DNA of 64,000 nt, from NCBI RefSeq assembly GCF_023078455.1, contig NZ_CP095740.1, forward strand, positions 1,972,001 through 2,036,000. Reading direction: 5' to 3'. The notes below the pieces were generated by a model, which saw only the letters and a list, made by a program, of their open reading frames with translations, was not told the DNA's origin and did not search any database. Origin of the DNA: Luteibacter aegosomatis. Its GTDB lineage: Bacteria > Pseudomonadota > Gammaproteobacteria > Xanthomonadales > Rhodanobacteraceae. Of the stretch, positions 1-64,000 are shown one piece after another. The number at the start of each line of letters is the position of its first letter. Position 1 is the first letter of the stretch. The position numbers and the translations under genes were made by a program.

Positions 1-1
1 G

Positions 2-175
2 CAGGGCGCGGTGTCCCAGGTGTTCCCGCTGGCCGCGTCCGACGATCCCAGGCGTGACGGCGACGTGGTCGCCGCCCTGCGCGGCAAGCGGCTTCCGGGG
101 GTGACGTCCCGTTTCGGTCCCGTGACCGTGCTGATCCGTCCGTCGTCCTCGACACCCTGCGGAGACGAAGGATGA
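2..175 (+). CDS. C-terminal end of a TonB-C-like protein (5' end outside window)
   Basis: An open frame runs in from the window edge and stops at a TGA that overlaps the ATG of the sigma-factor gene (ATGA), so it is translationally coupled to it. The 57 visible residues resemble the end of a TonB C-terminal domain. The stretch SDDPRRDGDVVAALR can be laid against SGNPRTDEAVLDVLR of the TonB at 5689-6354 with the same S-x-(N/D)-P-R-x-D-x-x-V-x-x-x-L-R pattern, and both end with a PVxVxIR strand. Position directly before fecI/fecR-type genes fits a VreA-like signalling receptor without a barrel. The N-terminal part is not visible, so that identity is inference; an ordinary TonB-like protein is the alternative. 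Confidence 0.5.
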   Translation, partial: QGAVSQVFPLAASDDPRRDGDVVAALRGKRLPGVTSRFGPVTVLIRPSSSTPCGDEG

Positions 176-717
176 CCTCCATGGATACGACCCTCCTCGG
201 CGTGTTCGTCGACAACTACGAAAACTTCCGCCGGCGCTTGCGCCGCCGGCTCCGCTCGGACGACCTCGCCGACGACGTGATGCAGGAGACCTTCCTGCGC
301 GTGGAAAAGCTCGATCGTTCCGAGGAGCGCGCCGAGCATCCCACGGGCTATCTGTTCCGCATGGCGCTGAACATGGCCGTGGACCACCATCGTTCGCAGG
401 GACGCCTGCTCACCGGCGACGAAGTCAACGATCTGATCCACGGCATCGACGACACGCTCGATCCGCCGACCGTGCTCGCTTCGCGCCAGGACCTCGTGGC
501 CCTCGCCGACGCCATGGATTCGCTCACCCGTCGACAGCGGGAGATCCTCATGGCCGCGCGCGTCGACGAACAGCCGCAAGCCGATATCGCCGATCGCTTC
601 GGCATCTCCCTTCGCATGGTCGGCAAGGAACTGAAGAGGGCGTTGGACATCTGTGCCGAAAAAGTGGGACGTAAGTCCGTTCAGCGGTTCGGTCCGGGCG
701 CCGGTGGATCGTCATGA
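172..717 (+). CDS. ECF-family RNA polymerase sigma factor (FecI-like)
   Basis: A 181-residue sigma-70 factor of the extracytoplasmic-function class, expected to direct RNA polymerase to a small regulon when released by its anti-sigma partner. Region 2 lies at about residues 8-48 (DDLADDVMQETFLRVEKL) and the region 4 helix-turn-helix at about 112-165 (LTRRQREILMAARVDEQP, then ADIADRFGISLRMVGKEL). Length is typical. GGAG at 161-164 precedes the ATG at 172; a second in-frame ATG at 181 is possible. It overlaps the upstream partial gene and the downstream fecR by 4 bases each, so the three form one transcript. The TpsB, ExbB/D, TonB and TpsA genes behind it are the likely regulon, by analogy with cell-surface signalling systems. 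Confidence 0.93.
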   Translation: MTSMDTTLLGVFVDNYENFRRRLRRRLRSDDLADDVMQETFLRVEKLDRSEERAEHPTGYLFRMALNMAVDHHRSQGRLLTGDEVNDLIHGIDDTLDPPTVLASRQDLVALADAMDSLTRRQREILMAARVDEQPQADIADRFGISLRMVGKELKRALDICAEKVGRKSVQRFGPGAGGSS

Positions 718-1697
718 CCGGTATGGACACGACGACGATCCACGAGAGCGAGCGCCAGGCACGGGCATGGCTCGTGCACCTGACGTCCGGCACGGCCACG
801 CGCGAGGACGGCGAGGCCTTCCGCCGCTGGTGCCTGGCCAGCCCACAGCATGCGCAGGCGTTCGCGCGCATGCGGCAGATGTGGGAAGACATCGGGCCTG
901 CCCTGGTACATCGGCGTAGCGTTCGCGAACGCGGCGAACGCGGCGAGCGCGCGCCTCCGCGCCACGAGGTGCGCATGGGACGCCGTGCCTTTCTCGCCAC
1001 GGCGGTCGCGGCGTCGGTCGCTGCCGTCGTTCTCGCGCGCCACGGCTTTCCGCTGGGCGATGCCTCCGGCGACCGGGGACTGCGCACGGCGATCGGCGAG
1101 CAGAAGCACGTGGAAGTCGGCCGGGGCGTGGCCCTGGAGATGAATACGAACACCGACATCGGCCTGCGTTCGAGCGCGGGCGAGGTCACGGGCATGCGCC
1201 TGCGCGAGGGCGAGGCGGTGGTGCGCATCGCCCCGTCGCGCACCGATCCCTTCGTGGTCGAGATGGACGACGCGCGCGTGGTGTCGGCACCGGGCGCATC
1301 GTTCGCCGTGCGCTGCGTGGACGGCCGTTCGGCGGTCACTTGCCTCGACGGACAGGCCGTGCTCGTGCGTGGCGTGGAAACGACGCGGGTGAAGCCTTCG
1401 CAGCAGGTCGCGTTCGACGATGCCGGTATCGCCGCGCCCGTGGCGGTGAACCCCGAGACGGCACTGGCATGGCGTAGCCGCGTACTCATCTACGACAACC
1501 TGCCTTTGTCCGACGTGGTCGCCGACATCAATCGCTATCGTCCGGGCCGCATCCTGATCACCGATCCCGACCTCGGCGAGCGTCGCGTGCATGCGCGCTT
1601 CACCCTCGACCAGATGGCCGATGTCGCCACCCTCATCAAGGACGCCTACGGCGCGCACGTGACGCGCCTTCCGGGCGGCTGGGTCTTGCTGAGCTAA
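714..1697 (+). CDS. FecR-family anti-sigma / transmembrane signal transducer
   Basis: A 327-residue FecR-type regulator that would bind the ECF sigma factor in the cytoplasm and receive a signal in the periplasm. Residues 8-55 form the DUF4880-like cytosolic domain (ARAWLVHLTSG, FRRWCLASPQHAQAF), residues about 92-108 are a single membrane segment (AFLATAVAASVAAVVLA), and about 115-215 the FecR domain. The C-terminal portion (LPLSDVVADINRYRPGRI) resembles the STN/secretin-type fold common at the end of FecR proteins. It overlaps the sigma gene by ATGA. A start at ATG 723 is an alternative. No TonB-dependent receptor gene follows; a TPS system does, which is the unusual point of this locus. 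Confidence 0.92.
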   Translation: MTGMDTTTIHESERQARAWLVHLTSGTATREDGEAFRRWCLASPQHAQAFARMRQMWEDIGPALVHRRSVRERGERGERAPPRHEVRMGRRAFLATAVAASVAAVVLARHGFPLGDASGDRGLRTAIGEQKHVEVGRGVALEMNTNTDIGLRSSAGEVTGMRLREGEAVVRIAPSRTDPFVVEMDDARVVSAPGASFAVRCVDGRSAVTCLDGQAVLVRGVETTRVKPSQQVAFDDAGIAAPVAVNPETALAWRSRVLIYDNLPLSDVVADINRYRPGRILITDPDLGERRVHARFTLDQMADVATLIKDAYGAHVTRLPGGWVLLS

Positions 1698-1741
1698 TCC
1701 ACCCGTCGGCCGGAACCGCCGGGACGATGAATTTTTCGTGA

Positions 1742-1789
1742 CAACGGTTCAGTGCCACCCGGGTCCGCGCGTCTTGTGGGCAACGGTTC
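1742..1789 (+). promoter_or_regulatory. direct repeat CAACGGTTC ahead of tpsB
   Basis: Two perfect copies of CAACGGTTC start at 1742 and 1781, 39 bases apart, in the 138-base gap between fecR and the tpsB start. GGAACC at about 1711-1716 upstream resembles an ECF-type -35 element, but no well-spaced -10 can be fixed. The repeat may be an operator or promoter part for the secretion operon. This is a weak, sequence-only call. Confidence 0.3.
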
Positions 1790-1835
1790 GACAGGGGAAG
1801 GTCTCAGTGGCTACACGAGCAGTACGGGTGCGCGC

Positions 1836-3446
1836 ATGATGCGTGTCACGACCTCGCGGAGCATGCGCGCTCTCGCGCTGGCCGTCGCGTTCGTCTTCGT
1901 GCCGGATGTGTCGGCCCAGGAGGCACCGCCATCGTTCGACGTGAACGAATACGTCGTCGACGGCAACACCACGCTGCAGGCGCTCGACATCGAAACGGCC
2001 GTCTATCCGTTCCTGGGGCCGGGCAAGTCGATGAACGACGTCGGCGCCGCGCGCGACGCCTTGCAAAAGGCCTATCAGGCGAAGGGCTACCAGAGCGTGG
2101 TGGTCGACATTCCCCGGCAGCAGGTGAAGGGCGGGGTGATTCGGCTCCAGGTCACGGAAAACGCCGTCGGTCACGTGAGGGTCGAAGGCGCTACCTATCG
2201 CTCTCCCAAGGCCATCCGGGACGCGGTGCCCGCGCTCGCCGAAGGCCAGGTGCCCGACTTCGGAAAGGCCCAGCAGCAGCTCACCGAAGTGAACGGGCGC
2301 GGCGGCGCGCAGGTGATTCCGGTGCTCGCGCCGGGCAGCCTTCCGCAAACGATGGACGTGACGCTGAAGGTCACCGACAGCTCGCCCTGGCACGCCAGCA
2401 TCGAGGCGAACAACGACCACAGCGTGAACACGCCGGAACTGCGCACCGTGGCCAGCGTGCGCAACGACAACCTGTTCCAGAAGGGACAGGCCGCCTCGCT
2501 CACCTACATCGTCGCACCGCAGGATCGCGATGCCGCCGAAGTCTGGGCCGGGTCGTACCTGGTTCCGCTCGATAACGCCTGGAGCGTGCTCGCTTCGGCA
2601 TACACGTCCAACAGCAATGCCAACGCGGTGGGCGGCACCACGGTGCTGGGCAAGGGTCACGCCTTCGGCTTCAGCTTCATCCGCAACCTGCCGACGCACG
2701 GCGAGTATTCGCAGTCGCTGTCGCTGGGGCTTACGCGCAAGCACTTCGACCAGAACATCAGCCTCGGCGGCCAGACTTCCAAGGCACCCATCACCTACAT
2801 CCCGTTGTCGGTCACGTATACGGGCCAGTCGATCGGCGAGACATCGGCGAGCACGGTGTCGGTGGCCGCCGTGGCCGGTTTCCGCGCGGGAGGAAGCACC
2901 TCGGCCGAATTCGACAACCAGCGCTACAAGGCGCGGCAGAACTTTTTCTACGTGAAGTTCGACGGCGGCCACACGCATACCTTCGATGACGGGTTCAGCC
3001 TGGCCGGCCGGCTGGGGCTTCAGTTGTCCACGTCCTCCCTCGTGTCCAGCGAGCAGTACGCGGCCGGTGGCGACAGCACGGTGCGCGGATACCTGGAAGC
3101 GGAAGAAACCGCCGACCACGGCGTGATCGGCTCGGTCGAATTCCGTTCGCCGTCGATCGCCTCGCGCATCGGCGGTTGGGTGAACGACTGGCGGTTCCAT
3201 GCCTTCGTCGACGCGGCGCACCTGGCGCTCATGAACGCGCTGCCGCAGCTGGTCGATCCGAAGAACCCCGACGCGGGCAGCACGCGCGTCACCCGTTACG
3301 ACCTTTCCAGCGTGGGCCTCGGCACGCGCTTCACGATTTTCAATATCGCGACCGGCGCGTTCGAAGTGGCCTATCCGTTCAACGACGGCCAAGCCACCAA
3401 GGCGCACGACACCCGCATCCATTTTTCACTCAAGGCCGATTTCTGA
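1836..3446 (+). CDS. Two-partner secretion outer-membrane transporter (TpsB; ShlB/FhaC/HecB family)
   Basis: Exports the large exoprotein encoded at 9394-21465 across the outer membrane. From the ATG at 1836 (or 1839) the 536-residue product has a signal peptide ending near VSAQ, POTRA-type domains at about 33-190 (FDVNEYVVDGNTTLQALDI; VRVEGATYRSPKAIRDA) and a 16-strand-type barrel to the end. TVRGYLEAEE carries the VRGY motif typical of loop 6 in Omp85/TPS transporters, and the chain ends in Phe (SLKADF) as expected for BAM substrates. An in-frame GTG at 1752 would add 28 residues before the signal peptide and was not chosen. No strong Shine-Dalgarno is visible. It begins the secretion part of the locus, 138 bases after fecR. 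Confidence 0.93.
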   Translation: MMRVTTSRSMRALALAVAFVFVPDVSAQEAPPSFDVNEYVVDGNTTLQALDIETAVYPFLGPGKSMNDVGAARDALQKAYQAKGYQSVVVDIPRQQVKGGVIRLQVTENAVGHVRVEGATYRSPKAIRDAVPALAEGQVPDFGKAQQQLTEVNGRGGAQVIPVLAPGSLPQTMDVTLKVTDSSPWHASIEANNDHSVNTPELRTVASVRNDNLFQKGQAASLTYIVAPQDRDAAEVWAGSYLVPLDNAWSVLASAYTSNSNANAVGGTTVLGKGHAFGFSFIRNLPTHGEYSQSLSLGLTRKHFDQNISLGGQTSKAPITYIPLSVTYTGQSIGETSASTVSVAAVAGFRAGGSTSAEFDNQRYKARQNFFYVKFDGGHTHTFDDGFSLAGRLGLQLSTSSLVSSEQYAAGGDSTVRGYLEAEETADHGVIGSVEFRSPSIASRIGGWVNDWRFHAFVDAAHLALMNALPQLVDPKNPDAGSTRVTRYDLSSVGLGTRFTIFNIATGAFEVAYPFNDGQATKAHDTRIHFSLKADF

Positions 3447-3484
3447 CCGGCAGGTCGGACCACAGATACCCAGGGGTTAACACC

Positions 3485-5266
3485 GTGAAACGACTCTTGT
3501 TCCTGACCTGCTTGCTGCTCGTCGGTGCCGTGCCGCTGGCGCACGCCGCCGACGCATCCTGGTGGAACCAGGATTTCGCCTTCCGCAAGGCCATCACCCT
3601 CGATACCACCGCGAAAGGCGCGAACGTGAACGCGGACGTGGGCCGCACGCCGGTGCTGATCCGCCTGCATTCGGGCAACTTCAGCTTCGACGGCGTGTCC
3701 GAAACCGGCGCCGACGTGCGCTTCGTCGCCTCGGACGACAAGACGCCGCTCAACTACCAGATCGAGAGCTTCGATCCCGTGCTGGGCGTGGCCCTGATCT
3801 GGGTGGATGTGCCGCAACTGGGCGCCGATGCGCAGCAGCAGATATGGATGTATTACGGCAATCCGAAGGCGCAGGGCGGGGACAAGGGCGCCGCGGTGTT
3901 CGACGCCGACTATGCCGCCGTCTACCACTTCGAGGATGCCGCCGGCACGCCGCCGCATGATGCGACGGCCTATGGCAATAACGCGGTGGGCAACGACATC
4001 GCCACCGTGGATGGCGTGATCGGCAAGGCCGCACGCTTCGACGGCACCAAGGTCGTGAACCTGCCGGGCAGCGTCGCAATGAACGTCGCCGAGGGCGGCA
4101 CCTTCACCTTCAGCGCCTGGGTGAAGCTCGACGCGCTTCCCGGAGGCTCCGCGATCGTCTACTCGCGCCGCCAGGCCGACGCGAAGTTCCTGGTCGGCTT
4201 CGACGGCGGCGTACCCTTCGTGCAGGTGGGCGACGCGACCAGCGCCGCCGGCGAGCCGGTCGCCGCCGCCGCATGGGTACACCTCGCGGTGACCGCCACG
4301 GCGACCGAGGTGCAGCTCTACGTCAATGGCCGCCCCTACGCCAAACTCGACACCGGGTTGCCCGCGCTGACCAGCCAGGCCACCCTGGGCGGCGACGCGC
4401 CGGGCCAGGCCGATGCCTTCGTGCCGTTCCTGGGCCAGATCGACGAAGTGCGCCTGTCGCGCATCGCCCGCCCGGTCGCCCTGGTCGCGCTCGATGCCCA
4501 GTCACAGGGCGCCGAGTCGAAGCTGCTCGCCTACGGCACCGACGAGAAGCAGTCGGGCGTCGGTTTCGGTTACTTCGGCATCATCGTCAAGTCGGTCACC
4601 ATGGATGCCTGGGTGGTGATCGGCATCCTGCTGATCATGGCGGCGATCTCCTGGATCGTGATGTGGCAGCGCGCCTCGTACGTGAACCGGGTCAGCGACG
4701 CCAACGACGACTTCCTCGAAGCGTTCCGCCAGCAGGGCCGCAACATCCTCGCGCTGTCGAAGGACCCGACCGCCTCGCGCCTGAAGGATTCGTCGCTCTA
4801 TCGTCTCTATAAGGTGGGCGCCGCCGAGGTGTGGAGCCGCCGCGACGGCGACGGCCACGATCACATCGCGTCGGAATCCATCGAGGCCATCCGCGCCACG
4901 ATGGATGCCACCCTGGTGCGCGAGAACCAGAGCCTCGCCAAGTCGATGGTGATGCTGACCATCGCGATCTCGGGCGGCCCCTTCCTCGGCCTGCTCGGTA
5001 CGGTGGTCGGCGTGATGATCACCTTCGCGGCCATCGCCGCCGCGGGCGACGTCAACGTCAACGCCATCGCGCCGGGTATCGCGGCCGCGTTGCTGGCCAC
5101 CGTCGCCGGCCTGTTCGTCGCGATTCCCGCGCTGTTCGGCTACAACTACCTGCTGATCCGCAACAAGAACGTCACCGCGAACATGCAGGTGTTCGTCGAT
5201 GAGTTCGTGACCCGCCTGGCCGAACAGCAGCGCGTCACCGCCCACCCGTCGGCCGTCGCGGCCTGA
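3485..5266 (+). CDS. DUF2341-LamG-ExbB fusion: proton-channel subunit with a periplasmic lectin-like head
   Basis: A 593-residue protein from GTG 3485, with AGGGG eight bases upstream. Order: signal peptide (residues 1-21, ending AHA), DUF2341-like region with the hallmark WWNQDFAFRKAITL start and IWMYYGNPKAQ, a concanavalin/LamG-like jelly roll at about 165-330 (YHFEDAAGTPPHDA, VQLYVNGRPYA, GQIDEVRLSRIA), a membrane helix at about 374-393 (WVVIGILLIMAAISWIVMW), then a MotA/TolQ/ExbB channel domain with helices at about 485-520 (GGPFLGLLGTVVGVMI) and 531-557. Standard ExbB lacks the large N-terminal exported part. With ExbD and TonB directly following, it should use the proton-motive force to drive a TonB-dependent step linked to the TPS pair; the head may sense or bind glycans (inference). 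Confidence 0.88.
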   Translation: MKRLLFLTCLLLVGAVPLAHAADASWWNQDFAFRKAITLDTTAKGANVNADVGRTPVLIRLHSGNFSFDGVSETGADVRFVASDDKTPLNYQIESFDPVLGVALIWVDVPQLGADAQQQIWMYYGNPKAQGGDKGAAVFDADYAAVYHFEDAAGTPPHDATAYGNNAVGNDIATVDGVIGKAARFDGTKVVNLPGSVAMNVAEGGTFTFSAWVKLDALPGGSAIVYSRRQADAKFLVGFDGGVPFVQVGDATSAAGEPVAAAAWVHLAVTATATEVQLYVNGRPYAKLDTGLPALTSQATLGGDAPGQADAFVPFLGQIDEVRLSRIARPVALVALDAQSQGAESKLLAYGTDEKQSGVGFGYFGIIVKSVTMDAWVVIGILLIMAAISWIVMWQRASYVNRVSDANDDFLEAFRQQGRNILALSKDPTASRLKDSSLYRLYKVGAAEVWSRRDGDGHDHIASESIEAIRATMDATLVRENQSLAKSMVMLTIAISGGPFLGLLGTVVGVMITFAAIAAAGDVNVNAIAPGIAAALLATVAGLFVAIPALFGYNYLLIRNKNVTANMQVFVDEFVTRLAEQQRVTAHPSAVAA

Positions 5267-5276
5267 GGTCCGGATC

Positions 5277-5684
5277 ATGCGCGCCCAGGACGACGACAAG
5301 CCGTACGACGACATCAACATCACGCCGATGCTCGACCTGGCGTACGTGTTGCTCGTGATCTTCATCATCATGACCACCGCGTCGGTGCAGGGCATCAAGG
5401 TGAACCTGCCCAAGGCGTCGGCCGCGGTGAGCATGGCCAAGCCGCAGACCAAGGCCATCACCGTATCGGAGACCGGGCAGATCTTCCTCGACGCCTATCC
5501 GGTGACGTTGCCGGAACTGGAAAGCCGCCTGCGCTCGCTGAAGGCGCTCAACCCGGATTTTCCGGTGGTGGTGAAGGGCGATTCGACGGTCCAGTACCAG
5601 AAGGTGATGGACATCCTCGACCTGCTGCGTCGCGTCGACCTGCCGCAGGTCGGCCTGGTGACCGGCAAGGCGCCGAAGGACTAA
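5277..5684 (+). CDS. exbD: ExbD/TolR-family proton-channel subunit
   Basis: A 135-residue ExbD-type protein: short cytosolic N-terminus (DDINITPMLD), one membrane helix at about 18-37 (LDLAYVLLVIFIIMTTASV) including the conserved Asp of the proton path, and a periplasmic domain with the usual PVVVKGDSTVQYQKVM segment. GAGG at 5265-5268 overlaps the stop of the preceding ExbB-like gene, giving tight coupling. Together with that gene and the TonB at 5689 it makes a complete dedicated energising complex. A second, unrelated exbB/exbD pair lies at 57750-58844. Confidence 0.92.
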   Translation: MRAQDDDKPYDDINITPMLDLAYVLLVIFIIMTTASVQGIKVNLPKASAAVSMAKPQTKAITVSETGQIFLDAYPVTLPELESRLRSLKALNPDFPVVVKGDSTVQYQKVMDILDLLRRVDLPQVGLVTGKAPKD

Positions 5685-5688
5685 GCGC

Positions 5689-6354
5689 GTGAGCCCCAAA
5701 CACTCCCGTCGCTGGCTCGGCAAGGCGATCGGCGTCGCGGTGCTCGTCGCGATCGCCGCGCTGGTCTGGAACCTCGCGACCCACCGCGTCGGCGTGCGCC
5801 GCGAGGCGCCGCGCGTGGCGACGATCACGCCGTTGCCGCCACCGCCTCCGCCGCCCAAGGAAAAGCCGCCGGAGCCGAGGAAGACCGAAGCGCCCAAGCC
5901 CGTCGACGAAAAGCCCATGGATCAGCCGCAGAAGCCGGTCGATGCACCCAAGCCCACGAACGACGTGGCCAGGCAGGTCACGATGAACGCCGACGCCCAG
6001 GCGGGTGGCGACGCATTCAACATCGGCGCCGGTTCCGGCGGCGGCATGGTCGGCTCCGGCGGCGGCACCGGCACGGGCACGGGCAGCTACGGCCAGTACC
6101 TCGGTTACGCGATCCAGCAGGCGTTGCAGCGCGACGACCGCACCAGCCACCTGGTGTTCGACGTGCATGCCGATATCTGGCTCGACACCGACGGCAAGCT
6201 CAGCCGCGCCGAGCTCACCGAATCCAGCGGCAATCCCCGAACCGACGAAGCCGTGCTCGACGTGCTGCGCGCGATGCCCCGCATCGACGTGACGCCGCCG
6301 CCGTCGCTCGGCTTCCCCGTGCGTGTCTCCATCCGCGGCAAGCGCCCCGCATGA
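5689..6354 (+). CDS. tonB: TonB-family energy transducer
   Basis: A 221-residue TonB: cytosolic start, membrane helix at about 11-28 (AIGVAVLVAIAALVWNLA), a Pro/Lys-rich periplasmic spacer (PLPPPPPPPKEKPPEP), a Gly-rich hinge, and a TonB C-terminal domain (LSRAELTESSGNPRTDEAVL, ending FPVRVSIRGKRPA). It starts at GTG 5689 with AAGGA eight bases upstream, four bases after the exbD stop. No TonB-dependent receptor is encoded in the window, so its outer-membrane partner is unknown; the porin just downstream and the receptor-like gene upstream of the sigma factor are candidates by position only. Confidence 0.9.
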   Translation: MSPKHSRRWLGKAIGVAVLVAIAALVWNLATHRVGVRREAPRVATITPLPPPPPPPKEKPPEPRKTEAPKPVDEKPMDQPQKPVDAPKPTNDVARQVTMNADAQAGGDAFNIGAGSGGGMVGSGGGTGTGTGSYGQYLGYAIQQALQRDDRTSHLVFDVHADIWLDTDGKLSRAELTESSGNPRTDEAVLDVLRAMPRIDVTPPPSLGFPVRVSIRGKRPA

Positions 6355-6395
6355 CGACCGCCATGACACATCTTTCGCATACCCGGAGAGTTTGC

Positions 6396-8102
6396 ATGAC
6401 CCTCGGAAAGGCCCGCCCTCGTCCCGCGCGCGCCCTGCTGGCCCTGACCATCGGCCTCGCGCTCTGCGCCGGCACCGCGACCGCGCAGTCCGCGCCGTCG
6501 GACAACGCCACCATCAACCTCGTGCGCCTGCTGGTCAAACGCGGCGTGCTCACCCAGGCCGATGCCGACGGGCTCATCGCCCAGGCCGATGCCGAAGCGG
6601 CGCAGGCCCGGAAACAGGAGGGCACCGCCAACGCCGCCCCCGCCAAGCCGGGCGAAGTGCGCGTTACCTACGTGCCCGAGGTCGTACGCAACCAGATCAA
6701 GGACGAACTGCGCCAGGAAGTGGTGGCCCAGGCCAAGGAAGAGCACTGGGCCGAGCCGGGCAAGTTGCCCGAGTGGCTCGACCGCATCCAGTGGACCGGC
6801 GACATGCGCTTCCGCGACGAATTCCACTACTTCGACAAGGGCAACCTGCCGGCCATCAACTTCGCGCAGCTCAACCGCACGGGGCCGTACGACATCAGCG
6901 GCAATAACGTCAACCTGCCGCCGTTGCTCAACACGAACGAAAACCGGACCAATTCGCTGCGCATCCGCGCGCGCCTGGGGGTGAACGTCGATCTCGGCGA
7001 CACGGTGACGGCGGGCATCCGCATCGGTACGGGCGACGACAACAACCCAGTTTCCACCACGCAGACGCTCGGCGGCGGCCTGGTGAAGAAAAACGTCTGG
7101 CTCGACCAGGCGTGGTTGGCATGGAAGCCGACCGACTGGGCGGAAGTCATCGGCGGCCGCATGCCGAACCCGTTCATGAGTACCGACCTCCTGTACGCCA
7201 ACGAGCTGAATTTCGACGGCCTCGCCGGCAAGTTCACCGTGCCGGTGAACGACTCGTTGGGCACCTTCGCCACGGTCGGCATGTTCCCGATCGAATACCA
7301 GGCCGACGACTTTCCGTCGAACATCCCCACCAAGCAGGCCAGCCGCGACAAGTGGATGACCGGCGCCCAGGTCGGCGGAAGCTGGAAGTTCGACGATGAC
7401 ATCGTCTGGAAACTGGCCTTGGCCTACTACCGCTTCGATCACATGCAGGGCAAGCTGTCTTCGCCGTGCTCGATCTACCTGGGCCAGACCATCTGCGACA
7501 CCGATGCCACGCGCTCGGCGTACATGCAGAAGGGCAATACGGTGTTCCTGCTCCGCGACATCGTGCCGGACCCCAACAATCCCACCAACTACGCGCAGCC
7601 GCAATTCGTGGGCCTGGTATACGACTACCACGTGGCCAACGCGACCACCCAGCTCGACATGAAGGTGGCCGACACGCCGCTTCGCCTGGAAGGCGATTAC
7701 GTCCGCAACATGGCCTATCACAGCCGTGACGTGTATTCGCCCGAGCACCTGGGGCGGGTGGCGAACAACTTCGATGCGGGAGACGCCGCCGACGCTCCGT
7801 ACAAGAGCGGACCGGTGGGCTGGATGTTCCGCGCCACGCTGGGTGACGTGAACCCCCATGCGGCCGGCGACTGGAACGTGATGCTGGCCTACAAGTACCT
7901 CCAGCCCGACGCCACGCTCGACGGTCTGGCCGATCCCGACTTCCACCTGGGCGGCACCAACGCCAAGGGTTTCATCCTCGGCGGAAGCTACGGCATCACG
8001 AAGTACGCGTGGCTGAGCGCGCGTTACTTCAACGCCAGGGAAGTGTTCGGTCCGCCGCTGTCGATCGACGTGTTCCAGCTCGAAATGAATGCCCGGTTCT
8101 AA
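6396..8102 (+). CDS. Putative porin (Porin_5-like outer-membrane barrel)
   Basis: A 568-residue outer-membrane protein. The start is set at ATG 6396, with GGAGAG at 6385-6390; an upstream ATG at 6351 overlaps the tonB stop. It has a signal peptide ending near TATAQS, an N-terminal helical segment (NLVRLLVKRGVLTQADADGL) that resembles the periplasmic part of this porin type, the typical entry WLDRIQWTGDMRFRDEFHYF, and a beta-strand-rich barrel finishing in Phe (LEMNARF). Solute is unknown. Its place inside the TonB/TPS operon suggests a link with that system, for example uptake of what the exoprotein releases, but this is inference. Confidence 0.85.
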   Translation: MTLGKARPRPARALLALTIGLALCAGTATAQSAPSDNATINLVRLLVKRGVLTQADADGLIAQADAEAAQARKQEGTANAAPAKPGEVRVTYVPEVVRNQIKDELRQEVVAQAKEEHWAEPGKLPEWLDRIQWTGDMRFRDEFHYFDKGNLPAINFAQLNRTGPYDISGNNVNLPPLLNTNENRTNSLRIRARLGVNVDLGDTVTAGIRIGTGDDNNPVSTTQTLGGGLVKKNVWLDQAWLAWKPTDWAEVIGGRMPNPFMSTDLLYANELNFDGLAGKFTVPVNDSLGTFATVGMFPIEYQADDFPSNIPTKQASRDKWMTGAQVGGSWKFDDDIVWKLALAYYRFDHMQGKLSSPCSIYLGQTICDTDATRSAYMQKGNTVFLLRDIVPDPNNPTNYAQPQFVGLVYDYHVANATTQLDMKVADTPLRLEGDYVRNMAYHSRDVYSPEHLGRVANNFDAGDAADAPYKSGPVGWMFRATLGDVNPHAAGDWNVMLAYKYLQPDATLDGLADPDFHLGGTNAKGFILGGSYGITKYAWLSARYFNAREVFGPPLSIDVFQLEMNARF

Positions 8103-8111
8103 GGAGGCGCC

Positions 8112-8738
8112 ATGAAACGCACCCTCATCGTTCTCGTGCTGCTGTCGATCGCACCGGCCGCGTTCGCGCAGACCGCCAGCCTCGAGAGCCGTCTGCGCGA
8201 CCAGTTGCGCGACACCCGCCGGCAGTTGCAGGACCTGCAGTCGCAACAGGCGCAATGGGCGGCCGAAAAAGCGGCCCTGGAGAAGGATCGGGACGCGGCC
8301 AGGCAGACGGCGGAAGCGGCGCAGGCGTCGGCGAGGAAAGCGCCCGGCGTATCGCCCGAGGCGAGCCGCGCCCTGGCGGCGGAACGCCAACGCCGCGAAG
8401 CGGCGGAAGCCAGCCTGCAGCGCGACAGGTCGGATGCCGAATCGTCGGTGACGGCCCTTCGTTCGGCACAGGCCGAGCGGGACCGCCTCGCGAAGGAACT
8501 GGACACCGCGAAAGGGCAGGTCGATGCCTGTACCGCGCGCAACGTGCGGATGTATCGGGTAGGCCAGGAGGTGATCGCCGCCTACGAGAACATCGATGCC
8601 GGCGACGTCTTCGCGTCGCGCCAGCCGTTCGCCGCCAAGGCGAGGGTGAAGCTGGAGAACGCGGCGCAGTCGTTCGGCGATCGCCTCTATGAGCAGCGTT
8701 TCGACCCCCGTGCGGGCCAGGCGTCCGCTTCGCCATGA
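8112..8738 (+). CDS. Exported coiled-coil protein of unknown function
   Basis: A 208-residue protein not assigned to a family. The start has a strong AAGGAGG at 8101-8107 overlapping the porin stop, so it belongs to the same operon. Residues 1-19 are a clean signal peptide (VLLSIAPAAFAQ). Residues about 22-140 are heptad-rich with many Glu/Arg/Gln/Ala (RLRDQLRDTRRQLQDLQSQQ) and should form a long coiled coil. The C-terminal third (ARNVRMYRVGQEVIAAYENI) looks globular. It is predicted periplasmic. Its position between porin and TpsA suggests an accessory role in secretion or in the TonB complex, untested. Confidence 0.8.
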   Translation: MKRTLIVLVLLSIAPAAFAQTASLESRLRDQLRDTRRQLQDLQSQQAQWAAEKAALEKDRDAARQTAEAAQASARKAPGVSPEASRALAAERQRREAAEASLQRDRSDAESSVTALRSAQAERDRLAKELDTAKGQVDACTARNVRMYRVGQEVIAAYENIDAGDVFASRQPFAAKARVKLENAAQSFGDRLYEQRFDPRAGQASASP

Positions 8739-8792
8739 GCCCGGACTTTTCAGCCCAGTGGTTGGGCGCAACGGACTGTAGAGGAAACCGCC

Positions 8793-9335
8793 ATGGACAG
8801 GGATGTCTCTTTCCGTCGTCGGCGTGGAGCAACGGGACCTGCCGTGTTTTCGGACCATGACATCGACGGCACGCCCGAGTGCCGCACGCCAATGCCGCGT
8901 CGTTCCCAGGCGCGTGCGCGCGTCGACGCAAGGACGCGCGGCATGACCTGCCTGCATGCCCTGGCCGAAATGCTGCGGCAGCTGTACGCCGCGCGACAGG
9001 GCAGGCAGGCCGACCTGTTGATGGACCGTTGCTCGAGCGCGGCACTGGAAACGCTGCTGGGAGAGTCGTCCGCCTTCCTCGGCTCACGCGTGAATTACGC
9101 GGTGACGGATCGTCTCCGGCACCGCAAGCCGCAACTGGACGAAACGGCGCTGCCCACGATCCGTGCGATCGCGAGCGTGCTCAACGCGTGGCTCCACGAC
9201 GGTCGCCGATCGGCGATTCGCGCGGTGTTGCGTGAACTGGGCGACGACGAGCTCAGGGAGCTCGCCTCGCTACCCGAACTGAACGATGAAGTGGCGACGA
9301 TGACGGGTGACTTCGCGGGCGGGAACGCCCCGTGA
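8793..9335 (+). CDS. Hypothetical protein upstream of tpsA
   Basis: A 180-residue product with no recognised family and no signal peptide. GAGGAAA lies about ten bases before the ATG. The first 50 residues are Arg-rich and poorly structured; from about residue 51 (MTCLHALAEMLRQLYAARQG) it looks like a compact helical domain, so translation could also begin at ATG 8943. Charged helices such as LRELGDDELRELASLPELND dominate the C-terminal half. It lies in the TPS operon between the coiled-coil protein and the exoprotein gene and might be a cytosolic chaperone or regulator; this is only positional. Confidence 0.6.
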   Translation: MDRDVSFRRRRGATGPAVFSDHDIDGTPECRTPMPRRSQARARVDARTRGMTCLHALAEMLRQLYAARQGRQADLLMDRCSSAALETLLGESSAFLGSRVNYAVTDRLRHRKPQLDETALPTIRAIASVLNAWLHDGRRSAIRAVLRELGDDELRELASLPELNDEVATMTGDFAGGNAP

Positions 9336-9393
9336 TCGCCGCCACACGACATAGCGGCGCGTGAAGCCGCATCCTGCTTTTTCGAGGCCTGTC

Positions 9394-12300
9394 ATGATCG
9401 CACCTACCCACGCTTCCGCCTCCCGCCGCTCCGACGCGTCCGTGTCGCGTCCCACGCTTCGTCGGCGCACGATGTGCCAGTTCATCGCACTGGCCCTGTT
9501 CGGCGGCGTCGCGCACGCGGGCACGCCGCCGACGTTCAGCCAGGCATGGATCGCCGGCAAGCAGGTCGGTGCCGCGCAGACGCCGCCCGCCCCGGGCGCG
9601 GGGCAGGGCGGTAACGGCGGTAACGTCTTCACGCCCGCCAACGTGCTGATGCAGCAGCGCGTGCAGCAATCGATCGCCAACCTCAACGCCGCGGCTCAGG
9701 CCGTCGCCGCGCAAATGAGCGCGCAGAAGGCGGCGCAGGCCTCCGCGCAGCCGCTGTCATCGAACATACCCGACGGCCTGGGCGATGGCGGCCTCAAGGT
9801 CGCCGGGGGCGTGGGTACCGATCCGTCGCTATGGCAGAACGCCAACGCGCCGACCCAGTCGGTGGCCGGTGGCCGCACCGACGTCGAGATCAAGCAGACG
9901 GCGTCCAAGGCGATCATGACCTGGGAGTCGTTCAACGTGGGGCGGCATACCACGGTGCACTTCGACCAGACGGGCGGTACGCAGGGCGACGGCGGCAACC
10001 AGTGGGTCGCGCTGAACCGCATCAACGATCCGTCGGGCGATCCGAGCCGGATACTCGGCCAGATAAAGGCCGAGGGCACCGTCTACCTGCTGAACCGCAA
10101 TGGCATGGTCTTCGGCGGCGGGGCACAGGTGAACACGCACTCGCTGATCGCGAGCTCCCTCGATCTCTTCACGCGCGACGTGTCGAAAAGCAACGCGTTC
10201 TTCCTGAAATACGGTATCGGAAGCACCACCGATCCCGAGCAGATCCTGGGCAACGGCGGAACCGTCACCGGGTTTCTCACCGATAACGGCGATTCGCGCG
10301 ACGCGAGCACTGCCCGAGGCGCCGTGACCGTCGGACGAGGTGCCTCCATCACCACGTCGAAGGACGGGTTCGTCTTGATCGCGGCGCCGTCCATCACGCA
10401 GGCCGGCCAGATCGTCGCCGACGACGGCCAGGCGATCATGGCGGCGGCACGGATCGTGGCGATGGCACCGACCTCCAACGGCAGCCAGTTGAACGTGCAG
10501 GCGGTCAGGGGGGCCGCAACCACCGATGGGGTCATCGAAAACACCGGCCTCGTCCAGGCTCGCCGCGGCCGGATCCAATGGTTGGGCGAAGAGATGCACC
10601 AGGACGGCGTGCTGGTCTCCTCCACCAGCCTCAGTCATCCCGGCAGCATCGAGATGGATGAAGGCAGCAGCGGCAGCCTGAAGCCGTCGGTCGCGTTCGG
10701 CGGGGGCTCGGTCACGACGATCCTGCCGGAGAAGGACGGCGAGACCACCACCTCGACGCCGGAAGCCGACGCGGCCTTCGTGACCAGCCGGGTCGACGTG
10801 AACGTCTATGCCCGGTTGAGCCCGGGCTCGTTGATGGAAGTGCCGGCGGGCAACGTGACGTTCGCGCGCGACACGTACGTCGACGGCGGTGCCACGATCG
10901 ACGTGTCCGGCCTGGCGAACGTCACGCTGCCCATGTCCGCCCTGTTGGTGACCATCCCGCGTATCGGTCTCAACGAGTTGGCGAACTCGCCGTTGCTGCG
11001 CGACAGCTTCCTGTTCTCGGCCAAGGACGTGACCATCGACAGCACCGCGTCGGGCACCCGGGCGGACGGACTGGATTGGGTCGGCAGCCCGATCCTCAAC
11101 GTGGCGGGTTACGTGAACAACGTGCCGCGAACGGTCGACGAGCTGATGATACGGTCGGGCAACATCGCTTTCCGGAACAGCGCGATCATCCGGACCGGCG
11201 CGCAACTGCGCCTGGAGGGTGGCTTCCTCCATTATCTGCCCGGCTATATCTCCACGCCGCGGCTGCAGGCGGCCAACGGCCTGGTATACGACATCGCTTC
11301 GGCGGATCCCGACGTTCCGTACGCCGGCTTCGCCGGTGTCTACACTCAGGACCACGCACGGTGGGGCGTCACCGAAACCTATGCGAGCCCGTTGCTCGCC
11401 AACATGAAGCGCTGGGACCCGGGATTCATCCGCGGGGGCGACGCGGGCACGCTGTCGTTCGGCCAGGAAGGCAACGTCGACAGGACGTTCGACCTGATCC
11501 TTGATGGCGACGTCAGCGCCCATGCCTATGCCGGACGCGAGCAGGTGCGTGGAGGCAACGAACCATTGGCCGGTTCCCTGGATATCGACGTCGTCGATAT
11601 CGCGTCGTTCAACACCTTCCAGGGCGTGAGCCGAGCCAACTCCGTCAATGTCGTGATCCAGTCCGAGAAGGTGCCGCTGGAAAGCTACAAGCCCGACTTC
11701 GGCGCCGACGATCCCTTGCCGGAGCGGGGAGGCGATCCGTCCGATCCGGGCAATCCCTTGTGGTGGCATAGCCTGTCGACCGCGATGATCGACAACGCGG
11801 GCTTCCGCAAGGTTCGCGTATCCACGGCGGGAACGGTGCTGGTGAAGGACGGCGCGGATCTCCACGTCGCCGATGGCGGCGAGGTCGATATCACGGCGAC
11901 GTCGGTGGAAGTGGACGGCACCGTCACCTCTCACGGTGGCGCCATCCACCTCTCCGCTCGCGCGAGCAACGCGAACCAGCAGGAATCCGTTCCGTCCTTC
12001 CTGTCGGTGGGAGAACACGGTCGGCTGGATGCCAGCGGTCTGTGGGTGAACGACGCCGGACGCGCGGCCGACTCGCTGCAGGGAGACCATTGGATCGACG
12101 GCGGTAGCGTGTCGCTCACCGGCCTGACGAGCAGGGGTAGCGAATCGGTCGACATCACCCCGGACATCACGCTGGCACCGGGGTCGATCATCGACGTATC
12201 GGGTGGCGGTTACGCCGGGGCGGATGGATCGTTGTCGATGGACGGCAACCTGCCGCGGGGACGTGGCGGCGACGTCGCCATCCAGACCCATGTCGACGGC

Positions 12301-15300
12301 CCGATCCTGTCGTATCGAAGCGCGGGCATGCCTGACGATCTCCTGGGCGGGCGAATCGACCTCGGCGGGACGCTGATCGCCGAAGGATTCGACGGTGGCG
12401 GCACGCTCACCTTGCACGCACCGCGGATCCAGATCGGTGGCGCGGCCGAGGCGACTCCCGACGTGGCGCTGCTCTATCTCGATCCGTCGATGTTCTCCTC
12501 ACTGGGTTTCGCCAGGTACAGCCTCATCGCCGACACCGACGCCACGGTCGCACCCGGTGCGCAAGTCGTCGTGAAACCGCGGGCGATGGTCGCGGACCTC
12601 TCGGCCTTGCGCGGCGTGGGCAGTCGCGAACACCTGCTTGGCGCGGAAGGGACGGGTGATGTGGCGACGACAGGGTACGTGGACGCGTACTTCCGTTACC
12701 TGCACCGAGGCGCCGACGACGGCCTGTCGTTACAGGCGGGCACGTACCTGGACTGGATCGGCCAGGGACTGAAGGGCGTCACCGGCAGCGTGACCGTCGG
12801 CGAGGGCGCCCGCATCGGCGTGGATGCGGGCGGCACGATCGCCCTGACGGGAAGCGGCAACGTGGTCGTGGACGGTGTCCTCGTCGCACCCGGCGGCAAG
12901 ATAGCCCTGCATAACCTCGATGCGCTGGCCCGGTTCAATCTTCCGGTCAACAGCAGTGTGTGGCTGGGTGCCCACAGCGAACTGGATGCCGGCGGGATAT
13001 CCCTGCGCGATCCCGCGGCGGGCGCGATTCCACGCAGCGGAACCGCCGATGTCCCGGCACGCAACGGCACCGTGCTGGACGGTGGCACCGTCGAACTCTA
13101 TTCCCGGCAGGATGTCGTCGCGGAGCGCGGGGCACGGGTGGCGTTGTCCGGTGCGAGCGACACCTACGACCTTCCCGCCGACGCCGATGGCCACGCCGTG
13201 GCCGACACGTCCCTGGTGGCGACGCCGGTATGGAGCGACGCGGGCTCGCTGGACATCCAGTCCGGCACGGGGCTCTACTTCGACGGCAGCATCGATGCGC
13301 ACGGCGGTGCGGCCCAGGCCCGTGGCGGAAGCCTGGCGATTTCGTCCCAGGTGGATACGTTGCGACCGGTTCGCGACGGGGAGTTGATCCTCGTCCAGAG
13401 CGGGTGGCGCTTGCCGCGGGACAGCGATCCCTTCGCCGTCGACAGCCTCGACGAGCGCGATGGCGGCGACCTGCGTTTCGCGGTCGATCGTCTCGCCGGC
13501 TCCGGCATCGACGACCTTTATCTTGGCCAGGCGCTTCCCGGTAGCGATACGCCCGAAGCCGGATACCGCAACCTCCTCGTGACCTTCGCCGGCGACGTGT
13601 CGATCGACACGGCGAGGAGCATCCAGCTACGTACGACGGGGCTGGCCTCGATCGACGCCGGCTCGCGCACGGCATCGGCCGACGGCGCGGCGTCGCAAGG
13701 GAGCGCGGTCAGCCTCAAGGCATCTTATGTCGCGCTGTTGGGTGCGCCGGCCGATACGCGACCGGGAGCGACGGCGGGCCAGGCCACGCTCGACGTCGAT
13801 GCCGACGTCATCGATATCGGCGGCCGACTCAACCTGCTCGGGTTCGAGCATGCCTCGTTCGACTCGCGGGGCGACGTGCGCTTCACGTTGCCCACGGACG
13901 ATCCCGGAGTGAACCAGACGGGCTGGCTGAACGGCGCGGGCGACCTGGAGTTCACCGCCAGCCGCCTGTATCCGATGACGCATTACGCCTTCCTCATCAA
14001 CGCGGCCCGTCCGTCGTCCGACACCACGGTTACCTTCCACCAGGCCGATCGGCACGATGCTTCCACGCCCCTGTCCGCCGGTGGCACGCTGGCGGTGGTC
14101 GCCGATCGTATCGATCAGGAAGGCACGCTCTGGGTGCCGTCGGGGTCCATCGTTCTCGGCACCGACGATCCGGAGGCCACGAGAACGGCGCTGGGGCTGG
14201 ATGCCTCGATGCCGCTCGCGTCCACCAAGGATGTCCATCTCGCGCCGGGAAGCCTGACCTCGGTGTCGCTGGCCGGCGCGGTATTGCCTTACGGTACGAC
14301 CCAGGACGGAAAGGACTGGCACTACGAGAACCAGGACGGACAACAGCAACCCCTCGTCGATCGTCCGCCTGAAAAGTCGGTGTCGATCGTGGGCGATGCC
14401 GTGGCCGTCGACGCGGGAGCGACCGTCGACCTTTCCGGCGGCGGCGACCTGCAGGCCGTGGAATGGATCCCGGGAACGGGAGGCACCCGCGACGTGCTGG
14501 CGCAGACCTATACCGACTATTCGACATCGCAGCAGGGTGAGCCGAAATCCCTGTACGCGGACGGCAGGCCGGTCTACGCGATCCTGCCGGGATACGACGC
14601 ACCGGTGTCCGCCCACGACGTGGCCCTGGAACTCGGTGCGGGAGCGGGTCCGCAGATAGGGCAGGCGGTGTACCTGGCCGGCATGCCGGGGCTGCCCGAT
14701 GGGGTCTACACGCTGCTTCCGGCGCGCTACGCGACGCTTCCGGGCGCGTATCGCGTGGTACAGGACACGGCGGTGACCGATGCGGTCATGGGCGCATCCG
14801 TCACGGCCCCGGATGGAAGCCACATCGTCAGCGGTTATTTCACCGATACCCTGACCGGTTCACGCGAAGCGCGGAACCGTTCCTTCATCGTGCAGTCGGC
14901 CCCCACGTGGAATCAGTACTCGGAGTATTCGCTGACGTCAGCAGCGGCCTTCTTCACGTCCAAGGCCGCCAAGGACGGCGGCACCACGCCTCGGCTCGGT
15001 GCGGACGCCGGTCGGCTCACCATCGCCGCTACGGCGGCGCTGTCGCTTGGCGCGACGCTCGACGCGACGCCGGCGAAGGGCGGGCGCGCTTCGCAGGTGG
15101 ACATCTCGGGCGACGCGATCCAGGTCACGGGCGGCGATGCGCCCGGGCTCGACGGATACCTGCACGTATCGGCGGACGAACTGTCGTCGCTGGGCGCCGG
15201 CAGCCTGCTTATCGGCGGCAAGCGCGAGAGCACCGGGGAGGGCGACCGGATCGACGTGCTGGCCATCGACGTCGTGCTTTCCAACGACGCGTCCCATCCA

Positions 15301-18300
15301 CTCCAGGGCAGCGAAATCGTGCTCGTCGCGAACGGCGATGGCGGCGTGACGCTGGGGGACGGCAGCGTCGTCAAGGCGACCGTGGCGGACGATGCGCCTT
15401 CGACGCCCTTGCTCATCGGGCGCATGCCCGGCGACGCGTCGGCCGGCGTGAGCGGCGACGGTGCGCTGTTGCGCGTCTCCGGCCAGGCCACGACGCCGAT
15501 CGTCCGCGCCGACGTGACCGGTCTGGACGGCCCCGCCGGCACGCCGGGCGGGCATCTCTCGATCGGATCGGGAGCGCGGATCGAATCCTCCGGGGGGATC
15601 ACGCTGGACGCGACGGGCACGACCTCGCTATCGGCGGACGCCGTGCTCGATGCGCCCGCCATCGACGTCACCGCCGGTCGCATCGGCCTGACGGCCACGA
15701 ACCCGTCGCCGCAGGATCAGGCGGGTAGCCTCCTGATCGGTCCACGTATCCTCGCGCAGCTTTCCCATGGCGACGAAACGATCCTGCGTGGGCGCCAGGC
15801 GATCGACTTCATCGGCGACGTCGCGCTTTCGGCGTCGAACGCCATCACCCTCAGCGCGCCGACGATCGGCAGCGAGGGAGGGCATGCCACGCTCTCCGCC
15901 GATTCGTTGACGATCTCGAACGACACCGGGGCCTCACGCGCCACCGCCCATTCGGGCGATGGCGTGCTGCAGATCGACGCAAGGCAGGTGCACCTGGGGT
16001 CGGGAGACAGCACGTTGTCGGGCTTCTCCGGTTTCTCGGCCCATGCCTCCGACGGCGTGTACGCATCGGGCGTCGGCTCGATCGACCTCGGTACGGCCTC
16101 GGTCGACGTCGTCACGCCTCGCATCGTGGCCGAATCCGGATCCGATAACGTGCTCGACACGAGCGGCGCGATGCATCTGCTCACCGACGGCGGCGCGGCG
16201 GCACCGTCCGCGGACGTCGCCGGCAAGATCGCCCTGCAAGGCGGATCGATCGATGTCTCCACCGCGCTCATGGCGCCCGGAGGTAGAATCGCGTTGCACG
16301 CGACGCAGGGTGACGTTCGCCTCGACCGCGGGGCGAACGTCGACGTCGGCGGCGCATCGTTGCCCTTCCATGACGTGAACGTGTCCGTGCCGGGCGGCAC
16401 GATCGTGTTGGAGGCCGATGCGGGAAGCGTCACCGCCTCGGCGGGGTCGCTGCTCGACGTCAGCGGCTCGACGGGCGGCGGCAGGGCCGGCACGCTGGAC
16501 GTCATTGCGCAACGCGGCAACGTCACGTTGGGCGGCACGCTCGTGGGCCGCGCCGCGGAGGGTTACCTGGGCGGGGTGCTCTCGGTGGATGCGATGGGAG
16601 CCATCGACCTGGGCTCCGTCGCGGCGCTCGCCGGAGACGGCGGCCTGAACGGATCGGTGTCCATCCATACCCGCGAGGGCGATCTCACCCTGGCGAAAGG
16701 GCAGACCTTGCGTTCGCACCTGGTGCGCCTCACGGCGGATGGCGGCGACGTCGATATCGCGGGCGATATCGACGCGTCCGGCACCTTCGGCGGAAAGATC
16801 ACCCTGTTCGGCGCCACGGGCGTCGACATCGACGGCGGACTGAACACCAGCGCCTCCGATCCGAACCACGACGGCGGCGATATCGCCATCGGAACGAGCG
16901 GCATCGGCGATGGGCACGTCGTGGCGTCCTACGGCTATCAAGAAGTCCAGCGAGCCGACGCCGGACATATCCGCATCGGAAGCGGCGCACGCATCCGGCA
17001 GGACGGAACCGCCGCCGACGGAAAGCTGTACCTGCGCGCACCGTTGCTCGTCGACGGCGACGTACCTGTGGATATCGCCGCCGGAACCGACTTGTCGCAT
17101 TCGCGCGAACCGTCGCTCGAAGCGTATGCGGTGTGGGACACGCGCGATGCGTCGAGCGATCCCGCGAAGCACTTCGACGGCCTGGTCGATGCCGCGGGAT
17201 GGTTTACGTCCGATCCGGTGACGGGCCGGCCCGTGCTCGTGGCGGGCACGTTCAAGGACGACGCGGGTAACGCCGTCGCCGGACCGGATCCGGCGGATCC
17301 CGCACAGGTCGCCGACTATCTCGCCCGATATCGTTTCACGCCCGACAACCTCGATCGGGCGCATGCGTCGTTCTACGGTTACGCCGACGGTGATGCGGGG
17401 AACGGTCCCGGCACGTTGATGGGCTACATCGAGCATCCCGGTTTCGCGTTCGAATCCCGCCTGCATGGCGTGGCACCCGCGCTCGACGTGCAGCCGGGCA
17501 TCGAACTGCGCAACGGCGATGCCGGCACGAACGGCGGCGATATCACCGTGCTCACCCCCTGGAACCTGGGCGCGGGAACACGGGATGCCGAGGGTGCCCT
17601 CCATCTCGCCTACCGTTACGGCGACCAGGCTCCGATCGTGAGCCTGCGGGCGGAGGGCAACCTGGATATCCGGGCGAGCATCACCGACGGTTTCTATCAG
17701 GACGCCAGCGCGGGCGGCGTGGGAGGTCTTCCGCCGCTGGCGAGCTTGATCGAGGCGCAGGCGAGTTTCCAGGCGGCGATGGATGCGGGTGGTCTCAACG
17801 CACCGCAACTTTTCAGCGAACCCGGTGTTTTCACCAGCGGCGACCCGCTGGCCATTGCCGAGTACTACGGGCAATACGTCGCGTATGGTGACTACCTCGC
17901 CAAAGTCATCCCTGAACTGAGCAACGACTTCAACCCGGTGACGCCTGCCGCCGTCATCGGTGTCGGCCTCGGCTTTTCCCTGGTCGAGCATGTGGACGGC
18001 GCCCCTTTGCCTTTGACGAAGCCCACGACGTTGGCGGAGTATCCAGCCTATCTGGCCGCCTATAAGCCGTATCTGATCGAATCGGCGACCCTGACGGATT
18101 TCGCCGATACGGCGTTCGTCCCCGACGTCTTCGAGGCTCTGGCCGCGCCGCCCACGACACTGGATCTCATTCCCGCGACGCCCGCGCCAGTCGACAACAG
18201 TCCGTCGCCGCGTGCGGTGACGAACAACCCGCTGCCGATCCTGAGCGCCAACGTGTCCGGTGGACGTAGCACCTCGTATCGCCTGGTCGCCGGTGCGGAC

Positions 18301-21300
18301 GTGACCTCGTCGGATCCCACGGCGACCGTAAACGGTGCGGCCGGTTCCGTCCTGCTCGGTGGCCATACGGACTACGCCGATCCCGACACCCGTCGCGTGC
18401 TCGCGGCGCCCACGGTGATCCGCACCGGCACCGGCGACATCGACATCGTGGCGGCAGCGGATGTCCGTTGGTCGGACGGACGCGCGCCCGCCGCCGTCTA
18501 CACGGCCGGCGCGCCGGCGGCGGGAACGACGGCCGACGGCACGGCCTCGATCCTCAAGCCGTCCGAGGTCGACGGCTTGAGCACATCGGCGGCGACCGAG
18601 CTGGTGGTGACCGGCGCCGTCAATCCGGAGGGCGCCGGCCATCTCGACGTATCCGCCGGTCGCGACATCGTGGGACGGCAGGACATGCTCGACACGACGG
18701 GCGACCTGACGGGCACGCCGGGTACGCCCACGGCGCAGTACTGGTGGCAGTGGATGCAGACGAACAACAGCGAAACACGTTCGTCCATCAACTTTGGTGC
18801 GTTCGACCAGGGATTGATGAGCGCGGGCGGCGACGTCAGCGTGCAGGCCGGTGGCGATATCCGTCAGTTGTCCGTGTCGCTGCCGACCACCTGGGCGATC
18901 TCCACCGACGCCAGCGGCGCGCCGCATCTCCAGACCTACGGTGGCGGCGACCTCGACGTAACGGCCGGCGGCGACATCCTCAGCGGCAGCTACTTCGTGG
19001 CCCGCGGCCAGGGCAATGTCCAGGCCGGTGGCCGGATCGGAAGCGATTTTTCGGTGAGCTACGCGACGCCGTCCGGTCAACCCGCGACGATGCCCGTATC
19101 CACCCTGATCGCCATGCAGGACAGCCAGTTCTCCATCGAAGCGGGGGAATCGGTGTCACTGGGCGGCATATTCGATCCGTCGTGGCTGGACTCCCGCGGC
19201 GTATCCGAATTGCTCCCCGCGCACCACGCGGACGGCCAGGGGTATTCGGCGGATTCGCGCATCGACGTCAGCGCGCTATCCGGCGACTTGACCTACGGCG
19301 ACCTCACGGCGCCCATCGCCCTGTTCGCCCCGGGGCTCGTCCCCAGTTCGGGAAACGCCGCCACCGACACGGCGGGCGACATCCTTCCGGCCACGGTCAA
19401 CTTCGCCGCCGCACAGGGCGATCTGTCCCTGCTGACCAGCGGCGAGCTGTTTCCCTCCGACCACGGCAATCTCAGCCTCCTCGCCCAAGGAAACGTCACG
19501 TTCGACATCGCCGGCCGGGGGCAGGCCACGCGGCGTTCATGGGGCATCATCGATGCACCGCTGGGTTCCATGGCATCGCCGCTGAACCTGTCGCCGTTGA
19601 TCGACGACTCCAACGGCGTGGCGACGCAAGCGCGCATCGCCGGCTACCTGTTCGGCACCGCGACGTCGGTCGATCCGGCGTTCCAGGCGTATTTCCACGC
19701 GGCCGAGCCGTGGCATGCCGACGACACCGACCCGGTGCGCGTCTATGCGTTGCAAGGGGACATCACCAACGGCACGGGCGGCGGCGTCGCGGCGGGATAC
19801 CTCATGCCCAACAAGGCCGCTCGCATCGAAGCGGGGCGCGACATCGTCGATCTCGCCTACGTCGGCCAGCAGATCCGGGGTTCGGACATGTCCGTGATCA
19901 AGGCCGGACGCGACATCGTCGACACGCCCCTCGGTGCACCCGTCGCGGCCGACCAGCCGAACAACGTTCTGCCCCTGATCGTCCAGGCGGGTCCGGGTTA
20001 TCTCTCCGTGCAAGCGGGCCGCGACCTCGGCCGGCTGGCCTCGCAGACCGACTTCTACGGCAATCAGGGGCAAATCCCCTTCAGCGTGCTTCTCGCGCCC
20101 GCCGGCGAAGGCGTCTACACGGGTATCGATACGGTCGGAAATATCTTCAATCCGCATCTTTCGGGGCAGGGCGCATCCATCGTGGCGTCGTACGGCGTGG
20201 CACCGGGCATCGACACCGCCGCGTTCATCGCCCGCTACATCGACCCGGCGGCCCCGAAACCCGCGGGCCTCGACGACGGTTCGGCGGCCCTGGTGACCTT
20301 CGTCGAGGGCTACGACGCCGGCCTCGGGGTGGATACCGGCCTGCTCGCCGATCGTCACGTACCGGACTACACCGTCGACGAAGCCTGGGCGCGATTCCAG
20401 TCGTTACCCGGCGAGGCGAAGGCCGTGTTCGTCCAGCAAACGCTGTTCCGCGTGCTGGCCCAGGTGGGCAAGGACTATGGCGACGCGAGCAGCCCGTTCG
20501 CGGGACAGTACGTGCGCGGTTACGACGCGTTGAACACCCTGTTCCCCGCGTCGCTCGGGTATACCGCCAATGGGCTCGACGGCGGCAGCAACGGGGCCCG
20601 GCAACTCGTGCACACGGGCGATCTCGATATTCGCGGCAGCACGATCCAGACCCAGAGAGGCGGCGACGTCTCCCTCCTCGCTCCGGGAGGCGAGGCCTTG
20701 CTGGGCAGCAGTTCGGCGCCGCCGGTCATCGTCGATCCGCGGGGCAACGTGCTTGCCGGACCGAATACGCAGGGCATCCTGACGCTGCAACGAGGCAACG
20801 TATCGATGTTCGGCGACGGCAGCACGCTGCTGGCGCAGAGCCGCATCTTCACCGAGCAGGGAGGTGACGTGACGATCTGGAGTTCCAACGGCGACATCAA
20901 TGCGGGCAAGGGGGCCAAGACCAGCAGCGAGATACCGCCCGTGCGCTATCTCTGCACGATCGACGCCTGGTGCCTGCAGGATGCGGCGGGACAGGTGTCC
21001 GGCGCGGGTATCGCGACGTTGCAGACGGTCGCCGGCGCGCCGGAAGGCTCGGTCTACCTGATGGCGCCGCGCGGCACCGTGGACGCCGGCGATGCGGGCA
21101 TTCGCGTATCCGGCAACCTCGTGGTGGCGGCGGCGCACGTCGCGAACGCGGACAACGTGCAGGTCAAGGGTGAGTCGATCGGCCTGCCCGTGGTGCAATC
21201 GGTCAACGTCGGCGCGCTCAATGCCGCCAGCTCGGCGGCGAGCGCGGCGACGAAAGCCGCCGAGGACGTCGCGCGTCAGCAGCAGAGCGACGCGCGCGAC

Positions 21301-21465
21301 CGCATGCCGTCGATCATCTCCGTGCAGGTGCTGGGCGGCGATCCGAGCGCGAGCATCGACGGAACGAGGCGAGGCGTCGGTTACGATCCGAATGGACCGG
21401 TGCAAGTCGTACGTCGTGGCAGGAATGACGGATTGACGCCCGAGGAACGTTCTCGCATGCAGTAG
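9394..21465 (+). CDS. Giant filamentous-haemagglutinin-family exoprotein (TpsA)
   Basis: A secreted beta-helix protein of about 4023 residues, substrate of the TpsB at 1836-3446. Start ATG 9394 has GAGG at 9384-9387; GTG 9361 would add 11 residues. The long Arg-rich signal region ends near GVAHA (residue 42). The TPS domain spans about residues 125-260 (IKQTASKAIMTWESFNVGRH, VYLLNRNGMVFGGGAQVNTH). The body is degenerate beta-helix repeats (GGDV, GGTL, LDVSG units). The C-terminal part (AQVGKDYGDASSPFAGQYVR to VSGNLVVAAAHVANADNV) matches the DUF3739-type end of large filamentous haemagglutinins. The predicted mature chain has only two cysteines, C3854 and C3860 (C-x5-C). No toxin (CDI) domain or VENN motif was seen, so adhesin or biofilm roles are more likely than contact inhibition. 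Confidence 0.93.
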   Translation: MIAPTHASASRRSDASVSRPTLRRRTMCQFIALALFGGVAHAGTPPTFSQAWIAGKQVGAAQTPPAPGAGQGGNGGNVFTPANVLMQQRVQQSIANLNAAAQAVAAQMSAQKAAQASAQPLSSNIPDGLGDGGLKVAGGVGTDPSLWQNANAPTQSVAGGRTDVEIKQTASKAIMTWESFNVGRHTTVHFDQTGGTQGDGGNQWVALNRINDPSGDPSRILGQIKAEGTVYLLNRNGMVFGGGAQVNTHSLIASSLDLFTRDVSKSNAFFLKYGIGSTTDPEQILGNGGTVTGFLTDNGDSRDASTARGAVTVGRGASITTSKDGFVLIAAPSITQAGQIVADDGQAIMAAARIVAMAPTSNGSQLNVQAVRGAATTDGVIENTGLVQARRGRIQWLGEEMHQDGVLVSSTSLSHPGSIEMDEGSSGSLKPSVAFGGGSVTTILPEKDGETTTSTPEADAAFVTSRVDVNVYARLSPGSLMEVPAGNVTFARDTYVDGGATIDVSGLANVTLPMSALLVTIPRIGLNELANSPLLRDSFLFSAKDVTIDSTASGTRADGLDWVGSPILNVAGYVNNVPRTVDELMIRSGNIAFRNSAIIRTGAQLRLEGGFLHYLPGYISTPRLQAANGLVYDIASADPDVPYAGFAGVYTQDHARWGVTETYASPLLANMKRWDPGFIRGGDAGTLSFGQEGNVDRTFDLILDGDVSAHAYAGREQVRGGNEPLAGSLDIDVVDIASFNTFQGVSRANSVNVVIQSEKVPLESYKPDFGADDPLPERGGDPSDPGNPLWWHSLSTAMIDNAGFRKVRVSTAGTVLVKDGADLHVADGGEVDITATSVEVDGTVTSHGGAIHLSARASNANQQESVPSFLSVGEHGRLDASGLWVNDAGRAADSLQGDHWIDGGSVSLTGLTSRGSESVDITPDITLAPGSIIDVSGGGYAGADGSLSMDGNLPRGRGGDVAIQTHVDGPILSYRSAGMPDDLLGGRIDLGGTLIAEGFDGGGTLTLHAPRIQIGGAAEATPDVALLYLDPSMFSSLGFARYSLIADTDATVAPGAQVVVKPRAMVADLSALRGVGSREHLLGAEGTGDVATTGYVDAYFRYLHRGADDGLSLQAGTYLDWIGQGLKGVTGSVTVGEGARIGVDAGGTIALTGSGNVVVDGVLVAPGGKIALHNLDALARFNLPVNSSVWLGAHSELDAGGISLRDPAAGAIPRSGTADVPARNGTVLDGGTVELYSRQDVVAERGARVALSGASDTYDLPADADGHAVADTSLVATPVWSDAGSLDIQSGTGLYFDGSIDAHGGAAQARGGSLAISSQVDTLRPVRDGELILVQSGWRLPRDSDPFAVDSLDERDGGDLRFAVDRLAGSGIDDLYLGQALPGSDTPEAGYRNLLVTFAGDVSIDTARSIQLRTTGLASIDAGSRTASADGAASQGSAVSLKASYVALLGAPADTRPGATAGQATLDVDADVIDIGGRLNLLGFEHASFDSRGDVRFTLPTDDPGVNQTGWLNGAGDLEFTASRLYPMTHYAFLINAARPSSDTTVTFHQADRHDASTPLSAGGTLAVVADRIDQEGTLWVPSGSIVLGTDDPEATRTALGLDASMPLASTKDVHLAPGSLTSVSLAGAVLPYGTTQDGKDWHYENQDGQQQPLVDRPPEKSVSIVGDAVAVDAGATVDLSGGGDLQAVEWIPGTGGTRDVLAQTYTDYSTSQQGEPKSLYADGRPVYAILPGYDAPVSAHDVALELGAGAGPQIGQAVYLAGMPGLPDGVYTLLPARYATLPGAYRVVQDTAVTDAVMGASVTAPDGSHIVSGYFTDTLTGSREARNRSFIVQSAPTWNQYSEYSLTSAAAFFTSKAAKDGGTTPRLGADAGRLTIAATAALSLGATLDATPAKGGRASQVDISGDAIQVTGGDAPGLDGYLHVSADELSSLGAGSLLIGGKRESTGEGDRIDVLAIDVVLSNDASHPLQGSEIVLVANGDGGVTLGDGSVVKATVADDAPSTPLLIGRMPGDASAGVSGDGALLRVSGQATTPIVRADVTGLDGPAGTPGGHLSIGSGARIESSGGITLDATGTTSLSADAVLDAPAIDVTAGRIGLTATNPSPQDQAGSLLIGPRILAQLSHGDETILRGRQAIDFIGDVALSASNAITLSAPTIGSEGGHATLSADSLTISNDTGASRATAHSGDGVLQIDARQVHLGSGDSTLSGFSGFSAHASDGVYASGVGSIDLGTASVDVVTPRIVAESGSDNVLDTSGAMHLLTDGGAAAPSADVAGKIALQGGSIDVSTALMAPGGRIALHATQGDVRLDRGANVDVGGASLPFHDVNVSVPGGTIVLEADAGSVTASAGSLLDVSGSTGGGRAGTLDVIAQRGNVTLGGTLVGRAAEGYLGGVLSVDAMGAIDLGSVAALAGDGGLNGSVSIHTREGDLTLAKGQTLRSHLVRLTADGGDVDIAGDIDASGTFGGKITLFGATGVDIDGGLNTSASDPNHDGGDIAIGTSGIGDGHVVASYGYQEVQRADAGHIRIGSGARIRQDGTAADGKLYLRAPLLVDGDVPVDIAAGTDLSHSREPSLEAYAVWDTRDASSDPAKHFDGLVDAAGWFTSDPVTGRPVLVAGTFKDDAGNAVAGPDPADPAQVADYLARYRFTPDNLDRAHASFYGYADGDAGNGPGTLMGYIEHPGFAFESRLHGVAPALDVQPGIELRNGDAGTNGGDITVLTPWNLGAGTRDAEGALHLAYRYGDQAPIVSLRAEGNLDIRASITDGFYQDASAGGVGGLPPLASLIEAQASFQAAMDAGGLNAPQLFSEPGVFTSGDPLAIAEYYGQYVAYGDYLAKVIPELSNDFNPVTPAAVIGVGLGFSLVEHVDGAPLPLTKPTTLAEYPAYLAAYKPYLIESATLTDFADTAFVPDVFEALAAPPTTLDLIPATPAPVDNSPSPRAVTNNPLPILSANVSGGRSTSYRLVAGADVTSSDPTATVNGAAGSVLLGGHTDYADPDTRRVLAAPTVIRTGTGDIDIVAAADVRWSDGRAPAAVYTAGAPAAGTTADGTASILKPSEVDGLSTSAATELVVTGAVNPEGAGHLDVSAGRDIVGRQDMLDTTGDLTGTPGTPTAQYWWQWMQTNNSETRSSINFGAFDQGLMSAGGDVSVQAGGDIRQLSVSLPTTWAISTDASGAPHLQTYGGGDLDVTAGGDILSGSYFVARGQGNVQAGGRIGSDFSVSYATPSGQPATMPVSTLIAMQDSQFSIEAGESVSLGGIFDPSWLDSRGVSELLPAHHADGQGYSADSRIDVSALSGDLTYGDLTAPIALFAPGLVPSSGNAATDTAGDILPATVNFAAAQGDLSLLTSGELFPSDHGNLSLLAQGNVTFDIAGRGQATRRSWGIIDAPLGSMASPLNLSPLIDDSNGVATQARIAGYLFGTATSVDPAFQAYFHAAEPWHADDTDPVRVYALQGDITNGTGGGVAAGYLMPNKAARIEAGRDIVDLAYVGQQIRGSDMSVIKAGRDIVDTPLGAPVAADQPNNVLPLIVQAGPGYLSVQAGRDLGRLASQTDFYGNQGQIPFSVLLAPAGEGVYTGIDTVGNIFNPHLSGQGASIVASYGVAPGIDTAAFIARYIDPAAPKPAGLDDGSAALVTFVEGYDAGLGVDTGLLADRHVPDYTVDEAWARFQSLPGEAKAVFVQQTLFRVLAQVGKDYGDASSPFAGQYVRGYDALNTLFPASLGYTANGLDGGSNGARQLVHTGDLDIRGSTIQTQRGGDVSLLAPGGEALLGSSSAPPVIVDPRGNVLAGPNTQGILTLQRGNVSMFGDGSTLLAQSRIFTEQGGDVTIWSSNGDINAGKGAKTSSEIPPVRYLCTIDAWCLQDAAGQVSGAGIATLQTVAGAPEGSVYLMAPRGTVDAGDAGIRVSGNLVVAAAHVANADNVQVKGESIGLPVVQSVNVGALNAASSAASAATKAAEDVARQQQSDARDRMPSIISVQVLGGDPSASIDGTRRGVGYDPNGPVQVVRRGRNDGLTPEERSRMQ

Positions 21466-21479
21466 CCTGATGCACGAAG

Positions 21480-21511
21480 TGATGCCGACGGGGACGGTCA
21501 TGTCGGCATCA
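21480..21511 (+). terminator. hairpin after tpsA
   Basis: Inverted repeat TGATGCCGAC / GTCGGCATCA (21480-21489 and 21502-21511) with a 12-base loop begins 14 bases after the tpsA stop codon. No T-run follows, so it is a weak terminator or RNA-stabilising hairpin. Confidence 0.4.
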
Positions 21512-21572
21512 TCTTCCATGTCATCGCCGCATCACCCACGGTTAACGCGAAACGGTCGATCCCACGTTAACG

Positions 21573-21590
21573 CTGTCATCGTTCTGGCAT
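21573..21590 (+). promoter_or_regulatory. candidate Pho box (PhoB site) upstream of the PstS-like gene
   Basis: CTGTCAT (21573-21579), a 4-base spacer, then CTGGCAT (21584-21590) matches 13 of 14 defined positions of the PhoB consensus, two CTGTCAT-type heptamers 11 bases apart. It lies 94 bases before the PstS-like start, on the coding strand. A weaker match (10 of 14) sits at 21518-21535, 55 bases upstream. Two perfect GTTAACGC copies (21541-21548 and 21566-21573) flank the gap and may be another operator. No good -10 could be placed at the usual distance. Phosphate control of the downstream gene is inference from the site. Confidence 0.55.
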
Positions 21591-21683
21591 GTCGGGAGAC
21601 ACGCCTGCGTCACTGCCGGGACAACTGCGCCACGAATAATCGACAGGCCTCCAGATGGAGGTCTATCGACTAGGGGTAATACC

Positions 21684-23054
21684 ATGTTCAAGCGTAACGC
21701 TACCCGCGCCAAGCTCGTTGCTGGTGCAGTCCTGCTGAGCCTCGGCCTGTCGGCCACCGGTGCCGCGATGGCCACCAACGTGTACGGCGGCGGCGCCACG
21801 CTGCCGGCCGGTGGTTACATGGGTTGGAACTTCGTCGCTTCCTCGCCGGCGAAGATCTTCTCCAGCAACGTGTCCTCGACGTCTTCCGGTGCCGCGACGG
21901 TCGCTACCGATTCGCTGATCGGTCATTGGGCCTCCACCACCGGCAACAGCGTGTCGTATTGCCAGACCGGCAGCGGCAACGGCAAGAAGATCTTCGACCA
22001 CTTCGACGGTTCGGTGGTGCTCATCGGTGCCACCGGTGCCTGCACGGGCACCACGAGCGGCTTCGGCGCCGCCTCGGGCGCTCCGGTCGACCCGCACTTC
22101 GCCGGCAGCGACGCGCCGATGTCGCAGCAGGAATTCAACGGGTTCACCAGCGGCGGCAAGAACACCGCCAACACCCAGCCGGTGCAGTTTCCGGCCATCG
22201 TGGGCTCGGTCGCCATCGCCTACAACAACCCGGATGCCAGCAGCCTGAACCTGACCGATGCCGCCGTGTGCCGCATCTTCGCCGGCCAGGTGACGAACTG
22301 GAACCAGCTCACCGCCGCCGACCGCAACCTGCCGTCGGGTTCCGCCGCGCTGCCGTCGCGTGCCCTCAAGCTCGCCTTCCGCAGCGACGGCAGCGGCACG
22401 ACGTTCTCGCTCGCCAACCACCTCAGCACCGTGTGCGGCAGCGCCGTCACCACCGGCCACTTCGTGACCGACCAGTCGTTCGCCGTGGTCGCCGCCGCGT
22501 TCACGCAGCCGACCGGTTCGATCGGTGCGAGCGGCAACACGGGCGTCGTGTCGGCCATCGAAGCCAACGCCGGTGCGATCGGCTACGCCGAAGCGGGCAA
22601 CCTGAAGAACACCTCGGGCCTGACCGCCACCAAGGTCGCGCAGGTCAACGGTTTCGACCCGTACGCGAACCTGCCGGCCGTCGTCAGCTTCACCACCACC
22701 GTGCTGCCGGATCGCGTCATCTCCGGCGTGAACGCCAACGGTACGCCGGCCCTGGCTACGCTGACCGGCGGTGCGTCGTCGGCCGCCGGTTGCATGCTGA
22801 TCGTCAACCCGGCCTCGTACGCGAACATCGCGAACCAGTATCCGATCATCGCCGTGTCGAACCTCATCGCCAACAACACCGGCAACGGTGCCGACGTCGG
22901 CGCCGTGCAGAGCCTGTTCTCGTCGCTCTACGGTTCCACGGCGCACGCCGGCGTCAATACCGTGGGCGCGGGTGCCGACGGCAAGGGCACGGGTTACGCC
23001 TTCGTCAATGCGCCGACCGCCGCCGCCAAGGTCACGTCCTGCATCAAGGCCTGA
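21684..23054 (+). CDS. PstS-like periplasmic phosphate-binding protein
   Basis: A 456-residue exported substrate-binding protein. A signal peptide ends at about residue 30 (TGAAMA), followed by the YGGGATLPA opening typical of PstS/DING-like proteins. Ligand-binding segments include VLIGATGACTG, CRIFAGQVTNWNQL and RSDGSGTTFSLANHL, which carries the S-G-T-T phosphate-binding pattern. A candidate Pho box lies upstream and a strong terminator downstream, so it is a single-gene unit. No pstCAB permease follows; instead type II secretion genes do. It may be a secreted or surface phosphate scavenger like those near the P. aeruginosa hxc locus rather than an ABC-transporter partner (inference). Confidence 0.87.
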   Translation: MFKRNATRAKLVAGAVLLSLGLSATGAAMATNVYGGGATLPAGGYMGWNFVASSPAKIFSSNVSSTSSGAATVATDSLIGHWASTTGNSVSYCQTGSGNGKKIFDHFDGSVVLIGATGACTGTTSGFGAASGAPVDPHFAGSDAPMSQQEFNGFTSGGKNTANTQPVQFPAIVGSVAIAYNNPDASSLNLTDAAVCRIFAGQVTNWNQLTAADRNLPSGSAALPSRALKLAFRSDGSGTTFSLANHLSTVCGSAVTTGHFVTDQSFAVVAAAFTQPTGSIGASGNTGVVSAIEANAGAIGYAEAGNLKNTSGLTATKVAQVNGFDPYANLPAVVSFTTTVLPDRVISGVNANGTPALATLTGGASSAAGCMLIVNPASYANIANQYPIIAVSNLIANNTGNGADVGAVQSLFSSLYGSTAHAGVNTVGAGADGKGTGYAFVNAPTAAAKVTSCIKA

Positions 23055-23087
23055 TCGCCGCGTGTTCGTCCATCTCAAGGACGAGGA

Positions 23088-23116
23088 GGAAGGGCCCCGC
23101 GGGGCCCTTCCTTTTT
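23088..23116 (+). terminator. Rho-independent terminator of the PstS-like gene
   Basis: An 11-base-pair perfect stem (GGAAGGGCCCC / GGGGCCCTTCC) with a 2-base gap is followed by five T residues, 33 bases after the stop codon. It should separate this gene from the pseudopilin operon. Confidence 0.9.
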
Positions 23117-23186
23117 CGCCGACGGTGCTTCGTCATGGGACCGACATCCCTGCCGCCGTATGCTGCGCATGAAGGAGGGTGACGCG

Positions 23187-23621
23187 ATGCGAGCAGGCCC
23201 GGCGAAGGGGTTCAGTCTGCTGGAAACGCTGGCGGCGATGTTCCTGCTGGCCTTGTGCTTCGGTGCCTTGATGCAGGCGGCGGGCGCGTCCATGGCACTC
23301 AATGCCCGGGCCGCCGATTACACGCAGGCCTCGCTGTGGGCGAGCGGTCTCCTCGATCGGGTGTATGTCACGGAGTTTCCCTCGGTGGGCATGCACCAGG
23401 GGCGGTTCGACGACACCTACCGATGGAGGATGGCCGTGTCGGAGCCTTCGGCGGAAAAAAACATCGAAACGACCATGCCGATGCGAATTTACCGGATCGA
23501 ACTCGTCGTCGAGTGGAGCGAGAAGGGAAAGCCCGCTTCGGCGCGATTCTCGACGGAGCGCACGGTGTCCGAGATTCGTGCGCGAAACGGTGGGGCGATT
23601 TCGCCGGGAGACGGCGGATGA
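23187..23621 (+). CDS. Type II secretion minor pseudopilin, GspI-like
   Basis: A 144-residue prepilin-type protein. The start at ATG 23187 is supported by AGGAGG at 23171-23176; ATGs at 23160 and 23169 are less likely. The N-terminus carries a prepilin-peptidase site: short basic leader, then G/FSLLETLAAMFLLALCFGAL with the conserved Glu at +5. After the helix comes the GspI-type segment (ASLWASGLLDRV). Minor pseudopilin I nucleates the tip complex with J and K, encoded next with overlapping reading frames. A weak Pho-box-like sequence (10 of 14) lies at 23130-23147. The family is diverse, so I rather than H rests on order and length. Confidence 0.78.
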   Translation: MRAGPAKGFSLLETLAAMFLLALCFGALMQAAGASMALNARAADYTQASLWASGLLDRVYVTEFPSVGMHQGRFDDTYRWRMAVSEPSAEKNIETTMPMRIYRIELVVEWSEKGKPASARFSTERTVSEIRARNGGAISPGDGG

Positions 23622-24280
23622 GGCGATACGCGGGCTTCAGCCTGATGGAGACACTGGCCGCCCTGGCCTTGCTCGCGCTTCTTCTGCTGGGTGTCATGGC
23701 CTCCCTCGATACCATCGCCCGATCGACGCGAGCGAGTCTGGCGACGACACAACGGCTCGACGAAGTGCGTGCCGCGCAGAACTACCTCAGGACGGCGCTA
23801 TCCGGCGCCCTCGCTTATCCATGGGCGCTGGATGCCGACAAGCGACCCCTGGTCTTCAGCGGCGACGTCCACTCGGCGATCTTCGTATCGCCCGGTCCCG
23901 GGTACCTGGCGAACGAGGGGCTGCAGCTGCAGAAGCTGTCGATCGAGGGAACGCCCGGAGACCAGCGCCTCGAAGTCGCCTTTGCGCCCATGGCGACGCG
24001 ACAGTCGGCCCAGGTGGTCCCCTCGGTGCCGGAAACCCTCGTCGATCACGTGGTGTCGGGGCGCTTCACCTACAGCGGTATCGACGACCTGGGGCAACCG
24101 GTGACCTGGAGTGCATCGTGGCCGTACCGGCGACGCATGCCCACGGCGATCGGCGTGGAACTCCAACTGCGTGGTGGCGTGCGCTGGCCCGCGTTTTCCG
24201 TGCCGTTACGCATGGATCCGGTGGCGACGAACGTGCGTGAAGCGCTCGCGCGCCTCATGGCATCGGAGAAGCCACCTTGA
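23618..24280 (+). CDS. Type II secretion minor pseudopilin, GspJ-like
   Basis: A 220-residue prepilin whose ATG overlaps the gspI-like stop (ATGA). The leader is only six residues (MRRYAG), then FSLMETLAALALLALLLLG with Glu at +5. The globular part (LDEVRAAQNYLRTALSGALA; WPYRRRMPTAIGVELQL) fits GspJ in size and position. Predicted role: member of the I-J-K tip of the type II pseudopilus in the inner membrane and periplasm. Its reading frame is open well upstream, within the gspI-like gene, but the overlapping ATG is the natural start. Confidence 0.8.
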   Translation: MRRYAGFSLMETLAALALLALLLLGVMASLDTIARSTRASLATTQRLDEVRAAQNYLRTALSGALAYPWALDADKRPLVFSGDVHSAIFVSPGPGYLANEGLQLQKLSIEGTPGDQRLEVAFAPMATRQSAQVVPSVPETLVDHVVSGRFTYSGIDDLGQPVTWSASWPYRRRMPTAIGVELQLRGGVRWPAFSVPLRMDPVATNVREALARLMASEKPP

Positions 24281-25182
24281 ACAGGCCTTTCCCGGCAGGA
24301 AAAGACAAGGGCGTGGCTCTTCTCGTCGTGCTTTGGGGATGCACCCTGGCGGCGATCACGCTGGGTGCGCTGTCGACCAGTGCGCATATCGAGGGTATGC
24401 AGGCGCTGGGGCAATACAAGCGAACGAAGGCATTCTATGCGGCTCAATCCGGCATGGAGCGAGCGGTATATCGACTCCGGGCAACGCAGCCTGCGCAGCG
24501 GTGGGCGGTCGACGGCAGGACGTACCGCTTTCGCGAAGACGCCGTCGACGTGGTCGTCAGCGTCACGGACGAGGACGGGAAGATCGACCTGAATCGGGCC
24601 TCGCCCGAAAGGATGGCGGCCCTGCTGAAAGCGGCAGGCGTGGCGCAAGGTGACGTGATGCGGTTCCGCGATGCGATCGTGGGTTGGGGAAAGCGCGGAA
24701 AGGCCTTCTCCGATTCGCTGCTCGCCGAAGGGGGCTTCACCAGCCTGGAAGAACTCAGGCGCGTGCCGGGCCTGCCCGCCGATGTCGTCGATCGGCTGGA
24801 TCCGGCGTTGACGTTGTGGTCTTCGTCCGAGCCGAACCTCGCCCACGCGCCGCCCGTGGTCGTCGCCGCGGTGACGGGTGCCGGCATGGAGGCTTCGACG
24901 GCTTATGTCGACGACGTTCGCGACATGCGGCCGGGGAGTGACGTGTTACCTCCAACACCGGGGAACGAGGGCTCCTATAGCGCCTCCGCATCGTCGTCCA
25001 GCGGCACCGTGACCATCGTTTCGACGGCGACGGTACAGGACGACCTGGCGGTGAGCATCCAGGCCACCGTCATGCTCAAAGGCGATCCTGGCGATCCGCG
25101 CGCCTATCGTGTGGTTCGATGGCGGGAATCGGGATCGTCGCGTCGGTCGGACTCACCGGCGGACGCTTCCATCGGGCACTGA
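24277..25182 (+). CDS. Type II secretion minor pseudopilin, GspK-like
   Basis: A 301-residue GspK-type protein starting with TTG that overlaps the preceding stop (TTGA). The N-terminal KGVALLVVLWGCTLAAITLG matches the GspK leader and helix, which characteristically lacks the usual Phe+1/Glu+5. A helix-hairpin-helix-like segment (KIDLNRASPERMAALLKAAG; GFTSLEELRRVPGLPADVVD) is typical of GspK. The C-terminal tail is Ser-rich. It caps the pseudopilus with I and J. gspL, gspM and gspN, which often follow, are absent here; the secretin gene follows directly. Confidence 0.87.
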   Translation: MNRPFPAGKDKGVALLVVLWGCTLAAITLGALSTSAHIEGMQALGQYKRTKAFYAAQSGMERAVYRLRATQPAQRWAVDGRTYRFREDAVDVVVSVTDEDGKIDLNRASPERMAALLKAAGVAQGDVMRFRDAIVGWGKRGKAFSDSLLAEGGFTSLEELRRVPGLPADVVDRLDPALTLWSSSEPNLAHAPPVVVAAVTGAGMEASTAYVDDVRDMRPGSDVLPPTPGNEGSYSASASSSSGTVTIVSTATVQDDLAVSIQATVMLKGDPGDPRAYRVVRWRESGSSRRSDSPADASIGH

Positions 25183-25264
25183 GGTGCCGATCGGGCACCG
25201 CATGAACTTGCCCCGCCGCGACTGTCCCTTGTTCCTGTCATCTACCGCTGCGACACTCCGGCGT

Positions 25265-27544
25265 ATGCGCCCATCCCGTCTCTCCGCTTCGATCGCCCTG
25301 GCCGTCCTCCTGACCGGATGCTCTACGTTGCCGCAGCCGGGCGACGATGGTGCGCTGCAACGGGAAGCGCTCGCGGGCACCGAAAAGCCGGCCCCCCGAT
25401 CCACACCCGTCGGAAGCGACCATCCGCCGCCGCCGGCCGTGGTAGCCCGGCCGGAGATCGACAGGGGCACGGGGCAATTCGTGAAGCCGGTAGGTCTGGC
25501 CAAGCCCAGGCCCGAAGGCGCGGGCACCGTCACCTTCAATTTCGAAAACCAGCCGGTCGAATCGGTGGTCAAGGCCATCCTGGGCGACCTGCTGCACGAG
25601 AACTATTCCATCGTCCCGGGCGTGCAGGGCAACGTGTCGTTCTCCACCTCGCAGCCGGTCACGGCCGAGCAGGCGCTTCCTATCCTGGAGACGCTGCTGT
25701 CGTGGACCAACAACGCGTTGGTGCGCACCAACGGACGTTACGTGGTGATGCCCTCGAAGGAGGCCGTACCGGGCAACGTGGTGCCGAGCATCGGTGCGAA
25801 CGCGCCGGCCGGCGGCCTGCAGGCACGGTTGTACCCGCTGCATTACATCTCGGCCACCGAGATGCAGAAGCTGATCAAGCCGTTCGCGCGGCCGGACGCC
25901 ACGTTGCTGGCCGATCCCACCCGCAACGTGCTGGTGATGGCGGGCACGTCCACGGAACTGGACAACTACGACCGCACGGTGAAGACGTTCGACGTCGACT
26001 GGCTCAAGGGCATGTCGGTGGGCGTGTTCAGCCTGCAACGCGCGGAGGTGAAAGACCTCACGCCCAAGCTCGACTCCCTCTTCGGCGAGAAGGGCAATAC
26101 GCCGATGGCGGGCATGCTGCGCTTCATTCCCATCGAGCGCACGAACTCGCTGGTGGTGATCAGCCCGCAGGCGGACTACCTCGATGAAGTGCGCAGCTGG
26201 ATCGATCGGATCGACCGGGGCGGCGGCAACGAGCCGCAGCTCTACGTCTACGACGTGCGCAACGTGCAGGCCGCGGACCTGGCCGATTACCTGTCGGACA
26301 TCTACGGCGGCGGTTCGGGCGGTGGCCGTTCGGGCGACAGCGGCGGCAGGGTCGGCCCCGGCCTCACCTCGGGCACGCTCGGCGGCGACAGCGACCTGGG
26401 CAACCGTGGTGGCTCGGGTCTGGGCAGCACCACCGGCGCGTTCGGCAATACGCCATCGTCCACGTCCTCGTCGGGCCTGTCGTCAGGCTTGTCCACCTCG
26501 ACGGGGTTCAACGGCTCCAACGGCACGGGTACGTCCGGCGGCATGGTCACCGGCGGACTCGGCGACGGCGGCTCCGGCGACACGGGGGGGACAGGCAATC
26601 GGCACGCCAGCGTCACCACCGACGAAGGCGTGCGCATTACCTCGGTCGACAACAACAACCAGCTGATGGTGCGTTGCCGTCCGTCGCAGTGGTCGGAAAT
26701 CGAACAGGCCATCAAGCGCCTGGATGCCGTGCCGCTGCAGGTGCAGATCGAGACGCGCATCCTCGAAGTGCAGCTCAAGGGCGACCTCGAATTCGGCGTG
26801 CAGTGGTACCTCGAGGGCCTGGTCGGCGGCACCAACGGCTCGGTGGGCCAGCCGGGCAACAAGCAGCAGTGGGCGCTGGGCAACGCGGGCAACGTCTACA
26901 ACCCGGCCAACGATGCCTTCTTCTACTCCTTCGTCAACAACAACATCGCCGTCGCGCTGCATGCGATGGAAACCAACGGAAACACCAAGGTGCTCTCCGC
27001 GCCGTCGCTGGTGGTGATGAACAACCAGAAGGCGCACATCCAGGTCGGCCAGCAGATCCCGATCACGCAGACCTTCGTCAACACCAACGCGAACACCGAC
27101 AATACGTTCGGCGAGGTGGAATACAAGGACACCGGCGTGATCCTCAACGTGCGCCCGCGCGTGAACCCGGGCGGCCTGGTCTACATGAACGTGAGTCAGG
27201 TGGTGAGTTCCCCGGGCCCGAAGGATCCGACCTCGGGCAACTTCCCGATCACCCAGCGCGAGGTCGCCACGCAGGTGGCGGTGCAGAGCGGGCAAACCGT
27301 GCTGCTGGGCGGCATGATCCAGCAGAACGACGTGCTTTCGGACACCGGTATCCCGGGCCTCAACCGCATACCCATTTTCGGCAGGTTGTTCGGTTCCACC
27401 TCCCGTAGCCGCGACCGTACGGAACTGCTGGTGCTGATCACGCCCAAGGTCATCACCGACGGCAGCGACGCCAAGCAGGTCACCGACGAATACCAGCGCA
27501 AGTTCGAGTCCCTGCGGCCGCTGCTCCACCCGCCGGCGGGCTGA
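25265..27544 (+). CDS. gspD: Type II secretion outer-membrane secretin GspD (XpsD-like lipoprotein)
   Basis: A 759-residue secretin from ATG 25265, chosen because it begins a lipoprotein signal (SASIALAVLLTGCSTLP, lipobox LLTG/C); an ATG at 25202 is a possible longer start. The N0 domain is at about residues 78-170 (TVTFNFENQPVESVVKAILG), then N1-N2 repeats (YPLHYISATEMQKLIKPFAR; FSLQRAEVKDLTPKLDSLFG), a Gly/Ser/Thr-rich insertion of about 100 residues (26305-26605) and the secretin domain (VQIETRILEVQLKGDLEFGV; VATQVAVQSGQTVLLGGMIQ). Its own lipid anchor resembles Xanthomonas XpsD, which can reach the outer membrane without a separate pilotin. It follows the K gene by 82 bases. Confidence 0.92.
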   Translation: MRPSRLSASIALAVLLTGCSTLPQPGDDGALQREALAGTEKPAPRSTPVGSDHPPPPAVVARPEIDRGTGQFVKPVGLAKPRPEGAGTVTFNFENQPVESVVKAILGDLLHENYSIVPGVQGNVSFSTSQPVTAEQALPILETLLSWTNNALVRTNGRYVVMPSKEAVPGNVVPSIGANAPAGGLQARLYPLHYISATEMQKLIKPFARPDATLLADPTRNVLVMAGTSTELDNYDRTVKTFDVDWLKGMSVGVFSLQRAEVKDLTPKLDSLFGEKGNTPMAGMLRFIPIERTNSLVVISPQADYLDEVRSWIDRIDRGGGNEPQLYVYDVRNVQAADLADYLSDIYGGGSGGGRSGDSGGRVGPGLTSGTLGGDSDLGNRGGSGLGSTTGAFGNTPSSTSSSGLSSGLSTSTGFNGSNGTGTSGGMVTGGLGDGGSGDTGGTGNRHASVTTDEGVRITSVDNNNQLMVRCRPSQWSEIEQAIKRLDAVPLQVQIETRILEVQLKGDLEFGVQWYLEGLVGGTNGSVGQPGNKQQWALGNAGNVYNPANDAFFYSFVNNNIAVALHAMETNGNTKVLSAPSLVVMNNQKAHIQVGQQIPITQTFVNTNANTDNTFGEVEYKDTGVILNVRPRVNPGGLVYMNVSQVVSSPGPKDPTSGNFPITQREVATQVAVQSGQTVLLGGMIQQNDVLSDTGIPGLNRIPIFGRLFGSTSRSRDRTELLVLITPKVITDGSDAKQVTDEYQRKFESLRPLLHPPAG

Positions 27545-27611
27545 CAACGCATACGCTGGCATCACGGGGACCGCCGCAGATTGGTCCGGTCCGTTCGTCG
27601 GGGGGCAACGC

Positions 27612-29267
27612 GTGATCCAAGATCTGGCCGGCTGGTCCAAACTGCTGGAGTTGATGCCGACGGCGATGTTCGTCCGCGACGCGGACCACCGCTGGGTGTT
27701 CGTCAATCGCATCGGATGCGAGTACCTGGGACTTTCCCCGACCGACGTGCTGGGCCGGCGCGATGAAGAGGTCTTTCCCAGCGACCAGGCCGAGCGTTTC
27801 AGCCGGGGCGACGACGCCGCGTTGCGTGGCCACGAAGTGGTGGAAAGCGAGGAAGTGGTGGCCGACGCCCACGGCCGCTCGCGCACCCTGCTCACCCGCA
27901 AGACCTGTATCGAACTCGAGGGCGCGCCACACGTGCTGGCTTCCGTCACCGACATCACCGAATTGCGTGAGTCCGAGGCGCACGTGCGCTGGCTGGCATG
28001 CCACGATGCCCTGACGGGCCTGGCGAACCGCACGACGCTCTTCAGCAAGCTCGACGCCGCGGTGGCCCGGGCCGCCTCCGGCGGTGGCAACTCGGTGCTG
28101 TTCTACCTCGACCTGGACGGCTTCAAGAAGGTGAACGATACCTACGGTCACCACGCCGGCGACGAACTGCTGGTGGCCTTCGGCACACGGTTGCGCGGGG
28201 CCGTCCGCTCGGGCGACACGGTAGCCCGGATCGGCGGCGACGAATTTGCCATGCTGGTGGAAGACGACGGCACGCTCGATGTCGACGAACTGGCCCACCG
28301 GATGCTCGAGTTGGCGGCCAGGCCTTTCGAGGTGCTGTCGTCCACGGCGTCGGTCGGTGCCTCCCTGGGCGTGGTCCACCTCGGCGCCGACGCGGTGGCC
28401 GCGGGCGAGATGATCCGCAAGGCGGGCAGCGCGCTCCACGAGGCGAAAAAGCGCCCCCATCGCCACGTCGTCTATACCGACCAGCTCGACGAGGCGTTGA
28501 AGCGTCGCCACGAGATCGAACGCGCCTTGAACGCGGCGTTGTCCACCGGCGAGGGCCTGGGCTGCCACTACCAGCCCATGGTTCGCGCCAGCGACGGCAA
28601 GGTGGTGGGCATGGAAGCGCTGGCACGCTGGTGGCATCCGAGGCTCGGCGTGGTGCCGCCAGCGCAGTTCATTCCCCTGGCCGAGGAAACCGGCCTCATC
28701 GTCCGCCTCGGCGACTGGATGCTTCGCACGGCGTGCGCGCGGCTGGCCAGGGTGCCCGGGCTGTTCGTGGCGGTGAACGTCAGCGCCGTGCAGCTTCGCG
28801 ACGAGCGGTTCGGCGCACGCGTGCTGGACGTGCTCGAACAGACCGGCCTGCCGCCGGACCGTCTCGAACTGGAAATCACGGAGACCGCCATCGTCAACGC
28901 CGATGGCGCCGCCTCGCAGGCCTTGCGCGGACTGCGCGCGAAGGGGGTGCGCATTTCGCTGGACGACTTCGGCACGGGCTATTCCAGTCTCGCCCTGCTG
29001 AAGGATCTGGAAGTCGACAAGGTGAAGATCGATCGCTCCTTCGTGCAGCAGGCCACGCTGGCCGACGACTCGGCGGCGATCGTCCGGGCCGTGTCCAACC
29101 TGGGCGCGGCGCTCGGCCTGTGCGTGGTGGCCGAAGGCGTGGAAGACGAAGCGCAGCACCGCTTCGTGCGCGAAGCGGGTTGCGACGAACTGCAGGGTTA
29201 CCTGTTTTCCCGGCCGGTGCCGGAAGACCGCATCGAGTGCGTGAGCCGGGGCTATTCGTCGGAGTAG
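27612..29267 (+). CDS. PAS-GGDEF-EAL cyclic-di-GMP enzyme
   Basis: A 551-residue cytosolic signalling protein from GTG 27612. A PAS sensor covers about residues 8-118 (MPTAMFVRDADHRWVFVNRI), GGDEF about 125-290 with an intact GGDEF motif at 208-212 and an RSGD inhibitory site at 199-202, and EAL about 300-545 with the EAL motif at 335-337, NVSAVQL, ELEITETAI, DDFGTGYSSL and KVKIDRSF. Both catalytic domains look intact, so it could synthesise and degrade c-di-GMP; which activity dominates cannot be told from sequence. It follows the secretin gene by 67 bases without a terminator, so co-transcription is possible. Confidence 0.94.
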   Translation: MIQDLAGWSKLLELMPTAMFVRDADHRWVFVNRIGCEYLGLSPTDVLGRRDEEVFPSDQAERFSRGDDAALRGHEVVESEEVVADAHGRSRTLLTRKTCIELEGAPHVLASVTDITELRESEAHVRWLACHDALTGLANRTTLFSKLDAAVARAASGGGNSVLFYLDLDGFKKVNDTYGHHAGDELLVAFGTRLRGAVRSGDTVARIGGDEFAMLVEDDGTLDVDELAHRMLELAARPFEVLSSTASVGASLGVVHLGADAVAAGEMIRKAGSALHEAKKRPHRHVVYTDQLDEALKRRHEIERALNAALSTGEGLGCHYQPMVRASDGKVVGMEALARWWHPRLGVVPPAQFIPLAEETGLIVRLGDWMLRTACARLARVPGLFVAVNVSAVQLRDERFGARVLDVLEQTGLPPDRLELEITETAIVNADGAASQALRGLRAKGVRISLDDFGTGYSSLALLKDLEVDKVKIDRSFVQQATLADDSAAIVRAVSNLGAALGLCVVAEGVEDEAQHRFVREAGCDELQGYLFSRPVPEDRIECVSRGYSSE

Positions 29268-29881
29268 CCGCCCGAGGGCATGGGCCAGGTGCGGCGCAGG
29301 TCCGGCATGCCGGGCATCGAGGTGGGTTGCGGCAAGGGCAGCGGCAAGCGCGTGCCCTGGTCGCCGGTGGCGTCGCCGACGATGGCGATCACGCAACCGC
29401 CGCTCTCCTGCGAGGTGCCGAAGGACAGTCGTCCCCATGGCATCTGCATCACCGTATAGCGGTTGGGCAGCATCGAGGGGGCCCGGGGCAGGTTGGTTTC
29501 CGAGGCGCCGACCGGATGGAACAGGTCGGAGAGCTCGGCCCGCGCGAAGCAGGGGCGCTGCTCGAGCTGGATGGAGGTGAAGCGCACGATCGGCACGTCG
29601 CCACCCTCGTCGAACCCGCGCGCTTCGAAGGCGCTCACCCGGTAGCCGTCGCGGGTGACGAACGGCTGGCTGCGCACGATCTGCGGCGGGGCATCGGCCG
29701 TGGGGTGCAACCCGCCGGGCAGCTTGTTCGAGAGCAGGTCCATGGCATTGGGCAGGGTGCCCATGGTGCCGTTGATCAGTTCCACCAGCGTCTTGTCGCT
29801 GCGCGGCACTCCGGCCACGGGCTCGGCGCCGGAGGCCGGGGCGAGCAGGGCGAGCAGGGCGGCGAGGGCGTGCGGGCGCAT
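29252..29881 (-). CDS. Exported protein of unknown function
   Basis: A 209-residue product if started at MRPHALAALLALLAPASGAE, which is a good signal peptide; a GTG 12 codons upstream is the alternative. No family is recognised. Segments such as LVELINGTMGTLPNAMDLL and FARAELSDLF are unremarkable, and there are two cysteines (PCFARAE and GGCVIAI) that could pair in the periplasm. The tail is rich in Pro and Met. It overlaps the end of the convergent PAS-GGDEF-EAL gene by 16 bases and is divergent from selO. Confidence 0.7.
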   Translation of the reverse strand: MRPHALAALLALLAPASGAEPVAGVPRSDKTLVELINGTMGTLPNAMDLLSNKLPGGLHPTADAPPQIVRSQPFVTRDGYRVSAFEARGFDEGGDVPIVRFTSIQLEQRPCFARAELSDLFHPVGASETNLPRAPSMLPNRYTVMQMPWGRLSFGTSQESGGCVIAIVGDATGDQGTRLPLPLPQPTSMPGMPDLRRTWPMPSGGYSDE

Positions 29882-30012
29882 GCGTAACAGGCTGGTCGAG
29901 GGTGCGCTAGTTTGCACGAGTTATCGCGGTTCGGGAGGGAAAGATGTCCCGGAGGCCTTGCATGGCGCGCCGCCGCCCGGATATTCCCCGTAACGTTCCA
30001 GCGTGCCGCCCG

Positions 30013-31566
30013 ATGACCGACCTTCGCTTCGACAACGCCTTCGTCCGGGATCTTCCCGCCGATCCCGACACGGGCGACCAGCCCCGCCAGGTGGCTGGCG
30101 CGGCGTTTTCCTGGGTGAAACCCACGCCGGTGGCGGCCCCCCGGCTCATCGCCGTGTCGGAGGAGGTCGCCGGCATGCTCGGGCTGGACGTGTCGCGAAG
30201 CGATTTCGCGAGCGTCTTCGCGGGCAATGCCTCGTGGCCGGGCATGACCGGCTACGCCATGGCCTACGGCGGGCATCAGTTCGGGCACTGGGCCGGGCAA
30301 CTCGGCGACGGCCGTGCGATCGGCTTGGGCGAGGTGCTCACCGCCGCCCACGGTCGGCAGGAGATCCAGTTGAAGGGCGCCGGACGCACGCCGTATTCGC
30401 GCGGGGGCGACGGCCGGGCGGTGCTGCGCTCGTCGATCCGCGAGTTCCTGTGCAGCGAGGCGATGCACCATCTGGGCGTGCCGACCACCCGCGCGTTGTC
30501 GCTGGTGGCCACCGGCGACGAAGTGATCCGTGACGTGCTCTACGACGGCCACCCGGCTCCCGAGCCGGGCGCCATCGTCTGCCGCGTGGCGCCGAGCTTC
30601 CTGCGCTTCGGCTCCTACGAACTGCCTTCGGTACGTAACGACATCGACCTGTTGCGTCGCCTGGTGGACTTCACCGTCGCCACGCATTTCCCCCAGGTCC
30701 ACGCGCTGCCCGAGGCCGAACGTCTTGCCGCGTTCTTCATGGACGTGTCCGAGCGCACCGCGCGGCTCATGGCCCACTGGATGCGCGTGGGTTTCGTGCA
30801 TGGCGTGATGAACACCGACAACATGTCCATCCTCGGCCTCACCATCGACTACGGCCCCTACGGCTGGATCGACGATGTCGATCCGGATTGGACGCCCAAC
30901 ACCACCGATCGCGCGCATCGTCGTTACCGCTTCGGCCACCAGCCGGCGGTGGGCTGGTGGAACCTGCAACGGCTGGCCCAGGCGCTGTCGCCGCTGTTCG
31001 CCGATGCCGCGCCCCTGCAGGCGGGGCTGGACCGCTACGTGGCCGTGTTCGAGGCGTGCGACCTCGCGTTCTCGGCAGCCAAGCTCGGCCTCCTGCGATC
31101 GCGCGAGGGCGATCAGGCCCTGGTGGACGACCTGCGCGGGCTGCTCGCCGAGGGGGGCGTGGACATGACGCTGTTCTACCGGAGCCTGGCGTCACTGGAT
31201 CTGTCCGCGCCGAGGCCGGATACCTTTGCGGAAGCCTTCTACGAAGCGAACCGCCGCGCGGCGGTGGAAGACGGCTTCCGTGGATGGTTGTCCCGCTATG
31301 CGAAGCGCGTGCACGAGGACGAGGCGACCGAGGCCGAGCGTCTTGCGCTCATGCACGCGGCCAATCCGCGCTTCGTGCTGCGCAATTACCTGGCCCAGCA
31401 GGCCATCGATCGCGCGGAGCGGGGCGACGACGAGGGCATCCATGAACTGCTCGATACCCTGCGCCGCCCGTATGACGAGCAGCCGGGCCGCGAGCACCTG
31501 GCCGCGCGCCGACCGGAGTGGGCGCGCGACCGCGTGGGCTGCTCCACGCTTTCGTGCAGCAGTTGA
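30013..31566 (+). CDS. selO: Protein adenylyltransferase SelO (YdiU/UPF0061 family)
   Basis: A 517-residue SelO pseudokinase that transfers AMP from ATP to Ser/Thr/Tyr of target proteins, linked to redox stress in other bacteria. Hallmarks: [70 protein letters not shown] and [10 protein letters not shown]. The C-terminal GCSTLSCSS keeps the Cys that is selenocysteine in animal Sel[11 protein letters not shown] at 30013 is the usual family start, but ATG 29944 has a much better Shine-Dalgarno (GGGAGGGA) and would add 23 Arg/Pro-rich residues. The stop abuts the convergent hydrolase stop with no gap. Confidence 0.95.
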
Positions 31567-32403
31567 TTACTTCGCGATCTTCTTCGCGAAGGCGAGCAGG
31601 TCGTCGTTGAAGCGATCCTGGTGGGTCACCACCAGTCCGTGCGGGGCGCCCTCGTATTCCTTCAGTTCCTTGTCGCCGCTCTTGACCATGTGGATGCCGG
31701 TGCGCGCCGCGGCGTCGATCGGTACGATCTGGTCGTCGGTGCCGTGGATCCACAGGAACGGCACGTCGATCTTCTCGAGATCCGGACCGTAATCCACTTC
31801 GGAAAACTCGTGGATGCAGTCGAGCTGGCCCTTCAGGCCGCCGAGCATGCCCTGGCGCCAGAAATCCTTGCGGGCGCCCACGGAAACCTTCGCACCCTCG
31901 CGGTTGTAACCGAAGAAGGGCAGGGAGAGGTCTTCGTAGAACTGCGCGCGGTCGTCGAACACGCCCTTGCGGATGCCATCCATCGCCGAGAGGTCCAGCC
32001 CCTTCGGATACTTCTCGCTCTTGACCATGCGCGGCGGCACGGCGCCCACCAGCACGACGCCGGCGACGCGCCCGCTGCCGTGGCGGCCGACGTAGTGCGC
32101 CGCTTCGCCGCCGCCGGTGGAATGGCCGACGAGGATGATGTCCCGCAGATCGAGGTGTTCGATCAGCGTGTTGAGATCGTCGGCGTAGGTGTCCATGTCG
32201 TTACCGTCCCAGGTCTGCGACGAGCGGCCATGGCTTCGGCGGTCGTGGGCGACGGCGCGGAAGCCGTGCTTCGCCATGTGCACGATCGACGGCTCCCACG
32301 CGTCGCCGCTCAGCGGCCAGCCGTGGCAGAACAGCACGGGCTGGCCCTTGCCCTGGTCCTTGTAGAAAATCTCGGCACCGTCTTTGACTTTGACGAAGGG
32401 CAT
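31567..32403 (-). CDS. Alpha/beta hydrolase, non-haem chloroperoxidase/esterase type
   Basis: A 278-residue serine hydrolase. The start is at MPFVKVKDGAEIFYKDQG, with GGAGA just upstream; the frame extends 15 codons further without support. The fold markers are the oxyanion HGWPLSGDAWE (residues 28-38), nucleophile elbow GHSTGGGE (Ser95), acid in IHGTDDQIVP (about Asp226/227) and His255 in GAPHGL. This is the layout of the cofactor-free haloperoxidase family, whose physiological activity is usually ester hydrolysis. No signal peptide. Its substrate cannot be read from sequence. Confidence 0.9.
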   Translation of the reverse strand: MPFVKVKDGAEIFYKDQGKGQPVLFCHGWPLSGDAWEPSIVHMAKHGFRAVAHDRRSHGRSSQTWDGNDMDTYADDLNTLIEHLDLRDIILVGHSTGGGEAAHYVGRHGSGRVAGVVLVGAVPPRMVKSEKYPKGLDLSAMDGIRKGVFDDRAQFYEDLSLPFFGYNREGAKVSVGARKDFWRQGMLGGLKGQLDCIHEFSEVDYGPDLEKIDVPFLWIHGTDDQIVPIDAAARTGIHMVKSGDKELKEYEGAPHGLVVTHQDRFNDDLLAFAKKIAK

Positions 32404-32540
32404 GGCGGGTCTCCAGTGAAGGTGGTTCGAGTTGCAATGATTGCGCACGGCGCGATCGGGCTTCTTGCATGAAAGTCGCCAAGCGTCCGCCAGAAGCTAG
32501 AATGGCGGTTCGCCTCTTCCCGCCATGAGCCTTCGCTCCC

Positions 32541-33599
32541 GTGTCAGCCGGTTCCGCCTCCGATGCCGCCCTCGAAGCCCTGTTCGTCCCGTTCGACACG
32601 GGCGAACTCGCCTTGCCCGTCGAGGGGGGCGTGACGATGTTGCGCGCACGAGACGGTTTCGCCCTGCGTGAAAACCGGCGGGCGGGATGGCTGTTGCAGC
32701 AATCGTTCAAGCCGGCGGCCGATGCCCTCGCGCGCTCCGGATTCGACGTGGCGCCCGCACCGCCCGGCGGGCGCTACCCGCTGGTGATGGTGTTGCCCAC
32801 GCGCCAGCGCGAGGAGACCCGGGCCCTGTTCGCGCAGGCCATGGCGCTCAGGGCCGAACGCGGCATCGTGGTGGCCAGCGTGGCGAACGCGGAGGGCGCG
32901 AAGACGGCCGAGGCCGATCTCGCGCAGTTGGCCGGTGGCGTGGCGATGCTTTCCAAGCATAAGTGCCGGGTCTTCTGGACGCGTCCGGATGCCGAGGCCG
33001 ATGCCGCGCTCGCCCAGGCGTGGCTGGCGCTCGACGCGCCGGTGGCCGTCGCCGAGGGCCGTTACGTCAGCCGTCGCGGCCTGTTCGCCTGGGATCGCGT
33101 CGACGTCGCGTCGGCCTTGCTGGCGAGCGTGTTGCCGGACGATCTCTCCGGAAAGCTCGCCGATCTCGGCGCGGGCTTCGGTTACCTGGCGTGCGAAGCG
33201 TTGGCGCGTTGCCCGGGCGTGATCTCCGTCGATCTGTACGAAGCGGAAGCGCGCGCGCTCGAACCCGCACGCCGCAACGTGGCCTCCGCCATCGAACGCC
33301 GCGGACGCGAGGTGGCCGCCGCCGTCCATTGGCACGACGTGACGCACGGCGTGGCGCGGGATTTCGACATCGTGGTCTCCAATCCGCCGTTCCACCAGGG
33401 CAGGGCGGGCGAGCCCGACCTCGGCCGCGCGTTCATCGCCGCGGCAGCCGGTGCGCTTCGTCCGGGCGGCCGTTTCTGGATGGTGGCCAATCGCCACCTG
33501 GCCTATGAGGCGACGCTGGAAGCCCATTTCGGCACGGTGCGTACCGTCGTCGAACGGGATGGATTCAAGGTGATCGAAGCGAAGGAGCCCCGTCGATGA
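32541..33599 (+). CDS. rsmC: 16S rRNA (guanine-N2)-methyltransferase RsmC-like
   Basis: A 352-residue class I methyltransferase. The C-terminal catalytic half shows the SAM-binding LADLGAGFGYLA and the NPPFHQG motif of N2-guanine methylases; the N-terminal half is the degenerate methyltransferase-like domain characteristic of RsmC, which modifies G1207 of 16S rRNA in E. coli. Translation appears to start at GTG 32541, without a clear Shine-Dalgarno. It overlaps rsuA by ATGA, forming a two-gene rRNA-modification operon. Close relatives (RlmG) share the motif, so substrate choice is not certain. Confidence 0.86.
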   Translation: MSAGSASDAALEALFVPFDTGELALPVEGGVTMLRARDGFALRENRRAGWLLQQSFKPAADALARSGFDVAPAPPGGRYPLVMVLPTRQREETRALFAQAMALRAERGIVVASVANAEGAKTAEADLAQLAGGVAMLSKHKCRVFWTRPDAEADAALAQAWLALDAPVAVAEGRYVSRRGLFAWDRVDVASALLASVLPDDLSGKLADLGAGFGYLACEALARCPGVISVDLYEAEARALEPARRNVASAIERRGREVAAAVHWHDVTHGVARDFDIVVSNPPFHQGRAGEPDLGRAFIAAAAGALRPGGRFWMVANRHLAYEATLEAHFGTVRTVVERDGFKVIEAKEPRR

Positions 33600-34303
33600 A
33601 ACTCGTGCGCCTGTTGGCGAACCTCGGCTACGGCAGCCGTAAGCAGGTGGCCATGATGTTTCGCGAAGGCCTCGTCACCGATGCGGCCGGTGAGGTGCTC
33701 TACGCCGACGACAAGGTCGAGCATGCCGACGTGCGCTTCGACGGCGAGCCCCTCGACCCGCCGCAGGGCCTGGTGCTGATGCTGCACAAGCCCACGGGCT
33801 ACACCTGCTCGCGGAAGGACGTGGGCCGCCTCGTCTACGACCTGCTGCCGCCGCGCTTCGCGTTGCGCAACCCCGTGCTGTCCACCGTGGGACGCCTCGA
33901 CCGGGATACGTCGGGACTGCTGCTGTTCACCGACGACGGCGGCCTGCTGCACCGGATCATCTCGCCGCGCGCGTCCGTGGCGAAGGTCTACGAGGCGGAG
34001 CTGGCGGCGGACCTGCGTGGCCACGAGGGCGGCATCTTCGCTTCCGGCACGTTGATGCTCGACGGCGAGAACGATCCGCTGGAGCCCGCCACGCTCGAGG
34101 TCCTGGGCCCGCGCCATGCGCGGCTCACCCTCACCGAAGGCCGCTACCACCAGGTGCGCCGCATGTTCGCCGCCGTCGGCAACCACGTGGAGGCCTTGCG
34201 GCGCACGGCGTTGGGTGGCCTCTCGCTCGACGGACTGCCGCCCGGCGAGTGGAGGCCGCTGACCCCGGGCGACATCGAGAGCATCTTTCGCCAAGGCGCG
34301 TGA
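33596..34303 (+). CDS. rsuA: 16S rRNA pseudouridine(516) synthase RsuA-like
   Basis: A 235-residue pseudouridine synthase of the RsuA/RluB/E/F group. It has a short S4-like N-terminus ([20 protein letters not shown]), the catalytic motif [14 protein letters not shown] with the invariant Asp, and the KVYEAEL and [20 protein letters not shown] blocks. The start overlaps the rsmC stop (ATGA), so the two 16S rRNA enzymes are co-translated. RsuA is preferred over the 23S enzymes by size and partner, without direct proof. Confidence 0.88.
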
Positions 34304-34376
34304 CGGGTGGCGTGGACGCGATGTCCACGCGGAGTGCAGTATCCCCCGACGACCTGAACCTTTTGAGGAGTGCACG

Positions 34377-34904
34377 ATGAAGAAGATCGCGATCGTCGCG
34401 GCGGGCCTGTTCGCCTGTGCGGCGGCCCAGGCGGCCGAAAAGAGCGTGGTGGTGCCGATGACCATGGTGTCGGCCGACGGCAGCGGCACGTCGGTGGGCG
34501 AGATCACCATCACCGAAAGCGCGGGCGGCCTCGTGTTCACTCCCGACCTCAAGGGCCTGCCGGCGGGTGAGCATGGGTTCCACCTGCACGAGAAGGCCAG
34601 TTGCGCCCCGGGCGAGAAGGACGGCAAGAAGGGCGCCGCCCTGGCGGCCGGCGGTCACTACGATCCCCAGCATACGGGCAAGCACGAGGGGCCCGAGGCG
34701 ATGGGGCACGAAGGTGACCTGCCCAAGCTCACCATCGGTGCCGACGGCACCGACACCACGGCCGTCACCGCGCCTCGCCTGAAGACGCTGGCGACGGTGA
34801 AGGGGCATTCGCTGATGATCCACGCCGGTGGCGACAATTACTCCGACCAGCCCGAAGCGCTGGGCGGCGGCGGGGCCCGGATCGCCTGCGGTGTCGTGAA
34901 GTAA
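34377..34904 (+). CDS. sodC: Periplasmic Cu/Zn superoxide dismutase
   Basis: A 175-residue SodC with a signal peptide (residues 1-19, CAAAQAA) and GAGGAG seven bases before the ATG. Metal ligands are visible in [24 protein letters not shown] and [15 protein letters not shown]. The structural disulfide would link the Cys of KASCAPG to that of ARIACGVV. It dismutates superoxide in the periplasm, protecting against external oxidative bursts. A palindromic hairpin just downstream separates it from the convergent GGDEF gene. Confidence 0.95.
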
Positions 34905-34925
34905 GCCTCGGCAACCGAGGGCTTT

Positions 34926-34954
34926 CGTGGGAGCCGACAACGTCGGCTCCCACG
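34926..34954. repeat. palindrome / bidirectional hairpin (REP-like)
   Basis: Perfect inverted repeat of 13 bases (CGTGGGAGCCGAC) around AAC, between two convergent genes (stops at 34904 and 34960). The core GGGAGCCGA is shared with the larger palindromes at 38072-38229 and 57572-57659, so it is probably a short member of the same family, acting also as a terminator. Confidence 0.7.
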
Positions 34955-34959
34955 GTGAC

Positions 34960-36027
34960 TCAGAACAGGTCGATGCTGCCCAGCGCCACCGGCGCCAGTT
35001 CGCCGGTACGCGACAGGTTCTCGTAGCCATGCACGCTGTTGCGTCCGTTCTGCTTGGCGTAGTACAGCGCCTTGTCCGCCCGGTCCAGCACGATCTCGGA
35101 ATAATCGTTCTCGGTGATGCGGGCGTAGCCGATGCTCACCGTGACGTGGCCCACCTGCGGATAGGCGTGCTCGGCCACGTAACGGCGGAAGCGGTCGAGC
35201 GCGCCGTGCGCCGTTTGTTCGTCCTGCGCGGCCAGCAGCATCACGAACTCCTCGCCACCGAAGCGGAAGAGCACGTCGCCCTGGCGAAAATTGGTGCGCA
35301 TCTGCTGGGCGAGCATCAGGATCACCTCGTCGCCGTAGACGTGGCCGTAGGTGTCGTTGATCCGCTTGAAATGATCGATGTCGAGGATGGCGAGGTACAC
35401 CTGGGGGCCGTCGCCGGATACCTGGCGACGCTCTTCCCGGCCGTCGGCGAGCGCGCGGGCCCTCTGGCGGCGCTGCTTGAGCATGCGCTGCAGCCGGCGG
35501 TCGAAGCTGCGCCGGTTATAGAGACCGGTGAGCTTGTCGCGTTCGCTTTCGTTGAGCAGGGCGATGTAGTTGCAATAGATGCGGGCAAAGCCCTCGACGA
35601 GCGCGCGGACACCGTTCAGGCCTTCGTCCGATTCGAGGGTCAGCGCGCCGATGGCGGTCTGTTCGCGCTTGATGGGAATCACCAGCCGGTGCAACCCGGC
35701 CGGGGTCACGTCGCTGACGGTCTTGAGGGTTTCCATCGCGCGCGCGATCGTCTGCACCGATTCGTCGTCATGCGACGGATCCATGGCCTCCACCACGAAC
35801 GCACCGTCGGCACCATGGGTGCAGGCGACGACGGTATCCACGGGAAACTGCACGCTCTCGCCACGCTTGCACAGCATGACCGTCCTGACCTTCACCAGTT
35901 CGGCCAGCGACAGCACGAGGCTGTGATCCAGCGCATCGATGTCGCGGTGGTGGGTGAACTCGGCCACGGAGGCGAGCAATCGGGAATCGGGTACGTGACC
36001 CGGCGGAACGGGCCTGGATGACCTCAT
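34960..36027 (-). CDS. Diguanylate cyclase (GAF-like sensor + GGDEF)
   Basis: A 355-residue protein with a GAF-like N-terminal domain (about residues 20-160; LIALNE-type helix IYCNYIALLNESERDKLTGL leads into the output domain) and a GGDEF domain at about 165-335. The active-site motif is GGEEF at 257-261, with an RQGD inhibitory site five residues before it, and the domain end ADKALYYAKQNGRNSVHGY is intact. There is no EAL, so it should make c-di-GMP. No signal peptide or membrane helix is seen. It is separated from the upstream corA-like gene by 238 bases, including an AT-rich stretch at about 36190-36250 that may hold its promoter. Confidence 0.92.
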   Translation of the reverse strand: MRSSRPVPPGHVPDSRLLASVAEFTHHRDIDALDHSLVLSLAELVKVRTVMLCKRGESVQFPVDTVVACTHGADGAFVVEAMDPSHDDESVQTIARAMETLKTVSDVTPAGLHRLVIPIKREQTAIGALTLESDEGLNGVRALVEGFARIYCNYIALLNESERDKLTGLYNRRSFDRRLQRMLKQRRQRARALADGREERRQVSGDGPQVYLAILDIDHFKRINDTYGHVYGDEVILMLAQQMRTNFRQGDVLFRFGGEEFVMLLAAQDEQTAHGALDRFRRYVAEHAYPQVGHVTVSIGYARITENDYSEIVLDRADKALYYAKQNGRNSVHGYENLSRTGELAPVALGSIDLF

Positions 36028-36265
36028 GGACGCGGCTTCCCTGCGACGTGGAACAGGCTAGAAACGGACACCGAGCACTTCCTCCCAGAATGGGCCCGCA
36101 CCAAGGCCCGAACCTCGCGTCAATGGATAGCCCGCCTGGCGGGGCTTGCAGGGGCTAGCGGCCGGGGGAGCGCGAACTTTAGGGCAAAAGAGGTTGGATT
36201 GTAAAAAATGTGATGCACTTGGGGTTTACAGGTCTTCACGAAATGGTCCTGAATGGAGTAGGCGA

Positions 36266-37225
36266 TCAGTCGCCCGACCACCATCCCCGCCATTTGAAGA
36301 ACAGCACCGGCAGGATCATGCTGATCACGATCACGCCCAAGGCCATGGGGTAGCCCAGCGGCCAGTCCAGTTCGGGCATGTGCTTGAAATTCATGCCCCA
36401 TATGCCCGCGAGGATGACCGGGGGAATGGTCGCCACCGAAGTGACGGTAAGCACCTTCATCACGTGGTTCTGGTCGGTGCTGATGAAGCCGAGGGTGGCG
36501 TCCAGCACGAACTGGAGCTTGTTGGTGAGCTGGTCGTCGAACTCGTCGAGGGTCTTCAGGTCGTGGTCGACCACGCGCAGGCGCACTTCCACCAGGTCGG
36601 ACATCCAGGTGGGTTTCTTTGTCTTCACGAAGGAGACCACCCGCTGCACGCCGAGCATGGAGGAGCGGTTGCGGGCCTGGACGCCTTCGAGCCGCCCGAC
36701 CTCGAGCATGCATTCGCGCAACACCGGCGTGCCCAGGCGGGTCGGCGTGAACACGCGGTCGGAGAGTTTCTTGAGTTCGGCCGAAACGTCTTCCATGTTC
36801 TGCGCGGCCAGGTTCACGATCGCTTCCACGAGGGTCGCGAAGACGTCGCCGCTCGTTTCCCAGTGATGCTCATGGCAACCCTCCGCGGCCAGTTCGAAGG
36901 CGCGCGAATCGGAGAAGCGCAGCGTCATCATGACGTGGGCGGTGATCACCAGCCCGATCGGCCCGGGTTTGTGCCCATTGCGGGTATCCGCGAAATACGG
37001 GATCGACAGGTACATCGTGTCGTCGTCGTCGGTGCGGATGCGACTGGAGAGCGCGAGATTGGCGACGTCGGACCGCTCCGGCACGCGCAGGCCGGTGGCT
37101 TCCGCGGCCCACCGCCGTTCCTCGTCGGTGGGGTCGAACAGGTCGATCCATGCCGGGGTGGCAGGCTTGTCCATGCCGGCTTTCCATGCGATCGCGCGCT
37201 GGCCGTAAGCGTGAATGGTTAGCAC
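36266..37225 (-). CDS. corA: CorA-family divalent-cation transporter
   Basis: A 319-residue CorA-like channel. It has a long acidic cytosolic domain (residues 1-about 255), a long stalk helix (VEVRLRVVDHDLKTLDEFDD), then two C-terminal membrane helices with the signature GMN in IPPVILAGIWGMNFKHMPEL and a last helix MALGVIVISMILPVLFFKW with a short basic tail. It forms pentameric Mg2+ (or Co2+/Ni2+/Zn2+) channels in the inner membrane; the ion cannot be settled here. It lies 33 bases after osmC on the same strand and may share its transcript. Confidence 0.92.
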   Translation of the reverse strand: MLTIHAYGQRAIAWKAGMDKPATPAWIDLFDPTDEERRWAAEATGLRVPERSDVANLALSSRIRTDDDDTMYLSIPYFADTRNGHKPGPIGLVITAHVMMTLRFSDSRAFELAAEGCHEHHWETSGDVFATLVEAIVNLAAQNMEDVSAELKKLSDRVFTPTRLGTPVLRECMLEVGRLEGVQARNRSSMLGVQRVVSFVKTKKPTWMSDLVEVRLRVVDHDLKTLDEFDDQLTNKLQFVLDATLGFISTDQNHVMKVLTVTSVATIPPVILAGIWGMNFKHMPELDWPLGYPMALGVIVISMILPVLFFKWRGWWSGD

Positions 37226-37258
37226 GTGCGGTGTAGTCCTCGAATGGGCCGCGCCAGT

Positions 37259-37684
37259 CTACGCTTCCAGCGTGGCATCCATGCTGATGTCGGCGTTCAG
37301 CACCTTGGACACGGGGCATCCTTCCTTGGCTTGCCTGGCGATCTTCTCGAAGCCGGCCTGGTCGGTGCCGGGCACCTGCGCCTTCACGCTCAGGTGCACC
37401 TTGGTGATCGAAAAGCCTTCGCCATCCTTTTCGAGGGTGACGTGGGCCTTGGTTTCGATCTTGTCCGCGGTGAAGCCCGCGTCGCCCAGCATCAACGAAA
37501 GGGCCATGGTGAAGCAGGCGGCATGCGCCGCGCCGAGCAGTTCCTCGGGATTGCTGCCCGGGCCGTCCTCGAAGCGAGAGGCGAACCCGTAGGGGGCCTC
37601 CTTGAGCACGCCGGTCTGCGTCGAGATCACGCCCTGGCCGTCCTTGATGCCGCCTTTCCAGATCGCCGAACCCCATTTCTTCAT
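37259..37684 (-). CDS. osmC: OsmC-family peroxiredoxin
   Basis: A 141-residue OsmC/Ohr protein reducing organic hydroperoxides with its two cysteines, Cys57 in LGAAHAACFTMALS and Cys123 in EGCPVSKVL. The N-terminal MKKWGSAIWKGGIKDGQG and SNPEELLGAAH motifs are OsmC-type rather than Ohr-type. Divergent from the small acetyltransferase at 37770, with an 85-base shared promoter region. It fits with sodC and selO as oxidative-stress functions in this part of the window. Confidence 0.93.
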   Translation of the reverse strand: MKKWGSAIWKGGIKDGQGVISTQTGVLKEAPYGFASRFEDGPGSNPEELLGAAHAACFTMALSLMLGDAGFTADKIETKAHVTLEKDGEGFSITKVHLSVKAQVPGTDQAGFEKIARQAKEGCPVSKVLNADISMDATLEA

Positions 37685-37769
37685 GGCACCCGCTCCCGTC
37701 GTCGAAAGATTCGCTTGACGCTACCCCCCCGTACATCCAGAGAATGCGAAGGCACCCACGGAGACTCCC

Positions 37770-38060
37770 ATGAACGACTCGCCCAAGCCATTGGAAATCG
37801 TCCACGACGAAAAGCAGCACACGTTCTCGACGGTGGTCGACGGATACACCTGCGAAATCGATTACCTGCTCGACGGCACCACGATGGTGATCACCCATAC
37901 CGGCGTGCCCGATCCGGTGGGCGGGAGGGGTATCGCCAACCTGCTGACGCGTTTCGCGGTACAGGTGGCGCAGGCGAAAGGCTGGACGATCCGGCCGGCG
38001 TGCTCGTACGCGGCCACCTGGTTCAAGCGCAATGCGGAATACGGTCACTTGTTGGCCTGA
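37770..38060 (+). CDS. Small GNAT-like N-acetyltransferase (YjdJ type)
   Basis: A 96-residue single-domain protein of the minimal GCN5-related group. The acetyl-CoA loop-like segment GVPDPVGGRGIANLLTRFAV, followed by the strand and helix IRPACSYAATWFKRN, is typical of these short GNATs. The first strands (HTFSTVVDGYTCEIDYLLDG) match the same family. The substrate is unknown. Expected cytosolic. Confidence 0.85.
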   Translation: MNDSPKPLEIVHDEKQHTFSTVVDGYTCEIDYLLDGTTMVITHTGVPDPVGGRGIANLLTRFAVQVAQAKGWTIRPACSYAATWFKRNAEYGHLLA

Positions 38061-38071
38061 TCGCGCCCGGG

Positions 38072-38229
38072 ATTCGCCGATACGATCGGCTCCCACCCCT
38101 TCGGTAGCCAGGTTTCCTCGAACGCCCGACGGAGGGTGGGCGCCGGTCGTACCGGCAAATGTCGAATTCGGTAGCCAGGTTTCCTCGAGCGCCCTACCGA
38201 AGGGGTGGGAGCCGATCGTATCGGCGAAT
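38072..38229. repeat. large palindromic REP-like element with inner tandem units
   Basis: The outer arms, 38072-38107 and 38194-38229, are 36-base perfect inverted repeats (core GGGAGCCGATCGTATCGGCG). Inside are two direct copies of a unit beginning TCGGTAGCCAGGTTTCCTCG, at 38101 and 38169, and a diverged arm copy (GAGGGTGGGCGCCGGTCGTA). The layout is one inverted and two direct REP-type units between the acetyltransferase and peptidase genes. Confidence 0.85.
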
Positions 38230-38320
38230 GTCGGAGCGAGCGGGCCCCGGCCGACTATCGCGTCAGAACTTACACACGTGTTAGGTTTCACGCATCCTAC
38301 ACACCCCGAGGGGCCGAACG

Positions 38321-40396
38321 ATGCGTAACACGTGGATAGCCGCCGCCATGGCCCTTGCCTTCGCGGGCGCCGCGCATGCCGGTAAGGCCCCCGCCACGGA
38401 CAAGCCGGATCAGGCCCCCACCGACCCGCGCATCGCCGCCATCCTCGAATCGCTCGGCAAGGTGCGCACGGTCCAGTCGGTGGCGATGTCGCCCGACGGC
38501 AACCACCTCGCCTGGGCCGTGAAGACCGGCAAGGGCACCGCCATCGAAATCGCCGACGCGGACGGCCAGAAGGCCCATCGCCTCACCGCCACCAAGGATT
38601 GCCGCGAGGGCTCGGTGGCCTGGGCAGCCGACTCCCGTCACCTGGCCTTCCTTTCCGACTGTGCCGGCAACAAGCCGGGCATCGAGGAAGGCAAGCAGAA
38701 CGACATCTACGTGGCCGACACGGCCGGCAAGGCCGCGCCCAAGCGGCTCACCCAGTTGAAGGGCTACGTCTCCAGCCTGTCCTGGCGTCCCGACGGCAAG
38801 GCCCTCGGCATCCTTTACGTACCCAACGCCACCCGCCGCGCCAGCGCCACGGCCGCGGCCGGTCCCCAGGTGGGCGAGATCGGCGTGGACAACATGGAGG
38901 TGCAGCAGGTGGCCATGGTCGACGCCAGCGGTGGCGCGGCGCGGGCGATCACGCCCGAGGGCATGCACGTCTACGAATACAGCTTCTCCGCCGACGGCGG
39001 CCGCATCGCCTACGTGGCCGCGCCGCCGCCGGGCGACAACAACTGGTGGGTGGCCAAGCTCTACGCCACGTCGGTGAACGGCGGCGACAAGCCCGTGACC
39101 CTGGTGGACACCAATGCCCTGTCCGGCCCGCTGAAGGATCTGCAGATCGCCGTGCCGCGCTTTTCGCCCGACGGTTCGCGCATCGCCTTCATCGGCGGCC
39201 TGATGAGCGACCAGGGCTCCACCGGCGGCGACATCTGGACGGTGCCCAGCACCGGCGGGGCCGAACCGGTCGACGTGACCCCGGGCATCCAGACCACCCC
39301 GGCGTGGTTCGCATGGACCGGGCCGCAGAACCTCGTCGTCTCCGAGGCGGCGGCGGGCACCAGTCGCGTATCGAGCTACGAACTGCCGGCGCAGGGGGCG
39401 GCCAAGGCCACCACGCTGTTCGAAACCCCCATGTCGCTGGGCGACGGCCGCCTCTCGATGTCGATCTCGCTCGACGAGAAAGCCGACAAGGCCGCCTTCG
39501 CCGCCAGTTCGTTCGAGCAGGGCTACGAAGTGCACGTGGCCGACCTGGGCGGTCATGCCGCGCCCAAGGCCGTCACCCGCTTCAACGCCGGGCTGAAGCC
39601 GATGTGGGGCAAGGCCGAGTCGATCACCTGGACCAACGAGGGCCATGAGGTGCAGGGCTGGCTGCTGTATCCGGCCAACTACGACGCCAAGAAGCGTTAC
39701 GGCATGATCGTCTCGATACACGGCGGACCGGCGGCATCCGTGCTGCCGCGCTGGCCTGGCGTGGGCTACGGCGCGGCGCCGCTGTCGGCCCTGGGTTATT
39801 TCGTGTTCATGCCCAACCCCCGGGGCAGCTTCGGCCAGGGCGAGGCGTTCGTGCAGGCCAACCGCAAGGATTTCGGCTACGGCGACCTGCGCGACGTGCT
39901 CGCCGGCGTCGACGCGATCGAGAAGAACCATCCGGTGGACGACAACCGGCTGGGCCTCACCGGTTGGAGCTACGGCGGCTTCATGACGATGTTCGGGGTG
40001 ACCCAGACCCAGCGATTCCACGCGGCGGTGGCGGGCGCAGGCATTTCCAATTGGCAGAGCTACTACGGCCAGAACCTCATCGACCAATGGATGAAGCCCT
40101 TCTTCGGCGCCTCGGTGTATGACGACCCCAACGTCTACGCCAAGAGCTCGGCCATCAACTTCATCAAGGACGTAAAGACGCCGACCCTGGTCGTGGTGGG
40201 CGAGCGCGACGCCGAATGCCCCGCACCGCAGTCGTTCGAGTTCTGGCATGCGTTGCGTGCCCAGGGCGTACCCACCTCGCTGGTGGTCTATCCCGGCGAA
40301 GGCCACGGCTTTGCCCAGGAAGCCCACCGACGCGACGTGCTGGCGCGTGCCCTGGCCTGGTTCGACCGCTACCTGCCGGCCGACGAAGGGCACTGA
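38321..40396 (+). CDS. Exported S9-family prolyl oligopeptidase-type serine peptidase
   Basis: A 691-residue secreted or periplasmic peptidase. Residues 1-20 are a signal peptide (AFAGAAHA). A WD40-like beta-propeller (about 45-400; VAMSPDGNHLAWAV, VSSLSWRPDGKALGI) covers the C-terminal alpha/beta hydrolase. The catalytic triad is visible: Ser550 in GLTGWSYGGFM, Asp630 in VGERDAECP and His662 in PGEGHGFAQE. This arrangement is that of dipeptidyl/acylaminoacyl peptidases, which cut short peptides. GAGGGG precedes the ATG. Upstream, ACACGTGT lies in a promoter-like region (38270-38290). Confidence 0.94.
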   Translation: MRNTWIAAAMALAFAGAAHAGKAPATDKPDQAPTDPRIAAILESLGKVRTVQSVAMSPDGNHLAWAVKTGKGTAIEIADADGQKAHRLTATKDCREGSVAWAADSRHLAFLSDCAGNKPGIEEGKQNDIYVADTAGKAAPKRLTQLKGYVSSLSWRPDGKALGILYVPNATRRASATAAAGPQVGEIGVDNMEVQQVAMVDASGGAARAITPEGMHVYEYSFSADGGRIAYVAAPPPGDNNWWVAKLYATSVNGGDKPVTLVDTNALSGPLKDLQIAVPRFSPDGSRIAFIGGLMSDQGSTGGDIWTVPSTGGAEPVDVTPGIQTTPAWFAWTGPQNLVVSEAAAGTSRVSSYELPAQGAAKATTLFETPMSLGDGRLSMSISLDEKADKAAFAASSFEQGYEVHVADLGGHAAPKAVTRFNAGLKPMWGKAESITWTNEGHEVQGWLLYPANYDAKKRYGMIVSIHGGPAASVLPRWPGVGYGAAPLSALGYFVFMPNPRGSFGQGEAFVQANRKDFGYGDLRDVLAGVDAIEKNHPVDDNRLGLTGWSYGGFMTMFGVTQTQRFHAAVAGAGISNWQSYYGQNLIDQWMKPFFGASVYDDPNVYAKSSAINFIKDVKTPTLVVVGERDAECPAPQSFEFWHALRAQGVPTSLVVYPGEGHGFAQEAHRRDVLARALAWFDRYLPADEGH

Positions 40397-40686
40397 AACG
40401 GCCTCGTGCCGGACGTGAAGCTCGGCACGATTGCGTTTTTTCGCCGACCCATCATCATTCGAGGGTGGGTCGGTCGCGCCATCCAAGGGAAGCGTTCCGG
40501 CAGGGCTGGTCAGGAAAAGCTAAAGTCGGAGGCGGGGATGGCCGATACTCCAAGGGAATCCGTGTTCCGCGACCGGCCTGCCGCCGGGTGTCCCGGCGCG
40601 GTCGTTTTGACATCGGGTGATTTTGCGGACCGGGCCGGCGTGCCTCGGTCCCGTGACGTGTCCCCCAGGCAGGGCCGGAGCGTGGC

Positions 40687-42138
40687 GTGCTGACACAACT
40701 TAGCGTCGAACCGGCCTGGTTGATCGCCCTGGCCGTGGTCTGCGCCGCGGCCGCGGTGGCGATCTTCTGGCTCATCGGGCAGCATCGCCATCTTTCCCGG
40801 CGGCTGAAGGATCCCCGGCAGCACGCGGGGCACGCGCTGGCCTTCCACGCCTACCACGACAACCTCACCGGGTTGCCGAACCGTGCCTACGTCATGGAGG
40901 CGCTCGAACAGGCGCTGGCCGGCCCCGGCGCCGAATCGCTGGCGGTGATGTTCATCGACCTCGACGGCTTCAAGTCCATCAACGACACCCTCGGCCACGA
41001 AGCCGGCGACGCCTTCCTGCGCGCCGTGGCCACTTCGTTGCGCAGCAGCGTGCGCGATCGCGACACCGTTTCGCGTTTCGGCGGCGACGAGTTCGTGGTG
41101 GTGGTGCAGTCGTACGGCGGCATGGAAAACCTCGTCCGCGTCTGCCGCAAGGTGCTCGACCTCGTCTCCCAGCCGGTGAACGTATCGGGCCAGTTCGTGG
41201 CCGTGAGCCCGAGCATCGGCGTGGCCGTGGCACCGAAGGACGGCACCCTTGCGCAGACCCTCATCCGCAACGCCGACGCGGCCATGTACGCGGTGAAGGA
41301 AACCGGCAAGGCCGACTTCCGCTTCTACGAGGAAGGCATGCTCGAGCAGGCGCGGGAGCGGCTGGCGCTCACCGTCGAACTGCGCGAGGCGTTGCAGCGC
41401 GGCCTGCTCGACGTCGAATACCAGCCCAAGCGCAATCTCCAGGACGGCAGCCTCGCCGGCGTGGAAGCGCTGGCCCGCTGGCACCATCCCACGCGCGGCG
41501 ACGTGCCGCCCACCGTCTTCGTGGCGATCGCCGAGCGCTCGGGCCTGATCCACGCGCTGGGCGAATACGTGCTGCGCTCTGTGCTCAACCAGATCCTGGC
41601 CTGGGACGCGGCCGGGCAGCGCATCGACTACATCGCCATCAACCTGTCCATGCACGAACTCAGCCGGCCGGCCTTCGTCGAAACGCTGCATCGCGCGGTG
41701 CGCTCGTACGGCATCGATCCCACGCGCATCCGCTTCGAGCTGACCGAATCCACCGCCATGCGGCAGCCGGAGGAAACCCTGCGCCAGCTGGTGAAACTCC
41801 GCTCGCACGGCTTCGACCTGCTCATCGACGACTTCGGCGCGGGTTACTGGAACCTCGGCCATCTGCGCGAACTGCCGATAGGCACGATCAAGATCGACCA
41901 GTCGTTCGTGCGCGGCAGCGATTCCAACCTGGCCGACCGCGAGATCACCGAGGCCATCGTCGGCCTGGCGAAGAAGCTCAACATGCGCACCATCGCCGAG
42001 GGCGTCGAAACCGAGGCCCAGGCCGACTGGCTGCGTAGCCTGGGGTGCGACGTCGGGCAGGGGTATTTCTTCGCCCGTCCCATGACCGCCGCCGCGTTCA
42101 GCCGTTACCTCGATCCGTCGGTCGCCTATGCCGGTTGA
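40687..42138 (+). CDS. Membrane-anchored GGDEF-EAL protein
   Basis: A 483-residue protein from GTG 40687 with GGAG just upstream. One N-terminal membrane helix (LIALAVVCAAAAVAIFWLIG) is followed by GGDEF (motif 132-136, with RDRD inhibitory site) and EAL (motif 260-262). EAL residues appear complete (INLSMHEL, FELTESTAM, IDDFGAGY, TIKIDQSF, AEGVETEAQ), although the usual DDFGTGYSSL reads DDFGAGYWNL. No separate sensor domain. Its stop overlaps the start of the next GGDEF gene by 11 bases, so the two are one operon. The roughly 290 bases upstream of it contain no convincing gene. Confidence 0.93.
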   Translation: MLTQLSVEPAWLIALAVVCAAAAVAIFWLIGQHRHLSRRLKDPRQHAGHALAFHAYHDNLTGLPNRAYVMEALEQALAGPGAESLAVMFIDLDGFKSINDTLGHEAGDAFLRAVATSLRSSVRDRDTVSRFGGDEFVVVVQSYGGMENLVRVCRKVLDLVSQPVNVSGQFVAVSPSIGVAVAPKDGTLAQTLIRNADAAMYAVKETGKADFRFYEEGMLEQARERLALTVELREALQRGLLDVEYQPKRNLQDGSLAGVEALARWHHPTRGDVPPTVFVAIAERSGLIHALGEYVLRSVLNQILAWDAAGQRIDYIAINLSMHELSRPAFVETLHRAVRSYGIDPTRIRFELTESTAMRQPEETLRQLVKLRSHGFDLLIDDFGAGYWNLGHLRELPIGTIKIDQSFVRGSDSNLADREITEAIVGLAKKLNMRTIAEGVETEAQADWLRSLGCDVGQGYFFARPMTAAAFSRYLDPSVAYAG

Positions 42139-45100
42139 CCGCGTGCAAAGGCGCGCCCGCTTACCACGTTTTCGCGCGCCGCTGTCCTTCGCCGTCGCGC
42201 TGCTGTGCGTGCTGCTGGCTCGTGCGGCGTCCGCGCAGGTGGCGGCGCACGTCGACCCCTGGGCGGTGTTCGAGACCGCGTGGTTCGACACCGTGGGCGT
42301 GGCCGACGGATTGCCGCATTCCACGACCACGGCGATCGTGCAGGATCGCCGCGGATTGATCTGGATCGGCACCTTCGGCGGCCTGGCGCGCTACGACGGC
42401 TACCGCATGCAGGTGTTCGGACAGGAACCCGACTCCTACGGCGGTGCGGTGCTGCCCGATTCCTACGTGCGTGCCCTGATGCCGCTGGACGACGGGGGCC
42501 TGCTGATCGGTACCAACGCCGGCGGACTGGTCCGTTTCGATCCTTCCACCACGCGCTTCCACGTGTATCCGATCGGCAAGGGCGGCACGTCGAACGGCAA
42601 GATCTTCTCCATCGCCAGGTCGCGCGAGCCGAACGCCTATTGGGTGGCCACCGAAAGCGGCATCGACCGCATCGACATCGCCAGCGGCGAGATCGCCAGG
42701 GTATCCGGCAAGCCGGGCGACGCCCACGACATGCTGGCCCGCACCTTCGTGGTGGCGGAAAGCAAGGACGGCAGCCTCTGGGCGGGCGCCGACAACGGCC
42801 TGTTCGTGCGCAGGCCCGGAGGACGCTTCACGCGCGTCACATCGGCCGACCCCGAACTCGACGGCATCCTCCACGACCAGGTATGGGCGCTGCGCGAGGA
42901 CGATCGCGGCCGGATGTGGGTGGGCACGGGGCAATCCGGCGCCATCTACCTCGACGCCCAGGGGCAGGCCCATGCCGTCAACGGTTTGTCGGGCAAGGCC
43001 AGCCTCGCCAAGCGGCGCACCGTCCGCGCCTTCTACGAGACGCCGCAAGGCGTGCTCTGGGCGGCGACCGACGGTGCCGGCGTCGTCACCTACGACTTCA
43101 ACAGCGGGCGGCTGCGTACGCTGAGCCACGATGCGGCGATGCCTTCGTCGTTGCCGGGCGACATCACGCGCGACATCTACCAGGACACCACGGGCAACGT
43201 CTGGGTGGCGACGGAGCTTGGCGCCGCGCGTTACGACCCCAACGGGCGCAAGGTGTTTTCGGTGTTGCCCTCGCCGTTGGAGGCCCACACGCTATCCAAT
43301 GCCAACGTGCACGGCGTGTTCGTCGACCCGCGCGGGCGCGTATGGCTGGGCCTGGGCATGGGCCGCATCGACGTGCTCGACCTCGGCACCGGCAGCATGC
43401 GCCACCTGCAGTTGGGGGGCGAACAGGCCGAGCGTGACGTGCAGGCCTTCGTGGTGGCTCCCGACGGCTCGATCTGGGCCGGTGCGCAGGGCATCTCGCG
43501 CATCGATCCGGACACGTTCTCGATGCGCAGTTCGCTGATCCCCGCTCTCGACGGCCGCCTCATCCTCTCGATGCAACGCGACGGCGACAGCATCCTCATC
43601 GGCACCTACGACGGCCTGTTCCGGTACGACACGGTCACCGGCGCGCTCACGCAGATGCGCCACGACGACGCCGACCCGAAGAGCCTGGTGGGCGACCAGG
43701 TGCGCCATATCGTGCGCATGCCCGACGCGTGGTGGTTCGCCACCATCAGCGGCATCAGCATCGCCTACGACGGCGAGCAGGGCTTCGTGAACCTTCGGCA
43801 CGACCTCGCCGATCCGACCAGCCTGCCGCAGGACTACACCGGCTCGATGGCCTTCGATTCGAAGCACCGGCTATGGCTGGGCACCTTCGGCGGCATCGCC
43901 TACCTGGACCGGTTCAACCCGCGCGGACCGTTCCGCTTCGGCCTGATCGGCGCGCGCGAAGGCCTGGCCAACACCAAGATCAATGCGTTGCTGATCGACC
44001 GCGAGGATCGCATCTGGGCCTCGATGGCCAACGGGGTGGCGATGGTCGAGACCGACAACCACCGCGTGTTCAACCTCGGCGTGCGCGACGGCCTGCGTAT
44101 TCCCAGCTATATCCACCGATCGGCGGCCGAGGCGCCGGGTGGCGAACTGATGTTCGGCGGCCTCGGTGGCCTGACCGTCGTGCGTCCCTACTGGCAAGCG
44201 CCGCAGGTGGCGCCGGCGCGGCTGGCCGTCACCCATGTCGCCATCAACGACAAGCCGGTGACGCTCAACGGGGTGCCGGACGGGGGAGGCCGCATCAAGC
44301 TCGACGGCGACGGGCGCAACATCCGGGTCGACTTCGCGCTGCTCGACTATCGTGCGCCATACGAAACGCGGTACGCCTACCGCCTGGACGGTGCCGACGA
44401 CAACTGGAACGAGGTCGCCCACGGCATCCCGCCCAGCGCCATCTACACCAACCTGCCCAGCGGCACCTACACGTTGCACCTGCGCGCGGTCACCCGCGGC
44501 CTGGATGCGCGCACGGTGGAATCCGAGGTGCGCCTCGTCGTCACGCCGCGCTGGTACGAGAGCGTGTGGACATTGCTCGCCGCCGTGCTGGTCGGCGTGG
44601 GCGCGTTCTTCGGGCTGGTCTACCTTCGCACCCTTTACCTGCGCCGCCGTGCCGAACTGCTGCAGGCCCAGGTCGATGCCCGCACGCGCGACCTCAAGGC
44701 GGCCAACGAGCGCCTCGCGCACCTGGCGGGTACCGATGAACTCACCGGGTCGCTCAACCGCCGCCGCTTCCTCGAGCAGGCCGAGCGCGTGCGCCAGGGC
44801 GCGGCGAGCGACGGCATCCCGTTCAGCCTCGTGCTGTTGGACATCGACGACTTCAAGTCGGTCAACGACACGTTCGGCCACCTGGCCGGCGATACGGTGA
44901 TCCGCGAGACGATGCGGGTGATTTCCTCGATGTGCCGGGCCGACGACCTGGCCGGCCGCTTCGGCGGCGAGGAATTCATCCTCTGCCTGCCGGGTGCGCT
45001 CGGCGAGCATGCGATGGACATCACCGAGCGGGTGCGCCATGCGTTGGGCGCGCTGTTGATCGTGCACGGCGACTACCGCATCCGCATCACGGTGAGCGCG

Positions 45101-45169
45101 GGCGTGGCCGTGTGGCGCTCGCCCGAATCGCTCAATTCGCTGCTGGGGCGCGCGGACGAGGCGCTGTAG
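42128..45169 (+). CDS. Two-component-propeller GGDEF sensor, truncated by an amber codon near the end
   Basis: A 1013-residue sensor: signal peptide (VLLARAASAQ), periplasmic beta-propeller of reg_prop repeats (about 50-690; IVQDRRGLIWIGTFGGLARY), a Y_Y_Y domain (about 720-800; YETRYAYRLDGADDNWNEV), a membrane helix (about 812-834), a short coiled coil and a GGDEF domain with GGEEF at 946-950 and an RADD inhibitory site. The frame stops at TAG 45167-45169 right after ADEAL, where the family has Tyr (compare ADKALYYAKQNGRNS in the cyclase at 34960-36027). Past the TAG the same frame reads QAKNDGRNCSRFAGL to a TGA at 45215-45217. The enzyme may therefore have lost its last helix. Confidence 0.9.
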   Translation: MPVDRVQRRARLPRFRAPLSFAVALLCVLLARAASAQVAAHVDPWAVFETAWFDTVGVADGLPHSTTTAIVQDRRGLIWIGTFGGLARYDGYRMQVFGQEPDSYGGAVLPDSYVRALMPLDDGGLLIGTNAGGLVRFDPSTTRFHVYPIGKGGTSNGKIFSIARSREPNAYWVATESGIDRIDIASGEIARVSGKPGDAHDMLARTFVVAESKDGSLWAGADNGLFVRRPGGRFTRVTSADPELDGILHDQVWALREDDRGRMWVGTGQSGAIYLDAQGQAHAVNGLSGKASLAKRRTVRAFYETPQGVLWAATDGAGVVTYDFNSGRLRTLSHDAAMPSSLPGDITRDIYQDTTGNVWVATELGAARYDPNGRKVFSVLPSPLEAHTLSNANVHGVFVDPRGRVWLGLGMGRIDVLDLGTGSMRHLQLGGEQAERDVQAFVVAPDGSIWAGAQGISRIDPDTFSMRSSLIPALDGRLILSMQRDGDSILIGTYDGLFRYDTVTGALTQMRHDDADPKSLVGDQVRHIVRMPDAWWFATISGISIAYDGEQGFVNLRHDLADPTSLPQDYTGSMAFDSKHRLWLGTFGGIAYLDRFNPRGPFRFGLIGAREGLANTKINALLIDREDRIWASMANGVAMVETDNHRVFNLGVRDGLRIPSYIHRSAAEAPGGELMFGGLGGLTVVRPYWQAPQVAPARLAVTHVAINDKPVTLNGVPDGGGRIKLDGDGRNIRVDFALLDYRAPYETRYAYRLDGADDNWNEVAHGIPPSAIYTNLPSGTYTLHLRAVTRGLDARTVESEVRLVVTPRWYESVWTLLAAVLVGVGAFFGLVYLRTLYLRRRAELLQAQVDARTRDLKAANERLAHLAGTDELTGSLNRRRFLEQAERVRQGAASDGIPFSLVLLDIDDFKSVNDTFGHLAGDTVIRETMRVISSMCRADDLAGRFGGEEFILCLPGALGEHAMDITERVRHALGALLIVHGDYRIRITVSAGVAVWRSPESLNSLLGRADEAL

Positions 45170-45225
45170 CAGGCGAAGAACGACGGGCGCAATTGCAGCC
45201 GGTTCGCGGGGCTGTGAAGACACTG

Positions 45226-45294
45226 GGCTCCTGCCTTCGCAGGAGCGACGAGAAGGGGATCCCGTAGCCCGTCGCTCCTGCGAAGGCAGGAGCC
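45226..45294. repeat. palindromic REP-like pair
   Basis: Two 25-base perfect inverted arms (GGCTCCTGCCTTCGCAGGAG core), 45226-45250 and 45270-45294, are separated by 19 bases. Each arm is itself a hairpin (CTCCTGCCTTCGCAGGAG). It lies between the convergent GGDEF sensor and yajQ genes and may also stop transcription. Confidence 0.85.
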
Positions 45295-45309
45295 TGGCGT
45301 CTTTACGCC

Positions 45310-45792
45310 TCAGTCCCTGAAATTCTCGAACTGCAACGGCACCTCGACGTCCGCCTTGCGCAGGAGCGCGATGGCATCCTGGAGATCGTCGCGCTTCTTG
45401 CCCGTCACGCGCACCTTCTCACCGTTGATCTGCGCTTCGACCTTCAGCTTGGCTTCCTTGATCTTCGCGATGATCTTCTTCGCCGCGGGCTGGTCGAGGC
45501 CTTGCTTGACGGTGATCTTCTGGCGGGCCTCGGCCAGGTTGGTTTCGATCTTGCCCTCGTCGAGGGCGCGCAGGTCGATCTGGCGTGCCGCCAGGCGGGC
45601 GCGCAGGATCGGCAGCATCTGGGTGAGGTGGAATTCGGTTTCGCCCTTGAGGGTGATGACGCTGTCTTCCAGCTCGAACTTCGCCCCGGTGCCCTTGAGG
45701 TCGAAACGGTTGGAGACCTCGCGATTGGCCTGGTCCACCGCGTTGGTCAATTCGTGCTTGTCGACTTCCGAAACGATGTCGAAGGAGGGCAT
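45310..45792 (-). CDS. yajQ: YajQ-family nucleotide-binding protein
   Basis: A 160-residue UPF0234/YajQ protein, full length. The start MPSFDIVSEVDKHELTNAVD is preceded by GAGGAA. Diagnostic segments are EVSNRFDLKGTGA, VKQGLDQPAAKKI and VRVTGKKRDDLQDAI. In Xanthomonas a YajQ homologue binds c-di-GMP and acts with a transcription factor in virulence control; that role here is by analogy. Cytosolic, two ferredoxin-like folds. Confidence 0.95.
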   Translation of the reverse strand: MPSFDIVSEVDKHELTNAVDQANREVSNRFDLKGTGAKFELEDSVITLKGETEFHLTQMLPILRARLAARQIDLRALDEGKIETNLAEARQKITVKQGLDQPAAKKIIAKIKEAKLKVEAQINGEKVRVTGKKRDDLQDAIALLRKADVEVPLQFENFRD

Positions 45793-45876
45793 GGCAAGGG
45801 TTCCTCGTAGAACGGTACGGCCGACAAGTCTACGCGAGGGCGGTACCATGTGCGTTTGCAAGGCGAATGGCACCCC

Positions 45877-47052
45877 ATGGAATACGACGTCCTGGTCATC
45901 GGCGCGGGCGCGGCGGGCCTGATGACGGCCATCGTCGCGGGCCGGCGCGGGCGGCGGGTGCTGGTGGTCGACCACGCCAACAAGGCTGGCAAGAAGATCC
46001 TGATGTCCGGCGGCGGCCGCTGCAATTTCACGAACACGAACACCACCCCGGCCAATTTCCTTTCGGCCAACCCGCATTTCTGCAAGTCCGCGCTGGCGCG
46101 GTACACGCCATGGGATTTCATCGCCATGGTCGATCGTCACCGCATCGCCTGGCACGAGAAATCGCCAGGGCAGCTCTTCTGCGACGAATCCTCCAAGCTC
46201 ATCGTGCGCATGCTGCTGGCCGAGTGCGCCGAGGCCGGGGTGAGGGTGGAGACGGGCTGCGCGGTCACCCGGCTGAAGGCCACCGAGGGCGGTTTCGGCG
46301 TGGACACGCCGCTGGGCCATGTCCGCGTCGCATCGCTGGCGGTGGCCACCGGCGGTCTCTCGATTCCCAGCCTCGGCGCCACCGGATTCGGTTACGAGGT
46401 CGCCCGGCAGTTCGGCCACGGCGTGCTTCCGCTGCGCGCCGGCCTGGTGCCCTTGACCCTGAGCGGCAAGCACCAGGAGCGGTTCGAGGGACTGTCGGGC
46501 GTGGCGTTGCCCGTGGAGGCACGGGCCAACGGGGCGGCGTTCCGCGACGCCATGCTGTTCACCCATCGCGGATTGAGCGGGCCGGCCATCCTGCAGGTTT
46601 CGTCGTACTGGGAGCCCGGCACCGACCTTCGCGTCGACCTGCTGCCGGGCATCGATGCCGCAGGGGCCTTGCGCCAGGGGCGCGCGGAACGGCCTGCCGC
46701 GGAATTGAAGACGGTGCTCTCCGGCCTGTTGCCGCGCCGCCTGGCCGAGCGGCTGTGCGAGGTGTGGCTACCCAATCGCCCCATGCGCCAGTACCGTGAC
46801 GCCGAATTGAACGACATCGGCGCACAGTTGGCCGACTGGCCGGTGACGGCGAGCGGAACCGAGGGCTACCGCACGGCCGAAGTGACCCTCGGCGGCGTGG
46901 ATACCGACGAGGTGTCCTCCTCGACCATGATGTCCCGGCGTCAGCCGGGGCTGTATTTCGTCGGTGAGGTGCTCGACGTCACCGGGCACCTCGGCGGCTA
47001 CAACTTCCAATGGGCCTGGGCATCCGGCAACGCCGCCGGTCTGGCCGTCTGA
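45877..47052 (+). CDS. HI0933/YhiN-family FAD-dependent oxidoreductase
   Basis: A 391-residue flavoprotein. The start is ATG 45877 (MEYDVLVIGAGAAGLMTAIV); the frame runs further 5' but this matches the family. It has a Rossmann GAGAAGL at residues 9-15, the signature GGGRCNFTN, and the closing block YFVGEVLDVTGHLGGYNFQW, common to the HI0933 (YhiN) group. The substrate of the family is unsettled. Ten to twenty bases separate it from the next dehydrogenase, so a two-gene operon is likely. Confidence 0.93.
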   Translation: MEYDVLVIGAGAAGLMTAIVAGRRGRRVLVVDHANKAGKKILMSGGGRCNFTNTNTTPANFLSANPHFCKSALARYTPWDFIAMVDRHRIAWHEKSPGQLFCDESSKLIVRMLLAECAEAGVRVETGCAVTRLKATEGGFGVDTPLGHVRVASLAVATGGLSIPSLGATGFGYEVARQFGHGVLPLRAGLVPLTLSGKHQERFEGLSGVALPVEARANGAAFRDAMLFTHRGLSGPAILQVSSYWEPGTDLRVDLLPGIDAAGALRQGRAERPAAELKTVLSGLLPRRLAERLCEVWLPNRPMRQYRDAELNDIGAQLADWPVTASGTEGYRTAEVTLGGVDTDEVSSSTMMSRRQPGLYFVGEVLDVTGHLGGYNFQWAWASGNAAGLAV

Positions 47053-47066
47053 CTTCGGAGCAAAAC

Positions 47067-47948
47067 ATGCGTATCGGTTTCATCGGTCTGGGCAGCATGG
47101 GCGCGGGCATGGCCGCGAATCTCGTCAAGGCGGGGCACGAGGTGACGGTGTGGAACCGCTCGCCGGAGGCCGCCGCGCCGCTGGCCGGGCAGGGCGCCAC
47201 GGTGGCGGCGAAGGCGGCCGACGCGGCGAACGGCGTCGGGGTGCTGCACAGCATGCTCGCCAACGACGCGGCGGTGCGCGAGGTGCTGGTCGATGGCGGC
47301 GTGCTCGACGCGTTGCCGAAGGGTGCCGTCCACGTCAACCACGCCACGATCTCCGTGGCCCTGGCGCAGGAACTCATCCATGCGCACGAGACACGCGGCA
47401 TCGGCTACGTGGCCGCACCGGTGTTCGGCCGGCCCGACGTGGCCGCGGCGGGCAACCTGCAACTGGTGGCCGCCGGCAAGCCGGACGCCGTCGACACGGT
47501 GCAACCGTTGCTTGAACTCCTTGCGGCCAAGGTCTGGCCCATGGGCGACGACCCGGTGCGCGCGTCCATCGTGAAGATCGCCGGCAATTTCATGATCGGC
47601 GCCGCCATCGAGGCCATGGCCGAGGCCACCACGCTCACGCGCGCCCATGGCGTGTCGGCGAAGGCGTTCCTCGACGTGATGTCCAACACCTTGTTCTCGG
47701 CGCCGGTCTACAAGACCTACGGCGGCATGATCGCCGAGGAGCGCTATACCCCGGTGGGCTTCAAGCTGGCCCTGGGATTCAAGGACGTCGGCCTCGCCCG
47801 TGCCGCCGCGGAAGCACGGCGGGTGCCCATGCCCTTCGCCGGCGTGCTGCACGACACGCTGCTGGAATCCCTGTCACGCGGCGACGCCGACATCGACTGG
47901 TCGGGCATGGCCCGTGTGGCGGCGGCACGGGCCAACCTGGAGGACTGA
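47067..47948 (+). CDS. NAD(P)-dependent beta-hydroxyacid dehydrogenase (3-hydroxyisobutyrate type)
   Basis: A 293-residue oxidoreductase starting at ATG 47067, with GGAG upstream. The N-terminal GFIGLGSMGAGMAANLVKAG binds the dinucleotide, and NRSPEAA follows beta-2. The pattern KIAGNFMIGAAIEAMAEA contains the catalytic Lys of the family, and APVFGRPDVAAAGNL is the substrate-side motif. The Asn/Arg after beta-2 (WNRSPE) suggests NADPH preference, as in glyoxylate/succinic semialdehyde reductases. The precise substrate is unknown. Confidence 0.91.
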   Translation: MRIGFIGLGSMGAGMAANLVKAGHEVTVWNRSPEAAAPLAGQGATVAAKAADAANGVGVLHSMLANDAAVREVLVDGGVLDALPKGAVHVNHATISVALAQELIHAHETRGIGYVAAPVFGRPDVAAAGNLQLVAAGKPDAVDTVQPLLELLAAKVWPMGDDPVRASIVKIAGNFMIGAAIEAMAEATTLTRAHGVSAKAFLDVMSNTLFSAPVYKTYGGMIAEERYTPVGFKLALGFKDVGLARAAAEARRVPMPFAGVLHDTLLESLSRGDADIDWSGMARVAAARANLED

Positions 47949-47980
47949 AGACGTCTTCACGGGGATGGGTTCACAATGCG

Positions 47981-48004
47981 AGCCGCACGATGTCGTGCGG
48001 CTTT
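47981..48004 (+). terminator. hairpin terminator after the dehydrogenase gene
   Basis: A 10-base-pair perfect stem (AGCCGCACGA / TCGTGCGGCT) with a TG loop ends in TTT, 33 bases after the stop codon. The T-run is short, so strength is uncertain. Confidence 0.6.
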
Positions 48005-48017
48005 GACGGGTGAAACC

Positions 48018-48299
48018 ATGTCGGTGAGCTGGAAGACGGTTTACGAGGGCGACCACGACGGCCGTTCGGTGAAGGTGGAAGAATCCAACGACGGTACGTT
48101 CAAGGTGCTGACCACGCAGAACTTCTATGAAGACGGCGGCGCCTACCAGGACGGCAAGACCTTCGTGCACGTATCGCCGAGCAGCGTCGGCGAGCAGGTG
48201 GAAAGCGAGGCGACCTCGAAGGCATCGCTGGAGGAAGCGCTGAAGAAGCTGCATTTTTCCGCGGATTCCGTATCGCGCATCGTGGGCGGGCTGGGCTGA
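48018..48299 (+). CDS. Small conserved-looking hypothetical protein
   Basis: A 93-residue soluble, acidic protein with no recognised family. The start is set at ATG 48018 (MSVSWKTVYEGDHDGRSVKV), since the upstream part of the frame overlaps the terminator hairpin. Predicted beta-rich N-terminal half (FKVLTTQNFYEDGGAYQDGK) and a helical C-terminus (ASLEEALKKLHFSADSVSRI). No signal peptide or cysteine. It is flanked by hairpins on both sides, so it is probably transcribed alone. Confidence 0.7.
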   Translation: MSVSWKTVYEGDHDGRSVKVEESNDGTFKVLTTQNFYEDGGAYQDGKTFVHVSPSSVGEQVESEATSKASLEEALKKLHFSADSVSRIVGGLG

Positions 48300-48317
48300 C
48301 CCGGTCGCGATAGCGTC

Positions 48318-48405
48318 ATCCCGGCGCAGGCCGGGATCCACGGCGGGGCGCATGGTCGTCGCGAGGGCGGTATGCGTCGCCGTAGGCACCGGCCTTCGCC
48401 GGTGC
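48318..48405. repeat. two short REP-like hairpins
   Basis: ATCCCGGC-GCAG-GCCGGGAT (48318-48337) and GCACCGGC-CTTC-GCCGGTGC (48386-48405) are two perfect 8-base-pair hairpins between the small hypothetical gene and phzF. The second, with flanks, is nearly repeated at 51589-51616. Confidence 0.7.
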
Positions 48406-48430
48406 GACGTATCACGGCGGTCGACGGAAG

Positions 48431-49303
48431 TCAGGCGTCGCGCCAGTCCACCACGCCGTCGACGATGGTGTTCGTACGTCCACCCACCCACACGTCGTCG
48501 CCATCGATCCGGATGATGATCCGCGCGTCGTGCCCCACCTCTCGCCCCTGGCTCACCACGTAACCGCGCGACAGCGTGCCGCTGGTGTCGTGGGTGGCCA
48601 CGTAGGCCGCGATGAGGCCGTTGGCCGCGCCCGAGGCGGGATCCTCGACGATGCCCACGCCCGCCGGGAACGCACGCACGGCCAGGCCTTCCGGCGAACG
48701 GGCGAAGACGCACAGGCCGAGCGTGTCGGTGGCCAGGGCGAGGGCACGGATGGCCGCATGGTCGGGATGCCAGGTGCGCAGGTCGGCCTCGTCGGCGAAC
48801 TCGGCCACCCACCAGCGGCGACCGCCTTCCACGCAGACCGGGGGCAGGGCGCCCAGGCGGATGCCGTAGAGCACCGACGACAGCGTTTCGCCGCCGCAGC
48901 CGGCATCGCGTACCACCCGCGCCTTCGGCGCCTGCACGAAGAGTTCGCGCGTCGCGCCGTCGCCTTCGACGAGGATCGGCAGCACGCCGGCGCCGCATTC
49001 CTGCCACACGATGCCGTCGGCACCGGGGCGGACCAGCCCGGCGTCCAGCGCGGCATGCGCGCTGCCGATGGTGGGATGTCCGGCGAAGGGAATTTCCTTG
49101 CTGGGCGTGAAAATGCGTGCGCGGTAGTCGGCTTTTGCGGCCGTGGGGGGAAGCAGGAACGTGGTTTCGACCAGGTTGGTCCAGTGGGCGAAGCGCTGCA
49201 TCCGCGCATCGGACCAGCCATCGGCGTCGATCACCACGCCCAGGGGGTTGCCGCCGCCGTGACGGGCGGCGAAAACGTCGAGCTGCTTGTAACGGATGGA
49301 CAT
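48431..49303 (-). CDS. PhzF-family epimerase/isomerase
   Basis: A 290-residue PhzF-like protein with the two-domain diaminopimelate-epimerase fold. Hallmarks are the N-terminal YKQLDVFAARHGGGNPLGVV, catalytic Glu46 in NLVETTFLLPP, FAGHPTIGSAHAAL and VEDPASGAANGLIAAY. True phenazine PhzF isomerises DHHA; most family members outside phenazine clusters have unknown substrates, and no phenazine genes lie here. Cytosolic. Divergent from the rhomboid gene. Confidence 0.93.
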   Translation of the reverse strand: MSIRYKQLDVFAARHGGGNPLGVVIDADGWSDARMQRFAHWTNLVETTFLLPPTAAKADYRARIFTPSKEIPFAGHPTIGSAHAALDAGLVRPGADGIVWQECGAGVLPILVEGDGATRELFVQAPKARVVRDAGCGGETLSSVLYGIRLGALPPVCVEGGRRWWVAEFADEADLRTWHPDHAAIRALALATDTLGLCVFARSPEGLAVRAFPAGVGIVEDPASGAANGLIAAYVATHDTSGTLSRGYVVSQGREVGHDARIIIRIDGDDVWVGGRTNTIVDGVVDWRDA

Positions 49304-49434
49304 CGTAAGGACATGCCGGGGACGGGAAATGGCCCGCCATGATACCCCCTGACGTCGCCGCGAGACTTGTCCGGACGGGTTGCAACCCCCAAGATGCCTG
49401 CTGGCTCGACCCGCAAAGGACGCCGTTTCAGCGC

Positions 49435-50040
49435 ATGACCACCTTGCTCATCATCCTCGTGACCTGCGTGGTCTCGATCGTCGCCTTCCGCAACCAGCGC
49501 CTGCTGGACGACCTCATCCTCTGGCCCCCCGCGCTATCCCGCAGCCGCGAGTACTACCGCCTCGTGAGCTACGGCCTGGTGCACGCCGACGGCGGCCACC
49601 TGTTCTTCAACATGTTCTCGCTGTATTTCGCCGGGCGCATCATGGAGGGCTTCTTCACCGAAGCCATGGGGCCGCTGGGCTTCGTCACCTTCTACATCGG
49701 CGCCCTGGTGTTCTCGATCCTGCCCTCGTACATGGCCAACCGCCGCAACGCGGGGTATCGCAGCCTGGGCGCCTCGGGCGCGGTGTCGGCGATCCTGTTT
49801 TCCTTCATCCTCATCGCGCCCTGGGCGAAGATCTACCTCATCATCCTGCCCATGCCGGCGATCCTCTACGCGATCCTGTTCGTGGTGTATTCGATATACA
49901 TGGACAAGCGCGGCGGCGACAACGTCAACCACAGCGCGCATCTGTGGGGCGCCGCCTACGGCGTGATCTTCACCATCGCGGTGCATCCCGGACTGCTTCC
50001 CCGCTTCCTCGCACAGATTTCCCAGCCACGGCTTTTCTGA
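49435..50040 (+). CDS. Rhomboid-family intramembrane serine protease
   Basis: A 201-residue membrane protein with about six helices. The start at ATG 49435 (MTTLLIILVTCVVSIVAF) begins the first helix; the longer frame from 49339 adds a non-hydrophobic leader. The catalytic pair is present: Ser114 in GASGAVSAI and His169 in HSAHLWGAAYG, and the oxyanion-side HLFFNMFS contains the conserved His55 and Asn59. It cleaves membrane proteins within the bilayer; the target is unknown. Confidence 0.92.
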   Translation: MTTLLIILVTCVVSIVAFRNQRLLDDLILWPPALSRSREYYRLVSYGLVHADGGHLFFNMFSLYFAGRIMEGFFTEAMGPLGFVTFYIGALVFSILPSYMANRRNAGYRSLGASGAVSAILFSFILIAPWAKIYLIILPMPAILYAILFVVYSIYMDKRGGDNVNHSAHLWGAAYGVIFTIAVHPGLLPRFLAQISQPRLF

Positions 50041-50171
50041 ATCTTTCCGACAGTTTTATGTGACTTCGGGCGGCGGCTGTTACATGATTGCGTCGACCGG
50101 CATGAGTCCGGATGCACGCGGGTTTCCCCGGTGGGGTTCGCGTCGGCAACTACCGCAGGAGGTAAGAGCGC

Positions 50172-50900
50172 ATGGCAACCACCCGAAAGTCCGCCGCGAA
50201 GAAGACGTCCGCGGCTCGCAAGGCGGCATCGAAGAAGACCGCCGCGAAGAAAGCTCCAGCGAAGAAAGTCGCCGCCAAGAAGGCGGCCGCGAAAAAGGCT
50301 CCCGCGCGCAAGTCGGCGGCCGGCAAGGCCGTCAAGAAAACCGCGGCCCGCAAGGCGGTAAAGAAGACCACCGCACGCAAGGCCGCCGCGAAAAAGGCCC
50401 CGGCGCGCAAGGTCGCCACGAAGAAGGCGGCGAAGAAGGCCGCCGTCCGCAAGGTCGCGAAAAAGGCGTCGGCACGCAAGGCCGTCGCGAAGAAAACCGT
50501 GGCGCGCAGCGCGCCGACCGTGAAGAAGGCCACGGCGAAGAAAACCGTGACCAAGGCGTCACCCGTCCGCCAGACCGCCGCGACGAAGGCCGCTCCGCGC
50601 AAGGCTCCCGCCAAGGCCACGCGTAAACCCGCGCCGCGCCCGCGGGCGAAGACGGCGCCGGTCGCCCAGCCCGAGCCGGTACAGCACATCACCCAGGAAG
50701 AGGCCGTCGCGCATATCCAGGCTTTGCTCGACGCCAAGCGCGATCGCGATCGCCAGCAGCCCAACTGGCCCGGCAGCGAGCCGCACGGCAACCCGGGCAC
50801 GCAGCCGGGCAACGACAACGCCTCGAAGGTTCCGTCGCCGGAAGCGTCGTTCGCGAACATGGCGCACGAGCGCGGCGACCAGCAGAAAAACAAGGGCTGA
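50172..50900 (+). CDS. Histone H1-like Lys/Ala-rich DNA-binding protein
   Basis: A 242-residue basic protein. A strong AGGAGGTAA precedes the ATG. Residues 1-about 160 consist of degenerate KKA/ARKA/KKTA repeats like histone H1 tails and AlgP (AlgR3) of pseudomonads, and should bind DNA without sequence preference. The C-terminal 80 residues differ: a short helix (ITQEEAVAHIQALLDAKRDR) and an Asn/Gly/Pro-rich tail (GNPGTQPGNDNAS). A strong terminator follows. Repeat number is likely to vary between strains, as in relatives. Confidence 0.92.
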   Translation: MATTRKSAAKKTSAARKAASKKTAAKKAPAKKVAAKKAAAKKAPARKSAAGKAVKKTAARKAVKKTTARKAAAKKAPARKVATKKAAKKAAVRKVAKKASARKAVAKKTVARSAPTVKKATAKKTVTKASPVRQTAATKAAPRKAPAKATRKPAPRPRAKTAPVAQPEPVQHITQEEAVAHIQALLDAKRDRDRQQPNWPGSEPHGNPGTQPGNDNASKVPSPEASFANMAHERGDQQKNKG

Positions 50901-50917
50901 ACCGAGATGTCGACGTG

Positions 50918-50950
50918 AAAGCGGAGGCGCGCAAGCGCCTCCGCTTTTTT
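50918..50950 (+). terminator. Rho-independent terminator of the H1-like gene
   Basis: A 13-base-pair stem (AAAGCGGAGGCGC / GCGCCTCCGCTTT) with loop GCAA is followed by more T residues, 17 bases after the stop codon. It is among the clearest terminators in the window. Confidence 0.93.
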
Positions 50951-51010
50951 AGCGTAGGTTCAATCTGGCGGGAGCAGCGTAGTATCCAACCCCTCTTCGC
51001 GGTATCGCCC

Positions 51011-51565
51011 ATGCAACGGATGCGTACCTTGCTGTTGACCCTCGGCGTGACCCTTCCGCTCGCGGGCTGCTACTACGATCCCGACTACGGCTATGTCCGC
51101 AACGGTTCGGGCGGGGATGCGTATTACGGCACGGAAACCACGACCACCGTCGTGGAGCCCGGTTACTACGATCCCGGCTTCGGTTACTACGGCGGTTATG
51201 GCTACGGTTTCGGTCCGGGATGTTGTTATTCCACGATCGGCGTCGGAGGGGTGTGGTATCGCGACCGGTACTATCGCCGCGACCGCGACTGGCACGGCCA
51301 TCCGCCGCCGGGCGGCTGGCGCGGCGATCGTGACCACCGGCCGCCGCCGGGCGGATGGCGGGGTGGCGATCACCGTCCACCGCCCGGTGGATGGAGCCGA
51401 GGCGACGGCGACCATCGACCGCCGGGTGGGTGGAATCGGGGCGACGGCGACCATCGTCCGCCGTCAGGCGGCTGGCGGGGTGGTGGAGATCGGCCTTCGA
51501 GCCGACCGTCGGGCAGTCGTCCATCCGGTGGCTGGCAGGGTGGGGGGCATCGGGACGGGCACTGA
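51011..51565 (+). CDS. Lipoprotein with Tyr/Gly-rich and PPGGWRGD-type tandem repeats
   Basis: A 184-residue lipoprotein from ATG 51011 (or 51020) with lipobox LAGC (TLGVTLPLAGCYYDPDYGYV). After the lipidated Cys comes a Tyr/Gly-rich stretch (YYDPGFGYYGGYGYGFGPG), a short segment with two Cys (CCYSTIGVGGVWY), then about seven copies of a 12-15-residue unit close to DHRPPPGGWRGG. No enzyme domain is seen. The repeats could bind envelope polymers or metal, but nothing shows this. Repeats at the DNA level make copy-number change likely. Confidence 0.8.
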   Translation: MQRMRTLLLTLGVTLPLAGCYYDPDYGYVRNGSGGDAYYGTETTTTVVEPGYYDPGFGYYGGYGYGFGPGCCYSTIGVGGVWYRDRYYRRDRDWHGHPPPGGWRGDRDHRPPPGGWRGGDHRPPPGGWSRGDGDHRPPGGWNRGDGDHRPPSGGWRGGGDRPSSRPSGSRPSGGWQGGGHRDGH

Positions 51566-51588
51566 TGTCGCACCCTCGAGCACCTCGC

Positions 51589-51616
51589 CGAAGGCACGGG
51601 CCTGCGCCGGTGCGAC
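51589..51616. repeat. REP-like hairpin, copy of the 48383-48410 element
   Basis: Identical at 25 of 28 positions to 48383-48410, keeping the GCGCCGGTGCGACG right half, but the stem has mismatches. The surrounding 51566-51836 gap of 271 bases holds no convincing gene. Confidence 0.6.
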
Positions 51617-51836
51617 GGGCGGCGGGGTAGAGGCCATCGCGGGCATCGGCCTCACCGTGATGACGCAGAGCCCCGCGCGCAACGACGTGTCGTGAGAGCG
51701 CTCTCACGTCGCGGTCACGACGCCGATCCACCGAACAGGCATCGAAGCATCGCACCGGCGCGGGCCGACGGCGCGGATCTTTCCTACCGCCGAAGGCGGG
51801 CGCCGCCCGACCCGGACGGCGATAGCCTGGACGGCC

Positions 51837-54143
51837 GTGCCCCGTCTTCCTTCGCTTACTTTCTCGCTCCCCTCCGCCGCCGTGGCCGCGGTACTCGGCT
51901 GTGTCGCCGTACAACGGCTCGCCGCGTTGCCGCCTTGGCCGATGTCGTTCCTGCTGGCCGCGTGCGCGCTGCCGCTGGTGATCTTCGCCCGGTGCTCCTG
52001 GCTGCGCCACGCGGCCACCGTCGGCCTTTTCGCCGCATGGGCGGCGGGTCATGGCGACCGCGGCATGCGGGCACGTCTTCCGGCTGATCTCGAAGGCAAA
52101 GACATCACCCTGGTCGGCCGCATCGTCGACCTGCCGCGCCGCCGCGACGCCGACGCGCTGTTCGTCTTCCTGCCCGACGCCGCGCAGGCGTCGGGCGTGC
52201 GCTTGCGCGGCAAGGTGAGGGTGACGTGGTACCGCACCTTCGAATCGCCCGGACCTTGCGAGCGCTGGACGCTGTCCCTGCGCATGCGACGTCCGCGAGG
52301 CACCGTGAACCCCGGGGGCGGCGATACCGAACGCACGGCGCTTCTGCACGACGTGATCGCCACGGGCCATGTGCGAGAGTCCCCGGAGAACCGGCGCCTG
52401 GAAACCTTCCGTTGCGCCGACGGGTGGCGCGACGCCATCGCGCGCACGTTCGACGAGGTGCTGGGCGCCCGCGATGCGCGTGTCCTGAAAGCGCTGACCG
52501 TGGGCGACACGCGAGGACTGGATGCGAAAGACTGGGATATCGCCCGAGCCACGGGCACGTCGCACCTCATCGCGATTTCGGGATTCCACGTCGGTGTCGC
52601 CGCCGGCGGGGGCGTGCTGGCGCTGCGGCTGCTCTACCTGGCGTGTCCGTGGCTCGCGGTGCGCGTGCCGAGGCAGCTCGCGCAATCGGTGGCCGGGCTT
52701 GCCGTCGCCGCGGCGTATGGCGTGCTCGCGGGGCTGGGACTGCCTACGGTGCGCAGCCTGCTGATGGCCGCGGCGCTCGTGCTGGCCGGCATGGCGCGCC
52801 GCCGAGGGCGTGGTGCGCATCTGCTCGCTCTGGCGGCCGTCGCGATGCTTGCCGCCGATCCGTTGGCCGTGCTGTCGGCGGGGTTCTGGCTTTCGTTCGC
52901 CGGGGTGGGCTTCCTGACGCTCTGCGTGTCGGGAGGTGCGGTGGGATGGCGCGCGCGCGTGGCAGCCGCCCTGCGCGCGCAGGCGGCGATGAGCGTCGCC
53001 TTGTTGCCGCTATCGTTCTACCTCTTCGGCAGCGCGTCGCTGGTGGCTTTCGCGGCGAACCTCGTGGCCGCGCCGTGGGTGAGCATGGCGGTGGTGCCGC
53101 TGGCGTTGCTGGGCTGCCTTTGCGTCGCCTGGCCATCGCTGGCCGCCGTGCCGTGGAAGATCGCCGCCTGGGCGATGGACTGGCAATGGCGGTGGCTGGA
53201 CATCATGGCGGAGTGGCCTGGCTCGCGCGTGTCTCCGCCCGTGTCATCGCCGTGGCTCGTCGTGGCCGCCACGCTGGGCGCGGCGTGGCTGTTCGTGCCT
53301 CGTGGCGTTCCCTTACGCGCGTACGGCGCCTTGCTTTTCCTGCCCTTGATCTGGCCGTCGCGCGACGATCCGGGACCGGGCGGCTTTCGCGCGTGGGTGC
53401 TCGACGTGGGGCAGGGACTGGCCGTGCTGGTCCGCACGCATTCGCACACCCTCGTCTACGACACGGGCCCGGGTTACGCGGGAGGCGATGCGGGCGCGGG
53501 CATCGTCCTGCCGTCACTGCAAGCGCTCGGCTTGGGGCCGGTCGATGCGCTCGTGGTCAGTCACGGCGACAACGACCACGCCGGCGGCGCGGCTGCCGTG
53601 GCCGCGCGATATCCGAAGGCCCGGCGCTGGTCCGGCGAACCGGAGCGGCTGCCGTTCCCTTCCCAGGCATGCGTCCGGGAAACGGCATGGCGCTGGGACG
53701 GCGTGACCTTCCGTTTCGAGACGCTGGAGGCGGCGCGCGGGCGCAAAGCCAACGAACGCTCGTGCATATTGGTCGTCGAAGGATCGGGTGGTCGGCTCGT
53801 GCTGACGGGCGACATCGGTCAGGCGAGCGAGCGGCGCATGGAGGCCGGGTCGCTGGCGTCCGTGCTTCCGACGGTGACCACGATGGCTCACCATGGCAGC
53901 CGTTATTCGTCCGATTCGCGGTGGCTCGAGGCCGTGCGGCCCTCGCTGTCCATCGCCTCGGCGGGATGGCGCAACCGTTTCGGCCATCCGCATCCCGACG
54001 TACTCGCGCGGCATCGACGGGCGGGTGCCGACGTGCGGATCACGGCGGACAGTGGCGCGATCGCGGTGGATTTTCCGGCCGAAGGCGAGCCCTCGGTGAT
54101 GCGCGAGTGGCGTCGGCCACGGGACCGATATTGGCGCGAATGA
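51837..54143 (+). CDS. comEC: DNA internalisation protein ComEC/Rec2
   Basis: A 768-residue inner-membrane channel for single-stranded DNA during natural transformation. It has N-terminal helices and a DUF4131-like region (to about 190), the competence domain with many helices (about 215-500; ATGTSHLIAISGFHVGVAAG, GLGLPTVRSLLMAAALVLAG), and a C-terminal metallo-beta-lactamase-like domain (about 515-740; VLDVGQGLAVLVRTH, VVSHGDNDHAGGAAAVAARY, VTTMAHHGSRYSSD). All three parts are complete. The start is GTG 51837 without a clear Shine-Dalgarno. Confidence 0.95.
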   Translation: MPRLPSLTFSLPSAAVAAVLGCVAVQRLAALPPWPMSFLLAACALPLVIFARCSWLRHAATVGLFAAWAAGHGDRGMRARLPADLEGKDITLVGRIVDLPRRRDADALFVFLPDAAQASGVRLRGKVRVTWYRTFESPGPCERWTLSLRMRRPRGTVNPGGGDTERTALLHDVIATGHVRESPENRRLETFRCADGWRDAIARTFDEVLGARDARVLKALTVGDTRGLDAKDWDIARATGTSHLIAISGFHVGVAAGGGVLALRLLYLACPWLAVRVPRQLAQSVAGLAVAAAYGVLAGLGLPTVRSLLMAAALVLAGMARRRGRGAHLLALAAVAMLAADPLAVLSAGFWLSFAGVGFLTLCVSGGAVGWRARVAAALRAQAAMSVALLPLSFYLFGSASLVAFAANLVAAPWVSMAVVPLALLGCLCVAWPSLAAVPWKIAAWAMDWQWRWLDIMAEWPGSRVSPPVSSPWLVVAATLGAAWLFVPRGVPLRAYGALLFLPLIWPSRDDPGPGGFRAWVLDVGQGLAVLVRTHSHTLVYDTGPGYAGGDAGAGIVLPSLQALGLGPVDALVVSHGDNDHAGGAAAVAARYPKARRWSGEPERLPFPSQACVRETAWRWDGVTFRFETLEAARGRKANERSCILVVEGSGGRLVLTGDIGQASERRMEAGSLASVLPTVTTMAHHGSRYSSDSRWLEAVRPSLSIASAGWRNRFGHPHPDVLARHRRAGADVRITADSGAIAVDFPAEGEPSVMREWRRPRDRYWRE

Positions 54144-54165
54144 GGCATTCGTGTTGCGGCGCGGT

Positions 54166-54194
54166 TTGACAATCCAAATTTAGAACGATTTAAA
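54166..54194 (+). promoter_or_regulatory. sigma-70-type promoter for the GH92 gene
   Basis: TTGACA at 54166-54171, a 17-base AT-rich spacer and TTTAAA at 54189-54194 lie 30 bases before the GTG start. The -35 is a full consensus match, the -10 is weak. Confidence 0.6.
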
Positions 54195-54224
54195 TCCCCC
54201 TTCCATCCATCGAAGGGGCATCGC

Positions 54225-57200
54225 GTGACGGCATCGAAGCAGGGTTGGGGAAGGACGGCGCTCGTCCTGGCGGTGATGTCCGCGCTGGCGCCGGGAGCCG
54301 CGTTCGCGGCCGGCCGGCGCTTTGCCTCCTCGTTCGAGGCCAACGATCCCAAGCCGTTGGCGGCCAAGGTCGACGGGCTCGAACTGGGCGTGGTGGGCGG
54401 ACCGCCGGCCAACGTCGTGTTGACGGCGAAGGCGGACGTCGGCTTCACCGGCATGCATTCGCTGCGTTACGCCGGCACCTCGTCGGGCAACGCGGTCGAC
54501 GCGAAAGTCTTCGACGTCGACCTCAAGGTGGCCGACGGCATGCAGCTGTCGTGGCTGGTCTTTCCCCGCTCCAACAAGGATGACCTGACCAATCCCGCCA
54601 ATTACGTGACCGTCGACCTCGTCTTCGACGACGGCTCGCGCCTGTCGTCGCTCGGCGTACGCGACCAGCACGGCGTACCGGTCACGGCGAAGGGGCAGGG
54701 CGAGGGCCGGGTGCTGTATCCCGACCAGTGGAACTACGTGAGCGTGGACCTTTCCGCCGCCAAGGGCCGCCGCGTGCGCGCCATCGAGGTGAGCGCGGCC
54801 GCGCCCGCGGGCAAGGCCTTCGAAGGCTGGCTCGACGACGTGCGCATCGACAAGGCCCCCGCGTCGCCCGGCAATCGACCCACCGACCACGTGGACACGC
54901 GCCGCGGCTCGAACGCCAACGCGTCGTACTCGCGCGGCAACAACTTCCCCGCGGTGGCGATGCCGCACGGCTTCAATTTCTGGACGCCGACCACCAACGC
55001 CGGCTCGAACTGGATCTACCAGTACCAGGCCCGCAACGGCGACGACAACCGTCCGCGTATCGAGGCGTTCGCGCTGTCGCACGAGCCCAGCCCGTGGATG
55101 GGCGATCGCCAGACCTTCCAGGTGATGCCCGCCCAGGTCGACGCCGGCGCGCCGCCGCTCAAGCGCGAGACGCGTGCGTTGTCGTTCGTCCACGACAACG
55201 AGATCGCGCACCCGGATTATTACCGCGTGCGTTTCGACAACGGCATCGTCACCGAGATGACGCCGACCGACCACGCGGCGATGTTCCGCTTCACCTTCAC
55301 CGGCAAGCGAGCGCAGCTGGTGTTCGACAACCTCAACGGGAACGCCTCGGTGACGCTCGATCCGCAGGGACGCAGCATCCAGGGCTGGTCCGACGTGAAG
55401 AGCGGCCTTTCCACCGGCGCCACGCGGATGTTCTTCTACGCCACCTTCGACCGTCCCGTGGCGGAGAGCGGCCGCCTCACGGGCGAAAAGCGCGACGCGG
55501 CCTCGGCCTGGTTCGGCTTCGACACGAAGGGTGGCCGCGACAAGGTGGTGACGATGCGTATCGCCACGTCGCTGATCGGCATCGACCAGGCCAAGGCCAA
55601 CCTCGGCCAGGAAATCGCCGATGCCGACACCTTCGACAGCGTGCGCGAGCGCGCACGCAAGGCCTGGGACGACCGCCTGGGCATCGCCAAGGTCGAGGGT
55701 GCGACGCCCGACGAGCTGACCATCCTGTATTCCAACCTGTATCGCCTGTTCCTGTATCCCAACGAGGCCTACGAGAACACGGGTACCAAGGATGCGCCGC
55801 GATACCAGTACGCCAGCCCGTTCTCCGCGCCGGTGGGCAAGGACACCGACACGCACACGGGCGCGCGCATCGTCGACGGCAAGCCTTACGTGAACAACGG
55901 ATTCTGGGACACCTACCGTACCGCGTGGCCGGCCTATGCGCTGCTCACGGCGAACGAGGCGGGCCGGATGATCGACGGCTTCGTGCAGCAGTACCGCGAC
56001 GCCGGTTGGGTCGCGCGCTGGTCGTCGCCGGGCTACGCCGACCTGATGGTGGGCACCAGCTCCGACGTGGCTTTCGCCGATGCCTGGCTCAAGGGCGTGC
56101 GCAACTTCGACGTCTCGTCGTTCTACCTGTCGGCCATCCGCAACGCGGCGACGGTGAGCGACATCAAGGGCACCGGTCGCAAGGGCATCGAGCGTTCGAT
56201 CTTCAACGGCTACACCGACGACAAGGTCGAAGAGGGCCTGTCGTGGTCGATGGACGGCTACATCAACGACTTCGCCATCGGCAACCTCGCCCAGGCGCTC
56301 GCGAAGGACAAGCCCGCCGGCGACGGTTACGCGAACTACGCCGACGACGCGCAGTGGTACCGCTCGCGCGCCGTGGGCTACGTCAACCTGTTCGATCCGG
56401 AGGTGAAGTTCTTCGTGGCTCGCGACCCGGCGGGCAAGTGGCGTTGGACCGCGAAGGAATTCAGCCCCTTCCGTTGGGGCGGCGACTACACCGAGAACGC
56501 CGGCTGGAGCATGGCCTTCCACGCGCCGCAGGACGGCGCGGGCCTGGCCTCGCTCTACGGCGGCCGCGCGGGGCTGGCGAAGAAACTCGACGAGTATTTC
56601 AACGCGCCCGGCAAGTTCGAGGTGGGCGACTACGGTGGCGTGATCCACGAAATGCTCGAGGCGCGCGACGTGCGCATGGGCCAGTACAGCCACTCCAACC
56701 AGCCGGCGCACCACATCATCTGGATGTACGACCAGGCCGGTCAGCCGTGGAAGACGCAGGACAAGCTGCGCGACGCGGTGTCCCGTCTCTACGTGGGCAG
56801 CGAGATCGGCCAGGGCTACCCGGGCGACGAAGACAACGGCGAGATGTCGGCGTGGTGGATCTTCGGTGCCGCGGGATTCTATCCCCTGCGCATGGGTACG
56901 CCGGAATACGTGATCGGCGCGCCGCATTTCCCGCACATGACGCTGACGCTCGATAACGGCAAGGTCATCGACATCCGCGCGCCGGGCGTCAGCGACACCA
57001 ACCGTTACGTGCAGTCGCTCAAGGTCAACGGCCAGCCGTGGAACCGCCTGGTGCTTCCGCACGAGGTGCTGGCCCAGGGCGCGACGCTGGAGTTCACCAT
57101 GGGCCCGTCGCCGTCGACGTGGGGTACCGGCGCCGACGCCATGCCCGCCTCGATCACCGCCGAGGGGGCGATGCCGTCGCCGCTGCGCGACGTGCTGCGC

Positions 57201-57563
57201 GAGGCCGACCTGCGCGCGGCGGGCGGCAAGAAGGTTTCGCTGGCCGCGGCCGTCGACAACGACTCGTCCACGGAATTGGCCCTGCCGCCCGTGGTCGTCG
57301 ACAACCTCAAGACGCCCGCCACGGTGGCGATGTACACCATCACGTCGCCGGCGAAGGCCGACGAGGCACCGAAGGGCTGGAAGCTGGAAGGCTCCGCCGA
57401 TGGCAAGAAGTGGACGGTGCTGGACGAGCGCCACGGCGAATCGTTCCCGTGGAACCGGCAGACCCGCGCGTTCGCCGTGAAGACGCCCGCGGCTTACGGC
57501 CACTACCGCCTGACCTTCGAAGGCCCGGCCAAGGTCGCCGAACTGGAGCTGTTGGCGCGCTGA
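54225..57563 (+). CDS. GH92-family alpha-mannosidase, exported
   Basis: An 1112-residue exported glycosidase from GTG 54225, with AAGGGG upstream. A signal peptide (ALAPGAAFA) is followed by a beta-sandwich domain (about 30-225; DVGFTGMHSLRYAGTSSG, EGWLDDVRIDKA), the GH92 core (about 230-960; NFPAVAMPHGFNFWTPTT, GVIHEMLEARDVRMGQYSHS, GYPGDEDNGEMSAWWIFGAA) and an F5/8-type carbohydrate-binding domain at the end (WKLEGSADGKKWTVLDERHG). GH92 enzymes are Ca2+-dependent exo-mannosidases acting on alpha-1,2/1,3-mannose of glycans. No transporter or other sugar enzyme is next to it; it stands alone between comEC and a palindromic repeat. Confidence 0.93.
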   Translation: MTASKQGWGRTALVLAVMSALAPGAAFAAGRRFASSFEANDPKPLAAKVDGLELGVVGGPPANVVLTAKADVGFTGMHSLRYAGTSSGNAVDAKVFDVDLKVADGMQLSWLVFPRSNKDDLTNPANYVTVDLVFDDGSRLSSLGVRDQHGVPVTAKGQGEGRVLYPDQWNYVSVDLSAAKGRRVRAIEVSAAAPAGKAFEGWLDDVRIDKAPASPGNRPTDHVDTRRGSNANASYSRGNNFPAVAMPHGFNFWTPTTNAGSNWIYQYQARNGDDNRPRIEAFALSHEPSPWMGDRQTFQVMPAQVDAGAPPLKRETRALSFVHDNEIAHPDYYRVRFDNGIVTEMTPTDHAAMFRFTFTGKRAQLVFDNLNGNASVTLDPQGRSIQGWSDVKSGLSTGATRMFFYATFDRPVAESGRLTGEKRDAASAWFGFDTKGGRDKVVTMRIATSLIGIDQAKANLGQEIADADTFDSVRERARKAWDDRLGIAKVEGATPDELTILYSNLYRLFLYPNEAYENTGTKDAPRYQYASPFSAPVGKDTDTHTGARIVDGKPYVNNGFWDTYRTAWPAYALLTANEAGRMIDGFVQQYRDAGWVARWSSPGYADLMVGTSSDVAFADAWLKGVRNFDVSSFYLSAIRNAATVSDIKGTGRKGIERSIFNGYTDDKVEEGLSWSMDGYINDFAIGNLAQALAKDKPAGDGYANYADDAQWYRSRAVGYVNLFDPEVKFFVARDPAGKWRWTAKEFSPFRWGGDYTENAGWSMAFHAPQDGAGLASLYGGRAGLAKKLDEYFNAPGKFEVGDYGGVIHEMLEARDVRMGQYSHSNQPAHHIIWMYDQAGQPWKTQDKLRDAVSRLYVGSEIGQGYPGDEDNGEMSAWWIFGAAGFYPLRMGTPEYVIGAPHFPHMTLTLDNGKVIDIRAPGVSDTNRYVQSLKVNGQPWNRLVLPHEVLAQGATLEFTMGPSPSTWGTGADAMPASITAEGAMPSPLRDVLREADLRAAGGKKVSLAAAVDNDSSTELALPPVVVDNLKTPATVAMYTITSPAKADEAPKGWKLEGSADGKKWTVLDERHGESFPWNRQTRAFAVKTPAAYGHYRLTFEGPAKVAELELLAR

Positions 57564-57571
57564 CGCGCGCC

Positions 57572-57659
57572 TTCGCCGATGCGATCGGCTCCCAACCCTC
57601 CGGGGCAGGATTCGGAGATCCTGCCTACCGGAGGGTTGGGAGCCGATCGCATCGGCGAA
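57572..57659. repeat. 88-base near-perfect palindromic element
   Basis: The arms 57572-57603 and 57628-57659 are 32-base perfect inverted repeats (TTCGCCGATGCGATCGGCTC ...), and the loop holds an inner hairpin GCAGGAT/ATCCTGC. The sequence is a sister of the 38072-38229 element (GATCG core with GCA in place of TAC). It lies just after the GH92 stop. Confidence 0.85.
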
Positions 57660-57749
57660 TCCTACGGAGCCCCAATGTGAAGCCCGCCCCAGTCCTCGCG
57701 CCGCGCCCTGCTATCATGCGCGCCTGAATTCGGTAATTCCGGGGTTCCC

Positions 57750-58415
57750 GTGCTCGAGATCCTGATGGCTGGCGGCTGGGCATTGCTGCCGATCCTGATT
57801 TGTTCCCTCGTGGCGCTCGCCATCGTGTTCGAGCGTTTCTGGGCGCTGCGCCGCGCCGCCGTGCTGCCGCCGGGCCTCGGCGCCGAGGTGCGCGAATGGG
57901 CGCGCTCGGCCAAGCTCGACGCCGCCCACCTGGAGGCCCTGCGCAACGGCTCGCCCCTGGGCGAACTGTTCGCCGGCGCCCTGGCCGTGCGCGATCGTCC
58001 CCGCGACATCATCAAGGAGCGCATCGAGGACACCGGCCGCCATGTGGTGCACCGCATGGAGCGCTACCTCAACACGCTGGGCACCATCGCGCTCATCGGC
58101 CCGCTGCTCGGCCTTCTCGGCACCGTGGTCGGCCTCATCCGCATGTTCCTCAGCGTCATGGCCGGCGGCATCGGCGATCCCACCCGGATGGCCGGCGGCA
58201 TCGGCGAGGCGCTGATCTGCACCGCGTTCGGCCTGGTCGTGTCCATCCCGGCCTACGTGCTGCACCGCTACTTCCGCTCGAAGGTCGGCGGCTACGTGGT
58301 GCAGATGGAAAAAGAGGCCACCGCGCTGCTCGACGACCTATCGGCCCCACGCACCGCCGCGCCGCGCCGCCGTGCCGCCGGCGCGCCGGAAGCCGCGGCT
58401 TCGCAGGCCGGCTGA
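57750..58415 (+). CDS. exbB: MotA/TolQ/ExbB-family proton-channel protein
   Basis: A 221-residue ExbB/TolQ protein from GTG 57750. It has three membrane helices: LPILICSLVALAIVFERFW (about 13-31), LGTIALIGPLLGLLGTVVGL (about 108-130) and EALICTAFGLVVSIPAYVLH (about 151-170), with a basic Ala/Pro-rich tail. It lacks any exported head, unlike the fusion at 3485-5266. It opens the operon exbB-exbD-msbA-lpxK, the arrangement known in Xanthomonadales and other proteobacteria. Confidence 0.93.
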   Translation: MLEILMAGGWALLPILICSLVALAIVFERFWALRRAAVLPPGLGAEVREWARSAKLDAAHLEALRNGSPLGELFAGALAVRDRPRDIIKERIEDTGRHVVHRMERYLNTLGTIALIGPLLGLLGTVVGLIRMFLSVMAGGIGDPTRMAGGIGEALICTAFGLVVSIPAYVLHRYFRSKVGGYVVQMEKEATALLDDLSAPRTAAPRRRAAGAPEAAASQAG

Positions 58416-58418
58416 TCC

Positions 58419-58840
58419 ATGCGCATCGGTTCCCGTCGTGAAGACGATTTCGAGATCAACGTGATCTCGCTGATCGACGTGCTGCTCACGCTGCTGATGT
58501 TCTTCGTGCTGAGCACCACGTTCATCGAGCACTCGCGCCTGAAGGTCGACCTGCCCAAGGCCGACGCGGAGGCGCGCGACGCCACCGACAACGCGCTCAC
58601 CGTCATGATCGACCGCGACGGGCATTACGCCGTGGGCAGCGACGAAGTGCCGGGCGAAGGCATCGACCCGCTCAAGGCCACGCTCGAGCGCGTGGCCGGC
58701 ACCGACCGCAACCGCGTGGTGGTGATTCGCGCCGATGCCAACACGGCGCACCAGAACGTGGTGCGCGCGATGGACGCCGTCGGCCAGCTCGGCTTCACCC
58801 ACCTGTCGATCGCCACGACGCCGAGCGAGGCCGCGGGCCG

Positions 58841-58844
<4 letters not shown>
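58419..58844 (+). CDS. exbD: ExbD/TolR-family protein
   Basis: A 141-residue ExbD: short N-terminus (DFEINVISLIDVLLTLLMFF) carrying the conserved Asp in its single helix, and a periplasmic domain (VVVIRADANTAHQNVVRAMD). It starts three bases after the exbB stop and overlaps msbA by 4 bases (GTGA). The partner TonB for this pair is not in the operon. Confidence 0.93.
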
Positions 58845-60619
<1,775 letters not shown>

Positions 60620-60622
60620 CCG

Positions 60623-61621
60623 GTGGCCCTCGGCGCCTCCCTGCAGAAGCGCTGGTACGGCGGCGGCTCGCCGCCCCTTTGGGCCCGTCCGCTGGAAGCG
60701 CTCTACGGCCGCGTGGTCGAGCACCGCGCGAAGGCGTTCCGCGACGATCCCTCGCAGGTGGTGCGCTTGCCCGTGCCCGTCGTGGTGGTCGGCAACATCA
60801 CCGTCGGCGGCACCGGCAAGACGCCCCTGATCGTGGCCTTGGCGCGAGCCATGGCCGCGCGGGGATTCCGGCCCGGCGTGGTGAGCCGTGGTTATGGCGG
60901 CACGGAGCGTGGGCCCCATCTGCTCACCGACGAAGACGATCCCGCCCGCGTGGGCGATGAGCCCAGCCTGATCCGGCAGGGCGGCGTGCCCGTTGCCATC
61001 GGAAGGGATCGTCCCGAAGCGGCACGCCTGCTCATCGATGCCGGCTGCGACCTCGTGCTGGCCGACGACGGCCTGCAACACCATCGGCTCGGTCGCGACG
61101 TGGAGATCTGCGTCATCGACGGCGAGCGCCGCCTCGGCAACGGTCGCCTGCTACCCGCCGGACCCTTGCGCGAACCGGCCTCGCGGCTCGCCGACGTCGA
61201 TTTCGTCGTGGTCAACGGCGGCATGCCCAAGCCTGGCGAAATCCCGATGACGCTGGAGGGCGGCATGGCGGTGAACATGGACGATCCGACGCTCATCGCG
61301 CCCTTGTCGGATTTCGCCGGTCGCCCCGCGCACGCGGTGGCGGGTATCGGCAACCCGGCACGCTTCTTCGCGAGCCTCGCCTCCCACGGCATTGCCGTCG
61401 ATGGCCATCCCTTCGCCGACCATCACGCCTTCACCCGCGACGATTTCACCTTCGCCGACGGGTGCCCGGTACTCATGACCGATAAGGATGCGGTGAAGTG
61501 TCGTGCCTTCGCCAGGGCGAACTGGTGGCGCGTACCGGTACGCGCCATCGTGCCTGCCGCGTTTTTCGATGCGGTGGCCGAACGCGCTCGCCTGGCCCGG
61601 ATGCCTGGCCAGGCGGCGTAG
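60623..61621 (+). CDS. lpxK: Tetraacyldisaccharide 4'-kinase LpxK
   Basis: A 332-residue lipid A kinase that phosphorylates the 4' position of the tetraacylated disaccharide to make lipid IVA, at the inner membrane. It shows the P-loop VVVGNITVGGTGKTPL, VVSRGYGG, and LADDGLQHHRLGRDVEI with the catalytic Asp. GTG start three bases after msbA. The genes trm112-like and kdsB that often follow are not here; an unknown gene follows after 120 bases. Confidence 0.95.
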   Translation: MALGASLQKRWYGGGSPPLWARPLEALYGRVVEHRAKAFRDDPSQVVRLPVPVVVVGNITVGGTGKTPLIVALARAMAARGFRPGVVSRGYGGTERGPHLLTDEDDPARVGDEPSLIRQGGVPVAIGRDRPEAARLLIDAGCDLVLADDGLQHHRLGRDVEICVIDGERRLGNGRLLPAGPLREPASRLADVDFVVVNGGMPKPGEIPMTLEGGMAVNMDDPTLIAPLSDFAGRPAHAVAGIGNPARFFASLASHGIAVDGHPFADHHAFTRDDFTFADGCPVLMTDKDAVKCRAFARANWWRVPVRAIVPAAFFDAVAERARLARMPGQAA

Positions 61622-61741
61622 GCGAGCCATCGATTTGCCATGCCGTCCGCACGGCTGGCCGCCGCTTGCCTGAAACGCATGTTGCCCGGCGATAGGGTCG
61701 GCGAAATACTGTCGCTTCAGGGGGCTTCAAAGGAATGAACC

Positions 61742-62311
61742 ATGCACACGAAAAGACACGAAGGAAAGTTCTATTTCCATCTGCCGAAGCCGAAAAAGAG
61801 CGGCAGGTCGGTGGGCCGGCCCGATAGCGGCATCGACATGACCCTTCTGCGGGCGGCGAGGGACATGATGTCGCGGTTCGCGAAGGGAAAAGATCTGGAG
61901 GGAACGGCGAGCGTGGATCTGGACGGCGCTCCCTTCACCGTCAGCTCCGCCATCGCCGAGGAAGAGTCGTGGGGCGATAAGTATTTCGTACTCACGATCA
62001 AGGGGGACGTCGAGCCGCGCGACATCATCATCGAAGGCCCCGAGGGCGAGCGTCTCGAATCGAAGCGCTACGACATCGTCAGGCGCGACGGGGTCGGGGC
62101 GCGTTTCCTGGAGATGGTCGAGACCGAGGACGGCATGCGGTTCGCCGTGTCCTATGCCACGCATGGATGGATCGACCTGACCTTCTCCGGCGGCCGCTCC
62201 TGGGTGCTGGGAAGATTCGAGTTCGAGACGGAAGCGATCGAAGTGCCGACACCGCGAAAGTTCACCAACGGCAGCTTCAGTGTTCCGTACTACGAAATTC
62301 CGGGCCCGTAA
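61742..62311 (+). CDS. Hypothetical protein
   Basis: A 189-residue soluble protein of unknown family, with AAAGGA before the ATG. The N-terminus is Lys/Arg-rich (RHEGKFYFHLPKPKKSGRS), the rest beta-rich and acidic (SWGDKYFVLTIKGDVEPRD; WIDLTFSGGRSWVLGRFEFE). It has no signal peptide and no cysteine. Its end pairs with the glycine-zipper gene at a shared hairpin. Not linked functionally to lpxK by anything visible. Confidence 0.75.
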   Translation: MHTKRHEGKFYFHLPKPKKSGRSVGRPDSGIDMTLLRAARDMMSRFAKGKDLEGTASVDLDGAPFTVSSAIAEEESWGDKYFVLTIKGDVEPRDIIIEGPEGERLESKRYDIVRRDGVGARFLEMVETEDGMRFAVSYATHGWIDLTFSGGRSWVLGRFEFETEAIEVPTPRKFTNGSFSVPYYEIPGP

Positions 62312-62343
62312 CGGCACGTCTCGGTGCCAGATCGTCAGACCGC

Positions 62344-62377
62344 GGGCGATTCACCGATGACGCGAGGTGAATCGCCC
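62344..62377. terminator. bidirectional hairpin between convergent genes
   Basis: A 12-base-pair perfect stem (GGGCGATTCACC / GGTGAATCGCCC) with a 10-base loop lies between the stops at 62311 (+) and 62388 (-). T-runs are short, but the position fits termination for both genes. Confidence 0.65.
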
Positions 62378-62387
62378 CTTCAGTCCG

Positions 62388-62837
62388 TTACTGCACGCGG
62401 CTGACGTTGCCCTGTTCGTCCACGACCACGATATCGCCTTCGCGAATCGCCGAGGCATCCTTTACCTGGACATTGGTATAGCCACCGGTGCCCATCTTCA
62501 GGCGCAGGGTGTAGCTCTCGCTGCCGCCGCCCTTGCCGACCGCGTTGCCGGCGAAACCGCCGCCGACGGCACCGGCCACGGTGGCGAGCTTGCGACCGTT
62601 GCCGCGGCCCACCTGATTGCCGAGCACGCCGCCGGCGATGGCGCCGATCACCGCGCCGGCGGTGCCGTGGTCGCGACCCTGGACCACGTTGTGCTCGATG
62701 CTCTGCACCGTGCCGCACTGGTCGCAGCGCACGTAGATGCCGTCGGGGCGCGTGAGCACGGCGGCCGACGCCGGGGCGACGACCGCGGTGGCGAGCAGGG
62801 CGGCCATGGGGATGCCGAGGACGGTCTTGATGTTCAT
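62388..62837 (-). CDS. Glycine-zipper 2TM-domain outer-membrane-associated protein
   Basis: A 149-residue exported protein. The start ATG 62837 has AAGGAGA; the frame extends six codons more. Signal peptide (ATAVVAPASA), a CDQC pair (RCDQCGTV), then the glycine zipper GTAGAVIGAIAGGVLGNQVG and ATVAGAVGGGFAGNAVGKGG, typical of the Rick_17kDa/SlyB-like 2TM group, and a C-terminal beta domain (IREGDIVVVDEQGNVSRVQ). No lipobox. Probably an envelope-stress or integrity protein. Confidence 0.88.
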   Translation of the reverse strand: MNIKTVLGIPMAALLATAVVAPASAAVLTRPDGIYVRCDQCGTVQSIEHNVVQGRDHGTAGAVIGAIAGGVLGNQVGRGNGRKLATVAGAVGGGFAGNAVGKGGGSESYTLRLKMGTGGYTNVQVKDASAIREGDIVVVDEQGNVSRVQ

Positions 62838-62959
62838 GCGGTCTCCTTGTTTCACCGGCCGATAGGGATGTGGGCCGTAGCCCGTGCAGTCTAAGGGGTA
62901 CGACTGAACGGAAGGCTAGTACGATTCCCCCCTTCTCGCCCTATTTCGATCCCAGGCAA

Positions 62960-64000
62960 ATGACGACAGCCATCCATTGGTTCCGCCGCGATCTTCGCCT
63001 CGCCGACAACCCCGCGCTGGCCGCTGCCGCATCCGCGCACGAGCGCGTCGTGCCGCTCTACATCCACGCGCCGGACGAGGAGGGCGAATGGAAGCCCGGC
63101 GCCGCGAGTCGCTGGTGGCTGCATCATTCGCTCCAGGCGCTCGACGTCTCGCTCCGGAGGCACCACGGCGCCTTGCAGGTGCTGCACGGCGGTAGCCTGG
63201 ATGCGTTGCGCGCCGCCATCGAGGCGACGGGCGCCACGGCGGTCTACGCCAATCGTCTTTACGAACCCGCGGTGCTTCGACGCGACAAGGCGGTATTCCG
63301 TGCGCTCGAGGACGACGGCATCGAGGTGCTGACGTACAACGCGGCCCTCTGGTGCGAGCCCTGGGAGATCGCTACCCAACAGGACGAGCCCTACCGCGTG
63401 TTCACGCCGTTCTGGCGCAACCTGCGGCCGCGTATCGACGCGGCGCCGGTAGAGGAACCGTCACCCATGAAACTGGCCGGCCTGCCGCGCTCGGCGAAGG
63501 TGGCCGACCTCGGCCTCCTGCCCACCCTCGATTGGGCGAAGGGATTCGACGAATGGACCCCGGGCGAGACCGGCGCCCGCGAGATGCTCGACCTGTTCGC
63601 CGACGACGCCGTGGGGCACTACGACGAAGCCCGCGACCTTCCCGCGCGCCATGGCACTTCGCGCCTGTCGCCCCACCTGCACTGGGGCGAGATCTCGCCA
63701 CGCCAGATCGCCGCGGGCCTGCGCGAGCGGCTGTCGCGGCGACGCAACGCCGCCGACATCGAGCCCTACCTGCGCCAGCTCGGCTGGCGCGAATTCGGCC
63801 ACCACCTGCTTTACCACTTCCCGAAAACGCCGAAAGAGAACTTCAACCCGCGCTTCGACGGCTTTCGCTGGGCCAAGCGCGACACGCATGCGCTCCGCCG
63901 CTGGAAGCGTGGCCTCACCGGCATCCCGATCGTGGATGCGGGCATGCGCGAACTCTGGGCCACCGGCTGGATGCACAACCGGGTGCGCATGCTGGTGGCG
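62960..64000 (+). CDS. phrB: Deoxyribodipyrimidine photolyase, N-terminal 347 codons (3' end outside window)
   Basis: A class I CPD photolyase that repairs UV-made cyclobutane dimers with light. It starts MTTAIHWFRRDLRLADNPAL, the classic antenna-domain opening, continues through the linker, and shows FAD-domain blocks GTSRLSPHLHWGEISPRQIA, QLGWREFGHHLLYHFP, WKRGLTGIPIVDAGMREL and WMHNRVRMLV. The reading frame is open to the last base; about 120 residues are missing at the edge. No strong Shine-Dalgarno. Confidence 0.95.
   Translation, partial: MTTAIHWFRRDLRLADNPALAAAASAHERVVPLYIHAPDEEGEWKPGAASRWWLHHSLQALDVSLRRHHGALQVLHGGSLDALRAAIEATGATAVYANRLYEPAVLRRDKAVFRALEDDGIEVLTYNAALWCEPWEIATQQDEPYRVFTPFWRNLRPRIDAAPVEEPSPMKLAGLPRSAKVADLGLLPTLDWAKGFDEWTPGETGAREMLDLFADDAVGHYDEARDLPARHGTSRLSPHLHWGEISPRQIAAGLRERLSRRRNAADIEPYLRQLGWREFGHHLLYHFPKTPKENFNPRFDGFRWAKRDTHALRRWKRGLTGIPIVDAGMRELWATGWMHNRVRMLVA

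Follow-up and report, generated by a model that had tools for sequence, protein, structure and literature searches.

A PUMA3-type cell-surface-signalling locus of Luteibacter with an exchanged block of genes for TpsA, a PstS-like protein and minor pseudopilins

The window analysed here, a stretch of 64,000 nucleotides from Luteibacter aegosomatis, carries a PUMA3-type cell-surface-signalling locus, in which the genes for the giant protein TpsA, a PstS-like protein and the minor pseudopilins GspI, GspJ and GspK are inherited and exchanged between Luteibacter species as one block that exists in two allele classes. The best explanation of this arrangement, which we consider probable, is that the PstS-like protein is an exoprotein and that GspI, GspJ and GspK supply a tip for the pseudopilus of Xps, the type II secretion system (T2SS) encoded elsewhere on the chromosome. 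The core of the locus is of a known kind; the GspIJK set without its own GspE or GspG and the exchanged block are new.

Gene order and conserved core

An earlier note had described a series of genes from 2 to 27,544 on a single strand. Profile scans of the reading frames of the window recovered all of the named genes on the + strand, in the order vreA-vreI-vreR, tpsB, exbB, exbD, tonB, porin, u1, u2, tpsA, PstS-like gene, gspI-J-K and gspD:

1 to 175, +, 3' end of the VreA-like gene (whole gene G000:C1:1971492-1972175, equal to L007:15492-16175)
172 to 717, +, VreI-like ECF sigma factor (Pfam Sigma70_r2 and r4_2)
714 to 1697, +, VreR-like FecR-type anti-sigma factor (Pfam DUF4880 and FecR)
1727 to 1775, +, composite promoter 5' of tpsB (pho-box-like, then -35-like, then -10-like element)
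about 1836 to 3446, +, TpsB transporter (POTRA_2 and ShlB/FhaC family)
about 3485 to 5266, +, ExbB with a DUF2341-LamG_3 head, periplasmic by topology
5277 to 5684, +, ExbD (family match)
5689 to 6354, +, TonB (TonB_2 C-terminal domain)
6351 to 8102, +, Porin_5 (Pfam, 605 bits)
8112 to 8738, +, unknown 1 (u1), predicted exported coiled-coil protein
8793 to 9335, +, unknown 2 (u2), 3' of u1, no family match
9361 to 21465, +, TpsA, 4034 aa (TPS domain at the N-terminus, DUF3739 close to the C-terminus)
21574 to 21590, +, pho-box-like repeat TGTCATN5TGGCAT upstream of the PstS-like gene
21684 to 23054, +, PstS-like/DING-related exported binding protein (PBP_like_2)
23160 to 23621, +, GspI-like minor pseudopilin (NCBIfam, 51 bits, below cut-off)
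23618 to 24280, +, GspJ-like minor pseudopilin (NCBIfam, 96 bits, below cut-off)
24277 to 25182, +, GspK-like minor pseudopilin (NCBIfam, 49 bits, below cut-off)
about 25265 to 27544, +, GspD secretin, second copy (secretin family match)

The longest reading frame of tpsB was rejected because its start at 1752 falls within the promoter, and the ExbB start at 3176 was rejected as too early because of its overlap with tpsB. Three reading frames upstream of the locus (L007:8228-10899), which are antisense-like and have no family match, were not taken as genes. Rfam gave no match at gathering scores across the window.

The tpsB-exbB-exbD genes occur together in all 80 named relatives, P. aeruginosa PA7 included, and tonB, the porin gene and u1 are also present in 79 of these loci. 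Its recurrence in 80 of 80 relatives indicates that this linkage is not a chance arrangement. The nearly invariant members are TpsB, DUF2341-LamG-ExbB, ExbD, TonB, Porin_5 and u1; at the level of the order, tpsB-exbB-exbD-tonB-porin are found together in 13 of 151 genomes, the window's own counted. A YbjN-like gene lies 3' of u1 in 75 of the 80 relatives, and u2 holds the corresponding place here. The linkage that the earlier note proposed is thus borne out by gene-neighbourhood comparison in xanthomonads, pseudomonads and beyond. However, ExbB-ExbD-TonB-porin are not additions particular to this genome; no other part of such loci varies so little, and P. aeruginosa PA7 has them too.

The regulators, the TPS pair, ExbB-ExbD and a PA0696-like gene are linked in the locus, which upholds its proposed PUMA3-like identity, Porin_5 being equated with PA0696 by position alone. 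The P. aeruginosa PUMA3/Vre locus (vreA-vreI-vreR, hxc, pdtA-pdtB, exbB2-exbD2, PA0695-PA0699) shares with it the regulator trio, the TPS pair, ExbB-ExbD-TonB, the porin, small proteins and a pho-box and ECF promoter. Unlike PUMA3, the Luteibacter locus has no full Hxc system, and its TpsA, PstS-like and GspIJK genes are exchanged as a block; moreover, the Luteibacter/Dyella loci L154, L161 and L170 show no YbjN- or PpiC-like match and have a different gene between u1 and tpsA. Homologues of PUMA3 that carry TPS, ExbBD and PA0696 were described elsewhere by Llamas 2009, which also includes homologues lacking a full hxc set, and a full Hxc system is therefore treated as typical of Pseudomonas but not as defining.

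The pair TpsB, with POTRA and FhaC-type domains, and TpsA, with an N-terminal TPS domain, belongs to two-partner secretion (type Vb). ExbB, for which the predicted structure is of middling quality (mean pLDDT 71), carries a DUF2341-LamG part that is fused in the same way in PA7 (L135). We know of no role assigned to the private TonB motor of PUMA3-type loci. It is possible, but in our view doubtful, that ExbB-ExbD-TonB powers uptake by way of the porin and that TpsA and TpsB are merely co-regulated; the imported substrates might be, for instance, phosphorylated sugars or polymers that the lectin-like head binds. Consistently with such import, tonB adjoins the porin gene in all 79 loci long enough for both, the only Porin_5 match of the whole genome is the porin of this locus, and its N-terminal part contains a conserved GDVRVPYIPE stretch that resembles a TonB box. 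However, the porin is predicted to be a 16-strand barrel with N-terminal helices and without a plug domain (mean pLDDT 62, middling), its fold is closest to those of porins (OmpM1, MOMP and OmpK36 among them) with modest TM-scores, and the linkage of tpsB is as tight as that of the porin gene. Familiar TonB-dependent transporters carry a plug, unlike the porin model, and no plugged outer membrane receptor was found among the scanned locus genes. A paper covering DUF2341 and ExbB leaves the role of DUF2341 open (PMC12505986).

Regulatory genes and promoters

The sequence at 2-175, described before as a TonB-C-like end, is the tail of a VreA-like protein of 227 aa, whose gene starts just outside the window next to the genes for the ECF sigma factor and the FecR-type anti-sigma factor. 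The protein is small and periplasmic, with a signal peptide, an STN domain and a TonB-like C-terminal domain but no barrel. The STN match falls slightly short of the Pfam cut-off (28.1 versus 28.4 bits), and an NCBIfam FecA model covers the same region; the C-terminal domain aligns with the TonB of the operon (hhalign, 97.5%). According to PMC7035377, the VreA signal in P. aeruginosa is still unknown.

Outside the window, the vreA start is preceded at a distance of 112 bp by a pho-box-like repeat, TGTCATN5GGTCAC. The tpsB promoter consists of a pho-box-like ATGAATTTTTCGTGACA at 1727-1743, a -35-like GGTTCAGT at 1746-1753 and a -10-like CGTCTT at 1770-1775, and its 26-bp core has no second occurrence in the genome even when up to 3 mismatches are allowed. 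The order and rough spacing of these elements agree with the layout of the pdtA and phdA promoters of P. aeruginosa, for which PMC4971064 gives experimentally mapped pho boxes, -35 and -10 elements. At up to 2 mismatches, the composite promoter is found within 1.2 kb upstream of tpsB in 63 of the 80 named relatives, compared with 0 of 80 loci for a reversed-pattern control; the 17 loci without it at this threshold, one of them clipped, are mostly Burkholderia-like. It is present without any mismatch in all 11 Luteibacter genomes in which the tpsB upstream sequence is covered, 8 further ones lying outside the coverage, and in PA7 the motif lies 1.06 kb upstream of tpsB. Of the other pho boxes, the one upstream of vreA is missing at up to one mismatch in G120 and the plasmid loci L025, L027 and L029, and the one upstream of pstS is found at this threshold in this genome and G074 and is absent in 4 of 6 Luteibacter examined. 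Genome-wide, TGTCAYN5TGTCAY has no exact match but 21 sites with one mismatch, against 3 for the reversed pattern.

With a pho box at vreA and a pho box plus a VreI-type promoter at the target genes, the locus is likely to be under phosphate and VreI control as judged from sequence, and the conserved promoters lend support to the phosphate link suggested in the earlier note. By homology to P. aeruginosa, low phosphate would activate PhoB, which would turn on vreAIR; VreA, as a soluble periplasmic STN-TonB-domain protein, would free VreI from VreR, and PhoB and VreI would jointly fire the tpsB promoter. Its output would be TpsB, the private ExbB-ExbD-TonB motor with its lectin-like periplasmic head and the plug-free porin, and the giant surface protein TpsA would be made by read-through from the same promoter. 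In Luteibacter, the operon would continue into the PstS-like exoprotein and the spare minor pseudopilins. The composite promoter signature can be used for finding the regulon in other genomes.

The PstS-like protein, minor pseudopilins and chromosomal Xps

The nearest solved structures to the PstS-like protein are PstS and DING proteins. It scores 88 bits against the NCBIfam PstS equivalog, for which the cut-off is 205; the DINGGG mature N-terminus was not found in its N-terminal region, which reads NVYGGGATLPAGG, and a phosphate-binding residue motif of our own definition is absent in 6 of 19 Luteibacter PstS-like proteins. In P. fluorescens SBW25, the gene of a DING protein lies between hxc genes and the gene of a 4083-aa haemagglutinin, and the protein is secreted mainly by Hxc (PMC2225411). 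The Luteibacter locus resembles this hxc-psp(DING)-Pflu2428 region, in which the gene of a PstS-like, phosphate-induced exoprotein is flanked by T2SS genes on one side and by the gene of a haemagglutinin of about 4000 aa on the other. SBW25 has 11 clustered hxc genes, whereas the Luteibacter locus has I, J, K and D.

The type II secretion parts named in the earlier note are present as I, J, K and D, but they are variable across the kind: within 10 kb of the locus, a low-sensitivity count over the 80 relatives gave GspG in 4, GspD in 3, GspE in 1 and GspF in 1. A genome-wide search found one GspE and one GspG above cut-off, both in the Xps system 2.3 Mb away, and no match of either near the locus; GspF, H, L and M were not found among the reading frames scanned around it. 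Neither a complete Hxc system nor GspE, F, G, L and M in one locus, as in a complete T2SS, was found, and GspI-J-K alone cannot form a type II system. These absences would also be expected if I-J-K-D were the remnant of a formerly complete, Hxc-like second T2SS that is decaying or non-functional. Such decay is unlikely, as I, J and K are detected by tblastn in 16 of 18 readable Luteibacter loci at 29-81% identity, and the similarity of either allele class of I/J/K to Xps is roughly equal to that between the two classes.

The GspI/J/K proteins of the locus score best with Xps/GspK models, and they share 36-49% identity with the Xps I/J/K of the genome, the direct comparison being with Xps only. 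It is very unlikely that Luteibacter simply acquired the whole PUMA3 system of P. aeruginosa, together with its T2SS, by transfer. The two share their regulators, their TPS, Ton and porin genes and their promoter layout, but the affinity of IJK to Xps and the lack of a complete Hxc system at the locus speak against such a transfer, and the genome-wide search for GspE and GspG contradicts it for the T2SS part. Unlike Xps, the set lacks an ATPase and a major pseudopilin and is placed beside a likely cargo. Most likely, GspI-J-K of the locus would cap the chromosomal Xps pseudopilus and so allow export of the PstS-like protein. XphA/XqhA of P. aeruginosa is reportedly an alternative GspCD, that is, extra T2SS parts that borrow the remainder from another system; it is said to double the secretin and GspC, whereas the Luteibacter locus doubles the minor pseudopilins and the secretin. 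The other GspD copy lies just upstream of vreA (L007:12439-14910) and is 93% identical to the locus copy over 384 aa. At least 8 of 19 Luteibacter genomes have a GspD gene downstream of gspK or, in loci that lack IJK, downstream of pstS, G120 and G161 not being covered to the next gene, and the idea that the second GspD is unique to this genome was rejected.

TpsA, PstS-like and GspIJK genes are exchanged as one block

In 19 Luteibacter genomes, tpsA-pstS-gspIJK falls into two allele classes whose distribution conflicts with the tree of the flanking genes. This flank tree requires 6 changes of class, of which at least 5 are forced, and the block tree requires 1; a one-clade test on the flank tree gives p 4e-5. 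Between classes, PstS is 37-44% identical, compared with 68-96% for ExbB. The first gene of the block is tpsA and the last is gspK; the gspD of the locus behaves as flank. DNA identity in two near pairs falls at the start of tpsA and recovers past gspK; for G159/G153, the boundary is shifted some 0.8 kb into tpsA. Strict separation, with each within-class value above each between-class value, holds for the end of tpsA, pstS and gspJ and fails for the other four block segments. The putative exoproteins of the block are TpsA and the PstS-like protein, joined in some strains by a second PstS or by a propeller protein.

The main rival to a functional tie is that diversifying selection acts on TpsA alone, as a surface antigen or receptor-binding adhesin, and that pstS and gspIJK are carried along by recombination initiating in the conserved genes that flank the block, with no tie between cargo and tip. 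We regard this as a serious possibility, though it falls short of an even chance. The block ends at, or a short way from, the nearest conserved genes, recombination in which would yield sharp edges even absent co-adaptation; TpsA is by far the largest block gene; and in G151 and G158 (2 of the 19) TpsA and PstS are present, but no IJK separates pstS from the gene that follows. However, within one class, where homology extends through the block, the block genes track each other and not the flanks: the middle and end of tpsA, pstS, I, J and K correlate mutually (r 0.51-0.98), and exbB shows little or no correlation with them (r -0.14 to 0.33). In class 2, the first 500 residues of TpsA track the flanks (correlation with exbB, r 0.68), and correlations of up to 0.50 link the porin to block genes. 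Furthermore, GspI, GspJ, GspK and PstS diverge more between classes (means of 34-40%) than the TpsA segments do (48-57%).

We infer that the block is retained together because cargo and tip must match, which would make it an adhesin, exoprotein and pseudopilus-tip cassette that lends its tip to Xps. More tentatively, it may be a secretion specificity cassette whose own tip swaps onto the housekeeping Xps pseudopilus in phosphate starvation and retargets Xps, with two incompatible types exchanged between species. Sets of effector and tip are exchanged in contractile injection systems, to which this reading can be likened. No exchanged pseudopilin cassette was found in the literature on TPS/ExbB/DUF3739, Luteibacter, pdtA/pdtB, pseudopilins or alternative secretins, as far as it lies outside subscription papers, most of which were not covered. 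How a T2SS recognizes folded cargo is a long-standing question. The two natural cassettes, in which the genes for the putative cargo and tip moved jointly several times between closely related species, could allow a direct test of it by combining cargoes and tips in a harmless soil bacterium.

The locus and the breadth of its Ton-TPS core

The genome is a single contig of 4.76 Mb, of which the window covers positions 1,972,001-2,036,000. The earlier note had listed a series of genes on one strand, from the surface-signalling regulators to gspD, and every one of them is present on the + strand. The first gene begins in L007, the stretch reaching upstream of the window:

L007:15492-16175, + strand: VreA-like protein, 227 aa; the gene starts 509 bases ahead of the window

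In this protein an STN domain precedes a TonB-like domain. The TonB-like identity of the latter is supported by profile comparison, in which the C-terminal 80 columns match the TonB of the same operon with a probability of 97.5% and 26% identity. Of the seven regions with TonB in this genome, only that of the operon falls below E 0.01 (0.007), and the other six give E 0.8 or more, or no match. Unknown 2 (window 8793-9335), which has no family match, occupies the place of a YbjN-like gene in other lineages, and the two products may or may not be related. Ordinary neighbours in the window are a SelO-type adenylyltransferase (29944-31566), a competence-protein/metallo-beta-lactamase-fold (ComEC-like) protein (51837-54143) and a GH92 glycosidase (54225-57563).

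An alignment of the ExbB fusion was searched against one genome per species in many species; at least 593 stretches matched and at least 535 were confirmed. Counts of named loci rest on the best 80 of these at least 535 stretches. tpsB and exbD adjoin the exbB fusion in all 80, and tonB, Porin_5 and unknown 1 (window 8112-8738) are present in 79, the exception being a 4.1-kb contig. A YbjN-like gene occurs in 75 and a PpiC-like gene in 68, and vreA, vreI and vreR are all present, up to 10 kb on each side, in 18. The 80 loci include those of Pseudomonas aeruginosa PA7 (L135), Achromobacter, Alloalcanivorax, Burkholderia, Cupriavidus and Dyella. The linkage that the earlier note expected to be conserved is thus kept in relatives, and its absence, which that note had named as evidence against its reading, was not found. 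A DUF2341 match was obtained in 17 of 151 genomes of an order-level sample, and tpsB, exbB, exbD, tonB and porin occur together in 13 of these 17, the window's genome included, in a linkage check that left out three; none of the five was found in G127, another DUF2341-positive genome. Six of the 13, which all belong to another family, showed no vreA or vreI in the 40 kb fetched.

Plasmid-borne copies occur in Klebsiella, Methylosinus, Variovorax and others. The ExbB fusion protein matched 21 of 72,556 plasmid records, 11 of them over at least 80% of its length, and 8 plasmid loci were inspected, two of which lack annotation in the stretch. The Klebsiella quasipneumoniae plasmid pKqq_SB98_1 (L027), typed as conjugative, carries a complete PUMA3-type Ton-TPS operon at 951-24986, along with vreAIR-like genes and two haemagglutinin genes (~12.4 kb). 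The PUMA3 system, correctly named in the earlier note, was described in P. aeruginosa by Llamas and colleagues, and the available part of their paper places homologues with TPS, ExbBD and PA0696 elsewhere (PMC2729926). Given the linkage in relatives and these published homologues, the Ton-TPS core is both widespread and, in outline, already known.

Promoter elements and putative phosphate control

With at most 1 mismatch, a TGTCAY-N5-TGTCAY repeat lies upstream of vreA in 5 of 6 Luteibacter genomes, the exception being G120; it was not found there in the plasmid loci L025, L027 and L029. Genome-wide, this pattern has 21 sites at the same tolerance, compared with 3 for the reversed pattern. A longer element lies upstream of tpsB, in which RTGAANTTTTNRTGACA is followed by letters resembling GGTTCAGT and, at an offset of 25 or 26 bases, by CGTC. 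With at most 2 mismatches and within 1.2 kb upstream, it is present in 63 of the 80 named loci (best 80 of at least 535), and the reversed pattern in 0 of the same 80. A -10-like tetramer (CGTC or any of five near variants, a definition for which ~5% would be expected by chance) stands at offset 25 or 26 in 61 of these 63. Over 2.47 Mb of neighbourhoods, a set that apparently counts two genomes twice (L170/G140 and L161/G039), the element has 100 matches with at most 2 mismatches versus 3 in one Markov control. It is exact in all 11 Luteibacter genomes with the upstream region fetched, 8 more lying outside this coverage. The element precedes both tpsB and tpsA in the Klebsiella plasmid locus and in two Dyella loci (L154, L161). 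In PA7 it lies 1.06 kb upstream of tpsB, where phdA is presumably located.

Quesada and colleagues mutated the pho box, -35 and -10 of pdtA in P. aeruginosa, where VreI needs PhoB to bind and transcribe, as stated in the available part of their paper (PMC4971064). The order of elements in that promoter matches that of the tpsB element, and the distance from the pho box to -10, reckoned from the mutated positions and not from sequences, is ~28 bases there versus 25-26 here. From this likeness we infer that PhoB and VreI probably control this locus. Signalling through VreA and VreR would likewise run as in P. aeruginosa. In L041, L042, L043 and L044, four of the six other-family genomes in which the fetched DNA around the operon showed neither vreA nor vreI, a TGTCAY-type repeat lies on the opposite strand ~125-200 bp before the first aligned tpsB residue, perhaps reflecting Pho control without Vre.

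The nearest solved relatives of the PstS-like protein are PstS and DING structures, and its score is below the PstS family cut-off. In P. fluorescens SBW25, the gene of a DING protein adjoins hxc and a gene for a 4083-aa haemagglutinin; in the sections available, that protein is reported to be phosphate-induced and mainly Hxc-secreted, and hxcR itself not to be phosphate-induced (PMC2225411).

A block exchanged between Luteibacter species

In a first comparison of six genomes, the flanks were uniform and tpsA-pstS-gspI-J-K fell into two classes. Among 23 Luteibacter genomes, the PstS-like gene of the locus was found in 19 and not in 4; class 1 comprises 8 genomes, the window's included, and class 2 comprises 11. 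Mean identity between classes is 40% for PstS (range 37-44) and 48% for the middle of TpsA (46-52), and, in a comparison covering 8 of 8 class-1 and 8 of 11 class-2 genomes, 35% for GspI (31-41), 38% for GspJ (33-41) and 34% for GspK (29-40). In G151 and G158 no GspIJK was found before the next gene, and the contig of G120 ends there. The flanks are 80% (68-96), 81% (72-97) and 77% (71-95) identical between classes for ExbB, porin and the downstream GGDEF-EAL gene, respectively. All within-class identities exceed all between-class identities for the tpsA end, pstS and gspJ, and the two ranges touch for the tpsA start, tpsA middle, gspI and gspK. By the tpsA end, pstS and, where comparable, gspJ, none of the 19 genomes mixes the classes.

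TpsA is 4006-4034 aa long in class 1 and 4216-4534 aa in class 2. Between classes, its DUF3739 stretch (3801-4000) is the best conserved (73%), as though its partner lay outside the exchange. Some genomes carry extra genes in the block: proteins judged by eye to be YVTN-propeller-like lie between pstS and gspI in G074 and G163 and after gspK in G160, a second PstS-like gene follows gspK in G155 (L196), and the 4 kb of DNA between pstS and gspI of G161 (L198) contain two reading frames on the minus strand (795 and 420 aa).

On a tree of five flank proteins the class label has to change 6 times, which is no fewer than for shuffled labels, and well supported branches require at least 5 of these changes; on the block tree it changes once. 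The flank data reject a single clade for class 1 (p 4e-5). For the near pairs G160/G135 and G162/G140, DNA identity stands at 92% and 91% as far as the tpsA start, persists only in short stretches of 71-79% past it, and recovers to 93% and 88% in the interval from gspK to the next conserved gene; the left edge in G159/G153 is ~0.8 kb inside tpsA. Distances of block genes track each other inside each class (e.g. pstS-gspK r 0.92 in class 1 and 0.82 in class 2; permutation p <0.001), and those of pstS and exbB do not (r -0.09 and -0.07). In class 2, however, contrary to the unity of the block, the first 500 residues of TpsA track the flanks (0.68 with exbB), and porin shows correlations of up to 0.50 with block genes. 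No account of a one-block exchange of adhesin, exoprotein and pseudopilus-tip genes was met in the literature searched.

Type II secretion parts and a proposed mechanism

The type II secretion genes of the locus encode GspI, J, K and a secretin. The Xps-type system at 4.25 Mb, scanned for components other than C and N, has E, F, G, M and D over the curated cut-off and H, I, J and K below it, L being a candidate by place only. The genome has four secretins and a single GspE and a single GspG over the cut-off, two further GspE matches at 522 bits falling below it. Because this GspE and this GspG both belong to Xps, the parts of the locus cannot act alone, unless with unrecognised parts. The locus GspI, J and K of the window are 49, 39 and 36% identical to those of Xps, those of class 2 are 45, 41 and 41% identical to them, and the two locus classes share 38, 41 and 33% with each other. 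Two GspD copies ~28 kb apart (L007:12439-14910 and window 25265-27544) are 93% identical in protein over 384 aa and ~91% in DNA, which hints at gene conversion or recent duplication. Of 5 Luteibacter genomes with both sides fetched, 3, among them the window's, have both copies.

Gene content, linkage, promoter conservation and the exchange of the block are shown by the data above. By family knowledge, TpsB would export TpsA, and ExbB, ExbD and TonB would form a proton-driven motor. The DUF2341-LamG head of ExbB is probably periplasmic, since it lies after a signal-peptide-like stretch and ahead of the first long membrane helix. VreA and the TonB of the operon share one kind of domain; our guess is therefore that both compete for a single outer-membrane partner, and VreA would then report when the partner of TonB is free. 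A 16-stranded barrel lacking a plug is predicted for the porin, its closest fold matches being porins such as OmpM1 and OmpK36; with such a fold it would be an unusual TonB client.

The core of the pseudopilus tip consists of the minor pseudopilins GspI and GspJ, both required for secretion, and GspC is the first recruiter of cargo, according to the available part of one account (PMC6211770). This role of GspC does not favour a cargo-reading tip. If the GspI, J and K of the locus function at all, the favoured reading, with roughly an even chance, is that they serve Xps as a spare tip; a required match between cargo and tip, which is a stronger claim, is rather unlikely. The Ton-TPS core with its phosphate link belongs to a known kind, whose breadth is better documented here.
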